Positions 1 through 48,023 are shown, numbered from the stretch's first letter. The stretch is DNA of 48,023 nt from a virus (IMGVR_UViG_3300049893_002232:1-48023); one strand, 5' to 3'. The notes: a model not told the origin generated them from the letters alone. Numbers and translations: made by a program.

Positions 1-75
1 TCCCGGTGTGAACTCTTGAATCGGGACAATAACTTTTGCTTCATATAAACCGATGCGAAAATTAACTTCAGCCAT
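1..75 (-). CDS. 5' end of the structural gene at 47159-47971 (duplicate copy, truncated by the window edge)
   Basis: This is the start of the same gene found complete at 47159-47971, present here only because the window ends repeat. The ATG is at 75-73 and the frame runs off the left edge after 25 codons. It is not a second gene. Confidence 0.9.
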   Translation of the reverse strand, partial: MAEVNFRIGLYEAKVIVPIQEFTPG

Positions 76-87
76 AAGTTTTTACCT

Positions 88-120
88 AAAAAAAAAGAGA
101 GGGTTTTGTCGACCCTCTCT
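88..120 (-). terminator. Intrinsic terminator after the major capsid gene
   Basis: A perfect 9-bp stem (AGAGAGGGT at 96-104 with ACCCTCTCT at 112-120) with a 7-nt loop is followed on the minus strand by nine T residues. It lies between the capsid stop (142) and the next minus-strand start (75, equal to 47971). It would let the capsid gene be expressed above the downstream genes. The second copy is at 47984-48016. Confidence 0.9.
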
Positions 121-141
121 ATCTTAGTCACATGTCAGTGA

Positions 142-1545
142 TTACTTAAGCACGTTATAGCCATAGACGACTGATTTTTCCACCGCACCTTGGGCATGAC
201 CTTGAAAGTCTTTGCGTTGGTAGCTTGCGAGAAGGAATCGATCTTGACTTGGTAGGTCGGGCATCATCTTGACGGTGATGGGTCGACGTTGACCGAGATA
301 CCATCGGGTCGTATTAACAAGCAAGACGCCAGCAAGGGTTGTTGTTACACCGTCGTAAACACCAGAGGCATTGAGGTCTTCTCTAAAGTGCTCGCTGTTT
401 ACAATTGGGATGCCCTGATACGCTGCCAATGCACCTTGCAGGACGGTTGCCTGCGGGCCGAACTTATCTACCGTACTAACATCTGGTAGAGCAAGGAATT
501 GAGTATAAACGGAAGGTCCACAGATCCAGAGCAGTTCACGAGGGTTCGAACCAAACTTGCCCATAGCAGCGCGAAGCTGTCTAAGCAAAGTCGTGTTGAA
601 AGCTGCACCGAAATTGACCGTGCTGCCGTTTGCGGAGTTTGCTAGTGCCTGCCTGCGCCATCCTTTCCAGATTTTTTCTGCTAGTTCTGCAGCGCCTGCT
701 TGAGTATCAGAGTCAATGTGAGTTCCATCATTGTCGCCGTTGATCATAGCAGACTCAACAGCACGGATCTGAGCGCGGACAACTTCGTCACGGCCAGCAG
801 CCATAAAATCAGGTGCGGAATCAGCAGTTAACTCTTCTGGAAGGACAAAGTATTCCGCTAATTTTGTGGCTGTAAAGGTAATAGCGGTGGTATTCCAATT
901 CGCCTCAGACATGGCAGTGTTTTCAGTCGCTTTACGCGCCTTGGTCACTCCGGTTTTAACTGGCTGAACGAATGGGTTTGATGGCATCGGGATAGTCTTG
1001 ACTCGTTGCTCAAGAACTTTATCAAGTTCATATTCGTCAATAAAACTAGAGGCATAGGCGGTTGGCACCCATTCATCGCCCGCACCAACTACCGTACTTC
1101 CAAACGCCTTAATCATGGGAGCAAGAACTTGGCGGCCATAATAATGGTCGAGTGTTCCTTTAACTCGACGAGTCATGTCACCTGTCTCATCCTTGCCGAT
1201 AACATCCATGGGTTCGCCATAAAACATTTGGCTGATCCATCGGCTGGTATCGACGGCGGTCTTAAACTCTCGCACGATGTGCTTAAGTTCAACTGGAACG
1301 TTCTTATAGCGCTCTGCACCAGTATTGATCCCGAGGAGTTGCTTGGGATGAGAAACGCCAAAATACATGAGAGCACGTTTTTCATCACTGGAACCACCGA
1401 CACTAAAACCAGATCGATAAGATCCGCTAGCTAGGTAATTCTTTTTTTCGTCTTCGAGTTCTTTAACTTTGTTTTCAGCAGCGGTGACTTTTTCACTCAT
1501 GGTTTTCATATCGTCAGAGAGTTTTTTGATTTCGTCGGGTTCCAT
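142..1545 (-). CDS. Major capsid protein, HK97 fold
   Basis: The 467-residue product forms the icosahedral shell. The first ~45 residues are a charged coiled coil, like the delta domain of HK97-type capsid precursors. The rest has the family layout: an E-loop/A-domain region and a C-terminal end with AYQGIPIVNSEHF, the GVLLVNTTRWYLGQ stretch, and a final QDRFLLASYQRKDFQGH segment. An AGAGG ribosome site sits 7-8 nt before the ATG. It follows the protease gene by about 20 bp and is closed by a strong terminator, as is usual for a highly expressed capsid gene. Whether the N-terminal arm is cleaved is inferred from the adjacent protease. Confidence 0.93.
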   Translation of the reverse strand: MEPDEIKKLSDDMKTMSEKVTAAENKVKELEDEKKNYLASGSYRSGFSVGGSSDEKRALMYFGVSHPKQLLGINTGAERYKNVPVELKHIVREFKTAVDTSRWISQMFYGEPMDVIGKDETGDMTRRVKGTLDHYYGRQVLAPMIKAFGSTVVGAGDEWVPTAYASSFIDEYELDKVLEQRVKTIPMPSNPFVQPVKTGVTKARKATENTAMSEANWNTTAITFTATKLAEYFVLPEELTADSAPDFMAAGRDEVVRAQIRAVESAMINGDNDGTHIDSDTQAGAAELAEKIWKGWRRQALANSANGSTVNFGAAFNTTLLRQLRAAMGKFGSNPRELLWICGPSVYTQFLALPDVSTVDKFGPQATVLQGALAAYQGIPIVNSEHFREDLNASGVYDGVTTTLAGVLLVNTTRWYLGQRRPITVKMMPDLPSQDRFLLASYQRKDFQGHAQGAVEKSVVYGYNVLK

Positions 1546-1566
1546 GCGGTTGCCTCTTTTATTATT

Positions 1567-2943
1567 TTAGATGTTCATTCGTTTTAAGGCTTGATTAATA
1601 TTATCACGGTATTTGCTAATTAGATCAAGTGACTTTGTAAGTTCCTCGTCTGCCTCTTCCTCTTCGCTCTCTTCTGGCTCCATTTTTCCTGGAGACATTT
1701 CATCAAATTTTTGACTTAACTTTTGGATTTCTTGAATTAAAGAACCTAGCAGGACATTGGTTTGACGCGCAAGCGCCAAATGAGGGTTATCATCTTGAGG
1801 CACCGCATCGGAACCAGCGGCGATAGGTATGGTCGGTGTTCCCATTGCCTTCTCTTTTGGTTTCTCGCTGCAAGCCTTAGCACCTTTAGTTGGCACGATT
1901 AGACCCATGATACCATCACCGAGTTCAACTTTGCTAGCACCTGATAGATCCAGGTCTTCTCCCTCGGCTTGTTGAAAAACAAAACTATTGTCCGTTTCAG
2001 TCATCATCCCGGGCTTATAACCATGCTCTTCAATAAATGACGCGGCTAACTCTGCATCCTCGAAAACCGACTTGGGAACCTCAACACTGAGAAGCAACAT
2101 CATCGGAGCAGATGGGTCGGCTTTTTCTTTTGGTTTTTCGTCATCCATAGGCTTTTTGTCGCCTTCTTTTGGGTTTTCTTTAGGCATTGGCTTTTCGTTT
2201 TCTTCGTCCATGGTGTCCTCTATGTCTAAGGCTTTTAGGATCGCTCTTTTAATGTGCGGTGGCATGGGAGTCAGGTCACCGTCTAAGCTGGCTTGAATAA
2301 CATCTTTTGGAGCATGTGCTATCTTAGCAGCGATCCCTAGGATGTCGGTAGCCTTTTTGCCAGTCTTAAACATTAGTGTCGCAATACCAGCAGCATCCAC
2401 CGCACCCTTAGCGATAAGACGCCGCTCATGGCAAAACATTTGACCGAAAAGATTGTGAGACTTTTGAAACCTTTTTTGTAACACGCTAAAGGTTGAATCT
2501 TGATTCATCGGGATCGGCACGATAGATTGCTCGATCAACTCAAAATCAGTTATGACCCTAACCCCGTCCTTGTCTTTTTCGTCCTTGGCCGGATCGAAGC
2601 CAATTGAGAAGGTTTTGAGTATCCCTTCTTCGACCAGATCCCGAATGGCTGAGATTTTTTCCGTTTTGGAATTTGATATATAAGCCTTCGTGTAAAGTCC
2701 GCTGTCCCTAGCTTCGATGGAAATAGCTTTTCCAACAGGCATTGAACCGAATGCCGGATCTTTACCATGGTCAAATAAAATAATGGGATTTTTTTTATAG
2801 TTTTCAAAACGTCCACCTTTTGGATCTACCCGCTCGAAACCACGATCAGGAACGTTAAAATTGCTATATCCTTCGATATAAATAGATCCATTTGATTTAT
2901 TTTTTTTCTCAAAAGGAAAGTTCAAATAATGGATGGTTCCCAT
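1567..2943 (-). CDS. Prohead protease (S78 type) with a long scaffold-like C-terminal extension
   Basis: Residues ~18-155 match the HK97 prohead protease family. His59 in LFDHG and Ser113 in KTFSIGF are the likely catalytic pair, and the family signature EGYSNFNVPDRG is near the N-terminus. The family is usually about 200 residues; this protein has 458. The extra part contains a Lys/Glu/Pro/Met-rich low-complexity stretch (residues ~235-280), a small folded segment and an acidic, coiled-coil C-terminus ending in SKYRDNINQALKRMNI. This suggests that protease and scaffold functions are fused, which is known in other siphophages. The start lies 3 bp after the portal stop. Confidence 0.88.
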   Translation of the reverse strand: MGTIHYLNFPFEKKNKSNGSIYIEGYSNFNVPDRGFERVDPKGGRFENYKKNPIILFDHGKDPAFGSMPVGKAISIEARDSGLYTKAYISNSKTEKISAIRDLVEEGILKTFSIGFDPAKDEKDKDGVRVITDFELIEQSIVPIPMNQDSTFSVLQKRFQKSHNLFGQMFCHERRLIAKGAVDAAGIATLMFKTGKKATDILGIAAKIAHAPKDVIQASLDGDLTPMPPHIKRAILKALDIEDTMDEENEKPMPKENPKEGDKKPMDDEKPKEKADPSAPMMLLLSVEVPKSVFEDAELAASFIEEHGYKPGMMTETDNSFVFQQAEGEDLDLSGASKVELGDGIMGLIVPTKGAKACSEKPKEKAMGTPTIPIAAGSDAVPQDDNPHLALARQTNVLLGSLIQEIQKLSQKFDEMSPGKMEPEESEEEEADEELTKSLDLISKYRDNINQALKRMNI

Positions 2944-2946
2944 AGC

Positions 2947-5532
2947 TCAGGTCTCCTCGGCTTCAACGGTGATTTCTGGTGCTTCTATTTTACCCATTTC
3001 TTCTGCTGGTAACATAATCCAAGTGCAACGGCAATTGATGACCATTCCAGCATCGGCACCTGGAGCCCTAGGATATGGTAGCTCTTGACCTGATCGAGAG
3101 TCTTTAAAGTCTTTGTTATAATCGACAATCTGACCATTTAAACCAATGTGATCATATTTATCAGCGGCTTTAAGTCCGCGCGTACGATCATCGTTGGTGG
3201 AGATCCACATTTTTTTAAGGTCGGGGATCACTTTAGCCGCATCCTGCATCGCTGCAGCTTGGCCGATGGATAGAGCAGTGAGAGTTTCGGTTCTAGCAAT
3301 AGTCTCAGCTCTTGACTGAATATCCGGGATCTTAGTCATCTTATCGGCGATGGTCGATGCGATCTTATTGACCGGATCACCAGCCGTGACGCCTGCCTCT
3401 ATTATAGACATGATCCTTTCGGTGCTGGTATCGCTCATCTGTGCGAACCCTCGGAGGCCTCTCGCGGCTAAGATCTGCCTACGCTTCTTGGCATTGCGAG
3501 CACCGATAGCCTCGATCTGTTCCTGGTCGGGTAAACCAAAGGGAACATCAAGGGCAACGTCACGACCCAAGTCCAGAGTCGGCTCAAGGGTTTTCACATA
3601 GCCAGCTTCCCAAGGTCCCTTGAAACTATCCATGGCCGTGCGAATTCTTTTCTTAAGTTCTTTTTTGTCTTTAATCTCAGCCTTGGTTACCCAAGATTTT
3701 CTGGAGCCCACATGGTCCACGCGGAAACCATGTGACATAGGGACATAGCCCTTTTCGTCCTTAAGGTATTTCTTTACTTCTTTGAGAGCAGCAATGGTCT
3801 GAGCCTCGAACATGTCGAGCGTAAGTTTATAGATTCCTGGTTCTGCCTTGGAAGTCCCCGCTTCGATCTTGCGCTCACGCTGTTTAAACCATGAGTCATT
3901 GGCTTTGATCCATCGGTCCGCCATCTCTGATCTTTGCTTGATTACGTCATCAATCGAAGGCTCTTTAAGAGATGTGATGTCTTTGCTTTCGGTCTGGATC
4001 GCTCCATCAGGTGCGGTCGACGGATTGAAACCAGATCCAACTGAACCCATAATAGCGTTAGCATCTGCTTCACTAAGAGCGAAGGCAACTCTGATGATTT
4101 GAATTCCGGTATCTCTAGGGATCAGTCCTTGCGAGACCTGATTTACAATTTCAATCATACTTGAAACTTGAGCACCGTTCAAAGATTGCTGAGGGCTTGT
4201 TATGGCTTCAGATGCTGCATCAGGATTTAGTAGATCGGTTGACGGTGTTTCCTGAGCAACGGTGTTAAATATGCCACTAGCTGGTAACTGACCTGGAGTT
4301 CTCTCTCCGCCCGTCAACGGCTCATCGTTCCAAACTTCCTCTCGAACCTCGTTGAGTGTCCGAGTCGTGAGCATTGCGTTAGCAAGGTCGGCCTTTTGCT
4401 TTTTGTCCTCTTGCAAGATGTCCACGTCTGAGAGATCAAACTCAAGAAAGTGATTTTGTCCCAGAAAATCTTTCAGACCGAGACTCATTCCGCCTGCAAT
4501 GATTTTCATCATCGGCTTGAGAGTCGCTGCCCAAAAGTTTTTAAGAGCAGTCTTATACTCCTCGCTTCCAAGAGAGCCCGACTTTTGAAGGCCTACCTCG
4601 TGCGGTGGTACTTTGAGCAGAGCAAGGATGGTCTCTCGGTTCTGGGCGATATAGTCCTTCAGTTGTTGATCAGCAAGACTATGAGACATCGCCTTAGCTG
4701 TGACTCCCTTCGGTGTGACCAGCGGTCTCCTTTGGTTTCGTCGTCCGGTGTATGCAGCCTCAAAGCTTCGAAGCAATCTGAGAGCGTTGGTCTCGTTTGC
4801 CATCTCACCCATCTCCAAAACCATCGATGGTGAGGCACCCTTTTGATAAAAAGCATTCAGATACTCGGTCGAATATCTATTGAATAGGATGGCTCGTTGA
4901 CCTGCTAGGAACGGCGACAAACCCCAGATCATGCTTCCAGGGTTAGGCTTACGATAATGGATAATATCACTTGCATTAAAAACCCATTGCCTTAATGGGA
5001 CTGACATTCCCTCTTTATCCATACTTTCGAAGCTTCGATATTGTTTAATTCTACCAACATTATCAAAGTCAATATGAACGGTTTCAGCAGGGATATTATA
5101 TATTTTTTGAGCATCTCGACGAAACCATTGAATGGCGTTTCCTATTAGTGCCAAGTCAACAACGGTTGTATACATCCATGCGTGATAGTCTTGAAATTCG
5201 TTTGGAAAGTCGAGCATCTTTTGGACCGGATGGCCTTCCGCTGGTTCTATGACGGGCTTGCCATCTCGAATCTCTTGTTTCATAACTCTCAAGTATTGGT
5301 TTGAGATTTTCATAGCTATGAGATCAATGGTGATATAAACCCAGTCTTCATTTTCGAAAAGAGCTTTAAGATACATGGGGTCTAAAAATGCGGTATCATC
5401 AGTTGCCCACCGCCCACCTAAACCAACACCTTGGACGAGATTGGCTATCGATCCTGCGCTTTTTTCCTGAACCTCGGCCAGCTCCCTAGCTTCATAGTCA
5501 AAGTCACGCATATTAGTAGTCGTCGTCATCAT
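2947..5532 (-). CDS. Portal protein fused to a MuF-type head morphogenesis domain
   Basis: The N-terminal ~440 residues are an HK97-type portal, the dodecameric DNA gate at the capsid vertex: early LFENEDWVYITIDLIA, then the SMIWGLSPFLAGQRAI and PPHEVG region. The C-terminal ~200 residues match the phage Mu gpF-like minor head protein family, with IARTETLTALSIGQAAAM, a WISTNDDRTR segment and the closing MVINCRCTW. In most phages these are two genes. The middle (residues ~440-660) is less conserved. The open frame begins at a GTG (5544), but GAGG lies 6 nt before the second ATG of an ATGATG pair (5532/5529). It overlaps the terminase 3' end. Confidence 0.9.
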   Translation of the reverse strand: MMTTTTNMRDFDYEARELAEVQEKSAGSIANLVQGVGLGGRWATDDTAFLDPMYLKALFENEDWVYITIDLIAMKISNQYLRVMKQEIRDGKPVIEPAEGHPVQKMLDFPNEFQDYHAWMYTTVVDLALIGNAIQWFRRDAQKIYNIPAETVHIDFDNVGRIKQYRSFESMDKEGMSVPLRQWVFNASDIIHYRKPNPGSMIWGLSPFLAGQRAILFNRYSTEYLNAFYQKGASPSMVLEMGEMANETNALRLLRSFEAAYTGRRNQRRPLVTPKGVTAKAMSHSLADQQLKDYIAQNRETILALLKVPPHEVGLQKSGSLGSEEYKTALKNFWAATLKPMMKIIAGGMSLGLKDFLGQNHFLEFDLSDVDILQEDKKQKADLANAMLTTRTLNEVREEVWNDEPLTGGERTPGQLPASGIFNTVAQETPSTDLLNPDAASEAITSPQQSLNGAQVSSMIEIVNQVSQGLIPRDTGIQIIRVAFALSEADANAIMGSVGSGFNPSTAPDGAIQTESKDITSLKEPSIDDVIKQRSEMADRWIKANDSWFKQRERKIEAGTSKAEPGIYKLTLDMFEAQTIAALKEVKKYLKDEKGYVPMSHGFRVDHVGSRKSWVTKAEIKDKKELKKRIRTAMDSFKGPWEAGYVKTLEPTLDLGRDVALDVPFGLPDQEQIEAIGARNAKKRRQILAARGLRGFAQMSDTSTERIMSIIEAGVTAGDPVNKIASTIADKMTKIPDIQSRAETIARTETLTALSIGQAAAMQDAAKVIPDLKKMWISTNDDRTRGLKAADKYDHIGLNGQIVDYNKDFKDSRSGQELPYPRAPGADAGMVINCRCTWIMLPAEEMGKIEAPEITVEAEET

Positions 5533-6889
5533 AAGCCTCGTCACTATTCATGAATTCAAATAGATTATCCTCTGGAACTTGAATTGCGTCCAGCGTCATA
5601 ATTTCTGACGAGCCCTTTGATTTTGTATATGCGTGATATGCAAGCATTAAAGCTGCAATGGTGTCGTCGTGCTTTCCTCTCTGCGCCTCATAGAACATCA
5701 TGCCAATCGAGTTTGAACGCACCTCAAAGACATTTAGCTCTTCCAGCAAGACATCCCAATTTGGGATTTTAAGTAGCTCGTTCTGGAAAGCAACAATAAG
5801 TCCTGTCACCATATCGGTCTTCAAGGCGTTGGTAAACGTGATACCTATAAAGTTTTTTCCGATACCCGCTAGCATATCGTCTATTGCTACGCCGACCCCT
5901 GTCTTATCGTGCAGTATAACCCCTACTTCCCGAAATAGTTCAGCGAATATTTTAAGTCTTCTTACTGCTGTTTTATAATCCACTTTATAGAAGCGGTAAA
6001 ATCCTACAATCATGCACCTTGACATGTCGATAGCGACGAATACAGAATAGTCGGTTTGCTTTCCCCAATCGGCACCTATAACTACATGTGAATCAACCAA
6101 ACCAGTGTCAGGTGAACGCGGAGCTGTCCACATCTGCTGCCTAGCCGAATCGAAAACCAACGGTTCGCCAAAGACACATTTTTTAACGTTAGAGAACACG
6201 GTCGAGTCGTCTATAAACTCAGCAAGGTAGTACTGTCTGAATAACCTATCGGGGAGGTTTTTTCTCGCGAACTCGATCGATGAGCGAGGGACGAAAGGGT
6301 TATCAGAAGTTGGTGCAGTGATAAAGATAGCCTCAGGCAGTCGACCATTTTTTAAAGCCCATTCCATCTTTTCCTTAGATTCCATACACTTTTGATAAAA
6401 CCAGTTTTTGCCAACTGGTGTTGACATGCAAACCAATGGTCCTTGTGTCAAGGTAACAGTGGTTCGAGCTGATGAATAAATCTCTTTTTTCTGCTTTGCG
6501 GCTTCATCGATTATATAGCCTGCAACACCCTCGCCCTCAAGAGCCTCAGGATTTTGGCCATGAAAAAATTGAATCTGCGTTCCTATCCCTGCAAGGCTTG
6601 TTGTCATCGTTGATTTATTAACTTTGGTATACGGATGAGGTGGAAGCATGCGGTTAATATATTTGAAACCAATCTTAGCTTGTTGATAGTATGGTGCCAC
6701 CCAACGCCATAAAGATTGTCTTTGCATTGGAGCAGCGACAATTAAAGCTGATGCACCTGAAATCGATTTACCATATTTAGTTCCGCAAGCAATGAACATC
6801 TCCCTTAAGCCTGGAGTGATCATGGATTCCATTATTTTTCTCTGACTCGCGCTATGAGGTTCAGGAACCGAGATGTCTATGATGGTCAT
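5513..6889 (-). CDS. terL: Terminase large subunit (packaging ATPase/nuclease)
   Basis: TerL pumps DNA into the prohead and cuts the concatemer. Walker A is GTKYGKS (about residues 36-42), Walker B is GYIIDEA (about 124-130), and the coupling motif CMSTPVGKNW follows. The RNase H-like nuclease domain starts near residue 270 with IGADWGKQTDYSVF and includes GVAIDDML. The length of 458 residues is normal. A TTG codon lies one codon upstream, but GAGGG sits 6 nt before the ATG at 6889, which overlaps the TerS stop by one base. Confidence 0.95.
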   Translation of the reverse strand: MTIIDISVPEPHSASQRKIMESMITPGLREMFIACGTKYGKSISGASALIVAAPMQRQSLWRWVAPYYQQAKIGFKYINRMLPPHPYTKVNKSTMTTSLAGIGTQIQFFHGQNPEALEGEGVAGYIIDEAAKQKKEIYSSARTTVTLTQGPLVCMSTPVGKNWFYQKCMESKEKMEWALKNGRLPEAIFITAPTSDNPFVPRSSIEFARKNLPDRLFRQYYLAEFIDDSTVFSNVKKCVFGEPLVFDSARQQMWTAPRSPDTGLVDSHVVIGADWGKQTDYSVFVAIDMSRCMIVGFYRFYKVDYKTAVRRLKIFAELFREVGVILHDKTGVGVAIDDMLAGIGKNFIGITFTNALKTDMVTGLIVAFQNELLKIPNWDVLLEELNVFEVRSNSIGMMFYEAQRGKHDDTIAALMLAYHAYTKSKGSSEIMTLDAIQVPEDNLFEFMNSDEAYDDDDY

Positions 6890-7392
6890 CAATCACCCTC
6901 TACTATTTCAATGACGTCCTCTTTTTCTTCCTTTCCATCAATACTTCTCTGCCTGATGACCTCACCAGTTGGGCCAATCCGAGTTCTGAAAACAATGGTT
7001 TCTTCTTGCTGGGGGGTCAGTTGTTGGACTTGAGCCTGAACCAATGGAAAGGCAAAAATCTTAGACGCCTCAAAAGCATATTTTTCATTCTTGCCCTGGA
7101 TAAAACTAATCAGTCGACGAATAGCCATCTCTTGAGCCTTTTTAAAAAGCTCTCCAGCATTCATCAACTGCTCAGCCATGGCCTTTTGAAAAACTTCTCT
7201 GTTTTTTCTTTTACCAACTCCTTGCTCGGTAAATCCTACTAGCTCGCCAACCTCGGCATTTGTGATCCCAGGGTTATTCAAAATAATTTTCATGATTCGA
7301 CGATCGACGTCATCTAAATTATATTTTTCATGGATACTTAATTCTTGCTCACTTATCACCGAATCGGATGATGTCGTCGTCTCGCTGCTCAT
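6889..7392 (-). CDS. Terminase small subunit-like protein
   Basis: Position directly upstream of TerL and a helix-turn-helix near residues 30-70 (LDDVDRRIMKIILNNPGITNAEVGELVG) support a TerS role, which is to recognise phage DNA for packaging. A longer frame to 7467 exists, but GAGG followed by six A residues stands before the ATG at 7392, giving 167 residues. The central helices (AEQLMNAGELFKKAQEMAIR) would suit ring oligomerisation. The C-terminus is acidic, as expected for TerL contact. The assignment rests on context plus HTH; sequence similarity alone is weak. Confidence 0.72.
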   Translation of the reverse strand: MSSETTTSSDSVISEQELSIHEKYNLDDVDRRIMKIILNNPGITNAEVGELVGFTEQGVGKRKNREVFQKAMAEQLMNAGELFKKAQEMAIRRLISFIQGKNEKYAFEASKIFAFPLVQAQVQQLTPQQEETIVFRTRIGPTGEVIRQRSIDGKEEKEDVIEIVEGD

Positions 7393-7549
7393 TTTTTTCC
7401 TCTGTCGTCGGCCATTGGCCATGGCAAACTGGGCAGCGTCCCATAGCTTTGGAAACCACGGCTCCAATGAATAGCGTGTATTTCTCCATGGCCTGGAGTT
7501 CTTTTTTTAGTTGTGGATCGATCGCAAATGTGATGACTTCTTTATTCAT
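7349..7549 (-). CDS. Small CxxC protein upstream of terS
   Basis: The 66-residue frame begins MNKEVITFAIDPQLKKELQAMEKY and contains one CPVC pair. It overlaps the TerS start by 44 bp. No strong ribosome site is visible and a longer upstream reading is possible, so the start is uncertain. It faces the plus-strand ParB-like gene across only 39 bp, so divergent promoters must lie there or inside the genes. Function unknown. Confidence 0.5.
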   Translation of the reverse strand: MNKEVITFAIDPQLKKELQAMEKYTLFIGAVVSKAMGRCPVCHGQWPTTEEKNEQRDDDIIRFGDK

Positions 7550-7588
7550 GGTCGCTATTATGAGCATAACACGAGATAGAGGGCAAGC

Positions 7589-8377
7589 ATGAAAATAGTC
7601 AATTTGAAAATCGACCAGATAAAACCATATGAGAAGAATCCCAGACATAATGCAGAGGCGGTTCCTCATGTGGCGCGGAGCATCAAAGAGTTTGGCTTTC
7701 AGCAGCCTTTGGTTCTGGACGAAAACCATGTGATCATCGTTGGACACACTCGGCTTCTCGCTGCCAAAAGCCTAGGGCTCACCGAGGTTCCTTGCGTTGT
7801 CACAAAGATGGAGCCCGAAAAGGCTAAGGCATATCGGTTAATGGACAACCGAACTCATGAGAGGTCAACATGGGATAATACTCTCTTAATAGATGAGATT
7901 TTAGATCTAAAGGAATTCTACTCTCCTGAATTCTTAGACTTTACATCTCTCTTTGAAACCCTAGACGATCCAAAAGATACTGACAAAGATAATGATGAAG
8001 AGTCTAAATACACAGATAAGATCGAAAGTCCTGTTTATAAAATAACAGGAGAACGTCCAAGTTTATTAGATTTATGTGATTCGCAAAAACAACAGTCTTT
8101 ACTAGAGTTGATACAAAAATCTAACGTAGCTCCTGAAATCAAGAGCTTTTTGACTCTAGCATCGTACCGTCATATAAAGTTCAATTATCAAAATATTGCT
8201 GAATACTATGCTCATGCAGATAAAGAAACACAGGATCTAATGGAAAAATCAGCTCTCGTCATTATCGACTATAATAAATCTATAGAATATGGATATCAAA
8301 ATTTATGTAAAGATTTAGCTGATTCATATACAGCTGAAGGCCATGAAAACGATACTATAGAGGATGATGATGTCTAA
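7589..8377 (+). CDS. ParB-like protein with a conserved C-terminal domain, coupled to a glycosyltransferase gene
   Basis: Residues ~3-95 are a ParB/sulfiredoxin-type domain: LKIDQIKPYEKNPRHN, then GFQQPLVLD and the phosphate-binding motif GHTR (52-55). Residues ~120-140 are an acidic linker. The C-terminal ~110 residues (from SPVYKITGERP through FLTLASYRHIKFNYQ to ALVIIDYNKSIEYGY) form a separate helical domain. Stand-alone phage ParB domains act as CTPase/nuclease-like DNA-binding modules and often sit beside DNA-modifying enzymes. The second half of the gene is visibly more AT-rich than the first, which may mark a domain fusion. AGGG precedes the ATG. The stop overlaps the next start, so the two genes are translationally coupled. 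Confidence 0.85.
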   Translation: MKIVNLKIDQIKPYEKNPRHNAEAVPHVARSIKEFGFQQPLVLDENHVIIVGHTRLLAAKSLGLTEVPCVVTKMEPEKAKAYRLMDNRTHERSTWDNTLLIDEILDLKEFYSPEFLDFTSLFETLDDPKDTDKDNDEESKYTDKIESPVYKITGERPSLLDLCDSQKQQSLLELIQKSNVAPEIKSFLTLASYRHIKFNYQNIAEYYAHADKETQDLMEKSALVIIDYNKSIEYGYQNLCKDLADSYTAEGHENDTIEDDDV

Positions 8378-9254
8378 AATAAATTATGTGACATTTATAA
8401 TATCTCACGGTCGTGCTGATAAAATCAAAACTATTGATTCGTTAAAAAGAGTTGGCTTTAATGGTCCTTACTTTATCGTTATCGATGATCAGGACAATAC
8501 TAGAGCAAAATATATCGAAAACTTTGGTGAAGATAAAATCATTGTCTTCGATAAGCTTAAATATGCTCTCTCTGTCGATAACGGTGACAACTTTAAAGAC
8601 TATAGATCGACAACTCATGCTCGTAACGCATGTTTCGATATCGCTAAGAAACTCGGGTATGAATACTTTCTAGTGCTAGACGATGACTATACGAAGTTTC
8701 AGTGGAGGTTTAACGACCAATACGAATACTGTTATAAATGGATCAAGAATTTTAACGTGATCAACGAGTCTATATTTAAATTTTTAAAAACCACTCCGTT
8801 TCATTGTATTGCTATAGCTCAAGGTGGTGATTTTATAGGCGGTTCTTTAGGTGGGTTCGCTAAGAAGGTTCTGACTAAGCGAAAGATTATGAATGGCTTT
8901 TACTGCTCTACTGCGGAAAGTAAATCTTTTAACTTCTTTAGTCGACTTAACGAAGACGTCAATACTTATATTAAACTCGGATCTGTAGGCTATCTCTTCC
9001 TAACCATCAATCAGCTCTCATTAGAGCAGCTCGGAACACAGCAAAACCAGGGCGGAATGACTGATGCTTATCTTAAGTACGGCACCTATGTGAAGAGCTT
9101 TTATTCGGTTCTCTATAATCCGAGCAGCGTTTCTATAAGTATGCTTCATACTTCGAATAAAAGGATTCATCACAGGATCTCTTGGAAGCATACGGTCCCA
9201 AAGATCATTGATGAAAAATATAAAAAAGTCGGCTCTATAAAAGCCGACTTTTAA
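8370..9254 (+). CDS. TAGT-type glycosyltransferase (TET-associated family), putative DNA-base glycosyltransferase
   Basis: The 294-residue protein has the family pattern I recall for TET-associated glycosyltransferases, also seen in the eukaryotic GREB1 C-terminus: SHGRADK near residue 13, IDDQD (38-42), the FG..KIIVFDK segment, ARN (84-86), and the metal/sugar-nucleotide motif LDDDY (103-107) in a GT-A-like fold. Phage members are reported to glycosylate hydroxymethylated bases in DNA. Three ATGs stand in a row (8364, 8367, 8370); AGAGG is 6 nt before the third. No TET/JBP oxygenase, methyltransferase or base-synthesis enzyme is seen elsewhere in the window, so its substrate is open. The 3' end forms a terminator hairpin. 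Confidence 0.75.
   Translation: MSKINYVTFIISHGRADKIKTIDSLKRVGFNGPYFIVIDDQDNTRAKYIENFGEDKIIVFDKLKYALSVDNGDNFKDYRSTTHARNACFDIAKKLGYEYFLVLDDDYTKFQWRFNDQYEYCYKWIKNFNVINESIFKFLKTTPFHCIAIAQGGDFIGGSLGGFAKKVLTKRKIMNGFYCSTAESKSFNFFSRLNEDVNTYIKLGSVGYLFLTINQLSLEQLGTQQNQGGMTDAYLKYGTYVKSFYSVLYNPSSVSISMLHTSNKRIHHRISWKHTVPKIIDEKYKKVGSIKADF
9224..9252. terminator. Bidirectional terminator between convergent genes
   Basis: An 11-bp perfect stem (AAAAGTCGGCT at 9224-9234 with AGCCGACTTTT at 9242-9252) and a 7-nt loop lie inside the last codons of the glycosyltransferase gene. The arms supply a T-tract on either strand. It separates the plus-strand ParB/TAGT unit from the minus-strand genes starting at 9701. 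Confidence 0.85.
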
Positions 9255-9278
9255 AAAAAAGAGAGTCTTAATGGAGGA

Positions 9279-9701
9279 CTATTTTTTGATAAAGTAAATA
9301 TATTTTCCGTCTTTATCTTTCTTTCTCTTAATCTTTTTATCTCTGAAAGCTCTTATGACTACCGACGACCATACCGTCGGTTTGTCTCCATCAATTTTTG
9401 CTATATTAAACATCTGATGAGCTTTTAGCTCTTTATGCTCTTCTAGCATTTTAAGAAGTAGAGGAAGACGCTCTTCATAAAATTTTTGTTTTTTCTCCTC
9501 TTTTGATACTGGGACAGTAGGCTCTTTAGTCTCTTCTTTTTCTATTTGCGATTGCAGTACAGATTCATCTTTAGCAATAGCTGCTGAAAGTTTTTCATAG
9601 AGTTGCCAAACTTCCTTAATTGATAGATCTCCTCTGATCGTCGCTTCAATTACATCTACCCTCATGACGAAACTTCCGTTTGCTCTTTTACTGATTTTCA
9701 T
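9279..9701 (-). CDS. Conserved-looking hypothetical protein, possible winged-helix C-terminus
   Basis: The 140-residue protein has a basic N-terminal segment, a helical Lys/Glu-rich middle, and a C-terminal ~60 residues whose pattern (helices then KKIKRKKDKDGKYIYFIKK) resembles a winged-helix hairpin. AAAGGA precedes the ATG by 8 nt. It is the last gene of the leftward accessory operon before the terminator. No family recognised; DNA binding is inference. Confidence 0.65.
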   Translation of the reverse strand: MKISKRANGSFVMRVDVIEATIRGDLSIKEVWQLYEKLSAAIAKDESVLQSQIEKEETKEPTVPVSKEEKKQKFYEERLPLLLKMLEEHKELKAHQMFNIAKIDGDKPTVWSSVVIRAFRDKKIKRKKDKDGKYIYFIKK

Positions 9702-9723
9702 GTTGTTTCCTTTCTCAGTTTGT

Positions 9724-9972
9724 TTATTTTTTTTGACCGTTAATTTTTTTCATAACCGTTTTTCGATCACCGAAGTGGAAATAAATATCGCCTATGCCCC
9801 AGTCCTCAATTTGATATATGCCGATTTCAACTATTCCTCTCTTAGCTGCTCTCTGAATTATTCTGTTGATTTGTTTTACAACGTCAACAGGATCAGTTTC
9901 TTTTATTGATATGTGCGCATTAAATTTTACGTCATCGTAAAGGTTATCCCCTTTTAATTCATAAATTTTCAT
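9724..9972 (-). CDS. Hypothetical protein
   Basis: Start chosen at the ATG preceded by AAGGAG (9 nt spacing), giving 82 residues. A longer upstream frame has no such signal. The sequence alternates strands and helices (MKIYELKGDNLYDD, DPVDVVKQINRIIQRAAKRG, then GDIYFHFGDR) and looks like a small alpha/beta fold. Function unknown. Confidence 0.6.
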   Translation of the reverse strand: MKIYELKGDNLYDDVKFNAHISIKETDPVDVVKQINRIIQRAAKRGIVEIGIYQIEDWGIGDIYFHFGDRKTVMKKINGQKK

Positions 9973-10021
9973 TCTGACATTCTCCTTGTTTATGTTAAAA
10001 GACACTCGTCTGGATACTCGT

Positions 10022-10369
10022 TTACTTTTTTTTCTTTCGCTTATTATAAGCAACTGCCAAATCTATTCCCCTAAGGCTTTCACTTTTTGTTACGCAGAAA
10101 TTTGCGTCTCGATTTACCCCCCAAGTTTTTCTTTTTCTATCGGTGCCTCGGTGAGCGATGACGTAAACTCCGCCGCCGACGGCGTCCGTCCATTTAACCT
10201 GTCGGTTATCGGCAAAATACTCATAGATCGTAATTGAGCATCGTCCTTTTCTGAAGACGTAACAGTAACCGCCTACCTTTCGATCTTTGCCGACGTATTC
10301 GTAACCCTCTCCGACAATTTTTAAGATCCCATCACTAACGGCGCATGCCGTCTCATTGTCACGTTTCAT
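10022..10369 (-). CDS. Hypothetical basic protein
   Basis: 115 residues, beta-rich (GYCYVFRKGRCSITIYEYF, then GGGVYVIAHR), ending in a Lys/Arg tail. Its ATG overlaps the stop of a 12-codon reading frame in the 48-bp repeat just upstream, and that repeat also supplies its Shine-Dalgarno-like AAGGACGAGG. Function unknown. Confidence 0.6.
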   Translation of the reverse strand: MKRDNETACAVSDGILKIVGEGYEYVGKDRKVGGYCYVFRKGRCSITIYEYFADNRQVKWTDAVGGGVYVIAHRGTDRKRKTWGVNRDANFCVTKSESLRGIDLAVAYNKRKKKK

Positions 10370-10378
10370 TCGCTTTCT

Positions 10379-10426
10379 CCCTCGTCCTTGCCGTAAACTC
10401 TCATCGGTATGATGTTGAACTTTCTT
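10379..10426 (-). repeat. 48-bp direct repeat, copy 1, with mini-ORF MRVYGKDEGESE
   Basis: Matches 11006-11053 at 47 of 48 positions. On the minus strand it begins a 12-codon frame (10404-10366) whose stop overlaps the next ATG at 10369 as ATGA. The repeat may be a duplicated leader or ribosome-binding cassette; no good ribosome site precedes the mini-ORF itself. Confidence 0.85.
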
Positions 10427-10444
10427 ATTTGTTTTGTGATCTCT

Positions 10445-10780
10445 TTATTTGAAGATCCATGTTCCGTCGGTCGAACACCACGCCGTGAGAACCTCGACTC
10501 CGTTCGATCCGCCGATAACAAAGTCCCAACGCCAGTAAACCGTCATCCAAAAACCGTGCTCCGCGTTATAGCTCGAATTAAAGGTAGATAGTTTTAGACT
10601 TTTAAAACCACCGCTCAAGACGCCGGCGACGCCCTTCATCTCCTCGGACTCGATATGGAGATAGGGTTTCTCGCGGCCAGTAATCCGTATCTCGCCCTTT
10701 AGTCTCGGGCGAATCCCGATTAACTCACCAAGTTTCATCTCAAGCGCGTCTAAGTTGGGTACTTTTAATTCGGTGTTCAT
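10445..10780 (-). CDS. Hypothetical protein
   Basis: 111 residues, preceded by GAGAGGA. The N-terminal helix (LDALEMKLGELIG) is followed by beta-rich segments with many Trp/Tyr (GFWMTVYWRWDFVIGG). It sits between the two 48-bp repeats. No family recognised. Confidence 0.6.
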   Translation of the reverse strand: MNTELKVPNLDALEMKLGELIGIRPRLKGEIRITGREKPYLHIESEEMKGVAGVLSGGFKSLKLSTFNSSYNAEHGFWMTVYWRWDFVIGGSNGVEVLTAWCSTDGTWIFK

Positions 10781-10813
10781 AGTGATTTCCTCTCGTTGTT
10801 AGCGTTATAAAGC

Positions 10814-10963
10814 CTAAATAAATTTTACTGCAGCTTTAAACTCTTTTTGGCTCATAGAAACCATTTTAGGTCCAAGCTCGGTCTGAAAGATTACACATAC
10901 GTCGTACTGTAGGAAGTTAATTGTAATGACGTTATATTCTCGACTTAAAAAAGTAATAATCAT
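10814..10963 (-). CDS. Small hypothetical protein (49 residues)
   Basis: A 49-codon frame begins MIITFLSREYNVITINFLQY and ends EFKAAVKFI. AAAGGA lies 7 nt before the ATG, a good ribosome site. It follows copy 2 of the 48-bp repeat by about 40 bp, a layout like that of copy 1 and the gene at 10369. Function unknown. Confidence 0.55.
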   Translation of the reverse strand: MIITFLSREYNVITINFLQYDVCVIFQTELGPKMVSMSQKEFKAAVKFI

Positions 10964-11005
10964 TTTTTTATCCTTTCTTTTTTTTAGTTTTACTCTCTCG
11001 CATCA

Positions 11006-11053
11006 CCCTCGTCCTTGCCGTAAACTCTCATCGGTATGATGTCGAACTTTCTT
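11006..11053 (-). repeat. 48-bp direct repeat, copy 2, with mini-ORF MRVYGKDEGDARE
   Basis: Differs from copy 1 by one base. The mini-ORF (11031-10990) shares its first nine residues with copy 1 and then diverges, so conservation stops at the repeat edge. It precedes the gene at 10963. Confidence 0.85.
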
Positions 11054-11151
11054 CCCCCTTTTTTTTAGTTTCTCTCGCACCTACATAAAGCTTATCGGTC
11101 TTTTCGGGCCTAAACTTTAGCGAAATGCTTAAACCACTAAACATAAAGAGG

Positions 11152-11178
11152 AAAAAGCAGCCCTTTTAAAAGCTGCTT
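11152..11178 (-). terminator. Intrinsic terminator after the small lipoprotein gene
   Basis: AAGCAGC (11155-11161) pairs with GCTGCTT (11172-11178) around a 10-nt loop, and the minus strand then reads TTTTTCC. It lies about 45 bp downstream of the lipoprotein stop at 11223. The rest of the 11054-11222 gap shows no convincing gene. Confidence 0.7.
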
Positions 11179-11222
11179 CATCCTTGAAGTCTGTTTTACT
11201 AATGTTGACTTATAGTTAACCG

Positions 11223-11486
11223 TTACAGCCTACATTTTACGACTAAAAAGTAGTCTTCATATCTTATATAGATTCCGTTTAGCTCTTTCGGCTCTCTACC
11301 TTCGTATATAACGTCGTAGTCTCCCTTACACTCGGATCGAGCTTTCTTTCTAAGATCAGATTCGTACATCGACTCTCCAAAGACTCCGGCTTTTACTCCG
11401 AGTGTTTTCATGTCTCCCTGATCTCTTACGACTCGTGCCGTAACACAGCCCGACAAGAAAACCATGGTTAATAAGATTTTTTTCAT
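11223..11486 (-). CDS. Small lipoprotein
   Basis: 87 residues. The N-terminus MKKILLTMVFLSGC is a short signal peptide with a lipobox (LSGC), so the mature protein should be lipid-anchored in the envelope. The remainder is hydrophilic with two more Cys. The start overlaps the previous stop. In this position it could be an envelope-acting accessory protein such as a superinfection exclusion factor, but that is speculation. Confidence 0.7.
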   Translation of the reverse strand: MKKILLTMVFLSGCVTARVVRDQGDMKTLGVKAGVFGESMYESDLRKKARSECKGDYDVIYEGREPKELNGIYIRYEDYFLVVKCRL

Positions 11487-11776
11487 ATCTCATCCTTTGG
11501 CTGAAAAGACGTAAAGACCATCCCGTCCTTGCACCCGTTTCTAATGTTTTTCTCTATAGCGTCGAGATAGTCTCTCACCGCTGACAGACCCGCCATTTTT
11601 TCCACGTCGTCCTTGCTCGCCTGAATCATAAACCCTAAGGCATTGATTGTGGTCTCTATCGTCGTGTAAGCGTGGCTGCTTTCGTCGGCAAGCAGCTCTA
11701 CCGTTTTTAAAATTTTCATGGCTCTAAGATCATCTATGTCCATTATTCTTTCGCCGCTAAATTCCATTTCTAACAT
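11483..11776 (-). CDS. Hypothetical helical protein
   Basis: 97 residues, almost all predicted helix (MKILKTVELLADESSHAYTT, VRDYLDAIEKNIRNG). GGGAG precedes the ATG. It overlaps the lipoprotein start by four bases. Function unknown. Confidence 0.65.
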   Translation of the reverse strand: MLEMEFSGERIMDIDDLRAMKILKTVELLADESSHAYTTIETTINALGFMIQASKDDVEKMAGLSAVRDYLDAIEKNIRNGCKDGMVFTSFQPKDEI

Positions 11777-11782
11777 TTTTCT

Positions 11783-12013
11783 CTACTCCCTTATCAAAGC
11801 CACTTCGATTTTATATAAATCAGAGCATCCCATTGAGTCTGATTCAGTTCCCCATACCGCGTTGCCGCCAAATAGTGGCATTAAATTTTCCAACTCTAAA
11901 AAATCATTAACGTCATCTAAATTTTGCGTCTCTTTAATGAGACGCCAAGGACCAGGATTGCCTCCGTATTGAATCCTCGATTTAAAGAGACGAAATAGCG
12001 GTTCAACTCTCAT
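11783..12013 (-). CDS. Hypothetical protein
   Basis: 76 residues, starting MRVEPLFRLFKSRI. The ATG lies inside the last codons of the zinc-ribbon gene, 11 bp before its stop, with a GAGAAAGAAG ribosome site. An upstream extension lacks such a signal. Contains a GGNPGPWRLI loop. No family recognised. Confidence 0.55.
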   Translation of the reverse strand: MRVEPLFRLFKSRIQYGGNPGPWRLIKETQNLDDVNDFLELENLMPLFGGNAVWGTESDSMGCSDLYKIEVALIRE

Positions 12014-12236
12014 CTTCTTTCTCAATCTTTTTTGTCGTGTAATCGATGCTAACTGAGCATTCGAGTTGAAACTCTTGTTCACACTCACCACAAGTCACAA
12101 CAGTCGAATCACCGTCACTCATATTATATTCCCAAGCGTCCACGTCCTCTTGAAAACAAAACGGACAGACAACCATGTTGGTCGTTGTGATTTCCCCAAA
12201 GGCTTTCAACTGCGTTATGTGATTAGTGTCTACCAT
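12003..12236 (-). CDS. Small zinc-ribbon protein
   Basis: 77 residues with two CxxC knuckles: CPFC (24-27) and CGEC (49-52), a typical phage zinc ribbon. The ATG overlaps the stop of the upstream secreted-protein gene by a few bases. It probably binds nucleic acid or a host protein; the target is unknown. Confidence 0.65.
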   Translation of the reverse strand: MVDTNHITQLKAFGEITTTNMVVCPFCFQEDVDAWEYNMSDGDSTVVTCGECEQEFQLECSVSIDYTTKKIEKEDES

Positions 12237-12679
12237 GTTCGTGACTGCTCGCAGATCCTAAAGCTCACGAAGGTGCCGATGGCACCCGACATTGCCGATC
12301 CCCAGGGGCCGCCCAACTCGGTGCCGAGTATCGTCGCAGCCGCGACACCAGCGGCGACACATGAAGCCATGTATTCCGTGCCGTTTCCCGAGGCTTCAGC
12401 CGATGCCCACGTTTCAGAGTTGAACCGATCCTCTAACATCGGTTTCAACTTGCCAGAGGCAAAATTCACGGCACCGTCCCAAATTTTACAACTTGCAGCC
12501 TTGGCCGTCTCACACGCTGCATACTCGATCGGCTCTCGACCTTTGCACATGCGTCCGGGATTCCCCCAAGTTGGGCAGGGATACCTAAATTCTGCGGCTT
12601 TTCCACAGTCGCTATTACAGTCAAAACCATAGCCAAAAGAGCTTGACAATAAGATTCCACTTAAAATGAGTCGCTTCAT
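12230..12679 (-). CDS. Cys-rich exported protein with a hydrophobic C-terminal segment
   Basis: 149 residues. A signal peptide (MKRLILSGILLSSSFGYG) is followed by a mature part with nine Cys, several in the first 50 residues (FDCNSDCGK, YPCPTWG, ACETAKAASC), suggesting disulfides outside the cytoplasm. A Gly/Ala-rich hydrophobic stretch near residues 108-140 could insert in a membrane. Its ATG overlaps the stop of a 35-codon membrane frame upstream. No family recognised. Confidence 0.65.
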   Translation of the reverse strand: MKRLILSGILLSSSFGYGFDCNSDCGKAAEFRYPCPTWGNPGRMCKGREPIEYAACETAKAASCKIWDGAVNFASGKLKPMLEDRFNSETWASAEASGNGTEYMASCVAAGVAAATILGTELGGPWGSAMSGAIGTFVSFRICEQSRTW

Positions 12680-12783
12680 TTCTTAATCCTCAATAAAATT
12701 TCGATTACTAAAACCGTCACAAGGTACGGCATGTTTAATAGAAAAAGACTTATAATAAAGTCATCAAAAGAAAAGTCGATCAA
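12676..12783 (-). CDS. Small single-span membrane protein (35 residues, TTG start)
   Basis: The frame reads TTG then IDFSFDDFIISLFLLNMPYL and ends LLRIKK. It has one long hydrophobic helix with a basic C-terminus. AGAGG lies about 9 nt before the TTG, and the stop overlaps the next ATG as ATGA. It overlaps the end of the gene at 12764 in another frame. It fills an otherwise empty gap and matches the coupled style of its neighbours. Confidence 0.5.
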   Translation of the reverse strand: MIDFSFDDFIISLFLLNMPYLVTVLVIEILLRIKK

Positions 12784-12937
12784 TAGGTTTTTCCTCTCGT
12801 TCTTCGTAATCTTTGATCACCCGTTTTAAACTCCTACGACCTCTTATTACTTTGCCGATATATACATAAGCTTCAGCGGAATCCACATAAACATAGACTT
12901 CACCTGTTGCCTCGTTATGCCTATATTTTTTCGTCAT
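12764..12937 (-). CDS. Small hypothetical protein
   Basis: 57 residues from the ATG at 12937, with AGAAGGTGG 8 nt upstream. A GTG four codons earlier is less likely. Sequence MTKKYRHNEATGEVYVYVDS, then a basic segment IRGRRSLKRV. The start overlaps the previous stop (TAATG). Function unknown. Confidence 0.6.
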   Translation of the reverse strand: MTKKYRHNEATGEVYVYVDSAEAYVYIGKVIRGRRSLKRVIKDYEEREEKPIDRLFF

Positions 12938-13131
12938 TATAAAACCCACCTTCTGTTTATTTTTTGCATGTTTCCAAAAGCGATCGGATATCTTTTTTGA
13001 TAACTAGCAAAGACTTCCGCCAACCTTTTTGCTTCTTGTGCAGAAATAGTAGTCTCAGATCGAGCCCGTAAAAGCTTTTCAAAAAGTCTACGATCAAATT
13101 CTTGTTTTTGCTCTTTTTCATTCATTTTCAT
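12937..13131 (-). CDS. Small hypothetical helical protein
   Basis: 64 residues, highly charged and helical (KEQKQEFDRRLFEKLLRARS, QEAKRLAEVFASYQKRYP). GAGG is 5 nt before the ATG, which overlaps the previous stop. No family recognised. Confidence 0.6.
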   Translation of the reverse strand: MKMNEKEQKQEFDRRLFEKLLRARSETTISAQEAKRLAEVFASYQKRYPIAFGNMQKINRRWVL

Positions 13132-13439
13132 CCAACCTCTTTGAGTTTGACTTGCAATATGTTCATCAACTCACGCTCAACATCTCTCGACAATACTAGC
13201 CGTTCGCCGCCGAAAAGTTCGGGCAACTTTTTAAAGTCGTTCAAAGTCAATCTGTCTGGCGATCGATAATAAGCGATCAACTCAGGGCTCACTAAGGCTT
13301 TATAGGCAGTCAATTTCTGGTTCACAAACAAAACCAGATCGTGAGTTTTCAAATCATTCAGAGCCGAAATTTCACTCAGCCCTTTATGACTCTTATGCAG
13401 ATTCACGCCAAAATAAATAGCCACCGCACGGATTTTCAT
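13128..13439 (-). CDS. Hypothetical protein
   Basis: 103 residues with two helical regions (LNDLKTHDLVLFVNQKLTAY and the C-terminal RDVERELMNILQVKLKEV). It is coupled on both sides by ATGA overlaps. One GTGCGGTGG copy lies in codons 4-7. Function unknown. Confidence 0.6.
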   Translation of the reverse strand: MKIRAVAIYFGVNLHKSHKGLSEISALNDLKTHDLVLFVNQKLTAYKALVSPELIAYYRSPDRLTLNDFKKLPELFGGERLVLSRDVERELMNILQVKLKEVG

Positions 13440-13588
13440 TCGAATTCCATCCCATTAGCTTCGCGATATATTTTTAGTATCGCTTCTTTCAATTCGTTTT
13501 CGCCTGTTGACAATTCAACACCACGATTTAAATGTGCGACTATCCAGCCGCAGTAGTACCAAAACAAAACTTCGTTGTTGTCTGTCAT
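13436..13588 (-). CDS. Small hypothetical protein (50 residues)
   Basis: A 50-codon frame starts MTDNNEVLFWYYCGWIVAHL and ends REANGMEFE. It overlaps the upstream HTH gene and the downstream gene by ATGA at both ends, and GGGG precedes its ATG. The double coupling is strong evidence that it is translated. Confidence 0.6.
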   Translation of the reverse strand: MTDNNEVLFWYYCGWIVAHLNRGVELSTGENELKEAILKIYREANGMEFE

Positions 13589-13863
13589 TTCAACCCCAGA
13601 ATTTTTCTAAGTTGCGCGACATCAGCATCGATCGACTCCAACAACTCAGGAATCGATCGTGCCTTTGTCTCAGCTTTTTTTGTCAGGTCAACGACTGTAA
13701 CCTTAGGCTTCGGACCTGGCTTTTTCCGTGTGCGAGATTGCGCGCGAGCTATCGCACTATACAGAGTTGATCGTGGGACACCCAACTCATCCGCTTTTTG
13801 CCCCACTGACTTGTTGTTGTCTTTGATGTCTTGCAAGTAGTCTAGCACATCGTTTTTATTCAA
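13585..13863 (-). CDS. HTH DNA-binding protein with AT-hook-like tail
   Basis: 92 residues. A helix-turn-helix spans about 18-42 (VGQKADELGVPRSTLYSAIARA), followed by RKKPGPKPK, an AT-hook-like basic stretch, and a C-terminal helix pair (IPELLESIDADVAQLRKILG). It starts at TTG with GGAGG six bases upstream and a promoter candidate just before it. It is the first gene of the leftward accessory operon, so a regulator of that operon or of DNA structure is likely. Confidence 0.7.
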   Translation of the reverse strand: MNKNDVLDYLQDIKDNNKSVGQKADELGVPRSTLYSAIARAQSRTRKKPGPKPKVTVVDLTKKAETKARSIPELLESIDADVAQLRKILGLK

Positions 13864-13893
13864 TTTAAACCTCCAAAAAAAAAAGGATGATTT

Positions 13894-13922
13894 AAATTAC
13901 TTTACCACTACTTTAATGTAAA
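13894..13922 (-). promoter_or_regulatory. Sigma70-like promoter for the leftward accessory operon
   Basis: On the minus strand TTTACA (13922-13917) and TAATTT (13899-13894) are spaced by exactly 17 bases, about 30 bp before the TTG of the HTH gene. A perfect palindrome (13937-13964) lies just upstream of the -35 element. Confidence 0.55.
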
Positions 13923-13936
13923 GCGTTTTTTTGCGA

Positions 13937-13964
13937 GCTACCGACAAATTAAAGTGTCGGTAGC
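13937..13964. promoter_or_regulatory. 10-bp palindrome upstream of a promoter, shared operator-like word
   Basis: GCTACCGACA (13937-13946) pairs with TGTCGGTAGC (13955-13964) across 8 bases. No T-tract follows on either strand, so it is a poor terminator. It contains AAAGTGTCGGT, which also occurs inside the promoter at 15249-15277. It overlaps the stop of the gene at 13938-14210. Confidence 0.55.
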
Positions 13965-14210
13965 CCCATCATCTACCCGATGCCATTTCGAGTCGGTCCT
14001 GAACTCAAAAATAGACGCTTTTCCATGCGCTCTAACACCGAGTCTATTATTCCATATAAAGCTATGGTGACTCAAACCAGCCGATATTGACGGTTTGTCA
14101 ATATTGACTTTATTATTTTCCAAATAAACAGCGAGAGACCTAAGAGCATCGCTCAAGGTCTCCTCGCCCTCAAGGAGTTCGAAATAGATATCAAGCCGCA
14201 GGAGCCGCAT
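13938..14210 (-). CDS. Hypothetical protein
   Basis: 90 residues from the ATG at 14210 (GGGAAAAAAGACG upstream), inside the end of the preceding membrane-protein gene. N-terminal helices (LDIYFELLEGEETLSDALRS) are followed by a beta-rich part with several His and Trp. A longer upstream frame is less plausible. Function unknown. Confidence 0.55.
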   Translation of the reverse strand: MRLLRLDIYFELLEGEETLSDALRSLAVYLENNKVNIDKPSISAGLSHHSFIWNNRLGVRAHGKASIFEFRTDSKWHRVDDGATDTLICR

Positions 14211-14355
14211 CGTCTTTTTTCCCGGGTAGCAATTTATCCTTCCACGCGCATCCTTTGGAGTGAATCCAGGCGAACGGCAAAAATGCCAAAACCAGGACGA
14301 AAGCTGCAACGTAACCGAGGCTTGCAAAAAACGGTTTAAAATCTTGTTTAACCAT
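14191..14355 (-). CDS. Small single-span membrane protein
   Basis: 54 residues from MVKQDFKPF, with GAGGGG 9 nt upstream. One transmembrane segment (FASLGYVAAFVLVLAFLPFA) is followed by a Lys-rich, Ala-terminated tail. It overlaps both neighbours by a few bases. Possible envelope-acting accessory protein; unproven. Confidence 0.6.
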   Translation of the reverse strand: MVKQDFKPFFASLGYVAAFVLVLAFLPFAWIHSKGCAWKDKLLPGKKDDAAPAA

Positions 14356-14752
14356 GGACGACATCCCCTCTTTGTTGTTGTTGATCCTCAATGTTACCAA
14401 ACAGCCTAATAGTTTCGAGCACTATTTTTGCTTTCATTTGCTCACGTTTTGGCAACAACTCATAAGGCATCATATTGGGGTGTACTTTGTTGGCGCGATC
14501 TCTTTTATTACCGAGCTTATAGCCCTGGTTTCGTCTTTTATTGAGCCATAGCATATGGACGTCACCCGGCGTCATTTCCGCTACTGCAATCCATTCCAAA
14601 ACCAACGCTATAATGTCCATAGAAAAAGTCATATCGTCAGGTGACAAATTTTCCCAACGTGGGATTGCGTATGGGAAACCAAGCATTGAGCAATAAGTTT
14701 TCAAGCTGCTGTGGACGGTCATAGCTAGGAGTTCTTTTCTACTCAGTCTCAT
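14348..14752 (-). CDS. RyR-domain protein
   Basis: 134 residues from the ATG at 14752 (a TTG two codons earlier is an alternative). The C-terminal half matches the RyR repeat family found in ryanodine receptors and in some bacteria and phages: NLSPDDMTFSMD, then VHMLWLNKRRNQGYKLG, then KVHPNMMPYELLPKREQ. The phage role of such domains is not established. It is co-transcribed with a lipoprotein and a membrane protein. Confidence 0.7.
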   Translation of the reverse strand: MRLSRKELLAMTVHSSLKTYCSMLGFPYAIPRWENLSPDDMTFSMDIIALVLEWIAVAEMTPGDVHMLWLNKRRNQGYKLGNKRDRANKVHPNMMPYELLPKREQMKAKIVLETIRLFGNIEDQQQQRGDVVHG

Positions 14753-14942
14753 AGTCAACGGCTCTCACGGCAAATTCACAAAGATAATCAATCTCACCAT
14801 CGCAGCCTCGAAGGACAACGCCGCATCCGGTTATCTGCTCGACCTCACATTCAACAACAAGCCCATTCTCAAGCTCAAAAAGCCGTCTATTTGACGCGCA
14901 GGCCGAGGAAACCATGGTGGCTAAGATGATTGCCTTCCGCAT
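14739..14942 (-). CDS. Small probable lipoprotein
   Basis: 67 residues from MRKAIILATMVSSACASNRR. The hydrophobic N-terminus with SSAC resembles a weak lipobox; simple export is the alternative. Four further Cys follow. The ATG overlaps the upstream stop by one base and the end overlaps the RyR gene. Confidence 0.6.
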   Translation of the reverse strand: MRKAIILATMVSSACASNRRLFELENGLVVECEVEQITGCGVVLRGCDGEIDYLCEFAVRAVDYETE

Positions 14943-15214
14943 CAAAATGCCAGCCTTGTGACTCGTGCCGTGGGAACTATTTTACCTCGGATAATCACCG
15001 CGTCCTGGTGTCCGCCAGCATCAAGCAATTTTCTTAGCTCTCTTTTGCTTTTTGCCTCGACAAAACCGCTGCCAAAAATCGCGATAAAACCAGGCTTAAC
15101 TTGGCTTTGAGAACCTTTTTTTCTTTTATCACCCATTTTTTTGGCTGCTCTATCCTCGCCGATCTCGTCAATGGGCTCATGCAATTGAATCGTATCCAAA
15201 GCTTCGTCTGTCAT
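14942..15214 (-). CDS. Hypothetical protein, first gene after the putative origin
   Basis: 90 residues from MTDEALDTIQLHEP, with GAGG about 10 nt before the ATG. A longer frame to 15337 would cover the promoter and lacks a ribosome site. A Lys-rich middle is followed by VKPGFIAIFGSGFVEAKSKR and a C-terminal beta-rich part. Function unknown. Confidence 0.55.
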   Translation of the reverse strand: MTDEALDTIQLHEPIDEIGEDRAAKKMGDKRKKGSQSQVKPGFIAIFGSGFVEAKSKRELRKLLDAGGHQDAVIIRGKIVPTARVTRLAF

Positions 15215-15248
15215 ATGTTTTTGACCTCTTTTATTTGTACTTGAGACG

Positions 15249-15277
15249 ACGTTAAACCGACACTTTGAAAGTGTCAA
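15249..15277 (-). promoter_or_regulatory. Promoter with an embedded perfect operator palindrome
   Basis: On the minus strand TTGACA (15277-15272) and TAACGT (15254-15249) are 17 bases apart, about 35 bp before the ATG at 15214. The palindrome GACACTTTGAAAGTGTC (15259-15275) fills the spacer and part of the -35 box, so a bound protein would block polymerase. The adjoining word AAAGTGTCGGT recurs at 13951. Confidence 0.6.
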
Positions 15278-15363
15278 TAAAGAAACCCTCAACGATGATC
15301 TTTTTTTGTCCGAACCTCGATTTAAACAAGAAGTCAATATTTTTTCTAAACACAGTTTAATGT

Positions 15364-15715
15364 TGTAAACCTGGTCTTTTCGTCAGCAATATTAAGATAT
15401 TAAAAAATCGATTTCGCTCCAGGTTTACATCCAGGTTTACATCAGGTTTACAACTTTTCCCAATAATATCTAACCATTTAGTATATATATATTATATGTA
15501 AACTTGTAAACCTAGATATATAGATACTAAGGAGAATATTTTTTTTTATTTTTTTTTTTTTTATTTTTATATTGTATCTCTCTCCCCAGGTTTACAGGTT
15601 TACATTACCCAAAATCGACCTTAACTGGCTGATATTGAAGGTAAATGTTGTAAACCTGGATGTAAACCTGATGTAAACCTCCAGGTTTACATTTGCTTAT
15701 TTTTTAAGCAAATGT
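15364..15715. other. Putative replication origin: iterons, AT-rich core and hairpin
   Basis: The 9-mer AGGTTTACA occurs at 15421, 15433, 15444, 15588, 15596 and 15683, and its complement TGTAAACCT at 15364, 15505, 15649, 15661 and 15672, with a one-mismatch copy at 15497. Forward and reverse triplets are both spaced 12 then 11 bp, about one helical turn. Between them lies a very AT-rich stretch (15478-15580) with alternating TA and long T runs, suited to unwinding. A perfect 10-bp hairpin (15689-15715) closes the array. It sits directly behind the primase gene. Iteron plus AT-rich plus initiator-gene layout is typical of replication origins; no gene fits in this gap. Confidence 0.75.
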
Positions 15716-15747
15716 AGATTCTGGAGTTTAACTTTTACAAACTTTCG

Positions 15748-18216
15748 TTATATTTTAATACAAATTGCCTTAATGACTCTCGAACCCGATCGATAGGTAG
15801 TCTTAAAAGACTTCTTCAATCTCATTAAAGTTATACTCCATTGATTCCATCGAGTCTTCTCAAAAATTTTAGACAGCTCCGCATCCCTGAATGGCACTAA
15901 GATTTCATTGATTCCATCTCTGGTTCTAATAATAATGCCATAGCTCCGTATTGACTTTTTATAGTCCTCACTCCACATACTCGAATCTTCTAATATTTCT
16001 GATATTTTTTTATAGTCCACTGCACCATCTGCACGCCTGACTTGAAACCTATAGCTCAAAAGATAGTCAAGACACTCAACTTCGTCGGTAGTCTCTAAGT
16101 CGTCTAACTCTTGATCATTCTGACCTAACTCTTTAACTATGGCTCGTGCGGTGGTCTCGTCGATCACAGTATCACTCAGAAGGCTCCAATACCCGGCTAG
16201 GAGCGTCCCAACTTGTTGACCATATCTTTGGTTCATGACGCCAGCTAGAACGCGATTAAAAACCTTTTGCGAGGCCACGATGGTGGGGACCATCGCGACG
16301 CTTCGGGCAAAGAGTCGCTCACCCCAAGCCTCATCGATTTCAACCAGTCCCTTTTGTATGGTTTCCCACCTCTCGCAGTCGTTGCCGTGGGGTTCAAGCT
16401 CGAGGACGGAAAACCGTGATCGGTCGGCATCGTTCTCTAGGTTGACCCGGATACTCGACACAAGGGCACTGAAGGCAACTTGATACTCCACCGAGTGACC
16501 ACCAGCCGAGCCTTTGACCACCGCACCGCTCTTGGAACTCCAACTGACTCTTAAAAGTTCCAGGCAACTTTGAATTCTTGTTTTAGAATGCTCGCCCGTT
16601 GTTTCGAACTCATCAAAGATCACCGGAACACTACTCGACTTTAGGCGTTGACGAATCCCTGCTTCAGTCGAGGCACCTTGAAGGTGGATCTTGCCCTTAG
16701 GACAACCGAGAGCCGGACTCACGAGTCGATCCATCACCGTGGTTTTCCCGGCCCCTGCTCCTCCAGTGAGCCATACATGAGGCCTAATATCCATGGCGCT
16801 CGACACTCTTGCGATAGCGAGCCAGCCAGCAAGTAGGGCTCCAGCTTTGGGGTCACGCCATTTAAGCTGCTCGCAAATATCAGCCAACAACTTTGACTCA
16901 CCCACCGTTAGCGGATCTGCCAACGGCGGTATCCGGTTCCTAGTTTGAACATAGATATACCAACTCTTGAGAGCCGACATCCCCATTTCTCGACCATCGA
17001 CGATCAGGCAATGACCGGAGTTGACCACGACCCGACCCTCGTCCATCCACACTCCGGTTCCCCGAATCCTACTCGAATCGAACGGTCCGACCTTGCGAGA
17101 CATCTGAATCAGATCGTCCATTGCCTGGTTCCAATTGGGCTCGCCACCATCTTTTGAGTTAGGATATTTTTCATCCCAATACTCTTTGGGAGCGACTTGA
17201 AACATCTGATGCTTGGCAAACGTTCCGACTTTTACGATATCCTTTGACGGCAAGTTATAAAAAAAGTAGGTTGATTCATCATAGCCGAGCGGGATGAATC
17301 CGGCTTTGATGTCGGGTTCCTCTTCGAGAAAATGCTTGATAACGGCTTCAATGCCCTGAGTCGCTTCGAGGTCATTGAAGTCCGTTCCATTTTTATCGTC
17401 TTCTGGAAAGGTCGGGATGAGCAATGAACCATGTGCAATCATGGCTGCTTTTTCAGCATAAAAGACACCTGTATTTTTTTCATTAAATCGATCGTTATCA
17501 GCACAGATGGAGATTCTTAGATCTGGATAAGTCGCTCTTAAAATTTTTGCCACACTCACAAGATTGCTTGCATTAAACGCAACAACAACTGGTTTCCCGG
17601 TGGCTTTATGAATTGTTACACCAGTGGCGAATCCTTCGCAAATATAGGTCTCATCTTGAATCTCACCACCGATCAAGTGAAAGCAAGAATCAACTTTTGT
17701 CCCTGGAAAAAATTTCTTGTCACCATTCTCATCTATATATTGCAGTCCGGTGATCTTGCCATTAATATCGGCAACAGGAACCAGCAAAGTATCAAATTCA
17801 TGGACTTTGCAGCCATAGAGCTGATCAATGTTTTTGCGTTTACAATATGGGGTCAAACCCTTTTCATGTGCGGTGGCCAACTTTTTTCTTGCCTTTTCCG
17901 CTGCCTCTTCCTGCTTCATTCTCTTTTCTTCAACTGCCTTTTTTTTCATCGCATCATACTGAGCTTTAGACGCGGCTTGATCAGCTTTCGATAGCTTTCG
18001 ACTTGCCCAAACTTTGGGCTCTTCATAGATGTCGGCCCAATCTCCATACATACAATATATATAGGGCTCGCCACCTTTAATCGTATGGTTTTGAAAGCCG
18101 ATAAACCATGCGTTATTCTTGTGACCATTGCGGTCAAAACGGATGATTGTGGCGTCAAGCCGAATTTCTGGCAAATGGAAACCATCTCGGGCAAGTTGAT
18201 CCGTCAACTCCTTCAT
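15748..18216 (-). CDS. Toprim primase-helicase (replication initiator type)
   Basis: The 822-residue protein has an N-terminal region with a Lys/Glu-rich coiled coil (~85-125), a Toprim domain around 190-290 (YICEGFATGVTIHKATG, then ISICADNDRF), and a C-terminal P-loop helicase/ATPase domain with Walker A TGGAGAGKTT and Walker B PVIFDEFE. Such fusions prime and unwind at phage and plasmid origins. The adjacent iteron region downstream makes it the best candidate initiator. Two GTGCGGTGG copies in one orientation and one in the other lie within it. It is the last gene of the replication operon. Confidence 0.88.
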   Translation of the reverse strand: MKELTDQLARDGFHLPEIRLDATIIRFDRNGHKNNAWFIGFQNHTIKGGEPYIYCMYGDWADIYEEPKVWASRKLSKADQAASKAQYDAMKKKAVEEKRMKQEEAAEKARKKLATAHEKGLTPYCKRKNIDQLYGCKVHEFDTLLVPVADINGKITGLQYIDENGDKKFFPGTKVDSCFHLIGGEIQDETYICEGFATGVTIHKATGKPVVVAFNASNLVSVAKILRATYPDLRISICADNDRFNEKNTGVFYAEKAAMIAHGSLLIPTFPEDDKNGTDFNDLEATQGIEAVIKHFLEEEPDIKAGFIPLGYDESTYFFYNLPSKDIVKVGTFAKHQMFQVAPKEYWDEKYPNSKDGGEPNWNQAMDDLIQMSRKVGPFDSSRIRGTGVWMDEGRVVVNSGHCLIVDGREMGMSALKSWYIYVQTRNRIPPLADPLTVGESKLLADICEQLKWRDPKAGALLAGWLAIARVSSAMDIRPHVWLTGGAGAGKTTVMDRLVSPALGCPKGKIHLQGASTEAGIRQRLKSSSVPVIFDEFETTGEHSKTRIQSCLELLRVSWSSKSGAVVKGSAGGHSVEYQVAFSALVSSIRVNLENDADRSRFSVLELEPHGNDCERWETIQKGLVEIDEAWGERLFARSVAMVPTIVASQKVFNRVLAGVMNQRYGQQVGTLLAGYWSLLSDTVIDETTARAIVKELGQNDQELDDLETTDEVECLDYLLSYRFQVRRADGAVDYKKISEILEDSSMWSEDYKKSIRSYGIIIRTRDGINEILVPFRDAELSKIFEKTRWNQWSITLMRLKKSFKTTYRSGSRVIKAICIKI

Positions 18217-18265
18217 AAAAGAAATTCCTTTTTCTAATTGGTTTTAATCTGAGCGTGATAGATGA

Positions 18266-18721
18266 TTAGTCTATTATAACGCCTTTTTTCTTCGCTTCGA
18301 TTTGCAAAGAGTCTAAAGCATCTTGTACGCTCCTGACTACTAAATAAATCGCTCCCCACATTTTCATATTTTTCTCAAAAATCTTTTGATTTTCTTGTTG
18401 CTTAGCCTTACCTGTTTTAACCTCAATTTCAACTCTATATCCACCTTTTAACACTCCGGTAATGTCAGCACTGCCAAGAAAACCATAACGGACGAAGCGA
18501 CCATCACGATAAGCCACACCAGTGGGTTGACTCCAAAAGCGTCCAAGACGACTCAAATTCAGCGTTGCTAGAATTTGACTCACGAGTTCATTATGAATTG
18601 CCACGTAGTCCAGCTTTGACTTTTTTGAGGGTTTCGGCAATGGCGTTGGAATCGAGTTGTCTAAAAAGTCCCAGTCGTCTTTGGATTTCTCCTCGGCATT
18701 GGTTGGCTTTTGTGAGTCCAT
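18266..18721 (-). CDS. VRR-NUC family nuclease
   Basis: 151 residues. The C-terminal ~90 residues fit the VRR-NUC PD-(D/E)XK fold: YGFLGSADITGVLKGG supplies the Asp, VEIEVKTGKAKQQENQ the E-x-K and following Gln. Phage VRR-NUC proteins act as structure-specific nucleases beside SF2 helicases. AAGGA is 5 nt before the ATG, although this places 131 bp inside the helicase gene. A GTG near 18604 is the alternative start but has no ribosome site. Confidence 0.82.
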   Translation of the reverse strand: MDSQKPTNAEEKSKDDWDFLDNSIPTPLPKPSKKSKLDYVAIHNELVSQILATLNLSRLGRFWSQPTGVAYRDGRFVRYGFLGSADITGVLKGGYRVEIEVKTGKAKQQENQKIFEKNMKMWGAIYLVVRSVQDALDSLQIEAKKKGVIID

Positions 18722-20141
18722 GACTATCCTTGATCTTATGCCAGACGTAACCAGGCTTATAATTTTTTTCGATTGCTATAGTGATCAATCTATCAAGATC
18801 TTGGCGTAGGCGTGAACTAAAAAAATCTTTTGGCTGAGTTATTTCGACAAGTATTTTTGACGTGTCATTAATAACCCCAGATGATTTTTCAGTAGGTTCA
18901 ACACTATCAACGATTTCGATGAACTCAAATCCACATGGTTTTTCATCACCGTTATCATCAAGTATGATCCCTGGACATGATTTTCCATAGATTTTTTTAT
19001 CAAATACACAAAAGCACTTTGGGCACTTAGTCATTGAACCTTTTATTTTTGGAACCTTTCCGTGGCCTTCTAATTGGCATGGTTCCTCGTCCTCAATCGG
19101 TCCGTGCTTCATGACATTCGTGGCGTGATCCAATACAACAAAATCACTTTTGTTGTTGTATGGTCGAGACCCTCTGCCTACCTGCTGAATAAATAAGTTT
19201 TTGCTTTGTGTCGGTCGAGCTAATATCAATGCCGACACCTCAGGAATATCAACACCAGTGCAAAGAATGCCGACATTTGAAACGACTTTGATTTTGCCCT
19301 CTCTCAAGCCTTGTAACACCCAGCGCCTCTCGTCCTCGGGAGTGTCAGCATCTATGTGCTCGGCCTGTATTCCAGCGTCTTTGAATCTATTAGCAATGGC
19401 TTTCGAATGTCTGACATTGACGGCAAAGGCAATCGTCGGACGACCACGAGCGTGTTTTAACCAATGAGTCACGATGTCGCCACACAGCGTCGCTGACTTA
19501 TTCACAGCCTCACCGAGTTGTACTTGGTTATAATCTCCGGTCTTTTTATCGATTTCCACATCATCTAAATTTATATCTGTAGGAAAACTAAAATACCGAG
19601 GTCTAACCAGATAGCCCTGCTCCATGAGCTTTTCAACCGAGATCGGGTGGACGACATGATCAGCAAGGTGTTTGAGCCCTGCCTTGACATATGGTGTAGC
19701 GGTGACGCTTAAAAAAAAAGCATCGGGATACATATCAATCAATTCGCGGTAGCTGCGACTTGCGGCCATGTGAGCCTCGTCGATCACGATCATGCTAGCC
19801 TCTAACTTGATCTTGCGACGATGGATAGTGTCGATTGAGCAGACTTGAATTCGTTCAGTTGGTTTATAATTCCAGTGGCCAGCCATGATGACCCCATGGG
19901 GAACCTCTTCCCTCATAAGTCTCTGGCTGGCTTGATCAACAAGAGCCCGACCACGAACGACTAAAATTGCATATTTCCCGCGTTCATAAACCTTTTTTAA
20001 CATCATACTAAACAAAAATGTTTTGCCTGCTCCTGTAGCCAGGTGCAATAAAACTCTTTTTTCACCCCTTGAATAGTGGTTTCTGATCGAATCTAAAGCA
20101 TCAACTTGATATGGTCGAGCAATCAATTTTTCATTCTTCAT
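18591..20141 (-). CDS. SF2 helicase with C-terminal zinc motif
   Basis: 516 residues. Q-motif-like RPYQVDAL, Walker A ATGAGKT (35-41), DEAH box (VIVIDEAHMAAS region), motif III SVTATP, and C-terminal motifs VVSNVGILCTGVDIP and FIQQVGRGSRP give a complete two-RecA-domain SF2 helicase like those linked to phage recombination and origin unwinding. A CPKC...C cluster near residue 390 suggests zinc binding. Three ATGs follow GAGG; the third (20141) has the ideal 6-nt spacing. Confidence 0.9.
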   Translation of the reverse strand: MKNEKLIARPYQVDALDSIRNHYSRGEKRVLLHLATGAGKTFLFSMMLKKVYERGKYAILVVRGRALVDQASQRLMREEVPHGVIMAGHWNYKPTERIQVCSIDTIHRRKIKLEASMIVIDEAHMAASRSYRELIDMYPDAFFLSVTATPYVKAGLKHLADHVVHPISVEKLMEQGYLVRPRYFSFPTDINLDDVEIDKKTGDYNQVQLGEAVNKSATLCGDIVTHWLKHARGRPTIAFAVNVRHSKAIANRFKDAGIQAEHIDADTPEDERRWVLQGLREGKIKVVSNVGILCTGVDIPEVSALILARPTQSKNLFIQQVGRGSRPYNNKSDFVVLDHATNVMKHGPIEDEEPCQLEGHGKVPKIKGSMTKCPKCFCVFDKKIYGKSCPGIILDDNGDEKPCGFEFIEIVDSVEPTEKSSGVINDTSKILVEITQPKDFFSSRLRQDLDRLITIAIEKNYKPGYVWHKIKDSHGLTKANQCRGEIQRRLGLFRQLDSNAIAETLKKVKAGLRGNS

Positions 20142-20292
20142 CATCATCCTCGATAAACTCCTGTAGTCGAAAATCGATATATCCTAATTTCTCACCAGTC
20201 CTTGCTGAGACAATAAGCTTCCCATTCGTCGCCTTAACCTGAGCATTCGCAGGCAATTCGTCGATCAATGCCGAAAGTTTTTGAGCTTTCAT
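20131..20292 (-). CDS. Small hypothetical protein between SSB and helicase
   Basis: 53 codons from MKAQKLSALIDELPANAQVK to an acidic end (EFIEDDDEE). Its ribosome site AGGGG is 8 nt before the ATG but is buried in the 3' arm of the hairpin at 20299-20329. The end overlaps the helicase start, so translation of the two is probably coupled. No family recognised. Confidence 0.6.
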   Translation of the reverse strand: MKAQKLSALIDELPANAQVKATNGKLIVSARTGEKLGYIDFRLQEFIEDDDEE

Positions 20293-20298
20293 TTAAAA

Positions 20299-20329
20299 AT
20301 CCCCTATATGTTATTCGCATATAGGGGAT
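20299..20329 (-). promoter_or_regulatory. 12-bp hairpin: attenuator/terminator that also hides a Shine-Dalgarno
   Basis: ATCCCCTATATG (20299-20310) and CATATAGGGGAT (20318-20329) form a perfect 12-bp stem with a 7-nt loop, just after the SSB-like gene. On the minus strand the stem is followed by TTTTT, so it can act as an intrinsic terminator. Its descending arm also contains the AGGGG that would serve the 53-codon gene. It may set the ratio of SSB to the helicase-primase genes. Confidence 0.7.
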
Positions 20330-20336
20330 ATTAAAA

Positions 20337-20813
20337 TCAAAATGGAATCTCTTCTAGTTTTTCTTGGCGAATATCTGGCTTTTTGTCGTATCCGGTTTCT
20401 TTTCTCAGAGCCGCGACTTGACCCCTCAAGTCTCCGAGCTTCGCCACCGCACCAGCTTTGCTGAGAAGGTTCGAGAAACCAACTTCATTGACCCAAGCTA
20501 CCTTCCAATAGGATTTTCCGTCGGGACCGATCTCTTGCTTAACCGTGATGTTGAATTCTTTTTCTGTATTGAGGGCTCCACTTTGTGGACCATCAGCTAA
20601 AATAGTCGGGTCATTGCCATACAAACCGCAGATCAAAAGAGTTTTGAGGGTCCATTCTAGGGCACCACCGTTGAACGATCCGCGCCATGAAAGCTTATGC
20701 CGTTTATGCTCGTGGTCTTCAAACTCAAATTGCACGACTGCCATGACGTTTCCATTTTTGGTCTCCTGCAAACCATAGTTAGATATTTTTGCGATAAATT
20801 GACCGTCGTTCAT
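20337..20813 (-). CDS. Single-stranded DNA-binding protein-like (OB fold)
   Basis: 158 residues. The N-terminal half is beta-rich with an alternating pattern (GQFIAKISNYGLQETKNGNV, AVVQFEFEDH, then KEFNITVKQEIGPDGKSYW), typical of OB-fold phage SSBs. The C-terminus ends EKLEEIPF, matching the acidic-IPF tip by which bacterial SSB recruits replication proteins. It lies between recombinase and helicase genes. Confidence is in the role, not in a named family. Confidence 0.75.
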   Translation of the reverse strand: MNDGQFIAKISNYGLQETKNGNVMAVVQFEFEDHEHKRHKLSWRGSFNGGALEWTLKTLLICGLYGNDPTILADGPQSGALNTEKEFNITVKQEIGPDGKSYWKVAWVNEVGFSNLLSKAGAVAKLGDLRGQVAALRKETGYDKKPDIRQEKLEEIPF

Positions 20814-21022
20814 ATCCCTAGCTTCCTTTCAAGTTCTGCCAATCTTTTACCGTTAACTTCAGCCATCGTGAAACACGCTACAATTTTCTGGATCACCCAT
20901 TGTCTAAACATCTCATCCTGTTCTTGTTTGACATAACTTCCGATGGCGTCTCTTTTATTCCACTCGTCAGTTATAAACTTTTGCCATCGCTTAAATATGG
21001 CGGCTTGATCGTCGATCTCCAT
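20810..21022 (-). CDS. Small hypothetical protein
   Basis: 70 residues from MEIDDQAAIFKRW, with GGAGG 10 nt upstream. Helical (QEQDEMFRQWVIQKIVACF) and ending NGKRLAELERKLGI. It overlaps the SSB-like gene by four bases, so may be translationally coupled to it. Function unknown. Confidence 0.6.
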   Translation of the reverse strand: MEIDDQAAIFKRWQKFITDEWNKRDAIGSYVKQEQDEMFRQWVIQKIVACFTMAEVNGKRLAELERKLGI

Positions 21023-21191
21023 CGTCCGTATACCTCCAGGTTTTGCCTCTATGTGACTTTGTGAGTCCAATTGCAACTCGCCTCATCATTTTTTCGTTAC
21101 CGTTATATTTTTCACACGCCTCTTTAACACTCTCAAAAACCTCACCCGTTTCGACACACATGATAGGACGTGTTTTCGGTTTTCCACCCAT
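20991..21191 (-). CDS. Stand-alone NUMOD1/IENR1-like DNA-binding protein
   Basis: 66 residues from MGGKPKTRPI, with AGGGG 7 nt upstream. The segment PIMCVETGEVFESVKEAC followed by a helical region and GKTWRY matches the NUMOD1-type motif that forms the DNA-binding tail of GIY-YIG and HNH homing endonucleases. No nuclease domain is present, so it is a solitary binding module, perhaps a remnant or a regulator. Confidence 0.65.
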   Translation of the reverse strand: MGGKPKTRPIMCVETGEVFESVKEACEKYNGNEKMMRRVAIGLTKSHRGKTWRYTDDGDRRSSRHI

Positions 21192-21195
21192 TGTT

Positions 21196-22122
21196 TTACC
21201 CCTCAACTTCTTGATTGACATTCAAACGTTCTTTTAATTTTTGCTCGATGAATTGCAATTGTTTTAGATTTTCAGAATGTTTTTTTATTGTATCTATAAC
21301 CTTGGTTCTAAGATCATCAGTCACCATTTCATTTTTTAACAGATCCTCGATCCGGTTGATCACATGTTCTGGTTTTTCGCCGCCCTCTATAGCTTTCTTA
21401 TAGGCTTCCTCATAGGCCAACCAACTCAAAGACAGACAGTTTGGGAGTCCCATACGGTTCTTAGCATCATAGCCAGGACGTCCCTCGGTCCACATCTTGC
21501 GCTCGCCCTCACCAAAAGCCTGAACTGCACTACCTTCTTTTTTAGTGTAAATTTCAAAGTTACAAAAGAGAACACTATCAACCCATTCCTTAAATTTAGG
21601 GCTAGCATTCTTATGGAGTTTCAGTTGATAGCGTTCATATGTTATCTGAAGCTGAGCGTCGTTAAACGTTTTCGTTTCACTATGAGCTATCAAAATCACG
21701 TTCATATGCCTGGTTTCTCGAAGGTGGTTGATGGCTTTCATAAACTGTATCCATCGTTCAACCGCTTCGGTATAGCCTTTTCCGTATCCACCAGCCGCTA
21801 GCTCGATTGATTTAGCTCCATGTTCCCGACAAATTTGCTCGAAAAGCATCGGTTCTAACCAGTCGAGAGAGTCTATAACCAACGTTTTAAATTCGTGAGG
21901 GTCGTTAGTTAGTTCTTTGATGGCTTCCCCAACTTCTCCCCAGTTTTTCGGTGTAGGAAACCGTGCTACGTCAAGAAAATTGGTGCCCTGTTCAGTCCCT
22001 AAAAACACTGGTTTTGGAGCTTCACTTGCAAACGTAGTTTTTCCGATTCCGTCTGGACCATAAATAAGAATTAAATGAGGTCTCGGAACTTTTCCGGTTG
22101 TTACACGTCCTAGCATTCCCAT
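21196..22122 (-). CDS. RecA-like recombinase ATPase, Sak4 type
   Basis: 308 residues. Walker A GPDGIGKT (22-29), a Walker B-like strand TLVIDSLDWLEP, and NVILIAHSETK fit the AAA_24/Sak4 family, which promotes strand annealing together with phage SSB. AGGAG lies 8 nt before the ATG at 22122. The C-terminal ~60 residues are helical. Together with the SSB-like protein and the YqaJ exonuclease it makes a complete phage recombination set. Confidence 0.85.
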   Translation of the reverse strand: MGMLGRVTTGKVPRPHLILIYGPDGIGKTTFASEAPKPVFLGTEQGTNFLDVARFPTPKNWGEVGEAIKELTNDPHEFKTLVIDSLDWLEPMLFEQICREHGAKSIELAAGGYGKGYTEAVERWIQFMKAINHLRETRHMNVILIAHSETKTFNDAQLQITYERYQLKLHKNASPKFKEWVDSVLFCNFEIYTKKEGSAVQAFGEGERKMWTEGRPGYDAKNRMGLPNCLSLSWLAYEEAYKKAIEGGEKPEHVINRIEDLLKNEMVTDDLRTKVIDTIKKHSENLKQLQFIEQKLKERLNVNQEVEG

Positions 22123-22123
22123 T

Positions 22124-22312
22124 TTAAACACTCCTGTCTTTGTTGATGATGGCGAATACACGCGATTGCATGTACGGTGGGATTCTTTTTTTCTTGATCC
22201 ATGTATTAATAGTAGCTGTAGATCTATAACCAAGTTTGTCAGCTAGCGTTGTGACTCTATTTTCTTTGAGCCAAATGCAAAGCTTTTTAATAAGCTCCTG
22301 CTCCGTAATCAT
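22124..22312 (-). CDS. Small HTH repressor-like protein
   Basis: 62 residues; the helix-turn-helix is about 18-42 (VTTLADKLGYRSTATINTWI). GGAG precedes the ATG. It is the first minus-strand gene of the replication operon and faces the Lar/YqaJ genes across a short region with a palindromic operator. A Cro/CI-like control role is likely from position. Confidence 0.75.
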   Translation of the reverse strand: MITEQELIKKLCIWLKENRVTTLADKLGYRSTATINTWIKKKRIPPYMQSRVFAIINKDRSV

Positions 22313-22336
22313 GATAAATTTTCTCCAAAATTAATG

Positions 22337-22352
22337 AACTTGAAATCAAGTT
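22337..22352. promoter_or_regulatory. Palindromic operator in the divergent promoter region
   Basis: AACTTGA and TCAAGTT are perfect inverted arms with a 2-base spacer. Candidate promoter boxes flank it: on the minus strand TTTACA with TAACTT 17 bases on, and on the plus strand TTGAAA overlapping the palindrome. The adjacent HTH protein is the likely ligand. Confidence 0.6.
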
Positions 22353-22396
22353 AGACTAGCCTTTTAAAAATGTAAATCAAAAAAGAGAGCAAAACT

Positions 22397-22621
22397 TTGA
22401 GAAAAATTAGATCATATATTTTACGACTATTTAAAAATAGATATAAAATAATTTTACAAATTAGAAAATGCCCTTTTTGTGATTCTGAAAAAATATACTT
22501 GATAGAAACACAACCAGAGAAAACTGTGTATATTAGATGTTATAGTTGTTCAGCTCGTAGCTTTCCGAGTCATACTGCTATAAGAGCTATAGAAAACTGG
22601 AATAAGGCGGTTTTAAAATGA
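22397..22621 (+). CDS. Lar-like zinc-ribbon protein (restriction alleviation family)
   Basis: 74 residues. CPFC near residue 25, CYSC near residue 49 and the closing AIRAIENWNKAV match the Lar-like family, some of which reduce host type I restriction. The first ~22 residues are an added basic stretch. The start is a TTG with GAGAG upstream; no ATG lies before the conserved core. The coding sequence is clearly AT-richer than its surroundings. Its stop overlaps the exonuclease ATG. Confidence 0.7.
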   Translation: MRKIRSYILRLFKNRYKIILQIRKCPFCDSEKIYLIETQPEKTVYIRCYSCSARSFPSHTAIRAIENWNKAVLK

Positions 22622-23214
22622 ACAGAGCAACGTGGTTAGAGTGGAGGAAAAAGGGGCTTGGAGCTAGTGACTCTCCTATTATCATGGGAGTCTCCCCATG
22701 GATGACTCGCTATGATCTTTGGATGCAGAAAACAGGTCAAAAAATTACGAAAGACGGAGTCAATAGTAATTGGGCGATCGATCGTGGGAACCGACTTGAG
22801 CCATTGGCCCGCGCTCACTATGAATTGATGGTCGGTTTTTCAGCACCTGCGATTCTTTGCGAGCATCCCAAGTATCCATTCATTCGTGCCTCTCTCGACG
22901 GATATAATGCAGAAAACCAGATAGTTTTGGAAATCAAATGTCCTGGTCGTGTGGATCACGATAAGGCTATGCGTGGCAAAATTCCCATGAAATATTATCC
23001 ACAAGTTCAGCATCAGCTTTTTGTTTCAAACGCCAAAAAAGCTGACTACTTCAGCTTTGACGGTCATAATGGTGTGATTGTCGAAGTAACACCAGATCCG
23101 ATCTATATAGCTTGGATGCTTGGCGAGCTAATAAAATTCTGGGAAGCCATCAATCTAAAAATCCCACCGGAACCTATCAACCACGTTGTGGTTCCCAGTG
23201 GGATAGCGGAGTGA
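22618..23214 (+). CDS. YqaJ-type viral recombinase exonuclease
   Basis: 198 residues. All PD-(D/E)XK family marks are present: LGASDSP (14-20), GNRLEPLAR, ASLDGY, LEIKCPG and the YYPQVQHQL helix. It resects double-stranded ends for annealing by the Sak4/SSB partners, although it is on the opposite strand from them. Translation is coupled to the Lar-like gene through an ATGA overlap. Confidence 0.92.
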   Translation: MNRATWLEWRKKGLGASDSPIIMGVSPWMTRYDLWMQKTGQKITKDGVNSNWAIDRGNRLEPLARAHYELMVGFSAPAILCEHPKYPFIRASLDGYNAENQIVLEIKCPGRVDHDKAMRGKIPMKYYPQVQHQLFVSNAKKADYFSFDGHNGVIVEVTPDPIYIAWMLGELIKFWEAINLKIPPEPINHVVVPSGIAE

Positions 23215-23284
23215 ACCAGCATCATCGAGTTATTCGTAAAATATCATAAAAATAAGGACAATTAAAGTGATCAAAATTAAATTA

Positions 23285-23314
23285 AATTGAAGCAAACTTA
23301 TGCTTGCTTTAATT
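23285..23314. terminator. Probable bidirectional terminator between YqaJ and the CAP gene
   Basis: AATTGAAGCAA (23285-23295) pairs, with one mismatch, with TTGCTTTAATT (23304-23314) in the 110-bp gap between convergent genes. The stem is AU-rich at its base, so strength is uncertain. Nothing else is seen in this gap. Confidence 0.5.
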
Positions 23315-23324
23315 ATAAAATCCA

Positions 23325-23810
23325 TCACTTCATAAAGATCACCACCCAATAATCACCCACCCTTGCTGCGCCCATTGCTATGTTTTTCTTATCTAACAGT
23401 ATATCACGATGCGGTTTATCTCTCAGCCAAGCCTCGACCAGCTCTTTAAAATCTTGATGTCCGCACCCTATGATTTCAGATGCTGCTTTGGTGCCACATG
23501 TCTTAGCTCGTTCCCAGAACCGACTTCCGTCGGACCCGTTATGAGAGCAAAGATTATTAGCATTCATATCCTCAGCGTGCATAAGAGCGGCGCAATCCAA
23601 TGATGGCGTCGAGACAATCATCGGTGCTCCGTTAATTCTACGCGCTTCGTTGATCTCAGCCTTAAGATAGCTTTCAAGATCTGGAAACGAGGGTTCATTC
23701 GATGGTGGCGCTGGGACATGAGGTGGCATCGGCTGAGGTTGCGACGGTGGGCAAGCCGATAGCCGACAAGACACAAGAAAAACCATGGCAAATAGTAGCG
23801 CTTTCAACAT
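23325..23810 (-). CDS. CAP/SCP-domain lipoprotein in the lysis cassette
   Basis: 161 residues from MLKALLFAMVF. A lipobox LVSC (12-15) ends the signal peptide, then a Pro-rich linker, then a CAP-like domain: LKAEINEARR, LMHAEDMNANNLCSHNG, FWERAKTCG, ASEIIGCGH and KNIAMGAARVGDYWVVIFM. CAP proteins occur in bacterial envelopes and a few phages; their activity there is unclear. CAGGAG precedes the ATG. It is the last gene of the lysis block. Confidence 0.8.
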   Translation of the reverse strand: MLKALLFAMVFLVSCRLSACPPSQPQPMPPHVPAPPSNEPSFPDLESYLKAEINEARRINGAPMIVSTPSLDCAALMHAEDMNANNLCSHNGSDGSRFWERAKTCGTKAASEIIGCGHQDFKELVEAWLRDKPHRDILLDKKNIAMGAARVGDYWVVIFMK

Positions 23811-23814
23811 TTTC

Positions 23815-24393
23815 TTAATCTCCTGCAATTAACTGATATTTGACGTTCTTCAACACTTTCGCGATATGAACTCTAACATGAGTATTTCCCCATTTTCCAT
23901 TGGCATAGTCTTGGCCGAATCTAAGATATCGCCAAGCTCCAGCCTCACCCTGACGGTGGAACAGCGCGAGAAGCTGGATGTCACTCCAACCTTTGGTTTT
24001 GGTTCTGGCCTTGGCGATGAATGGTCCTGCGTGATAATTGTAGTAAACATCAAACATATCGTCTTGATATTTCTCCATACGAAGTTTAACAGATCGCGAA
24101 GCTTTGCACTGAGGTACAACAGATGTCCAAGTGCGGCCATAAGCTCGAATAAAAAAAGCATTCCAAGCCCTCATAAATTGATATTTTCCGCTAGCCGAGC
24201 TATACGGATTTTTCGCGCATACGTTCCCACTGCTCTCAGTTAGAGCTATCGCCTCTCTCGCCGCGATATAATTGATAGAACCATCTGCTCGATCAGGCAG
24301 GCGCCCACCGTCAAGCAATAATGGCTCTTTTCCCGTAGCTATTTCAGCTCTAAAGATAACGAGGACAATAAGCATTGCGCCTAGTATTTTCAT
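23815..24393 (-). CDS. Lytic transglycosylase (SLT/lysozyme-like) with signal anchor
   Basis: 192 residues from MKILGAMLIVLVIF, with GGAGG before the ATG. After a hydrophobic export segment the protein has the lysozyme-like motif ALTESSGNVCAKNP (likely catalytic Glu53) followed by SSASGKYQFM. It would cut glycan strands from the periplasmic side. It could be an endolysin or an accessory lysis enzyme beside the amidase. Confidence 0.82.
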   Translation of the reverse strand: MKILGAMLIVLVIFRAEIATGKEPLLLDGGRLPDRADGSINYIAAREAIALTESSGNVCAKNPYSSASGKYQFMRAWNAFFIRAYGRTWTSVVPQCKASRSVKLRMEKYQDDMFDVYYNYHAGPFIAKARTKTKGWSDIQLLALFHRQGEAGAWRYLRFGQDYANGKWGNTHVRVHIAKVLKNVKYQLIAGD

Positions 24394-24428
24394 GCTGTCG
24401 TCCTCCATTTTCAATCATCAGTTGTGAA

Positions 24429-24456
24429 TACATATACAAAACTTTTTTTTGTCCAA
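24429..24456 (-). promoter_or_regulatory. Candidate promoter for the transglycosylase-CAP genes
   Basis: On the minus strand TTGGAC (24456-24451) and TATGTA (24434-24429) are 16 bases apart, in the ~200-bp gap between the amidase and transglycosylase genes. The match is moderate. Confidence 0.35.
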
Positions 24457-24518
24457 TATACCACTGTTGTAACATATCTTGCGATAGTCACTTTTTGATT
24501 TACTGGATGACGGACTTT

Positions 24519-24543
24519 GAGCCCACGTTGGCGGGCTCTTTTT
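24519..24543 (+). terminator. Intrinsic terminator oriented on the plus strand
   Basis: GAGCCC and GGGCTC (extended to 8 bp with one wobble pair) are followed on the plus strand by TTTTT. No plus-strand gene lies upstream within 1.3 kb, so this points to an antisense transcript or a small RNA. The 24394-24594 gap holds no convincing protein gene. Confidence 0.65.
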
Positions 24544-24594
24544 ATATAAAAAACTGGCAAAGGAAACTCGATTATATGGTCCCTAAAAAGGACT

Positions 24595-25203
24595 CTAACT
24601 AATCGGTTTTTTCCTTTGCATCGCTTCAAGTAAAGGCCTCATTTCAACCATAGTTCGTGATAGCACACCACCTGGATCTTGCTTGCGCCCGACAGGCTTA
24701 GCCGATTCGTCATGACCGCATATATTCTTGACCGATATTCCTTTTGACATTAACCAACCTATACAATTAATCAATGCGGTTTCCTGGACTTCCGTTGCAG
24801 CGTCCCAGCGCATCAACTTTTGACTGATATTACTTGGCCTCAATGCTGTTTCTTTAACGTCAATTATAGCACCATTCCAAGCCTTGTTACCAGTCTCTAG
24901 ATAACCCCATGAAGCCAATGCAATAGCGATAAAATTTCGGTTCGGTGACAAACCATTCCATTCAGCAACTCCTGCGTGGTTTACTCGCAAGTTAAAATAG
25001 CAAGTTTGGTAAATTCTCCCGCTTCGATCGATAATAAGGTGATAGCCGAGACCTGCCTCTTTGAGACCTAAGATTGACCTGTCAACGTCACGGTCAGCCA
25101 AATAGTGAACGCATATGCCGAGAGGTTGCATCGGTCCAACGCCTAAGGCCGTAGGGCTAACAAGTTTATAAACCCAAGGGTAAACATCAGGGAATTTCAC
25201 CAT
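24595..25203 (-). CDS. N-acetylmuramoyl-L-alanine amidase (endolysin)
   Basis: 202 residues from MVKFPDVYPW, with GAGGGAG upstream. Amidase_2/PGRP fold: ICVHYLAD supplies the first zinc His (about residue 33), then GYHLIIDRSGRIYQ, NHAG, and the closing GHDESAKPVGRKQDPGG with the last ligand and substrate residues. There is no signal peptide, so a holin must release it; the holin-like gene is immediately upstream. Confidence 0.9.
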   Translation of the reverse strand: MVKFPDVYPWVYKLVSPTALGVGPMQPLGICVHYLADRDVDRSILGLKEAGLGYHLIIDRSGRIYQTCYFNLRVNHAGVAEWNGLSPNRNFIAIALASWGYLETGNKAWNGAIIDVKETALRPSNISQKLMRWDAATEVQETALINCIGWLMSKGISVKNICGHDESAKPVGRKQDPGGVLSRTMVEMRPLLEAMQRKKPIS

Positions 25204-25396
25204 ATTTTGTTTCTCCCTCAAAAATATAAGTTTCTATCGCGTTGATCTGAGTTTCATGAGCTTCGATCCTCTCAACAACGTCGGCAAGTCTGGAATTTAA
25301 TTGATTCATGCTTATTGTTATTTCACTTAAAAACTTCACTCCAGCAATCAATGTTAGTATGATAAGAAAAAGCCCAACACGGCCAAAAAAGTCCAT
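25187..25396 (-). CDS. Holin-like membrane protein with coiled coil
   Basis: 69 residues: a transmembrane helix (VGLFLIILTLIAGVKFL) at the N-terminus and a C-terminal heptad region (LADVVERIEAHETQINAIET). This resembles small phage holin or XhlA-type helpers. GGAG precedes the ATG. It overlaps the amidase start, supporting a lysis role; which protein is the true holin is not settled. Confidence 0.6.
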   Translation of the reverse strand: MDFFGRVGLFLIILTLIAGVKFLSEITISMNQLNSRLADVVERIEAHETQINAIETYIFEGETKYGEIP

Positions 25397-25456
25397 GGTT
25401 TAATGTCTCCGTGATATGATTGGGATGGCTCAATAATATCACAAAAGAGGTGCATC

Positions 25457-25687
25457 ATGTATAAGTGCAAATTCACCTGTTCATTGTGCGGAAACCACGT
25501 TGAGCAAGATAATAGATCACTACCGCCAAATTGGTTTCAAATTGATATATGGAGACCTGAAACCGAGAGCCTTCTTAAGTTGCTGGCTTGCGGTATGTGT
25601 CTACCGAAGCCAGTGTATAAGAGTTCCGTTCAAGGATTGATGCCGATGATTCGAAAACGTTTTGCTAGTTGGTGGAGCGAGCGGTGA
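25457..25687 (+). CDS. Lone plus-strand zinc-binding protein
   Basis: 76 residues. CSLCG (8-12) and a second pair ACGMC near residue 46 fit a zinc ribbon. AGAGG lies 7 nt before the ATG, and TAATAT about 20 bp upstream could be a -10 box, so it is probably a single-gene unit. It converges with the minus-strand zinc ribbon gene and overlaps its end by 23 bp. Confidence 0.65.
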   Translation: MYKCKFTCSLCGNHVEQDNRSLPPNWFQIDIWRPETESLLKLLACGMCLPKPVYKSSVQGLMPMIRKRFASWWSER

Positions 25688-25859
25688 CATAAAGCACCTC
25701 GAATATATGATCCATATATTTATTGTGAGGTCGGCAAACATCGCAAACGGCGAAAGGTCGGACGTAGTACGGTGGCTCATCGACTTTCAAGGTAATTAAC
25801 CATTGAGAGTCTTCGCCACCGCACCAGTCGCATTTTGTTGGCTCTTCATCCTTCAGCAT
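25665..25859 (-). CDS. Small zinc-ribbon protein
   Basis: 64 residues with CDWCGG near residue 10 and CDVC near residue 40. It overlaps the upstream gene by 14 bp. The ribosome site is weak. Possibly a nucleic-acid or host-protein binder; no family recognised. Confidence 0.55.
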   Translation of the reverse strand: MLKDEEPTKCDWCGGEDSQWLITLKVDEPPYYVRPFAVCDVCRPHNKYMDHIFEVLYVTARSTN

Positions 25860-26028
25860 TCGGCACTGGTCTCAGATGGTCCTTCTTTTCTTCCTTAGGC
25901 TCGACCTTTAGCTTCTTATAGATTTCGTTCAATATAGATTTAAGATACTCATGATCATCTGCCGTCCCCTTATATTGACGGCAAACAGTATGAAGAGCTT
26001 GGATGGCTTGATCTAAATTAAATTCCAT
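25846..26028 (-). CDS. Small hypothetical protein
   Basis: 60 residues, helical and charged (NLDQAIQALHTVCRQYKG, EIYKKLKVEPKEEKKD). It directly follows the small fibre-like gene at 26030. Function unknown. Confidence 0.5.
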   Translation of the reverse strand: MEFNLDQAIQALHTVCRQYKGTADDHEYLKSILNEIYKKLKVEPKEEKKDHLRPVPNAEG

Positions 26029-26029
26029 T

Positions 26030-26539
26030 TTAGGCTATCCTTATTGCATATCCACCTACGGTAGTGTTGCTTGCTGGTATGGAGTTATAAGCATAAAATT
26101 GAGCATATAAATCTTGGTTTCCAGAGGCATCATAGACAAAGGAAACACAAGGCGCACTAACATTTTTTGCTGCATCACTACTATAAGCATTAAACGCAGT
26201 CTGTGATTGTAAACCAGTTCCACCAGAACTAGACGTAGCAACTCCAGCAACACAAATAGCGTTAGCGTTGTTAACACAAATAGAGTTATAAAAACATAAA
26301 ACCAACCATCGACCAGCAGTCAAGGTTCCCATAGCCGTTGCATTAGCATACCAACTACCAGTCCCACCAATAGTCACAGTACGAGTTGTAAATGGTATTA
26401 CTTGCCCAACATACCCAGCAGCAATAGCTGCTCCATCAGTTCTACCTGGTAAACCATTGGCGCTAACATGCCCAGGGCTCACCCCAGGAACCACGATGCC
26501 TTGCCCAAAAGTTGAAGGCGTGAAAGCTGAATTTGCCAT
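26030..26539 (-). CDS. Tail fibre-associated structural protein
   Basis: 169 residues, Gly/Ser/Thr/Ala-rich and beta-predicted (GYVGQVIPFTTRTVTIGG, SWYANATAMGTLTAGRWLVL, and a closing GGYAIRIA). This is typical of small receptor-binding or fibre-accessory proteins in siphophages. It is the last of three similar genes after the S74 fibre. Specific function not assigned. Confidence 0.6.
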   Translation of the reverse strand: MANSAFTPSTFGQGIVVPGVSPGHVSANGLPGRTDGAAIAAGYVGQVIPFTTRTVTIGGTGSWYANATAMGTLTAGRWLVLCFYNSICVNNANAICVAGVATSSSGGTGLQSQTAFNAYSSDAAKNVSAPCVSFVYDASGNQDLYAQFYAYNSIPASNTTVGGYAIRIA

Positions 26540-26551
26540 ATTTTAAAGTCC

Positions 26552-26938
26552 TTATTTGATTTCATACATAAATGTAACACAAACTGCTGAGCCACCCGTA
26601 TATGTTGCAACCCCATTAATTAGAGCACGATAATTAGATGTATCCGCACTCAAAAGCAAAGGTGAAAAAAACGTGGACTCATCGCGAGATCCGCTACCAA
26701 TTAACTCATAAGTGTTTGTTAAATTACTTGCAATTGGCAAAGTCATTGTGTAGTTCCATGTACCAGCTCCGCTTGGGCCAAAAGAAATTTTTGATGATAC
26801 ATATACAATATTATTGACTCGGAAAAAAGAAGCGTATTGCGGCACAATAGCAGCCGTGTTCAACCCATTGTAATAAGTAGGGACATAGATCCCAGCATCA
26901 ACATAATTTTTAACCTGATCTGTAAAAAAATGAGGCAT
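26552..26938 (-). CDS. Small fibre-like structural protein
   Basis: 128 residues. It starts MPHFFTDQVKNYVDAGIYVP, then becomes a beta-rich, aromatic sequence ending CVTFMYEIK. Size, composition and location suggest a tail appendage head or knob domain. No family recognised. Confidence 0.55.
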   Translation of the reverse strand: MPHFFTDQVKNYVDAGIYVPTYYNGLNTAAIVPQYASFFRVNNIVYVSSKISFGPSGAGTWNYTMTLPIASNLTNTYELIGSGSRDESTFFSPLLLSADTSNYRALINGVATYTGGSAVCVTFMYEIK

Positions 26939-26942
26939 ACTG

Positions 26943-27395
26943 TTAGATCTCCCTTATTAAATAGCCAGTGGTCGCAGGTGATGCAGCCAAAGCAGATTGA
27001 GCTTGTGTCATTTTAAATCTAATATAATTGCTTGCGCTTGAAACTCCGGTTTCACCGAGAGTTTCAGTTGTCCCATCAAACCAATATGCGGTTATCGAAG
27101 AAGTTGTTACCGTCGATGAAGGGCTATCATTCCAAACAACATTCATAAATCTTAAATACCATTTTCCGGTTGCAGGACTATAATTGATGGAGAAGTTTAA
27201 TGAGGCTGAAGCAATATATCCATTACTTGAGTTTTGATCCCAATTAACGATGATCCGTCCCATGTTAATACCGCTAGATATTATTGCATGGTTCCAATCG
27301 ACGTTGAGAACCGTACCCCCAACACCCACTGCCGAGCTATGCCTCACTCCCTGCAACGTCCCCGAAAAGTTTCCTTGTCTATTTGCTAGTGTCAT
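26943..27395 (-). CDS. Small fibre-like structural protein
   Basis: 150 residues, beta-rich (IGRIIVNWDQ-like strands, YIASASLNFSINYSP, WYLRFMNVVWND). It lies just behind the main fibre gene and may be an accessory or alternative receptor-binding tip. Function inferred from position only. Confidence 0.55.
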   Translation of the reverse strand: MTLANRQGNFSGTLQGVRHSSAVGVGGTVLNVDWNHAIISSGINMGRIIVNWDQNSSNGYIASASLNFSINYSPATGKWYLRFMNVVWNDSPSSTVTTSSITAYWFDGTTETLGETGVSSASNYIRFKMTQAQSALAASPATTGYLIREI

Positions 27396-27407
27396 ATATT
27401 TTAACCC

Positions 27408-29453
27408 TTAATTTAATTGTGATTCGAGAGCGGAGACTTTGGCTGCGAGTTCTTGGATGGCTTTAGTTAGTACGGGGATAATTTGAACATACTGCATAGC
27501 AAGCTTGTTTTCTTGTCCCTCAACAATTACTTCGCCCGTGTCATAAACGGCCTCTGGCAAAAACATTCTGGTATGTTGTGCACTGAAACCAACTTGGTTT
27601 TTTCCGTGCATTGAAAAATTGATCGGCCTTAAATTAAGGACAGTATCTAAACCATATGTTGTGTCATATATACCTGTTTTTAGCCTCTCATCGGAGGTTT
27701 GAGTTCCAACTACCGTTCCGGCTGCATCACCAATGTTAGATGCGTTTGCACTAGTATACCAAGTTCCAGCATTAGACCAAAGATATTGTCTTCCACCGCC
27801 CTGCTCATCAAAACCTAGAAAACCATTGCTTGCAGAGCTACCGTTTTTATAAACTCCGACTTGCGCTTTTTGTGTCCCATTATCTCTTAAAATCAAATCA
27901 ATCGTGCTAGAACTAGCTAATGCAGCAATACTTGTAACGGATAAAGTCCCGTTAAAGATGTGTGATTGCTGCGTCCCTGTTGTTGGTCCAAGATTCCAAG
28001 CTCCAGATGCATCATGATACCCAACTCCCAAAGTATTAGCAGCAAAACGATAGCCTCCACCTCCAACACCTTGAATGCCTGAATCTTGGAACGCATAACC
28101 GTTAGTTGAATCCAGACCCCATCTTAAAATTGATGAACCTGTAGCAAGGTTATCGGATAATAAATTTAAAATATAATTTTGGTTAGCAATAGTCCCTTTG
28201 CGTCCATAAAACGTATGAGTTACTGTCGATGAAGCTTGAGATTGGCTGAAAGTCCAATTCCCACCTGCGGTTGCTGAAGCTATAGTTTTTAATATTGAAC
28301 TGTCTAAACTTAAACTACGCATAGTTAGAGCAGAAGCTGTTCCGTTAGCGTTTCCAATAAAATCTAGGAATACATTGTTTGTGTCAGGATATAGTCTTAG
28401 TTTGGTTAAGCTTGTGCCAACAATATTTGTGGAAAATCCGTTGAAAATATGTACGACAGAACTGCCACTCGATCCGGCTGTGAATGCGCCTGCATCATCC
28501 CAACTTCCTATCTGCGTTCCACCATTTTCCTGAAAAACAAACCCACCCGAATCCTTGGCCTTCAGCGTAGAAAACTGAACCAAAGTTGAGTCAATCGCTA
28601 GAGGAAACGTGGCACCAACTGCCGGAGCATTAAGAGCGAAGTTGATCTTTGCAGAGACATAACCAGCGATACTTGGCAATGTGGCTTGGATTAAACCGCC
28701 ACTTGTGATGCTCAAAGAAAAACCAACTGGTGGCGTGTCACCAACATAGCTTGGGCTTATATAGTAATCAGAGTTTGCGCCATTCTTAGCAAACGGTGCA
28801 GAAACAAAAAACTTTAAATCTGTGGTTCCATCGATCTCAACCCATCCCGATAGCTCACCTGCTTGATAAGCTGAAACAGATTGCACGTTCGTAGTTGTAT
28901 TATTGGCCAACGCGATTTCGGTTCGAGCGTTGACCGATCCAACCACCGCACCCCTTGAGGTTCGGACGTAAATCACGGTTGTCGATATGGCGACACCGAC
29001 CGGAAGCGAAACATAACCGAGTGTACTTGGTTCCGTTGCTGTGATAGCTCCGGCTGTCGATGCGCTGAGAAAATAAGTAGTCCCAGCGGTGAGACCTGAG
29101 AGACCTGTTACCTTGCCCTCAAGAGTGACCTCAAACGTATTGGCATCTAGAACCCTGGAAACCATCCCCACAATTTCAGCTGTGGAAACGACATCAGCTT
29201 TCGCCTTGGCGTATGCCGAGCCAGTGTAATAGAGCATTTCCCCGACCGCGAAACCATGGCCTGTCTGAGAGATTCGGTCAACGGTCCCACCTGATCCGAT
29301 TGGTGTCTCGACCCCAGCCGAATCCTGAACCTGAAGCGTGCCACTTCTGTTAATGATTCGGTGGGCTCCCGACGGTGGGTTGCTGATACTTGATACGCCG
29401 ACATCAGTCAAGATAGTCGAACGAAACCTAGGATTTTGTCCTGTATATGACAT
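27408..29453 (-). CDS. Tail fibre/spike with C-terminal S74 intramolecular chaperone
   Basis: 681 residues from MSYTGQNPRF; GGGGAG lies 8 nt before this ATG. The N-terminal part has phage-fibre style segments (TGHGFAVGEMLYYTG, GLTAGTTYFLSAST), the middle is long repetitive beta-structure, and the last ~95 residues are a peptidase S74 domain: TSDERLKTGIYDT (Ser/Lys self-cleavage dyad), LRPINFSMHGKNQVGFSAQH, and a terminal coiled coil. S74 domains trimerise the fibre and are then cleaved off. Likely the receptor-binding protein. Confidence 0.88.
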   Translation of the reverse strand: MSYTGQNPRFRSTILTDVGVSSISNPPSGAHRIINRSGTLQVQDSAGVETPIGSGGTVDRISQTGHGFAVGEMLYYTGSAYAKAKADVVSTAEIVGMVSRVLDANTFEVTLEGKVTGLSGLTAGTTYFLSASTAGAITATEPSTLGYVSLPVGVAISTTVIYVRTSRGAVVGSVNARTEIALANNTTTNVQSVSAYQAGELSGWVEIDGTTDLKFFVSAPFAKNGANSDYYISPSYVGDTPPVGFSLSITSGGLIQATLPSIAGYVSAKINFALNAPAVGATFPLAIDSTLVQFSTLKAKDSGGFVFQENGGTQIGSWDDAGAFTAGSSGSSVVHIFNGFSTNIVGTSLTKLRLYPDTNNVFLDFIGNANGTASALTMRSLSLDSSILKTIASATAGGNWTFSQSQASSTVTHTFYGRKGTIANQNYILNLLSDNLATGSSILRWGLDSTNGYAFQDSGIQGVGGGGYRFAANTLGVGYHDASGAWNLGPTTGTQQSHIFNGTLSVTSIAALASSSTIDLILRDNGTQKAQVGVYKNGSSASNGFLGFDEQGGGRQYLWSNAGTWYTSANASNIGDAAGTVVGTQTSDERLKTGIYDTTYGLDTVLNLRPINFSMHGKNQVGFSAQHTRMFLPEAVYDTGEVIVEGQENKLAMQYVQIIPVLTKAIQELAAKVSALESQLN

Positions 29454-29504
29454 TTGAGAAACTCCCCTCATGTGCTTTTAGAGCATGTGTCAACGAAAAG
29501 CATA

Positions 29505-29690
29505 TCAGAAGGCGGTTTTTATAACCACTGTGAGAGAGAGGCCAACGCTAAAAATTAAAAAAAATAGATGGACGAAAAACATAATTTTCCGACCTCTACT
29601 ATAATGAGACCATCCTTCCATCCGCCAACCGATTTCGTTGATAGAAATCACCAAAGCTGCAATCCATATAAAAAAGAAAACAGCTATCAT
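29505..29690 (-). CDS. Two-span membrane protein, holin candidate
   Basis: 61 residues with two hydrophobic helices (FFFIWIAALVISI and VHLFFLIFSVGLSLTVVI) separated by a charged turn. It overlaps a one-span membrane protein gene by ATGA. It sits before the fibre gene, away from the amidase, so it could be a holin or antiholin, or an envelope protein of another kind. Confidence 0.6.
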   Translation of the reverse strand: MIAVFFFIWIAALVISINEIGWRMEGWSHYSRGRKIMFFVHLFFLIFSVGLSLTVVIKTAF

Positions 29691-29812
29691 TGGTTTTTCC
29701 TAATCTGCATCGATATCCAAGTATATATAGCCCATAAAAATACGTTAGCGAGCAAGAAACCAAAGGCGATCGATCCAACGATGTGAAACCAGTTAATGAG
29801 ACAATCGGTCAT
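29687..29812 (-). CDS. One-span membrane protein (41 residues)
   Basis: The frame from MTDCLINWFHIVGS has GAGG about 10 nt upstream, one transmembrane helix (SIAFGFLLANVFLWAIYTWI) and a basic tail (MQIRKNQ). A longer frame through 29941 is disfavoured because the gene at 29814-29984 uses that DNA in another frame. Coupled to the two-span protein. Confidence 0.6.
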   Translation of the reverse strand: MTDCLINWFHIVGSIAFGFLLANVFLWAIYTWISMQIRKNQ

Positions 29813-29813
29813 C

Positions 29814-29984
29814 TCACACGATCCTCGTATTCTTAAAACACCCGACCACGTTTTTTCTATCGATAGCGATATCATCAAGAACCAGGCATTCAAAAAGTCT
29901 TTTCTGACAAATCGATTTATCCTCGGTAGCAGCCGGACCACCGCACCAAAGGGAAACCAAAGTTAATGCTTCATAAAGCGTCAT
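29814..29984 (-). CDS. Small possibly exported protein (56 residues)
   Basis: The frame MTLYEALTLVSLWCGG...KNTRIV is preceded by AGGAG at 6 nt, a strong site. The N-terminus is mildly hydrophobic and four further Cys follow, so export is possible; a spanin-like role with the two membrane proteins behind it is speculation. One GTGCGGTGG copy lies in its LWCGGP codons. Confidence 0.5.
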   Translation of the reverse strand: MTLYEALTLVSLWCGGPAATEDKSICQKRLFECLVLDDIAIDRKNVVGCFKNTRIV

Positions 29985-30240
29985 GAGAGTCTCCTATATC
30001 AACAAGCCAACCACCATGAATCGGTTCATTAGTTTCAGGGTATTTTTCAAGAATTTGCTCAGAAATTTTTTTCAAGGAAAATGCAAATGCTCGATGGATA
30101 TTTCTACCGTATTCTAAAGCCGAGATTATTTCACCGTCATGCATTGAAGCCGTAACATTGCTATAAGCAAATTCCTCGTCTTTATGATGGACAGCTAGCA
30201 CTTGAAAATCAACGAATCTTAATGGATTTACTTTAGTCAA
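29971..30240 (-). CDS. Hypothetical protein
   Basis: 89 residues, TTG start with GGAG 6 nt upstream, overlapping the previous stop. Beta-rich N-terminus (LRFVDFQVLAVHHKDEEFAY) and a helical middle (HRAFAFSLKKISEQILEKYP). Function unknown. Confidence 0.6.
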   Translation of the reverse strand: MTKVNPLRFVDFQVLAVHHKDEEFAYSNVTASMHDGEIISALEYGRNIHRAFAFSLKKISEQILEKYPETNEPIHGGWLVDIGDSHDAL

Positions 30241-30473
30241 AATTTACTCCGAACATTTGCTACTAGATTATGGAGTTTAATTAATTCTTCGAAGCTATCT
30301 CTATAAATCAGAGAACCAACCGGAAACGACAAGGTTCTCTTGGTCAAAAATTTCATAAACTCTATAATAATTGATTTCCATTTTGATCTATTATCATCTT
30401 CTAATCTCAGAGCCCAATTATAATAATCGAGATGCATGTTAAAGGTTGAAGCTATATCGTCATTAATTTTCAT
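30237..30473 (-). CDS. Hypothetical helical protein
   Basis: 78 residues, coupled to both neighbours by short overlaps. Helices around MHLDYYNWALRLEDDNRSKW and SFEELIKLHNLVANVRSKF. No family recognised. Confidence 0.6.
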   Translation of the reverse strand: MKINDDIASTFNMHLDYYNWALRLEDDNRSKWKSIIIEFMKFLTKRTLSFPVGSLIYRDSFEELIKLHNLVANVRSKF

Positions 30474-30715
30474 TCTGGTAGCTCATGATAGTGTTCCGCA
30501 AAATACTTAGGCGATACTGGCCAAGCGTGGTCTTTGCCGATGATCACATAGTCGCCTGGTTTCGCATATTGTTTCCCAGAGCTGGTTACAAATTCTATGT
30601 CCTCTCTTGCCACGAAAAACTTATGCTCGACGGGAATTTTAAAACAACTTGCCTCGGCTCTTTTTATGATTTCATCATAGCCAAAGCAACTTGAAACGAA
30701 GTCATATTTTTCCAT
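30470..30715 (-). CDS. Small PGDYVI-type phage protein
   Basis: 81 residues. The segment EDIEFVTSSGKQYAKPGDYVIIGKDHAWPVSPKYFAEHY follows the pattern of a common small phage protein (…GDY-I-G…W/Y-PV-P-iF…Y) of unknown function, often found between tail and lysis genes. Preceded by the helical gene at 30722. Confidence 0.65.
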   Translation of the reverse strand: MEKYDFVSSCFGYDEIIKRAEASCFKIPVEHKFFVAREDIEFVTSSGKQYAKPGDYVIIGKDHAWPVSPKYFAEHYHELPE

Positions 30716-30721
30716 AGTTTC

Positions 30722-30994
30722 TCACTTCTTTATGATTGCTTCCATCAACGCTTGTCCTGCTGACAATGCAGCCGTTGCTATTAATTGCGCCTCTTCTGCA
30801 CTAAGATCTTTAAGCTCTTCATCGATCCATTCTGAACCATCGATTGCCTTCTTTGCAGCTATAACAACTGGAGCAAATTTAGGCAAGTCAAACCAGTTTA
30901 CAACGCCATCTTTTTTCGCCTGTTTAATTGCATCAGCCATGCTTAAAATCAAATCAACTAACTCTAGGCTTTCCTTTATTCCATGTTTTGTCAT
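30722..30994 (-). CDS. Hypothetical helical protein
   Basis: 90 residues from MTKHGIKESLELVDL; AAGGA lies before this ATG. All-helical with an Ala-rich end (AQLIATAALSAGQALMEAI). The pattern resembles small phage proteins annotated as membrane-associated or tail-linked, but no family is assigned. Confidence 0.6.
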   Translation of the reverse strand: MTKHGIKESLELVDLILSMADAIKQAKKDGVVNWFDLPKFAPVVIAAKKAIDGSEWIDEELKDLSAEEAQLIATAALSAGQALMEAIIKK

Positions 30995-31008
30995 GTCGAA
31001 AATCCTTT

Positions 31009-31680
31009 TTATAAAATGAACCAATCTGTTCCATCAGTCACTAGTGTCCAAGCACCGAGGTCGCTATTGAGAGCAAAACTTGCTCCAACGGTTTCGATGT
31101 TTTCAGATGCGAACCGAGCAACGGTAATAGGATTCGTACTTGCTGATCCAGTTTTGTCCTTGATCCAAATAGGTCTCTTGGTTGCGGCTGGATCGGGTAA
31201 AGTCAAAGTTCTGGCAGATGAGGTGTCAACTAAATGATATTTGCCCTCTTGCAATGTGACGTTTCCTGAAACATTGCGGATCACAAAATCAACTTTTTTC
31301 GAGTCAATCACACCTTGAGTCACCACTAAAACTAAGTCTTGAGTCGATCCACTATTGTTAGTGACTCGTATCTTTGTGGTTTCAAACGAAGGTGTCGCCA
31401 CGATAGGATAGTTGGCCAAAGCTGAATCAGAAACCAAGGTCAATTCATCGGTCCCTGTATCCCAGAGATATAGGTCAAAGCGCAAAGTCGAAAAGGCGGT
31501 TTTAAAATTGTGTTCGAAATCCACATTAGCACCGTTAGCCAAGTTTTCGCTTTCGAAAAATCGGCTATTCATATTATCGCCAATGCGGATATATAAATTT
31601 TCTATCGACGTGTGAAGGCCGGAGCCACCAGCGGTATTAAGAGCTGGATGGTCGAGCTGAAGTCTACTAACAATTGCCAT
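31009..31680 (-). CDS. Tail appendage structural protein
   Basis: 223 residues. N-terminal MAIVSRLQLDHPALNTAGGSGLHTSIENLYI and a long beta-rich body with TLTLPDPAATKRPIWIKDKTG, a motif frequent in phage fibre-tip proteins, ending in a Trp-rich beta segment (GAWTLVTDGTDWFIL). Probably a baseplate or fibre component. Exact role unknown. Confidence 0.6.
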   Translation of the reverse strand: MAIVSRLQLDHPALNTAGGSGLHTSIENLYIRIGDNMNSRFFESENLANGANVDFEHNFKTAFSTLRFDLYLWDTGTDELTLVSDSALANYPIVATPSFETTKIRVTNNSGSTQDLVLVVTQGVIDSKKVDFVIRNVSGNVTLQEGKYHLVDTSSARTLTLPDPAATKRPIWIKDKTGSASTNPITVARFASENIETVGASFALNSDLGAWTLVTDGTDWFIL

Positions 31681-31686
31681 ATATGT

Positions 31687-32118
31687 TTACCGTCCATAAG
31701 CTGCGTAGTGAAATTTTTTATCCTCTTCCGGCCTTCGCAACTTTTGCACAAGTCCGGTTTTATAAACTTCTATGAACCAATCACGAGAAACCAGCTTGAG
31801 TCCGATGTTTTTCTTAACGAGTTCATGGGAACCTTTGAACCTTAAGGCCGTCCCACCGCTGGCTACTGCCATCCATTGAAACAAGCAGAAATCATGACCA
31901 TCGACTTCAGCCAGCGTAACTATTTCCCTGGTTTTGATGTCTTTACCTTCAATGCTTGCTCTTATCAATCCCTCTTTAAGATTAAAACAAGCCATATCTG
32001 TCATAAGATGAGCTTCCCGGTCCCACTGACCATACTTAGGGTTGTGGGATAGGAAGTCATAGCGCCATCTTAAAAGATATTTCATCTCATTCCATGGAAA
32101 TTTAACTAGCTGACTCAT
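31687..32118 (-). CDS. Hypothetical tail-region protein
   Basis: 143 residues with many Trp/Phe and charged residues (FPWNEMKYLLRWRYDFLSHN, HDFCLFQWMAVASGG). It lies between two structural genes in tail order, suggesting a baseplate assembly protein. No family recognised. Confidence 0.55.
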   Translation of the reverse strand: MSQLVKFPWNEMKYLLRWRYDFLSHNPKYGQWDREAHLMTDMACFNLKEGLIRASIEGKDIKTREIVTLAEVDGHDFCLFQWMAVASGGTALRFKGSHELVKKNIGLKLVSRDWFIEVYKTGLVQKLRRPEEDKKFHYAAYGR

Positions 32119-32128
32119 TGACTAAACC

Positions 32129-32815
32129 TCAAGCCGTATATGAAAAGGAAACAACAAATTCCCATTGCAAAATACCACCATCAGTTTCATCAGTCCTGAG
32201 GAAAAATCTTTTTTTGAAATGTGCACGGTCGCCTAAGGAAGTATCGCCTGTTTTACCTATTTTTCCAGTCTGTGGAGCCGATGCGTCAACCTCGGTTCCG
32301 CCGTTGTTGCGACTCATTGCATCGACATGCATGCTAAAAGCCGTCGCAAGGTTTCTGCCTTCCCCAGTGGCAGCACCACCGTTATCGCCGAATATTCTTA
32401 CATTGGTTCCAATCCGGCTTGGATTGAACTGGTTGGCCATGGTGACTTGCCAATCCATGTCAATATGAAGGCCGTTGGCCAAACCATCAGCGTTATTGGC
32501 GTTGGCTGAGGCCGAGGCGTTGCCCATATTCAGCAACTTGGTTATGTCGGCTGCTGCGGAGTTGGCACCACCGTAGGTAAAACCAGTCCCAACACCATAC
32601 TGTTGAACGTATGTTTTAACCTCAGTTATTGGATCAACGACTGCTGAATGAGACAGGTAGATCTCCTGGCTGCCATCGTTTGTAGGTTGGTCGGTGATCG
32701 GTGTAAATTGACCGTTAATTACTTGTCCCAAATCGAGGCCAGTTCCACCGCCGCTGAGAGCATCGGCTAAACCGGAACCTGTTAGTGTTTCGCTAATCGT
32801 TAATGTAACTGCCAT
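32129..32815 (-). CDS. Tail structural protein
   Basis: 228 residues, Gly/Ala/Asn-rich and beta-predicted, starting MAVTLTISETLTGSGLADAL and ending in GGILQWEFVVSFSYTA. It directly follows the hub-like gene by 2 bp. Likely a tail-tip or fibre-base protein; not assigned to a family. Confidence 0.55.
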   Translation of the reverse strand: MAVTLTISETLTGSGLADALSGGGTGLDLGQVINGQFTPITDQPTNDGSQEIYLSHSAVVDPITEVKTYVQQYGVGTGFTYGGANSAAADITKLLNMGNASASANANNADGLANGLHIDMDWQVTMANQFNPSRIGTNVRIFGDNGGAATGEGRNLATAFSMHVDAMSRNNGGTEVDASAPQTGKIGKTGDTSLGDRAHFKKRFFLRTDETDGGILQWEFVVSFSYTA

Positions 32816-32817
32816 TG

Positions 32818-34773
32818 TTAAATTTCCTCATCTATTGTAGCGGATTGACCACCAGTGATACCGTTATATCCAGGGTTCCAAGAACCAAAAGGGAGCATCT
32901 GGAAGCTCCAAAGCTTGCTCACTATCTTGAGCCCATCGGGATCATACCCGATTTCTCGCACCATGGCCGGGACGTTTTCTAAATTGATACTAGCGACGTT
33001 GATATTCATTTTGACAAAAGATCCGATATCTAGCAACAACGCTCGCCAAGTTAAGTTAAGATCGAACGTCTCAATGATCCCGCTGGATATGCGCAAGATC
33101 TCTCTTAATTGAGCAACAACTTGACTTTCGACATAGAGGTTAGGGAAGACAATCTTTTTACTTATGGTTAGCCCAGTTTGAGTGATTGAGGCCGAGTTCT
33201 TTAGGATCGGAGTTGCCCTTACATTTTCATTAACAATTGGCAAAAAGTTAAAAGCGCCTTGGGCACGATTAAAGTTGTTTCGGTCATCGATCTGGGTTCG
33301 CATGCTATTGCGCTCGATGTCCCAGTTTTTGACGGTATAGCTAGGAGTGTCGTCCCAGTCCTCAAAATGAAGAGCATTAATCTTGAGTTTTAGGTTCCGA
33401 TCGATGAAAGCCTCAAGCCTAATCTGCTCGAAAATGGATAGGCCATAAGTCAAAACTGGGCTTTGCTCAGATACCCATATTCTCGACTTTATTGAAGCCA
33501 CCGCACTTTGGGAAGGACTCGCCTTGTCGCGATAGGTAGCCCAGTTAGAATCAAAGTCACCATCGACGAGGCCACCATAAGTTTTCAAAAGATCTTTGAC
33601 CTGCTCTACGGGGTTGTCTCGGTAGCTGCTCAAGTCCTTGCCGATCACTTGACAATAAAACTCGTCCGAGTCAGACCATTCATAAGGGATCAGGACACCA
33701 GCGCCATCGTTCATCCATGTGGCACCCTGCTGAATCGTGAAAAAATTCTTGTCACCATTAACGAAGGCAATTTCAGCCGATGGAACCAGATTATAAATCT
33801 CGCCTCTCTTGACGTAGACCGTATCAGTATCAAAAAGAAAATTGACGTTAGAACTCACCACAAGCTCTATATCAGCCCTAGCTGAACCAGTGGCAGCCTT
33901 GACGGTATGGTTTCCTGAACCACCAGTGGCATTTATCAAAGCACCTAAAGGGGTCGCACTGATGTTAAACGTATCAGCCGTTGGGTTTCTTGCATAATAT
34001 ACAGTCGCCGCAACAAGAGGGCTTGGCAAAGTTCCACTGGTAGCAAACTCTATTGAATCGCCCTCATCAAAACCATGTGCGGTGGATGTGTGTGTCGTCC
34101 CGGCTATTGTCACTGGTTTTTCTTTGAAACTGACTTGTGGATCATTACCGTTGACAACGTAGGCAGGAACTGCCGATGGATATGGGTCAAGTTCGGTGGT
34201 CCAGTCTCCATAAATCACTGGCAGAAGCTTACCTAAATTCTTCTGCTCACACCTCGGATATGAACCATACGTTATTGCGGCGGTCGGGAACTTAGCATTG
34301 ATCCGGTCGAAGTTGTCACGAGCAACGATAACAATACTCTTTATGGTTCTTCTAAATCCACCCACCGGAGTGATCGAGCCCTTAAAAACCGTGGTATAGG
34401 TCGATGCTTGCTCAGCCAATCCAAGCTTGACGACAACTTGCTTCCCTACCCAAGATCCATAGTCTGCACCACCTGGGAGATATTTATTGAATCGTTCGTC
34501 CACGTTTGAGAGTTCAAGTGTCAGCGTTGCAAACTGAAGTTCGTTCGAAAGCCATTCACCAACGGTTCTTTGAATCGTTGGGAAAACAAGCAAAGCCTCA
34601 TAGAAAACACCACCAACGTATTTATTGCGATCACTCGCATAGATGGTCCCATCCGGTGACTCAATTTCGCAGATCATCTCAAGCCGACACTCAAGGTTAT
34701 CATGACAAGCGTCAAGAAAATCCTGAGTCAAAGCCGTTGCTGTTAAGTATGGTCTTCTATCTGAGCTACTCAT
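32818..34773 (-). CDS. Baseplate hub/tail-tip-like protein
   Basis: 651 residues. The N-terminal ~170 residues are a beta-rich domain with MICEIESPDGTIYASDRN and a LTLELSNVDERFNKYLPGG segment, followed by an inserted immunoglobulin-like or beta-tandem region (~210-300, DEGDSIEFATSGTLP) and a C-terminal hub-like part (FEQIRLEAFIDRNLKLKINA, MLPFGSWNPGYNG). Position after the tape measure and the repeat protein fits a hub that attaches fibres. The family assignment is inferred from order and size. Confidence 0.6.
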   Translation of the reverse strand: MSSSDRRPYLTATALTQDFLDACHDNLECRLEMICEIESPDGTIYASDRNKYVGGVFYEALLVFPTIQRTVGEWLSNELQFATLTLELSNVDERFNKYLPGGADYGSWVGKQVVVKLGLAEQASTYTTVFKGSITPVGGFRRTIKSIVIVARDNFDRINAKFPTAAITYGSYPRCEQKNLGKLLPVIYGDWTTELDPYPSAVPAYVVNGNDPQVSFKEKPVTIAGTTHTSTAHGFDEGDSIEFATSGTLPSPLVAATVYYARNPTADTFNISATPLGALINATGGSGNHTVKAATGSARADIELVVSSNVNFLFDTDTVYVKRGEIYNLVPSAEIAFVNGDKNFFTIQQGATWMNDGAGVLIPYEWSDSDEFYCQVIGKDLSSYRDNPVEQVKDLLKTYGGLVDGDFDSNWATYRDKASPSQSAVASIKSRIWVSEQSPVLTYGLSIFEQIRLEAFIDRNLKLKINALHFEDWDDTPSYTVKNWDIERNSMRTQIDDRNNFNRAQGAFNFLPIVNENVRATPILKNSASITQTGLTISKKIVFPNLYVESQVVAQLREILRISSGIIETFDLNLTWRALLLDIGSFVKMNINVASINLENVPAMVREIGYDPDGLKIVSKLWSFQMLPFGSWNPGYNGITGGQSATIDEEI

Positions 34774-34850
34774 AAATATTTTTCCGCAATTATATAAACA
34801 ATCGTTGCTATAATCATAATTATAAACATAGCTATTTCTACATCACTCAT
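34770..34850 (-). CDS. 26-residue transmembrane micropeptide between tail genes
   Basis: The frame MSDVEIAMFIIMIIATIVYI...AEKYL has one complete transmembrane helix. Its ATG overlaps the stop of the LGSQV-repeat gene as ATGA, and its stop overlaps the ATG of the hub-like gene in the same way, so it fits the 73-bp gap exactly. Translational coupling on both sides argues strongly that it is made. A role in tail-tip to membrane contact, or as a spacer allowing re-initiation, are both possible. Confidence 0.65.
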   Translation of the reverse strand: MSDVEIAMFIIMIIATIVYIIAEKYL

Positions 34851-36451
34851 AGGCTCTCATCTATCTCCACCACTAAGTTGACAATATCCGCTGCTGCTCC
34901 GAGGTTCTGGTGTTCCTCTTCAGGGATTTCGCTTAATTTACCGAACACCGTAAATCGAGTTGGATCTTGAGGGTCAGGCATCCACAAACATTTTAAACTA
35001 GTTCGCGCTGTTTCAAAGATAGATATCAGGTTATCGAAATTCCCTTTTTCGTAGTCGAGTGCATTGAACGAAATGGTAATGGCTCTTTTAATAGCTCGAT
35101 CGTTTGCGACGTTGGTGTATCCTTCAGTAGGAACCTTATCAGAAAAGTGTTTAGTTCTCCTTCGAACCTGATCGATAATATCCTCTCCTTGGAAGATGAT
35201 CGCACTACCGAAAACCACGGTGCCGACCTGTAAATAACCATCGAGGTTAGTCGTGTCGCTAATATTTATTCGCCAATATCTGAACTGTGCGGTGGGTAAG
35301 GTCGGAGCCACATAGTATGAGTTAATACTAGTCGCACTGATCGGGATACTTGCACCGATTGAGCTAAAGGCACTATCGTTCGATCCCTCGAAAATAACCA
35401 CGGCACTGGATGTCCAGTTATGATTAAGTATGGCCACGGTATCAGGTGCAATGCCTTGGTTGATTTCGGTGTCACAAGCAAGAGTTGCGGTGAGGGCTCC
35501 ATTGCTTCTCCAAACCTGTTCGACAATATCCGTATTCAAGTTATTGGCGGAGAAATCACCTGCAAGGGTTGACGACGCTTGCCAGTTGAGTCCCGAACCT
35601 CTCGGTTGTCCCCAAGCATTGTTGCCAGCTCCAGCCGCACCACGGCTAGGGAAGTCACAAAGAATCCTGATGCGTCGATTGTTATAAAGGACGAAACGGA
35701 CCTGAGAGCCGAGTGAAACAGCATTAATCCTCTCAACCTGAGAGCCTAAGAAAACCAAGTCTTCAATGACTCGATCGACTTCTGATCCCAAAGATTTTAA
35801 AGATTGAATGCTCCGATCAACCTGAGAGCCTAATGGTGTCGTGTCACGAATGGCCATCTCGACTTGGTTTCCAACGTGAGCACAAAAACCAGCCGATAAA
35901 TACGGTCCAGAGAGATACGGACTAAAAAGATAGCCGTTGCATTGCCAATGAGAAATATAATTTTCGCGCCTAACTTGAGACCCCATGAACTCGGGATATC
36001 CCAGCAATTGACGATCAACCTCAGAACCGAGGAATGCTGTATCAGCTATTTTTCTCTCAACTTGAGAGCCCAAAAAGTTCTCTTCACGAAGTTCCCGATC
36101 AACTTGAGATCCCAAGAATTTTGAACCAGTTGTTATTAGTCGATCAACTTCGGTCCCAAGCTCACCCATTCCACTGGTTATTCTATCAACTTGAGAGCCA
36201 AGGAAACTTGTATCCTGTATCTCCCGATCAACTTGAGAGCCAAGCGGACTGACATCCTGAATCTCACGGTCGATCTGAGAACCAAGGTCAAAAGTATCCT
36301 GAATTTGACGGCTGACTTGTGAGCCTAAATTCTTTGTGTCACGAATCACCAACTCGACTTGGCAAGCTAGGTGATCGATCACGAAGTTGGTTAGATATGG
36401 ATCGGCAAGATATGGCCGCTCAAGATAACCATATGTAATAGGACTTGTCAT
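34847..36451 (-). CDS. Tail protein with ~15 LGSQVDR repeats and a discoidin-like domain
   Basis: 534 residues. After MTSPITYGYLERPYLADPYL come about 15 units of 12-15 residues around L-G-S-Q-V-D-R-x-I (residues ~29-255). A break near residue 165 has a second PYLSGPYLSAGF motif, which suggests the whole block was duplicated. Residues ~260-420 look like a discoidin/galactose-binding beta-sandwich (TVAILNHNWTSSAVVIFEGS, FRYWRINISD). The final ~110 residues are a mixed domain ending LVVEIDESL. It follows the tape measure gene with a 4-bp overlap, the distal-tail position. The repeats may form a beta-solenoid or fibre-docking stack. Confidence 0.65.
   Translation of the reverse strand: MTSPITYGYLERPYLADPYLTNFVIDHLACQVELVIRDTKNLGSQVSRQIQDTFDLGSQIDREIQDVSPLGSQVDREIQDTSFLGSQVDRITSGMGELGTEVDRLITTGSKFLGSQVDRELREENFLGSQVERKIADTAFLGSEVDRQLLGYPEFMGSQVRRENYISHWQCNGYLFSPYLSGPYLSAGFCAHVGNQVEMAIRDTTPLGSQVDRSIQSLKSLGSEVDRVIEDLVFLGSQVERINAVSLGSQVRFVLYNNRRIRILCDFPSRGAAGAGNNAWGQPRGSGLNWQASSTLAGDFSANNLNTDIVEQVWRSNGALTATLACDTEINQGIAPDTVAILNHNWTSSAVVIFEGSNDSAFSSIGASIPISATSINSYYVAPTLPTAQFRYWRINISDTTNLDGYLQVGTVVFGSAIIFQGEDIIDQVRRRTKHFSDKVPTEGYTNVANDRAIKRAITISFNALDYEKGNFDNLISIFETARTSLKCLWMPDPQDPTRFTVFGKLSEIPEEEHQNLGAAADIVNLVVEIDESL
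35690..36370 (-). repeat. Tandem ~42-bp coding repeats (LGSQVDR units)
   Basis: The plus strand shows repeated blocks like cgatcaacttgagagcc, spaced about 42 bp. They encode the LGSQVDR units. Units differ at the third codon positions and in their linkers, so the array is old, not a recent slippage product. Confidence 0.85.
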
Positions 36452-39400
36452 GCGCTGCGAACTCCTGGAGCGTAGACCAAGGTTTGACCGTCGATCGATG
36501 CTCTTTTAATTTGCTCTTTAACAACTGGATAGACTTTGTTTTTGATAAATGCTTCATCCATTGGTTGAGTCGTATTGATCGTTAAATTGATGGTATTGTT
36601 GATAACTGGAGCTTGTCCACCGTTTCCGCCTCGATTCAAACTTTCGAGAAAACCAGTGCCAACACGGTCCACCGCACCGTTATTCATGACAAACTCACCT
36701 GGCTTCAGCATGGCCGGGACTTCACCGCCGTTATGAAACCTATTAGATTCAAATATTTTCATCACAACTTTTGAAATTTGATCAGCGACTTGCTTCCAAA
36801 GAGAAGCCGGGTCGAAATCTGGGAAGACCTTACCAAGCGCTTCGGCTACTGGTGATGTTTTCTCTTGAATATATTTTTTCCCAGACTCGACAAGGCCACC
36901 AAGTCCAAATTGCGGTAGAGCCTTGTCCTGCAAAATTGATTCAATAAGTTTCTTAGTCACTGGATCACTCATTGCTGATCTCGGTATCACCACCTCGCCT
37001 GGACTTAGCAGAGCCAAGATCTTGTCATTTAAAACTGAGTCCCCCGATACAGTAGCAGAACCTGGAACTTTACCGCCTCGAGCAAAAGAGAGAAAAGGCA
37101 TGTCGATTCCTAAAGCCCTTTCCACCGCACCTTTGTCCCCAAAAGCATTGCTGGGGATGCGAAAAATCTTTTCGAAAAGAGCTGATGGGTTAATAGCATT
37201 GATCGCATTGGCTATCACTGAACCGATCCCACTAAAAGCCTTTTTAAGGTTGTTCCAAATCTTATCCCCGATCGACACGAGACCATCGAACACGGTTTTG
37301 ATATACGAAAAAACTGACAAGAAAACATCGGCTGCACCCTTCAGATAAACTCTGGCGGTTTCGAATACAGATCCAAATATATTGGCCACACCTTCGAGAG
37401 CGACTTTTCCGACTCCCCAAACAGCCCTAAAGACTTCTGCCACATGGTTAAAGATCTCAGCACCTATTTTGAAAACCGCATCAAATATATTTATTTTCCC
37501 TTGGAATAGATCCATAAGAACGTTCCAAATGTTTTTGACCATATCCCATGCAGAAGTAAAAATAGACATCATCGCATCCCAAATCGACTTGGCGACATTC
37601 CAAACCGATTGGAAAACAACCATAAGAGTATCCCATACCGAACTAAGCACTTTCATCATGGAATCCCAAATAGTTTGGACGATAGCCCATGACGCTTCAA
37701 AGACTTTTATCATTGCCGACCATGCGGTTTTTAAGAGATCGATGAACGGCAAAATGATGGTGTTATAAACAAAAAGCCAAACCTCACGCAAACCAGCAAG
37801 CAAAGGCTTGATGATGAAGTCATAGACAAATGACCATACAGCTTTAATTCCATTGAATATCGGTAAAATGATATTGTCATAAACCCAGCGCCATGCATCG
37901 ATGAGCCCTTGCCATGCGTCACCAGCACCTTTACCGAGTTTTTCGATATTATCGTTAACGGCATCCTCAGCGGTTTTGGCAAACTCTGCTAGTTTGTCCC
38001 CACCAGCCTTTGCTCCTTCTTCGAGATCCACGACGGCAAAAAGTTTTGATGCGACACCTGTCAGCGTTTTTGTCACGGTTTTTAAACCAAGTGCAAAGTT
38101 CTTGGCGATCTCAGATGGCTTGGGGATGATCCCCTTTCCAAGCTCTTTAAACATTTTTGGCAACGACTTGATGGCGTCAAGAATTCCATTGATGATAGCC
38201 ATGGGAATCTCAATCGCCAATGCCTTGGCCAACTCCACGGCAATGTATGGTCCTTTTTTAATCAAGAAATTGATTAAGCTAACAACTATTTTCGGTGTCG
38301 CTTGTATCAGTTTTTCAACAAAATTTTCGACTAAATCAGGCAATCTATCTAAAAGTCCTGTCAGCATGTCTGGAAGTCCTGCTAACAAGTTAGCGAAAAC
38401 ATCGGGCAGATTAGCAAAGAACTCGATGAACTTTTCTAGAAGCTTAGGCACCATACTGAGCACGTTAGGTATGAAGTCAGCCACGAACTTCAATAGAGCG
38501 TCACCGAGTTTTGATACACCCTCTAAGATTTTCATCGGCAATTCAGTGAGGCTTGTAAAAATCCCGGTGATCTTGTCGAGCATCTGTGGGATGAAATCAA
38601 TGAGTCCTTGAATCGCATCAGCAAACGCTCCGGCACCAGCCAACATACCGCTAATCGGTCCTTGAAAAGCCTTTGCAACTTGGTTTCCTAGATTGCCACC
38701 TGCCATCTGTGCGGCTTCAAAATCAGCGTCCGGAGCCTTTGCTGCAAGCATCTCAGCTCTTAATTTAATCTGCTCTTCGGTGAGATCGAGTTGAGCCAAA
38801 GCCTCTTTGTTGAGTTCTTTATCAAGCATCAGTTTTTCGCGACGTTTGGAGATCTCTTCCAAGTCAGCTTGTTTTTGCATATTGATACGATCCACGGTTG
38901 TGGCGTCAATATCTTTGATCTGGTTTTGAACGTCTTTATATAGTTTGACTTGCTCTTCTAAGTTCTTTTTTCTTAGGTCTTTTGTCTGTGCGGTGGCTAT
39001 AGCTTGCGCCGTGTCACGAGCAATTTTTAATTGATCTTGAGCTGCCTTCGATAACGAGTTTTCTTTAACCAGTTTTTGCTCGATGAGTGCAATTTCTTGC
39101 ATACGAGCATTAAGATTATTTTGAATCTTTTGACCTTCTCCAGCACCAATGTCATCTAACTCTTTTTTAAGTTCGCCAACTTTTTTAACCAGCTCATCGA
39201 AAGTTTTTTTGCCCTCTTCTGACATGGTTTTTAAGGTGTCGAGAGTTTTGCGACCTTTACCGTTAGCAAACTCTAACTCTTTGCCGAAGTCTTTTGCACT
39301 GTCAGTCGTTTGATCAAAACCAGCTTTGAAGCCACCAAGTGCAGCAGTGGCTTGATTGAACCCCTCAATCAAAAGCCCTGGTTTTAAGTCCTCACTTAAA

Positions 39401-40692
39401 TTGACTGCTGACTTGGCAATCTTATCTGCCTCAGCTCCTACTTTATCAGCAAGGCTATCAAGTCCGATTGCCCTAAATGTTTTTTCCCAAATAGATAGCA
39501 GACCAGTGGTAACGACACTAAAACCAGCCAATAAGGCTTGTGGCAATTTTTCTACGTTAGCGACAAGAAAATCTAAGGCGACAACTGCGGTTGTTATTGC
39601 CGTTGCCATTAATGCAAATTTTGCGGTTGTTACAGCCGTGGCCATTCCAAGTTTAACCATGGCTCCAGCCGATGATGAAATGCTGATTAAAAATGTTCCA
39701 AAAGCCTGAGCATTCATGGCCAAAGCTAGAGCACCAATTGCAACTCCAGCTCTTAAAACCAGTCCTATAAATGATTCCAATTGATCTAAGAGGGCACCAA
39801 AATTTATGGCTTTTATCGCTTCACTTAACCCGACAAAAACAGCACGGACGGTAGTGACTGCTTCAATAGCTGATGGTTTTATAGACTCAATTTCATTCTT
39901 AATAGATCTTAAAAAAGAGTTTAAACTTGCGGTTGACCCCTCAAGATCGAGCCCCTTAGAAATGATTTCACCAAGCTCCTCGGCAATATTTCCTAGATTA
40001 ATCATCGTGGCTTTGATTTCGCCAATAGGTCCGAGTGATTTTCCCATACCAGATAAACGTTCACCAAGGACGTCCGCAGCTTTTCCAGCTCTCAATTCAG
40101 CATCGGACAAACCAGATAATAAATTGGCGAGAGGTCCAAGCGATCTTTCTTGCCCTTTCATGGTGAGCAAAAGTTTATTGAAAGCTTGATCAACATCGGT
40201 TCCCAAGGCACCAGCCATATCTATAGATGTCTTAATAAACTTTTCAATTTGATTATTCGTTAGACCAGCAGAGGCACCAAGCTTCGCCAAACCGAGAATA
40301 GATTCGGCTTCAACGTTTGTAGTTTCCTCTAACTGATCTGCCAGCTCTTGAAATCGTGTCACTGTCCCGGCGACGTCCTTATCCCCTAGGATCGATAACG
40401 TTTTTGCAAACTGTCTTGATGCATCCTCTGCTTTTAAAAAGTCACCAACCATTTTTGTGACTGGTCCGACAAGCCCAGCAAAAACTTTCTTCGAGAGTTC
40501 AAGAGCCTGATTTATCTTAACCACCGCACCGCCGAAACCAGTGATTGACTTTTCGGTTCGCTGAGAAGTTTGAGCAACTATTTTTAAAGAATCCTGAATT
40601 GCTTCTAATGAATGATTCATCAAACCGAGGGAAGCCACCGCATTCTTAGTGTCAGCCTGCACCTTTATGAGTAGGTCTTCTGTTATTGCCAT
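36448..40692 (-). CDS. Tape measure protein
   Basis: 1414 residues, the largest gene. It sets tail length; at roughly 0.15 nm per residue the tail would be about 210 nm. The N-terminus (MAITEDLLIKVQADTKNAVA) leads into a TP901-type core with a conserved stretch LGLAKLGASAGLTNNQIEKF, several hydrophobic membrane-capable segments (~300-390, ~700-850), a Trp-rich ~11-residue repeat zone (IWDSMMKVLSSVWDTLMVVF and kin, ~930-1100), and C-terminal SPGEVVIPRSAM and KPGEFVMNNGAV motifs. The start overlaps gpT by 41 bp with GGGAG upstream. Confidence 0.95.
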   Translation of the reverse strand: MAITEDLLIKVQADTKNAVASLGLMNHSLEAIQDSLKIVAQTSQRTEKSITGFGGAVVKINQALELSKKVFAGLVGPVTKMVGDFLKAEDASRQFAKTLSILGDKDVAGTVTRFQELADQLEETTNVEAESILGLAKLGASAGLTNNQIEKFIKTSIDMAGALGTDVDQAFNKLLLTMKGQERSLGPLANLLSGLSDAELRAGKAADVLGERLSGMGKSLGPIGEIKATMINLGNIAEELGEIISKGLDLEGSTASLNSFLRSIKNEIESIKPSAIEAVTTVRAVFVGLSEAIKAINFGALLDQLESFIGLVLRAGVAIGALALAMNAQAFGTFLISISSSAGAMVKLGMATAVTTAKFALMATAITTAVVALDFLVANVEKLPQALLAGFSVVTTGLLSIWEKTFRAIGLDSLADKVGAEADKIAKSAVNLSEDLKPGLLIEGFNQATAALGGFKAGFDQTTDSAKDFGKELEFANGKGRKTLDTLKTMSEEGKKTFDELVKKVGELKKELDDIGAGEGQKIQNNLNARMQEIALIEQKLVKENSLSKAAQDQLKIARDTAQAIATAQTKDLRKKNLEEQVKLYKDVQNQIKDIDATTVDRINMQKQADLEEISKRREKLMLDKELNKEALAQLDLTEEQIKLRAEMLAAKAPDADFEAAQMAGGNLGNQVAKAFQGPISGMLAGAGAFADAIQGLIDFIPQMLDKITGIFTSLTELPMKILEGVSKLGDALLKFVADFIPNVLSMVPKLLEKFIEFFANLPDVFANLLAGLPDMLTGLLDRLPDLVENFVEKLIQATPKIVVSLINFLIKKGPYIAVELAKALAIEIPMAIINGILDAIKSLPKMFKELGKGIIPKPSEIAKNFALGLKTVTKTLTGVASKLFAVVDLEEGAKAGGDKLAEFAKTAEDAVNDNIEKLGKGAGDAWQGLIDAWRWVYDNIILPIFNGIKAVWSFVYDFIIKPLLAGLREVWLFVYNTIILPFIDLLKTAWSAMIKVFEASWAIVQTIWDSMMKVLSSVWDTLMVVFQSVWNVAKSIWDAMMSIFTSAWDMVKNIWNVLMDLFQGKINIFDAVFKIGAEIFNHVAEVFRAVWGVGKVALEGVANIFGSVFETARVYLKGAADVFLSVFSYIKTVFDGLVSIGDKIWNNLKKAFSGIGSVIANAINAINPSALFEKIFRIPSNAFGDKGAVERALGIDMPFLSFARGGKVPGSATVSGDSVLNDKILALLSPGEVVIPRSAMSDPVTKKLIESILQDKALPQFGLGGLVESGKKYIQEKTSPVAEALGKVFPDFDPASLWKQVADQISKVVMKIFESNRFHNGGEVPAMLKPGEFVMNNGAVDRVGTGFLESLNRGGNGGQAPVINNTINLTINTTQPMDEAFIKNKVYPVVKEQIKRASIDGQTLVYAPGVRSA

Positions 40693-41116
40693 TGCTCAAG
40701 ACTCCCTTTGCGTTAACCGATCCCATGACCCTCATCATCCGTGAGTTGAATTTATAATCATGATACCGCGGGACGAACCAAGATGCTTGCTCAATGAACC
40801 AGCTTGGCTGATCATTAAGCCCACCATGTTCAAGCATAGCACCTGTTTCAGCAGCTAGCACTAAAAGCCGAAAAACAGAGACGATTGAATTGTCCCATGT
40901 TGCCTTAGAAGGGCAAAAACTATAAAGTTCTCCGCCTTGGTTTATATAAATCGGCCACGGTCCTTTATCAGCCTCAAACGTAAAATCCTCGCGACTTTCA
41001 CGACATCGCCTTAATTTTTGAATTTTTGGGTCACACGTTGAGCAATCGAAATTCCTACCCTCATCTCTGAGTTTTGCATGATCAACAAAACTCAGCTCAA
41101 GCAAGGCCGTTAGCTT
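40652..41116 (-). CDS. Tail assembly chaperone T part, made as a -1 frameshift fusion
   Basis: About 154 codons open in the -1 frame relative to the gene at 41110-41580. It has no ATG at its 5' end and no ribosome site. After slippage it would begin KLTALLELSFVDHAK, giving a G-T fusion spanning 41580-40652. A CSTC...C cluster follows early. Position just before the tape measure gene is the universal site for this pair in siphophages. Confidence 0.78.
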   Translation of the reverse strand, partial: KLTALLELSFVDHAKLRDEGRNFDCSTCDPKIQKLRRCRESREDFTFEADKGPWPIYINQGGELYSFCPSKATWDNSIVSVFRLLVLAAETGAMLEHGGLNDQPSWFIEQASWFVPRYHDYKFNSRMMRVMGSVNAKGVLSNGNNRRPTHKGAG

Positions 41117-41580
41117 TTTTTTAGATTTTCTGATCCACTATATTTTGCCAAATAGTTCCGACGAGCTACATATAAATCGTTGGTTATCCCAGCAGCATCT
41201 AATAGGGACATGAGTTGAGGCTGGGCTCCGCCGTCACCATCTTTTTTAAAAACCAAGCCATTCGGACAATGAGCCGGGTTTTTTATGTCAACAAGAGCCC
41301 ACCGCACTTCGGCGCTTATATGGCTGGTCCCGATATAGATTGATCCATCATCCTTGTTATATTGCATAGCTTTTGACTTGATAGATTCCTCAGCTCTATT
41401 GGGCAAAACTTTACGCAATAAGAATATAGTTGGTTCATCCCCAGGCTTAATTTTTAGGAGTCCTTTATCGAGCGTTTTTTGATACTCTTCATATTCTTTT
41501 TCATTCATGTCTAAAGCCGTATCACATGATGCGACAACTTCCAAATATCCATCCTGTAAATGACTCAAATTGATTGCCAT
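41110..41580 (-). CDS. Tail assembly chaperone G part
   Basis: 156 residues from MAINLSHLQDGYLEV; GGAG lies just before this ATG, and M1 at 41592 is less likely. Acidic and helical in the first part (MNEKEYEEYQKTLDKGLL), then a mixed domain to GSENLKKS. It would coat the tape measure during tail assembly. A slippery A run lies three codons before its stop. Confidence 0.78.
   Translation of the reverse strand: MAINLSHLQDGYLEVVASCDTALDMNEKEYEEYQKTLDKGLLKIKPGDEPTIFLLRKVLPNRAEESIKSKAMQYNKDDGSIYIGTSHISAEVRWALVDIKNPAHCPNGLVFKKDGDGGAQPQLMSLLDAAGITNDLYVARRNYLAKYSGSENLKKS
41115..41122 (-). other. Programmed -1 ribosomal frameshift site (A8)
   Basis: On the minus strand the zero-frame codons are CTA AAA AAA AGC TAA. 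The heptamer A AAA AAA has perfect X XXY YYZ form. A -1 slip continues as AAG CTA ACG GCC TTG into the gpT frame. Confidence 0.8.
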
Positions 41581-41590
41581 AATTTTCTCC

Positions 41591-41623
41591 AAAAAAAATA
41601 TCTCATCCTAGCCGGATGAGATA
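41591..41623 (-). terminator. Second of two tandem terminators after the tail tube gene
   Basis: TATCTCATCC (41599-41608) and GGATGAGATA (41614-41623) form a perfect 10-bp stem, 5-nt loop, followed by eight T residues on the minus strand. The T run leads straight into the GGAG of the chaperone gene. Confidence 0.9.
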
Positions 41624-41690
41624 CAGTATCCCGTTTTTTTTGGAAGAACAAGATCGATGGAGTAGCGTGTGAAAAATAGCATATAAAAAA

Positions 41691-41726
41691 AGACAAAAAA
41701 AAGCCAACCTAAAACGGTTAGCTTTT
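41691..41726 (-). terminator. First of two tandem terminators after the tail tube gene
   Basis: On the minus strand AAAAGCTAACC pairs with GGTTGGCTTTT (one T-G wobble), followed by more T residues, about 12 bp after the tail tube stop. Together with the next terminator it should strongly reduce chaperone/tape-measure transcription relative to tail tube. Confidence 0.8.
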
Positions 41727-41738
41727 CAGACAGAAAGG

Positions 41739-42986
41739 TTACAGATAACTTGCCGTGATTTCGTCCTTCGTGTCAAACCCTGTTTGCAGCGCTAAACCAT
41801 CGTTGAATGGAATTGGGATTGAACCAGTCTCGGGAACATTGACGGTTGGTGTCGAAAAATCAACTTTTGGAAGTTCAAGTTCGAACCGTCTACCTGCTGC
41901 TTCCCCAAGAACCAAAGTGATGTCCTGAGCTTCAAATTCAGTCACACGTTTTAGAAGTTTGAAAGTATCTTTATTTAGGTTCATTTCCATATTAACTGTT
42001 GCGGTGAGTCGATCACCAGCAACAAAGATTGATCCACCTGCTGAGTCCTCACCATAGCAATCGTTTCGAAGCTCATGGTTATTGGCAACGGTCACTTGAA
42101 GAGATCTAATACATTGATAACCACCGAGAGATGGAATTGTAACGCTTCCGGTTAAACCAGTGACAGGATCATTGATGGCGGTTGGGTTTGCTGGCTCGTA
42201 GTAGCAAAGATATATCGGAGCGTTGACACCGCTACCATCAGCATCGGCAAGAGCCGCACCATCGAGAGTGACCACCGCACCAGAGACGGAAACAATTTTT
42301 CTTGGTGATCCGTTCGGTGTATCTGCTGATCGTGTGGTTCCATCGGCTTCGATGAGCATGACCATAGCACCAACGGCATTAGCGAAAAGATCAGCATCAG
42401 CAGCTTGAACCGTTACAGTGTTACCACCATCATTATCAATGGTAGACTTGCCGATCCCGACATAAAGAGCGTCCTTGCCTTGACCACTCCACTCGATCAT
42501 GGACTCGCCATCGCCTGGGAACTGCAACACGGCTTGCTGAACGAAGCAGCCTCGACCTTGGCGAGCCCACCGATCCCCACATTCTAAAAGAGAAAAGGTG
42601 AAATCTGGAACGGTCCGAGTATAGATCAAACCAGATGAAACTACTTCTTTTCCGAGCAGGGACTTCCAAAGCTCTCTCAACGCCGGGTCGATTTCCGCTG
42701 CACCGCCTGAGCCCAAAGACGTGTCAATGTTGAAATAAGTCGAAAGAGACCAATTTTGCTCTTTTTTCTTCCTAATTTTTCCAACGTGCCCTCGTCCCGA
42801 TCGATGCGGGCTTGATTCACTTGGCTGCGAGAACTCGATGGTCCCACCTGCGAGTGTAAAAAAGAAATCAGCATCAGTTGGAGCGATAAGACTTCCACGT
42901 GTCGTCTCCGCTTTCAAATAGAACCGTTGCTCAACTGCGGTTGAATCACCTGTAAAATTATAAAGATCAGCGTAGTTTTTTGCCAT
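41739..42986 (-). CDS. Major tail (tube) protein
   Basis: 415 residues. N-terminal MAKNYADLYNFTGDSTAVEQ and RFYLKAETTRGSLIAPTDADFFFTLAGGTIEFSQP fit the tail tube fold seen in long-tailed siphophages; the C-terminal ~130 residues (from IPSLGGYQCIRSLQVTVANN) look like an appended Ig-like/decorative domain, with TATVNMEMNLNKDTFKLLKRV typical of the tube family. It is followed by two terminators, as expected for an abundant product. Confidence 0.82.
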   Translation of the reverse strand: MAKNYADLYNFTGDSTAVEQRFYLKAETTRGSLIAPTDADFFFTLAGGTIEFSQPSESSPHRSGRGHVGKIRKKKEQNWSLSTYFNIDTSLGSGGAAEIDPALRELWKSLLGKEVVSSGLIYTRTVPDFTFSLLECGDRWARQGRGCFVQQAVLQFPGDGESMIEWSGQGKDALYVGIGKSTIDNDGGNTVTVQAADADLFANAVGAMVMLIEADGTTRSADTPNGSPRKIVSVSGAVVTLDGAALADADGSGVNAPIYLCYYEPANPTAINDPVTGLTGSVTIPSLGGYQCIRSLQVTVANNHELRNDCYGEDSAGGSIFVAGDRLTATVNMEMNLNKDTFKLLKRVTEFEAQDITLVLGEAAGRRFELELPKVDFSTPTVNVPETGSIPIPFNDGLALQTGFDTKDEITASYL

Positions 42987-43001
42987 ATTTTTTAAGCTCC
43001 T

Positions 43002-43445
43002 TCAGCAAGGGCCAACGAGTTCTTGATAATAGTCAACTATAAAGTTTATCCTACCACTAAAATAAGGACGAAGCACGCCTGTATCGGTGCTCGACCCTAA
43101 CAGTTTAACTTGGATCACTGTCGCAAGTCCAAGTTTTGGGGATTGCATGACAGACTTTTCTATGTCTTCCATGAGATCCCAAAGGTCTTTTTGGGTCGGC
43201 TGATACTGAGTCGCTTGGATGGGTCCGATTACAATTTCGACGGTTAACGGCCACGACTTCCGACCGCGTTTCATCTCGTGGATGTTGGTTTCCTCACCGT
43301 CAATGATCTGAACAGCCGGAAGCTCCCATTCATCAAAGTCAAATTCAAGGAGCCTGATCCGATCATAGCCAATGGTTTTTACATCCATGACAAGTTGAAC
43401 TCTTGCTATGATTGCATCCATTATTTGACTTCGTATACTCGCCAT
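43002..43445 (-). CDS. Tail terminator/completion-like protein
   Basis: 147 residues. MASIRSQIMDAIIARVQLVMD, LPAVQIIDGEE, WPLTVEIVIGP, and DLWDLMEDIEKSVMQSPKLGL follow the pattern of siphophage minor tail/tail terminator proteins that cap the tube. It lies between the gp10-like and tail tube genes, the conserved location. Confidence is mainly from gene order. Confidence 0.7.
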   Translation of the reverse strand: MASIRSQIMDAIIARVQLVMDVKTIGYDRIRLLEFDFDEWELPAVQIIDGEETNIHEMKRGRKSWPLTVEIVIGPIQATQYQPTQKDLWDLMEDIEKSVMQSPKLGLATVIQVKLLGSSTDTGVLRPYFSGRINFIVDYYQELVGPC

Positions 43446-43446
43446 T

Positions 43447-43926
43447 TTATTTTAGCCCTAAAGCCATAGCTAGTTGATTGGTAATGAAAGTTCGCTGAGA
43501 GCGGAAGGCTGGAATCAAATAGGGTCTTGCTCGCCAAGTTCCAGACTGTGCACCTTTGCCTATTTTAATCACATTTTTTGAAGCTTTCGGTTGTCTGTTT
43601 CTGTTGGTGGCAAACATAGCCTTAAGCATATCCCTTGTGACGGTTCCCCCAAACTCATTTATGGCAGCGTATGGAATGCCGAAAACTCCGATCATAACAC
43701 CAGACTGATTTCCATCGTTAAAAAACTTATAATTGATCTGCTGCCTCAATGTTCCAGTATCGACAATGCCTTTATTTGTTGCATTGATTCGTGCATGGCT
43801 TTGGATCTGCAAACCAATGCGAAGAAAAGCCTCATTAAGTTGAGGGCTATTAGTTTTCATAGCACTTTGCCGGGCTTGGATTCGAGTGATTAATTGCTTT
43901 GTGTTGATTTCAATCGAGGTCTTCAT
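43447..43926 (-). CDS. HK97 gp10-like head-tail joining protein
   Basis: 159 residues from MKTSIEINTKQ, overlapping the connector stop by ATGA. The family pattern is present: GIVDTGTLRQQINYKF, GVFGIPYAAINEFGG and RARPYLIPAFRSQR. It joins the connector to the tail. Confidence 0.85.
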   Translation of the reverse strand: MKTSIEINTKQLITRIQARQSAMKTNSPQLNEAFLRIGLQIQSHARINATNKGIVDTGTLRQQINYKFFNDGNQSGVMIGVFGIPYAAINEFGGTVTRDMLKAMFATNRNRQPKASKNVIKIGKGAQSGTWRARPYLIPAFRSQRTFITNQLAMALGLK

Positions 43927-44534
43927 ATATTCCAAATCCCCACCTCTGCACCAGCAATTTCAGTCCGTCTAAACTGATCCAACGTGGCTTTGACGTGCGG
44001 TGGCCAATTTTGGATATAGCCCGCTGATTCCCCTTCTTTACTTTTGCTCGTCCTACCAATGTTTTGACCTTCACGCATGCGGTTATAATAGGCAACGATC
44101 CATAGGCAAGCGTTTTCAAGACTACTCGGGATCGTGGAGAAACCAGCCGTATAGATAACTCTGATATTATGAAATCCCTTGCTAAAGACTTGCCCATTCA
44201 CCAAAATGATGGTGTTGTTAGCGTCTCCAATTCTATAATCATCTGAATCGATCAATGAGTCTGAGCTTGTAAAATCAGCTTCAAAGTCGATTCTCAGTTC
44301 TGTTACAGAGATAATTGGATATTGATCTAACAAAAGAATATTTTGATTTCGACCATGATGATATTCAGTGTACGATTGAGACTTAAATTGACGTTGGCAG
44401 TAACGCTCGATGTCATCGCTAGCCGCGTTAATGAATAGCTCTATCATGCTATCCATTCCGGTCTCAAGGGTTGGAATCTTGAGATATGCTTTGGCCGTGG
44501 CCAGAGTTGTCATTGCGTTACCATTCAAAGCCAT
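43923..44534 (-). CDS. Gp6-like head-tail connector (adaptor)
   Basis: 203 residues. MTTLATAKAYLKIPTLETGM, ASDDIERYCQRQFKSQSYTE, YPIISVTELRID and YTAGFSTIPSSLENACLWIV match the HK97 gp6-like family, which forms a ring under the portal. GAGG precedes the ATG. Confidence 0.88.
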   Translation of the reverse strand: MALNGNAMTTLATAKAYLKIPTLETGMDSMIELFINAASDDIERYCQRQFKSQSYTEYHHGRNQNILLLDQYPIISVTELRIDFEADFTSSDSLIDSDDYRIGDANNTIILVNGQVFSKGFHNIRVIYTAGFSTIPSSLENACLWIVAYYNRMREGQNIGRTSKSKEGESAGYIQNWPPHVKATLDQFRRTEIAGAEVGIWNI

Positions 44535-44536
44535 CG

Positions 44537-44767
44537 TTATTTTACCTCAGCGGCTGAACTTTTTTCCTTAGTCGATAGCATAATAAAGCACTTGGGATAT
44601 TTTCCCATGATCGCATATCCTAGCTCTTCTGGCACGTCCAAAGCCTGACCCACGTTACAACTTTGGATATATTTTTTCTTTGGCTTGTCCTCATCGCCGT
44701 ATTCAACCATGACAACGAGAGCATTGTTATCACCAGCGATATTTTTTTTAACGAGTTTCAATAACAT
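44537..44767 (-). CDS. Small hypothetical protein
   Basis: 76 residues, AGAGG before the ATG. MLLKLVKKNIAGDNNALVVM, ALDVPEELGYAIMGKYP, Lys/Ser/Ala-rich end. Found between head-decoration and connector genes, so a head-completion helper is possible. The 43-bp gap upstream holds only a short TTCTAG/CTAGAA palindrome. Confidence 0.6.
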   Translation of the reverse strand: MLLKLVKKNIAGDNNALVVMVEYGDEDKPKKKYIQSCNVGQALDVPEELGYAIMGKYPKCFIMLSTKEKSSAAEVK

Positions 44768-44809
44768 TTTACAACCTCTTTTATATTAATGTTTCTAGCC
44801 TAGAATCTA

Positions 44810-45502
44810 TCACGTTGGAGATGGTGATACAAGCTGTTGCGAGAAGGTCATTCCCCATGCGGTTTCCTCGTCCGATCCAGATATGGTTATCTCACAAGGA
44901 TCTGCTGGGTTTTCTTTTGTTAAGTGAATTCGTAAATCAAAATAATGAGATTCGCTAGCATAAGCATCAACATCACAACTGAAAGGCAAAAAAGTTGTCC
45001 CTGTCGGATTTGGTGCTTGCTGGGCGACAGTAAACCATGGTTCGTCGTTTCGCCATATCTCGATCGCAACGGTTTTGACATTGGTTGGACTCTTGACTGT
45101 GATGGTCCCATTTGCGTTCCAAACCCCATCGATCGGTGGGTTAAACTGCTGATCGGTTAAAGAGTAGTCCTCTAAAATGTCCCATAAAATTCGATTGGCA
45201 TTAATGATGGTTTCAATATCGGAATCTATGACTTGATCCGTGTTGTCCAAGTCAACGGCAAATGAACTGGAAAAAATTGAAGCTGATCTAAGATAGCTAA
45301 TAGCGGCAGCATGATTTTCAATATCATTGCTACCACTATTAACTATTAGATCAGAAGAATTAATGAGAGACTCAGTTTCGCTATCTGTTTGAAACTTAAA
45401 CTTTTGATATTCCTCTAACTGGACATATTCATCTTTTAAAAAGTAAATTCCATTCAAATAAATTTCTGGTTCAGATCCAACATATTTTAATTTTATTATC
45501 AT
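44810..45502 (-). CDS. Structural protein, head-tail region
   Basis: 230 residues. N-terminal beta part (MIIKLKYVGSEPEIYLNG), an acidic/Ser-rich middle (SLINSSDLIVNSGSNDIENH), then a beta-rich C-terminal domain (VKTVAIEIWRNDEPWFTVAQ, DLRIHLTKENPADPC). Possibly a collar or decoration component. Coupled by ATGA to the next gene upstream. Confidence 0.55.
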   Translation of the reverse strand: MIIKLKYVGSEPEIYLNGIYFLKDEYVQLEEYQKFKFQTDSETESLINSSDLIVNSGSNDIENHAAAISYLRSASIFSSSFAVDLDNTDQVIDSDIETIINANRILWDILEDYSLTDQQFNPPIDGVWNANGTITVKSPTNVKTVAIEIWRNDEPWFTVAQQAPNPTGTTFLPFSCDVDAYASESHYFDLRIHLTKENPADPCEITISGSDEETAWGMTFSQQLVSPSPT

Positions 45503-45972
45503 GGCTGAGTATTAAACCACGCTCGTATTTTGGGTTTGTTTACGGCTGCTGTTACAACTGAAAAAGTTATCTCATCCCCCGATGACATGCCAAATATGGA
45601 TAAACCGTTATAAACTTGTTTTGATGTGCCAGCAAATAAAGCATCATATAAAGTTGTCGACGTTGTTTTGTTTCTGATTCTTATAGCACCGTTTGTATTC
45701 GCAGTAGCTTGGACAACTACCGCGACAATAGAGGAGTTCGATGGAACGACCAAAGGTGCAGTATTGCTATCTTCGCCTGGAAATATCTCTAAAAACGAGT
45801 TGACGTTTGCGTTACCGCCAAGACTTGCTTGGATCGGGTATCGATCGTTATTGATTGCGTCTTGCACCGCTTCATAGATAGCATCTTGGACATTGGTTGA
45901 GGTGAATCCAGGGCCAGCGGTGTTATCAAATGGGATGGCCTTAGCGACCTGGCTTTTGAAAGGCGGGAACAT
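45499..45972 (-). CDS. Structural protein with collar/fibre-like N-terminus
   Basis: 157 residues. AIPFDNTAGPGFTSTNVQDA followed by IYEAVQDA is a segment frequently seen at the start of phage collar and fibre proteins. The rest is a jelly-roll-like beta domain (SNSSIVAVVVQATANTNGAI, EITFSVVTAAVNKPKIRAW). Its location in the head module suggests capsid-attached fibres. Confidence 0.55.
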   Translation of the reverse strand: MFPPFKSQVAKAIPFDNTAGPGFTSTNVQDAIYEAVQDAINNDRYPIQASLGGNANVNSFLEIFPGEDSNTAPLVVPSNSSIVAVVVQATANTNGAIRIRNKTTSTTLYDALFAGTSKQVYNGLSIFGMSSGDEITFSVVTAAVNKPKIRAWFNTQP

Positions 45973-46292
45973 CAGGGAACCTCACTAACTATCACGTTGG
46001 AGTTAGTCGATCCTGCAACGTAATACCATGGAGTGTCACCGATAGGAAAAAAGAAAAACTGGTCCTTATAAAGAGGAAACCCTTTATTAGATCCAGTAGT
46101 CGAAACACTCGCACTAGGTCCATAAAAAATTGTTATATTACTATCGTTATAAACCATGATCGCTTGACGGTTTCTGATCCTGGTCGCTCCGACCTTGATT
46201 TCCGTCGGGCTGGTTGTCACCGTCACCACGCCCTGAACTGCTCCGGTTCCTTCGAGTACGTCTGTTCTGTTCGGGTTTAGACTTTTTGCCAT
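45972..46292 (-). CDS. Small beta-rich structural protein
   Basis: 106 residues. MAKSLNPNRTDVLEGTGAVQ then VTVTTSPTEIKVGATRIRNR and ITIFYGPSASVSTTGSNKGF. This pattern (TEIKVG…NRQAIMVYNDS) resembles small capsid decoration or collar proteins. GAGG precedes the ATG. It overlaps the upstream gene by 146 bp in another frame. Confidence 0.6.
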   Translation of the reverse strand: MAKSLNPNRTDVLEGTGAVQGVVTVTTSPTEIKVGATRIRNRQAIMVYNDSNITIFYGPSASVSTTGSNKGFPLYKDQFFFFPIGDTPWYYVAGSTNSNVIVSEVP

Positions 46293-46449
46293 TCTTGATG
46301 TCCTCTTCGATCATTCCGCAGATTTTATTAAACCATGCAAATGATTTATAGGCTTCAATTATTTGCTTTCCTGTCAAAGTAAAAGTACCCGAGGCGATCA
46401 ACTGAGTGAACGCCTCGGCTTGCTTTGCATCGTCAATTTTAAACGTCAT
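46147..46449 (-). CDS. Small protein with disordered charged tail
   Basis: 100 residues. The first ~52 are helical (MTFKIDDAKQAEAFTQLIAS, GKQIIEAYKSFAWFNKICGM). The last ~48 overlap the next gene and are disordered, rich in Arg/Asn/Asp/Gln (RRTRRNRSSSGRGDGDNQPD). The biased tail may simply reflect the constraint of the overlapping frame. Function unknown. Confidence 0.55.
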   Translation of the reverse strand: MTFKIDDAKQAEAFTQLIASGTFTLTGKQIIEAYKSFAWFNKICGMIEEDIKNGKKSKPEQNRRTRRNRSSSGRGDGDNQPDGNQGRSDQDQKPSSDHGL

Positions 46450-46452
46450 GAA

Positions 46453-47154
46453 TTAGCTTGCTTCCTCGATTACTCGGACATCAAGACCAGCAGCATCCCC
46501 GATTGCCCATACGTCCACATCTTCGCTATAATCAAAACTCTCTTCGCCCTTGGCTGGAATCAAATATCCGTTTGCTGCTGTAACGGCATTGCTTGTCCCG
46601 ATCCACATATCACGGTTACCTAAATTTTGTATCCGAATATTAGTCCGATTTGCAAGAGGTGATGATACCAATTCACTAGCAGTTAAACCAACAGTTTCAG
46701 CCGTCACCAAAAACCCAGTCTTAACGTCCACCGCACGAATAACACCAGTCGATTTCCAAGATCTGATCCGATCCCAAGTCGTGCCGTTGAAACCAAGTAA
46801 AGCAGAGTTGACATCCTGGCCGTGGAAGTTGGCAGCAACAATAGCGTCAACAGATGCAGCGGCTCCGGTAGTTCTCTTTGTTTGATCTGCATCGGCTGGG
46901 GATGCAGCACGAACGTGGAAAATTGCGCCAATGTTATCGGGATCGGTGTTGTTTACACCGTCGTAAATACCATCGATATTGACGGTTAAAGGGTTGATGA
47001 TGTTAACGTCCAGACCTTCTTTTCCGCCAACATTAGTTGAGCTAATGCGATCGCCATCGGAACCAGCTCTTAACCATGCGCCAACGTTATCGCTGGCTAA
47101 AATAGTGTCTGCATCAGTAATGTCAAAACCAAGTCTTCGTCCACCAATAGACAT
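46453..47154 (-). CDS. Structural protein, head region
   Basis: 233 residues, Gly/Ala/Asp-rich and beta-predicted. MSIGGRRLGFDITDADTILA, GLDVNIINPLTVNIDGIYDG, then a C-terminal NIRIQNLGNRDMWIGTSNAV domain related in pattern to the small beta protein at 45972-46292. Likely capsid decoration or head-fibre. Family not assigned. Confidence 0.6.
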   Translation of the reverse strand: MSIGGRRLGFDITDADTILASDNVGAWLRAGSDGDRISSTNVGGKEGLDVNIINPLTVNIDGIYDGVNNTDPDNIGAIFHVRAASPADADQTKRTTGAAASVDAIVAANFHGQDVNSALLGFNGTTWDRIRSWKSTGVIRAVDVKTGFLVTAETVGLTASELVSSPLANRTNIRIQNLGNRDMWIGTSNAVTAANGYLIPAKGEESFDYSEDVDVWAIGDAAGLDVRVIEEAS

Positions 47155-47158
47155 AATT

Positions 47159-47971
47159 TTACCCCCATGTTTCTATTTCAATTATTGTATTGGGCTTATT
47201 AGATTGCCAATAGATTGTCCAATTTGTCGTGGGATCGAGATTTATTCTACCATACTCTGACCCTGCGTAAACGGTTTGACCAGAAATTGAAGTCATCCCA
47301 ACAGCCCAAGAAACTAGCAATTGAGCGTTAGGAGTTGGCGTTTTTAAATAAATATTTTTGGTTCCTACTGGTAAACCGTAACTATACTCAGTATTCGCAT
47401 TTATATAAGTTTGCTTATGAGCAATGACACTTGATAATGGATCAGTGTTTGCAACCACCGCACCGACAATCTCGACTTGACCTATGCCATTGTCTCCACG
47501 CCACGCATACCATTTCCCATCCGACCCCAAAACCATGACAGGTGAGCCCTTGTCATTGTTGAGTTCAGCAGTTTGCCCATCCAAAAGATTGGGCTCTTGA
47601 GGGAAATCGGCAACAACAGCGATATGTATTCCTAGAGTTACGTTCCCACCTGAGACGATGACTTCTGCCTTTGGTTTATTGGCAAGCCTGGCTATGATCC
47701 TTCGATCACTGCGAGGCGTCCCAATATTGATCAAAGGATGACCATCTAAATCAACTCTCTCACCAGCTAAAGTCCCATCGCCGGGACCACAGTCATGATA
47801 ATTGACTTTGACACTTGCACCGACATCTAAGTCTTGAACAAAGATGGTCGATAAGATTGAGTTCCCTGCTGGCATGCCGAATTGAAATTGATACGTTCCC
47901 GGTGTGAACTCTTGAATCGGGACAATAACTTTTGCTTCATATAAACCGATGCGAAAATTAACTTCAGCCAT
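47159..47971 (-). CDS. Structural protein following the capsid gene
   Basis: 270 residues; transcription reaches it from the capsid gene across the circular join. N-terminal MAEVNFRIGLYEAKVIVPIQ, a beta-rich body with GHPLINIGTPRSDRRIIARL and WYAWRGDNGIGQVEIVG, and a C-terminal NTEYSYGLPVGTKNIYLKTP domain. It may decorate the capsid. The first 25 codons lie in the terminal repeat. Confidence 0.6.
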   Translation of the reverse strand: MAEVNFRIGLYEAKVIVPIQEFTPGTYQFQFGMPAGNSILSTIFVQDLDVGASVKVNYHDCGPGDGTLAGERVDLDGHPLINIGTPRSDRRIIARLANKPKAEVIVSGGNVTLGIHIAVVADFPQEPNLLDGQTAELNNDKGSPVMVLGSDGKWYAWRGDNGIGQVEIVGAVVANTDPLSSVIAHKQTYINANTEYSYGLPVGTKNIYLKTPTPNAQLLVSWAVGMTSISGQTVYAGSEYGRINLDPTTNWTIYWQSNKPNTIIEIETWG

Positions 47972-48023
47972 AAGTTTTTACCTAAAAAAAAAGAGAGGGT
48001 TTTGTCGACCCTCTCTATCTTAG
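47897..48023. repeat. Terminal direct repeat, right copy
   Basis: Identical over 127 bases to 1-127. It joins the window into a circle of 47,896 bp. Confidence 0.97.
47984..48016 (-). terminator. Capsid-gene terminator, duplicate copy
   Basis: Same hairpin and T-tract as at 88-120, present again because the window ends repeat. Confidence 0.9.

Follow-up and report, generated by a model that had tools for sequence, protein, structure and literature searches.

The window, by which we mean the whole 48,023-nucleotide stretch of viral DNA analysed here, bears a 127-bp direct terminal repeat (1-127 and 47897-48023) and is therefore regarded as a complete circular genome of 47,896 unique bases. 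Its gene content is that of a tailed phage: one module comprises the capsid, protease, portal and terminase genes, the tape measure is long, and genes for primase, helicase, Sak4 and YqaJ exonuclease are present. A ParB-like gene and a TET-associated glycosyltransferase (TAGT) lie at 7589-9254 on the plus strand, opposite to the main gene direction. No integrase or repressor was recognised among the proteins scanned against Pfam and PHROGs, where many small ORFs stayed unclassified, and tRNA genes were found neither in the window nor in its full-length relative G013. A DNA search of the phage collection, tried with 16 kb of the window, returned no match, and the nearest cultured phage as judged by helicase (43.5%) and primase (35%) is the distant Bdellovibrio phage phi1422. 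Eleven AGGTTTACA repeats, in both orientations, occupy intergenic DNA beside the primase gene (15364-15691), and this cluster is probably an iteron-type replication origin. The lysis region (23325-24414) contains a CAP-domain lipoprotein-like protein (CAP assigned by Pfam) and a transglycosylase-like ORF, the latter and the signal peptides having been assigned by eye; the region suggests a Gram-negative host. The clade as a whole is virulent-looking, comprising tailed phages with circularly permuted genomes.

Dispersed through this genome, from 180 to 47463, are 24 exact copies of the nonamer GTGCGGTGG (Table 1), 16 on the minus strand and 8 on the plus strand, a recount that bears out the number given in the first-pass annotation. 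The resulting density is approximately 0.5/kb, or about one copy per 2 kb. Markov models of orders 0-3 predict 0.13-0.27 copies, and 500 shuffles of 40 genes that preserve protein and codon usage predict 0.55 and never exceed 3; in an independent second gene set, 22 copies were observed against 0.41 by synonymous-codon shuffle. The earlier claim of an excess far above chance thus holds over the full range of expectations (0.13-0.55), and it withstands the codon-preserving shuffles that had been named as its check. Over-representation in the window is approximately 35-160 fold, and among the non-AT 9-mers GTGCGGTGG is by far the most frequent. The copies do fall in five codon registers, as had been claimed (sense 0, 1 and 2; antisense 0 and 1), and one-base variants, which had been described as rare, number 11 in total over all 27 variants against 4.5 expected. 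The word is strict, in that both TGCGGTGG and the heptamer GTGCGGT occur 25 times in the window. The flanks, previously described as random, are not fully so: G precedes 12-13 copies, mostly in the Gly codon of the Gly-Ala-Val reading, and 10 of the 11 GAV[DEGAV] tetrapeptides in the window's main genes are spelled with GTGCGGTGG.

Table 1. Exact copies of GTGCGGTGG in the window, with gene context and state in relatives.
Copy	Position	Strand	Context
1	180..188	-	Major capsid gene 142-1545; reads GAV, kin SAT
2	2254..2262	+	Antisense in prohead protease gene 1567-2943
3	2397..2405	-	Protease gene; all letters kept in G013, G012, G014
4	4600..4608	+	Antisense in portal gene; kept in G013
5	13421..13429	-	Small ORF 13128-13439
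6	16146..16154	+	Antisense in primase gene 15748-18216
7	16518..16526	-	Primase gene; GAVV
8	17868..17876	+	Antisense in primase gene
9	20444..20452	-	ORF 20337-20813, weak SSB-like match
10	25816..25824	-	ORF 25665-25859, third register (WCGG); kept in G013 despite different adjacent residue
11	28943..28951	-	Tail fibre gene; kept in G013
12	29938..29946	-	Overlaps GTG start of ORF 29687-29941
13	33498..33506	-	Tail-region gene 32818-34773
14	34077..34085	+	Antisense in gene 32818-34773; kept in G013
15	35287..35295	+	Antisense in gene 34847-36451
16	36669..36677	-	Tape measure gene 36448-40692
17	37122..37130	-	Tape measure gene
18	38988..38996	+	Antisense in tape measure gene
19	40521..40529	-	Tape measure gene
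20	41299..41307	-	Gene 41110-41592; register VRW
21	42272..42280	-	Tail protein gene 41739-42986; G013 protein 82% identical, without the word
22	43995..44003	+	Antisense in head-tail adaptor gene 43923-44534
23	46728..46736	-	Gene 46453-47154; G013 protein 82% identical, without the word
24	47455..47463	-	Gene 47159-47971; kept in G013 and G014

With respect to genes, 14 of the copies are sense, 8 antisense and 2 outside, and the strand split of 16:8 is not significant (p 0.15). The first-pass annotation had pointed to a denser distribution in the structural half and to the empty stretch 4609-13420; the former lies within chance (KS p 0.27), and the latter is indeed free of copies but unremarkable, as long gaps in the window are not significant (P of a gap of at least 8.8 kb = 0.21). 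No clustering was seen near the origin or the terminase, where Chi sites in lambdoid phages have been reported to cluster. A lack of significant clustering or strand bias is what would be expected of sites that serve the DNA as such. For calibration, the best dispersed 9-mer was scored in 14.6-kb pieces of 97 unrelated viral loci, giving a median z of 6.1 and a 95th percentile of 9.3; pieces from the word clade gave z of 7-20, the best 9-mer being nearly always GTGCGGTGG. One short piece by itself would thus not settle the matter, and it is the whole genomes and the relatives that carry the argument.

A capsid profile search of viral contigs recovered 80 relatives, three of which carry GTGCGGTGG: the 48,751-bp G013, with 21 copies against 0.32-0.54 expected (10 sense, 9 antisense, 2 outside), G012, with 3 in 5.9 kb, and G014, with 4 in 4.8 kb. 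Three more carriers came from a primase profile: L290 (7 in 14.6 kb) and L291 (6 in 12.2 kb), each with an expectation of 0.02-0.03, and L300 (1 in 5.7 kb). In a capsid tree, the four GTGCGGTGG records with a capsid sequence form one clade (99%; 0 of 500 shuffles), near a clade of GTGCGGT records. Once rotated, G013 is collinear with the window at a mean protein identity of 60%, and 6 of the 23 window copies that can be aligned to it are identical at all nine bases, compared to 2.5% of other 9-mers (p 1.5e-5). The remaining 17 were gained or lost via ungapped substitution, with no inserts, and the peptide is often altered where copies have turned over (GAVE versus SATE, RAVD versus KVVD). As the word is either kept or substituted within orthologous genes, selection acts on the word itself, at sites that turn over. 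The earlier proposal of selection on DNA and not on protein is upheld accordingly by the failure of codon shuffles, by relatives with conserved proteins that carry the word and by this turnover. We consider it close to certain that GTGCGGTGG is a real selected DNA site, and read it as a strict, clade-specific, asymmetric recognition site.

The first-pass annotation had also proposed that related phages be checked for the word, and the outcome is divided: the nearest clade has GTGCGGTGG itself, but the wider kin have only its core, GTGCGGT. In 75 capsid-relative records this heptamer occurs 257 times against 84 expected, an approximately threefold enrichment that ranks second of 8,192 heptamers, the first and third being trinucleotide runs. 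Codon shuffles confirm the enrichment in G021, G023, G008, G006, L069, L076 and others, and in 114 unrelated viral loci the core is at chance (138 versus 143). It is followed by GG in the word clade, mostly by T in G006, G008 and L292, and by GA in L043; the kin words GTGCGGTGG, GTGCGGTT and GTGCGGTGA thus have a common core and differing flanks. A sister clade has another dispersed word, GTAAAGAC, present in 14-15 copies (approximately eight times the codon-shuffle expectation) in both orientations and several registers, and carried by L120 (G015), L118-L119 (G018), L050 and L044. Phage phi1422 (L020) likewise has a word of its own, TCGGATTC, dispersed in 23 copies, with 22 in genes against 3.5 expected, and this may be the same phenomenon. 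TCGGATTC is at chance (16 versus 16.4) in the 400 kb of Bdellovibrio bacteriovorus sequence examined, which comes from a strain that is perhaps not phi1422's own host. None of the papers searched gives GTGCGGTGG as a motif.

Counted in approximately 1,020 genomes spanning seven bacterial groups, GTGCGGTGG reaches a maximum of approximately 0.05/kb, whereas the phage has 0.5/kb; for most of the sampled genomes the count is about equal to or under that of a reversed-word control. A 16S-type pattern gave named centres in many phyla, and the seven groups counted lie outside Desulfobacterota, Myxococcota, Chloroflexota, Planctomycetota, Actinomycetota, Cyanobacteriota, Spirochaetota, Campylobacterota and Patescibacteria. 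Bdellovibrionota, suggested as host by phi1422, gave a negative count, as did six other groups, and were rejected. The capsid profile found no relative among genome contigs, and as such no host is indicated by relatedness. One genome of the class Gammaproteobacteria (G362) stands out, its 2.0 Mb holding 96 copies of the word and 19 of the control; among the larger counts with both strands balanced, no other genome showed so high a relative excess.

As to what might read the word, the ParB/TAGT proteins put forward in the first-pass annotation do not fare well. TAGT was not found in G013, which has the word in 21 copies, and is excluded; the ParB-like gene was not found in G021, G023 and G006, where GTGCGGT is enriched, and is an unlikely reader. 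The whole replication module is missing from G021 and G006, which have only the structural module in common with the window, and since the core is enriched there alongside different replication genes, the word could be read by something other than the phage's replication machinery. No window gene is common to all core-enriched records and absent from others, only structural genes being universal. A reader common to the whole lineage would have to be encoded by the structural module, by a small ORF that escaped recognition, or by the host.

The reading that we tentatively place first is a Chi-like role for GTGCGGTGG. An asymmetric, G-rich, context-free word on both strands of a phage whose permuted genome probably forms concatemers has an anatomy that fits Chi. 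On this reading, an AddAB/RecBCD-type helicase-nuclease would travel along the phage DNA from ends or breaks, meet GTGCGGTGG, and there switch from degradation to recombination-proficient processing, which would spare the phage DNA and help concatemer formation ahead of headful packaging. Permuted genomes have no fixed ends, and both orientations would thus be needed everywhere; where clades differ in their word, a switch of host or enzyme would lie behind it. The Sak4 and YqaJ recombination genes of the window are taken partly in favour of this role and partly against it, since in lambdoid phages possession of the phage's own recombination genes lowers the need for Chi. The lack of TCGGATTC enrichment in the 400 kb from the host species of phi1422 also counts against it. 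Chi itself (E. coli GCTGGTGG and its equivalents in B. subtilis, L. lactis and S. aureus) is likewise short, asymmetric and G-rich, with the ending GGTGG, and is scattered through genes and enriched in concatemer-packaging phages (PMC3784561, PMC8022716). Chi words vary among bacterial groups (PMC8022716), and Chi is over-represented in many phages, by approximately 2.3, above all in T5-like and P1-like phages, which depend on concatemers (PMC3784561). However, GTGCGGTGG matches no known Chi, differs from all five proteobacterial Chi words given in PMC8022716, and is enriched tens of fold rather than approximately twofold. The missing host word, together with an over-representation far higher than that of Chi, argues against a plain host Chi site; the host Chi site of the first-pass annotation stays the leading guess, albeit with no genome among the approximately 1,020 sampled having the word at Chi-like density.

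Nearly as likely is that a phage-encoded, sequence-specific protein binds GTGCGGTGG genome-wide, in a stoperator-like manner or so as to organise, silence or mark phage DNA, in which case motif and protein would drift together and give each clade its own word. Consistent with this, the word is found in phages and not in the sampled hosts, TCGGATTC is not a motif of phi1422's host species, the core is kept among kin as the flanks vary, the sister clade has GTAAAGAC, and 0.5/kb is near stoperator numbers of up to approximately 30 per mycobacteriophage genome (PMC6550527). The stoperators of Cluster A mycobacteriophages are similarly asymmetric, occur at approximately 0.5/kb, and show gradual motif change around a common core (PMC6550527, PMC9283540), their motifs resembling one another without matching exactly between related phages (PMC6550527); such drift is likewise found among the window and its wider kin. 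They are, however, 13 bp long, lie mostly in one orientation to transcription (PMC6550527), and are read by a known repressor. GTGCGGTGG, in contrast, sits inside genes on both strands, without a single main orientation in either the window or G013, and no repressor or integrase was found among the proteins scanned; furthermore, G021 and G006 have the core yet only the structural module in common, leaving no obvious common reader gene. A host chromosome-wide motif other than Chi, such as a DNA uptake sequence or a KOPS-like or segregation motif, is an improbable model for the word. Uptake words occur on both strands at 0.5-1/kb, and the Haemophilus uptake word AAGTGCGGT, which contains GTGCGGT, is like GTGCGGTGG a dispersed exact 9-mer; its core is nonetheless preceded by AA, where that of GTGCGGTGG is followed by GG. 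AA precedes only two GTGCGGT of the window, which thus holds only two copies of AAGTGCGGT, and neither the genomes sampled in Haemophilus's class nor those of other groups show such a density of GTGCGGTGG or offer a competent host that uses it.

More improbable still is recognition by the phage primase or another replication protein, for priming or pausing. The carriers L290, L291, G013 and the window do have related primases, and phi1422, whose primase is 35% identical, has its own word; but G021 and G006 have the core in the absence of this primase, its relatives L293, L295 and L296 lack the word, and the primase recognition sites known so far span 3-5 bases. We give almost no credence to an artefact of composition or codon use, or to a short insert that spreads, as the codon shuffles and the orthologue comparison refute it. 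The commonest reading, Gly-Ala-Val, is a mild peptide, but shuffles reach at most 3 copies, the word occupies five registers on two strands, the differences from orthologues are ungapped substitutions and not inserts, and the core is not enriched in unrelated phages. We hold as a conjecture, less likely than not, that a family of uncultured tailed phages fills its genomes with asymmetric words, peculiar to each clade and not in use on the host chromosome, which are read by a phage-encoded or infection-specific factor. This would be a phage DNA code of a new kind, spread over the whole genome and distinct from both Chi and stoperators.

Few phages are known in which one exact asymmetric 9-mer is kept at 0.5/kb against protein evolution, and the over-representation of GTGCGGTGG is tens of times that of Chi. 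Were the role Chi-like, GTGCGGTGG would reveal the Chi word of a bacterial lineage and could serve to tag the hosts of many phages known from metagenomes; were the word read by the phage, it would represent a new genome-wide recognition system. In either case, turnover in orthologous genes and replacement in the sister clade make the co-evolution of word and reader directly testable.

Other arrangements of repeated words were encountered. A search of viral contigs for unrelated phages with the word, by a pattern of two copies close together, gave among the matches listed local tandem repeats and no dispersed words. Also among the matches listed, unrelated viral contigs (G032, G036, G037, G040, G042-G044 and G046-G049; e.g. 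L142: 8656-8922) share a layout of GTGCGGTGG in which two direct copies lie 11 bp apart and an inverted copy 247 bp away. In G024 (L121-L123), CGTTTAAAC, with the palindromic core GTTTAAAC, occurs in many places, including intergenic ones, and these are possibly operator sites.
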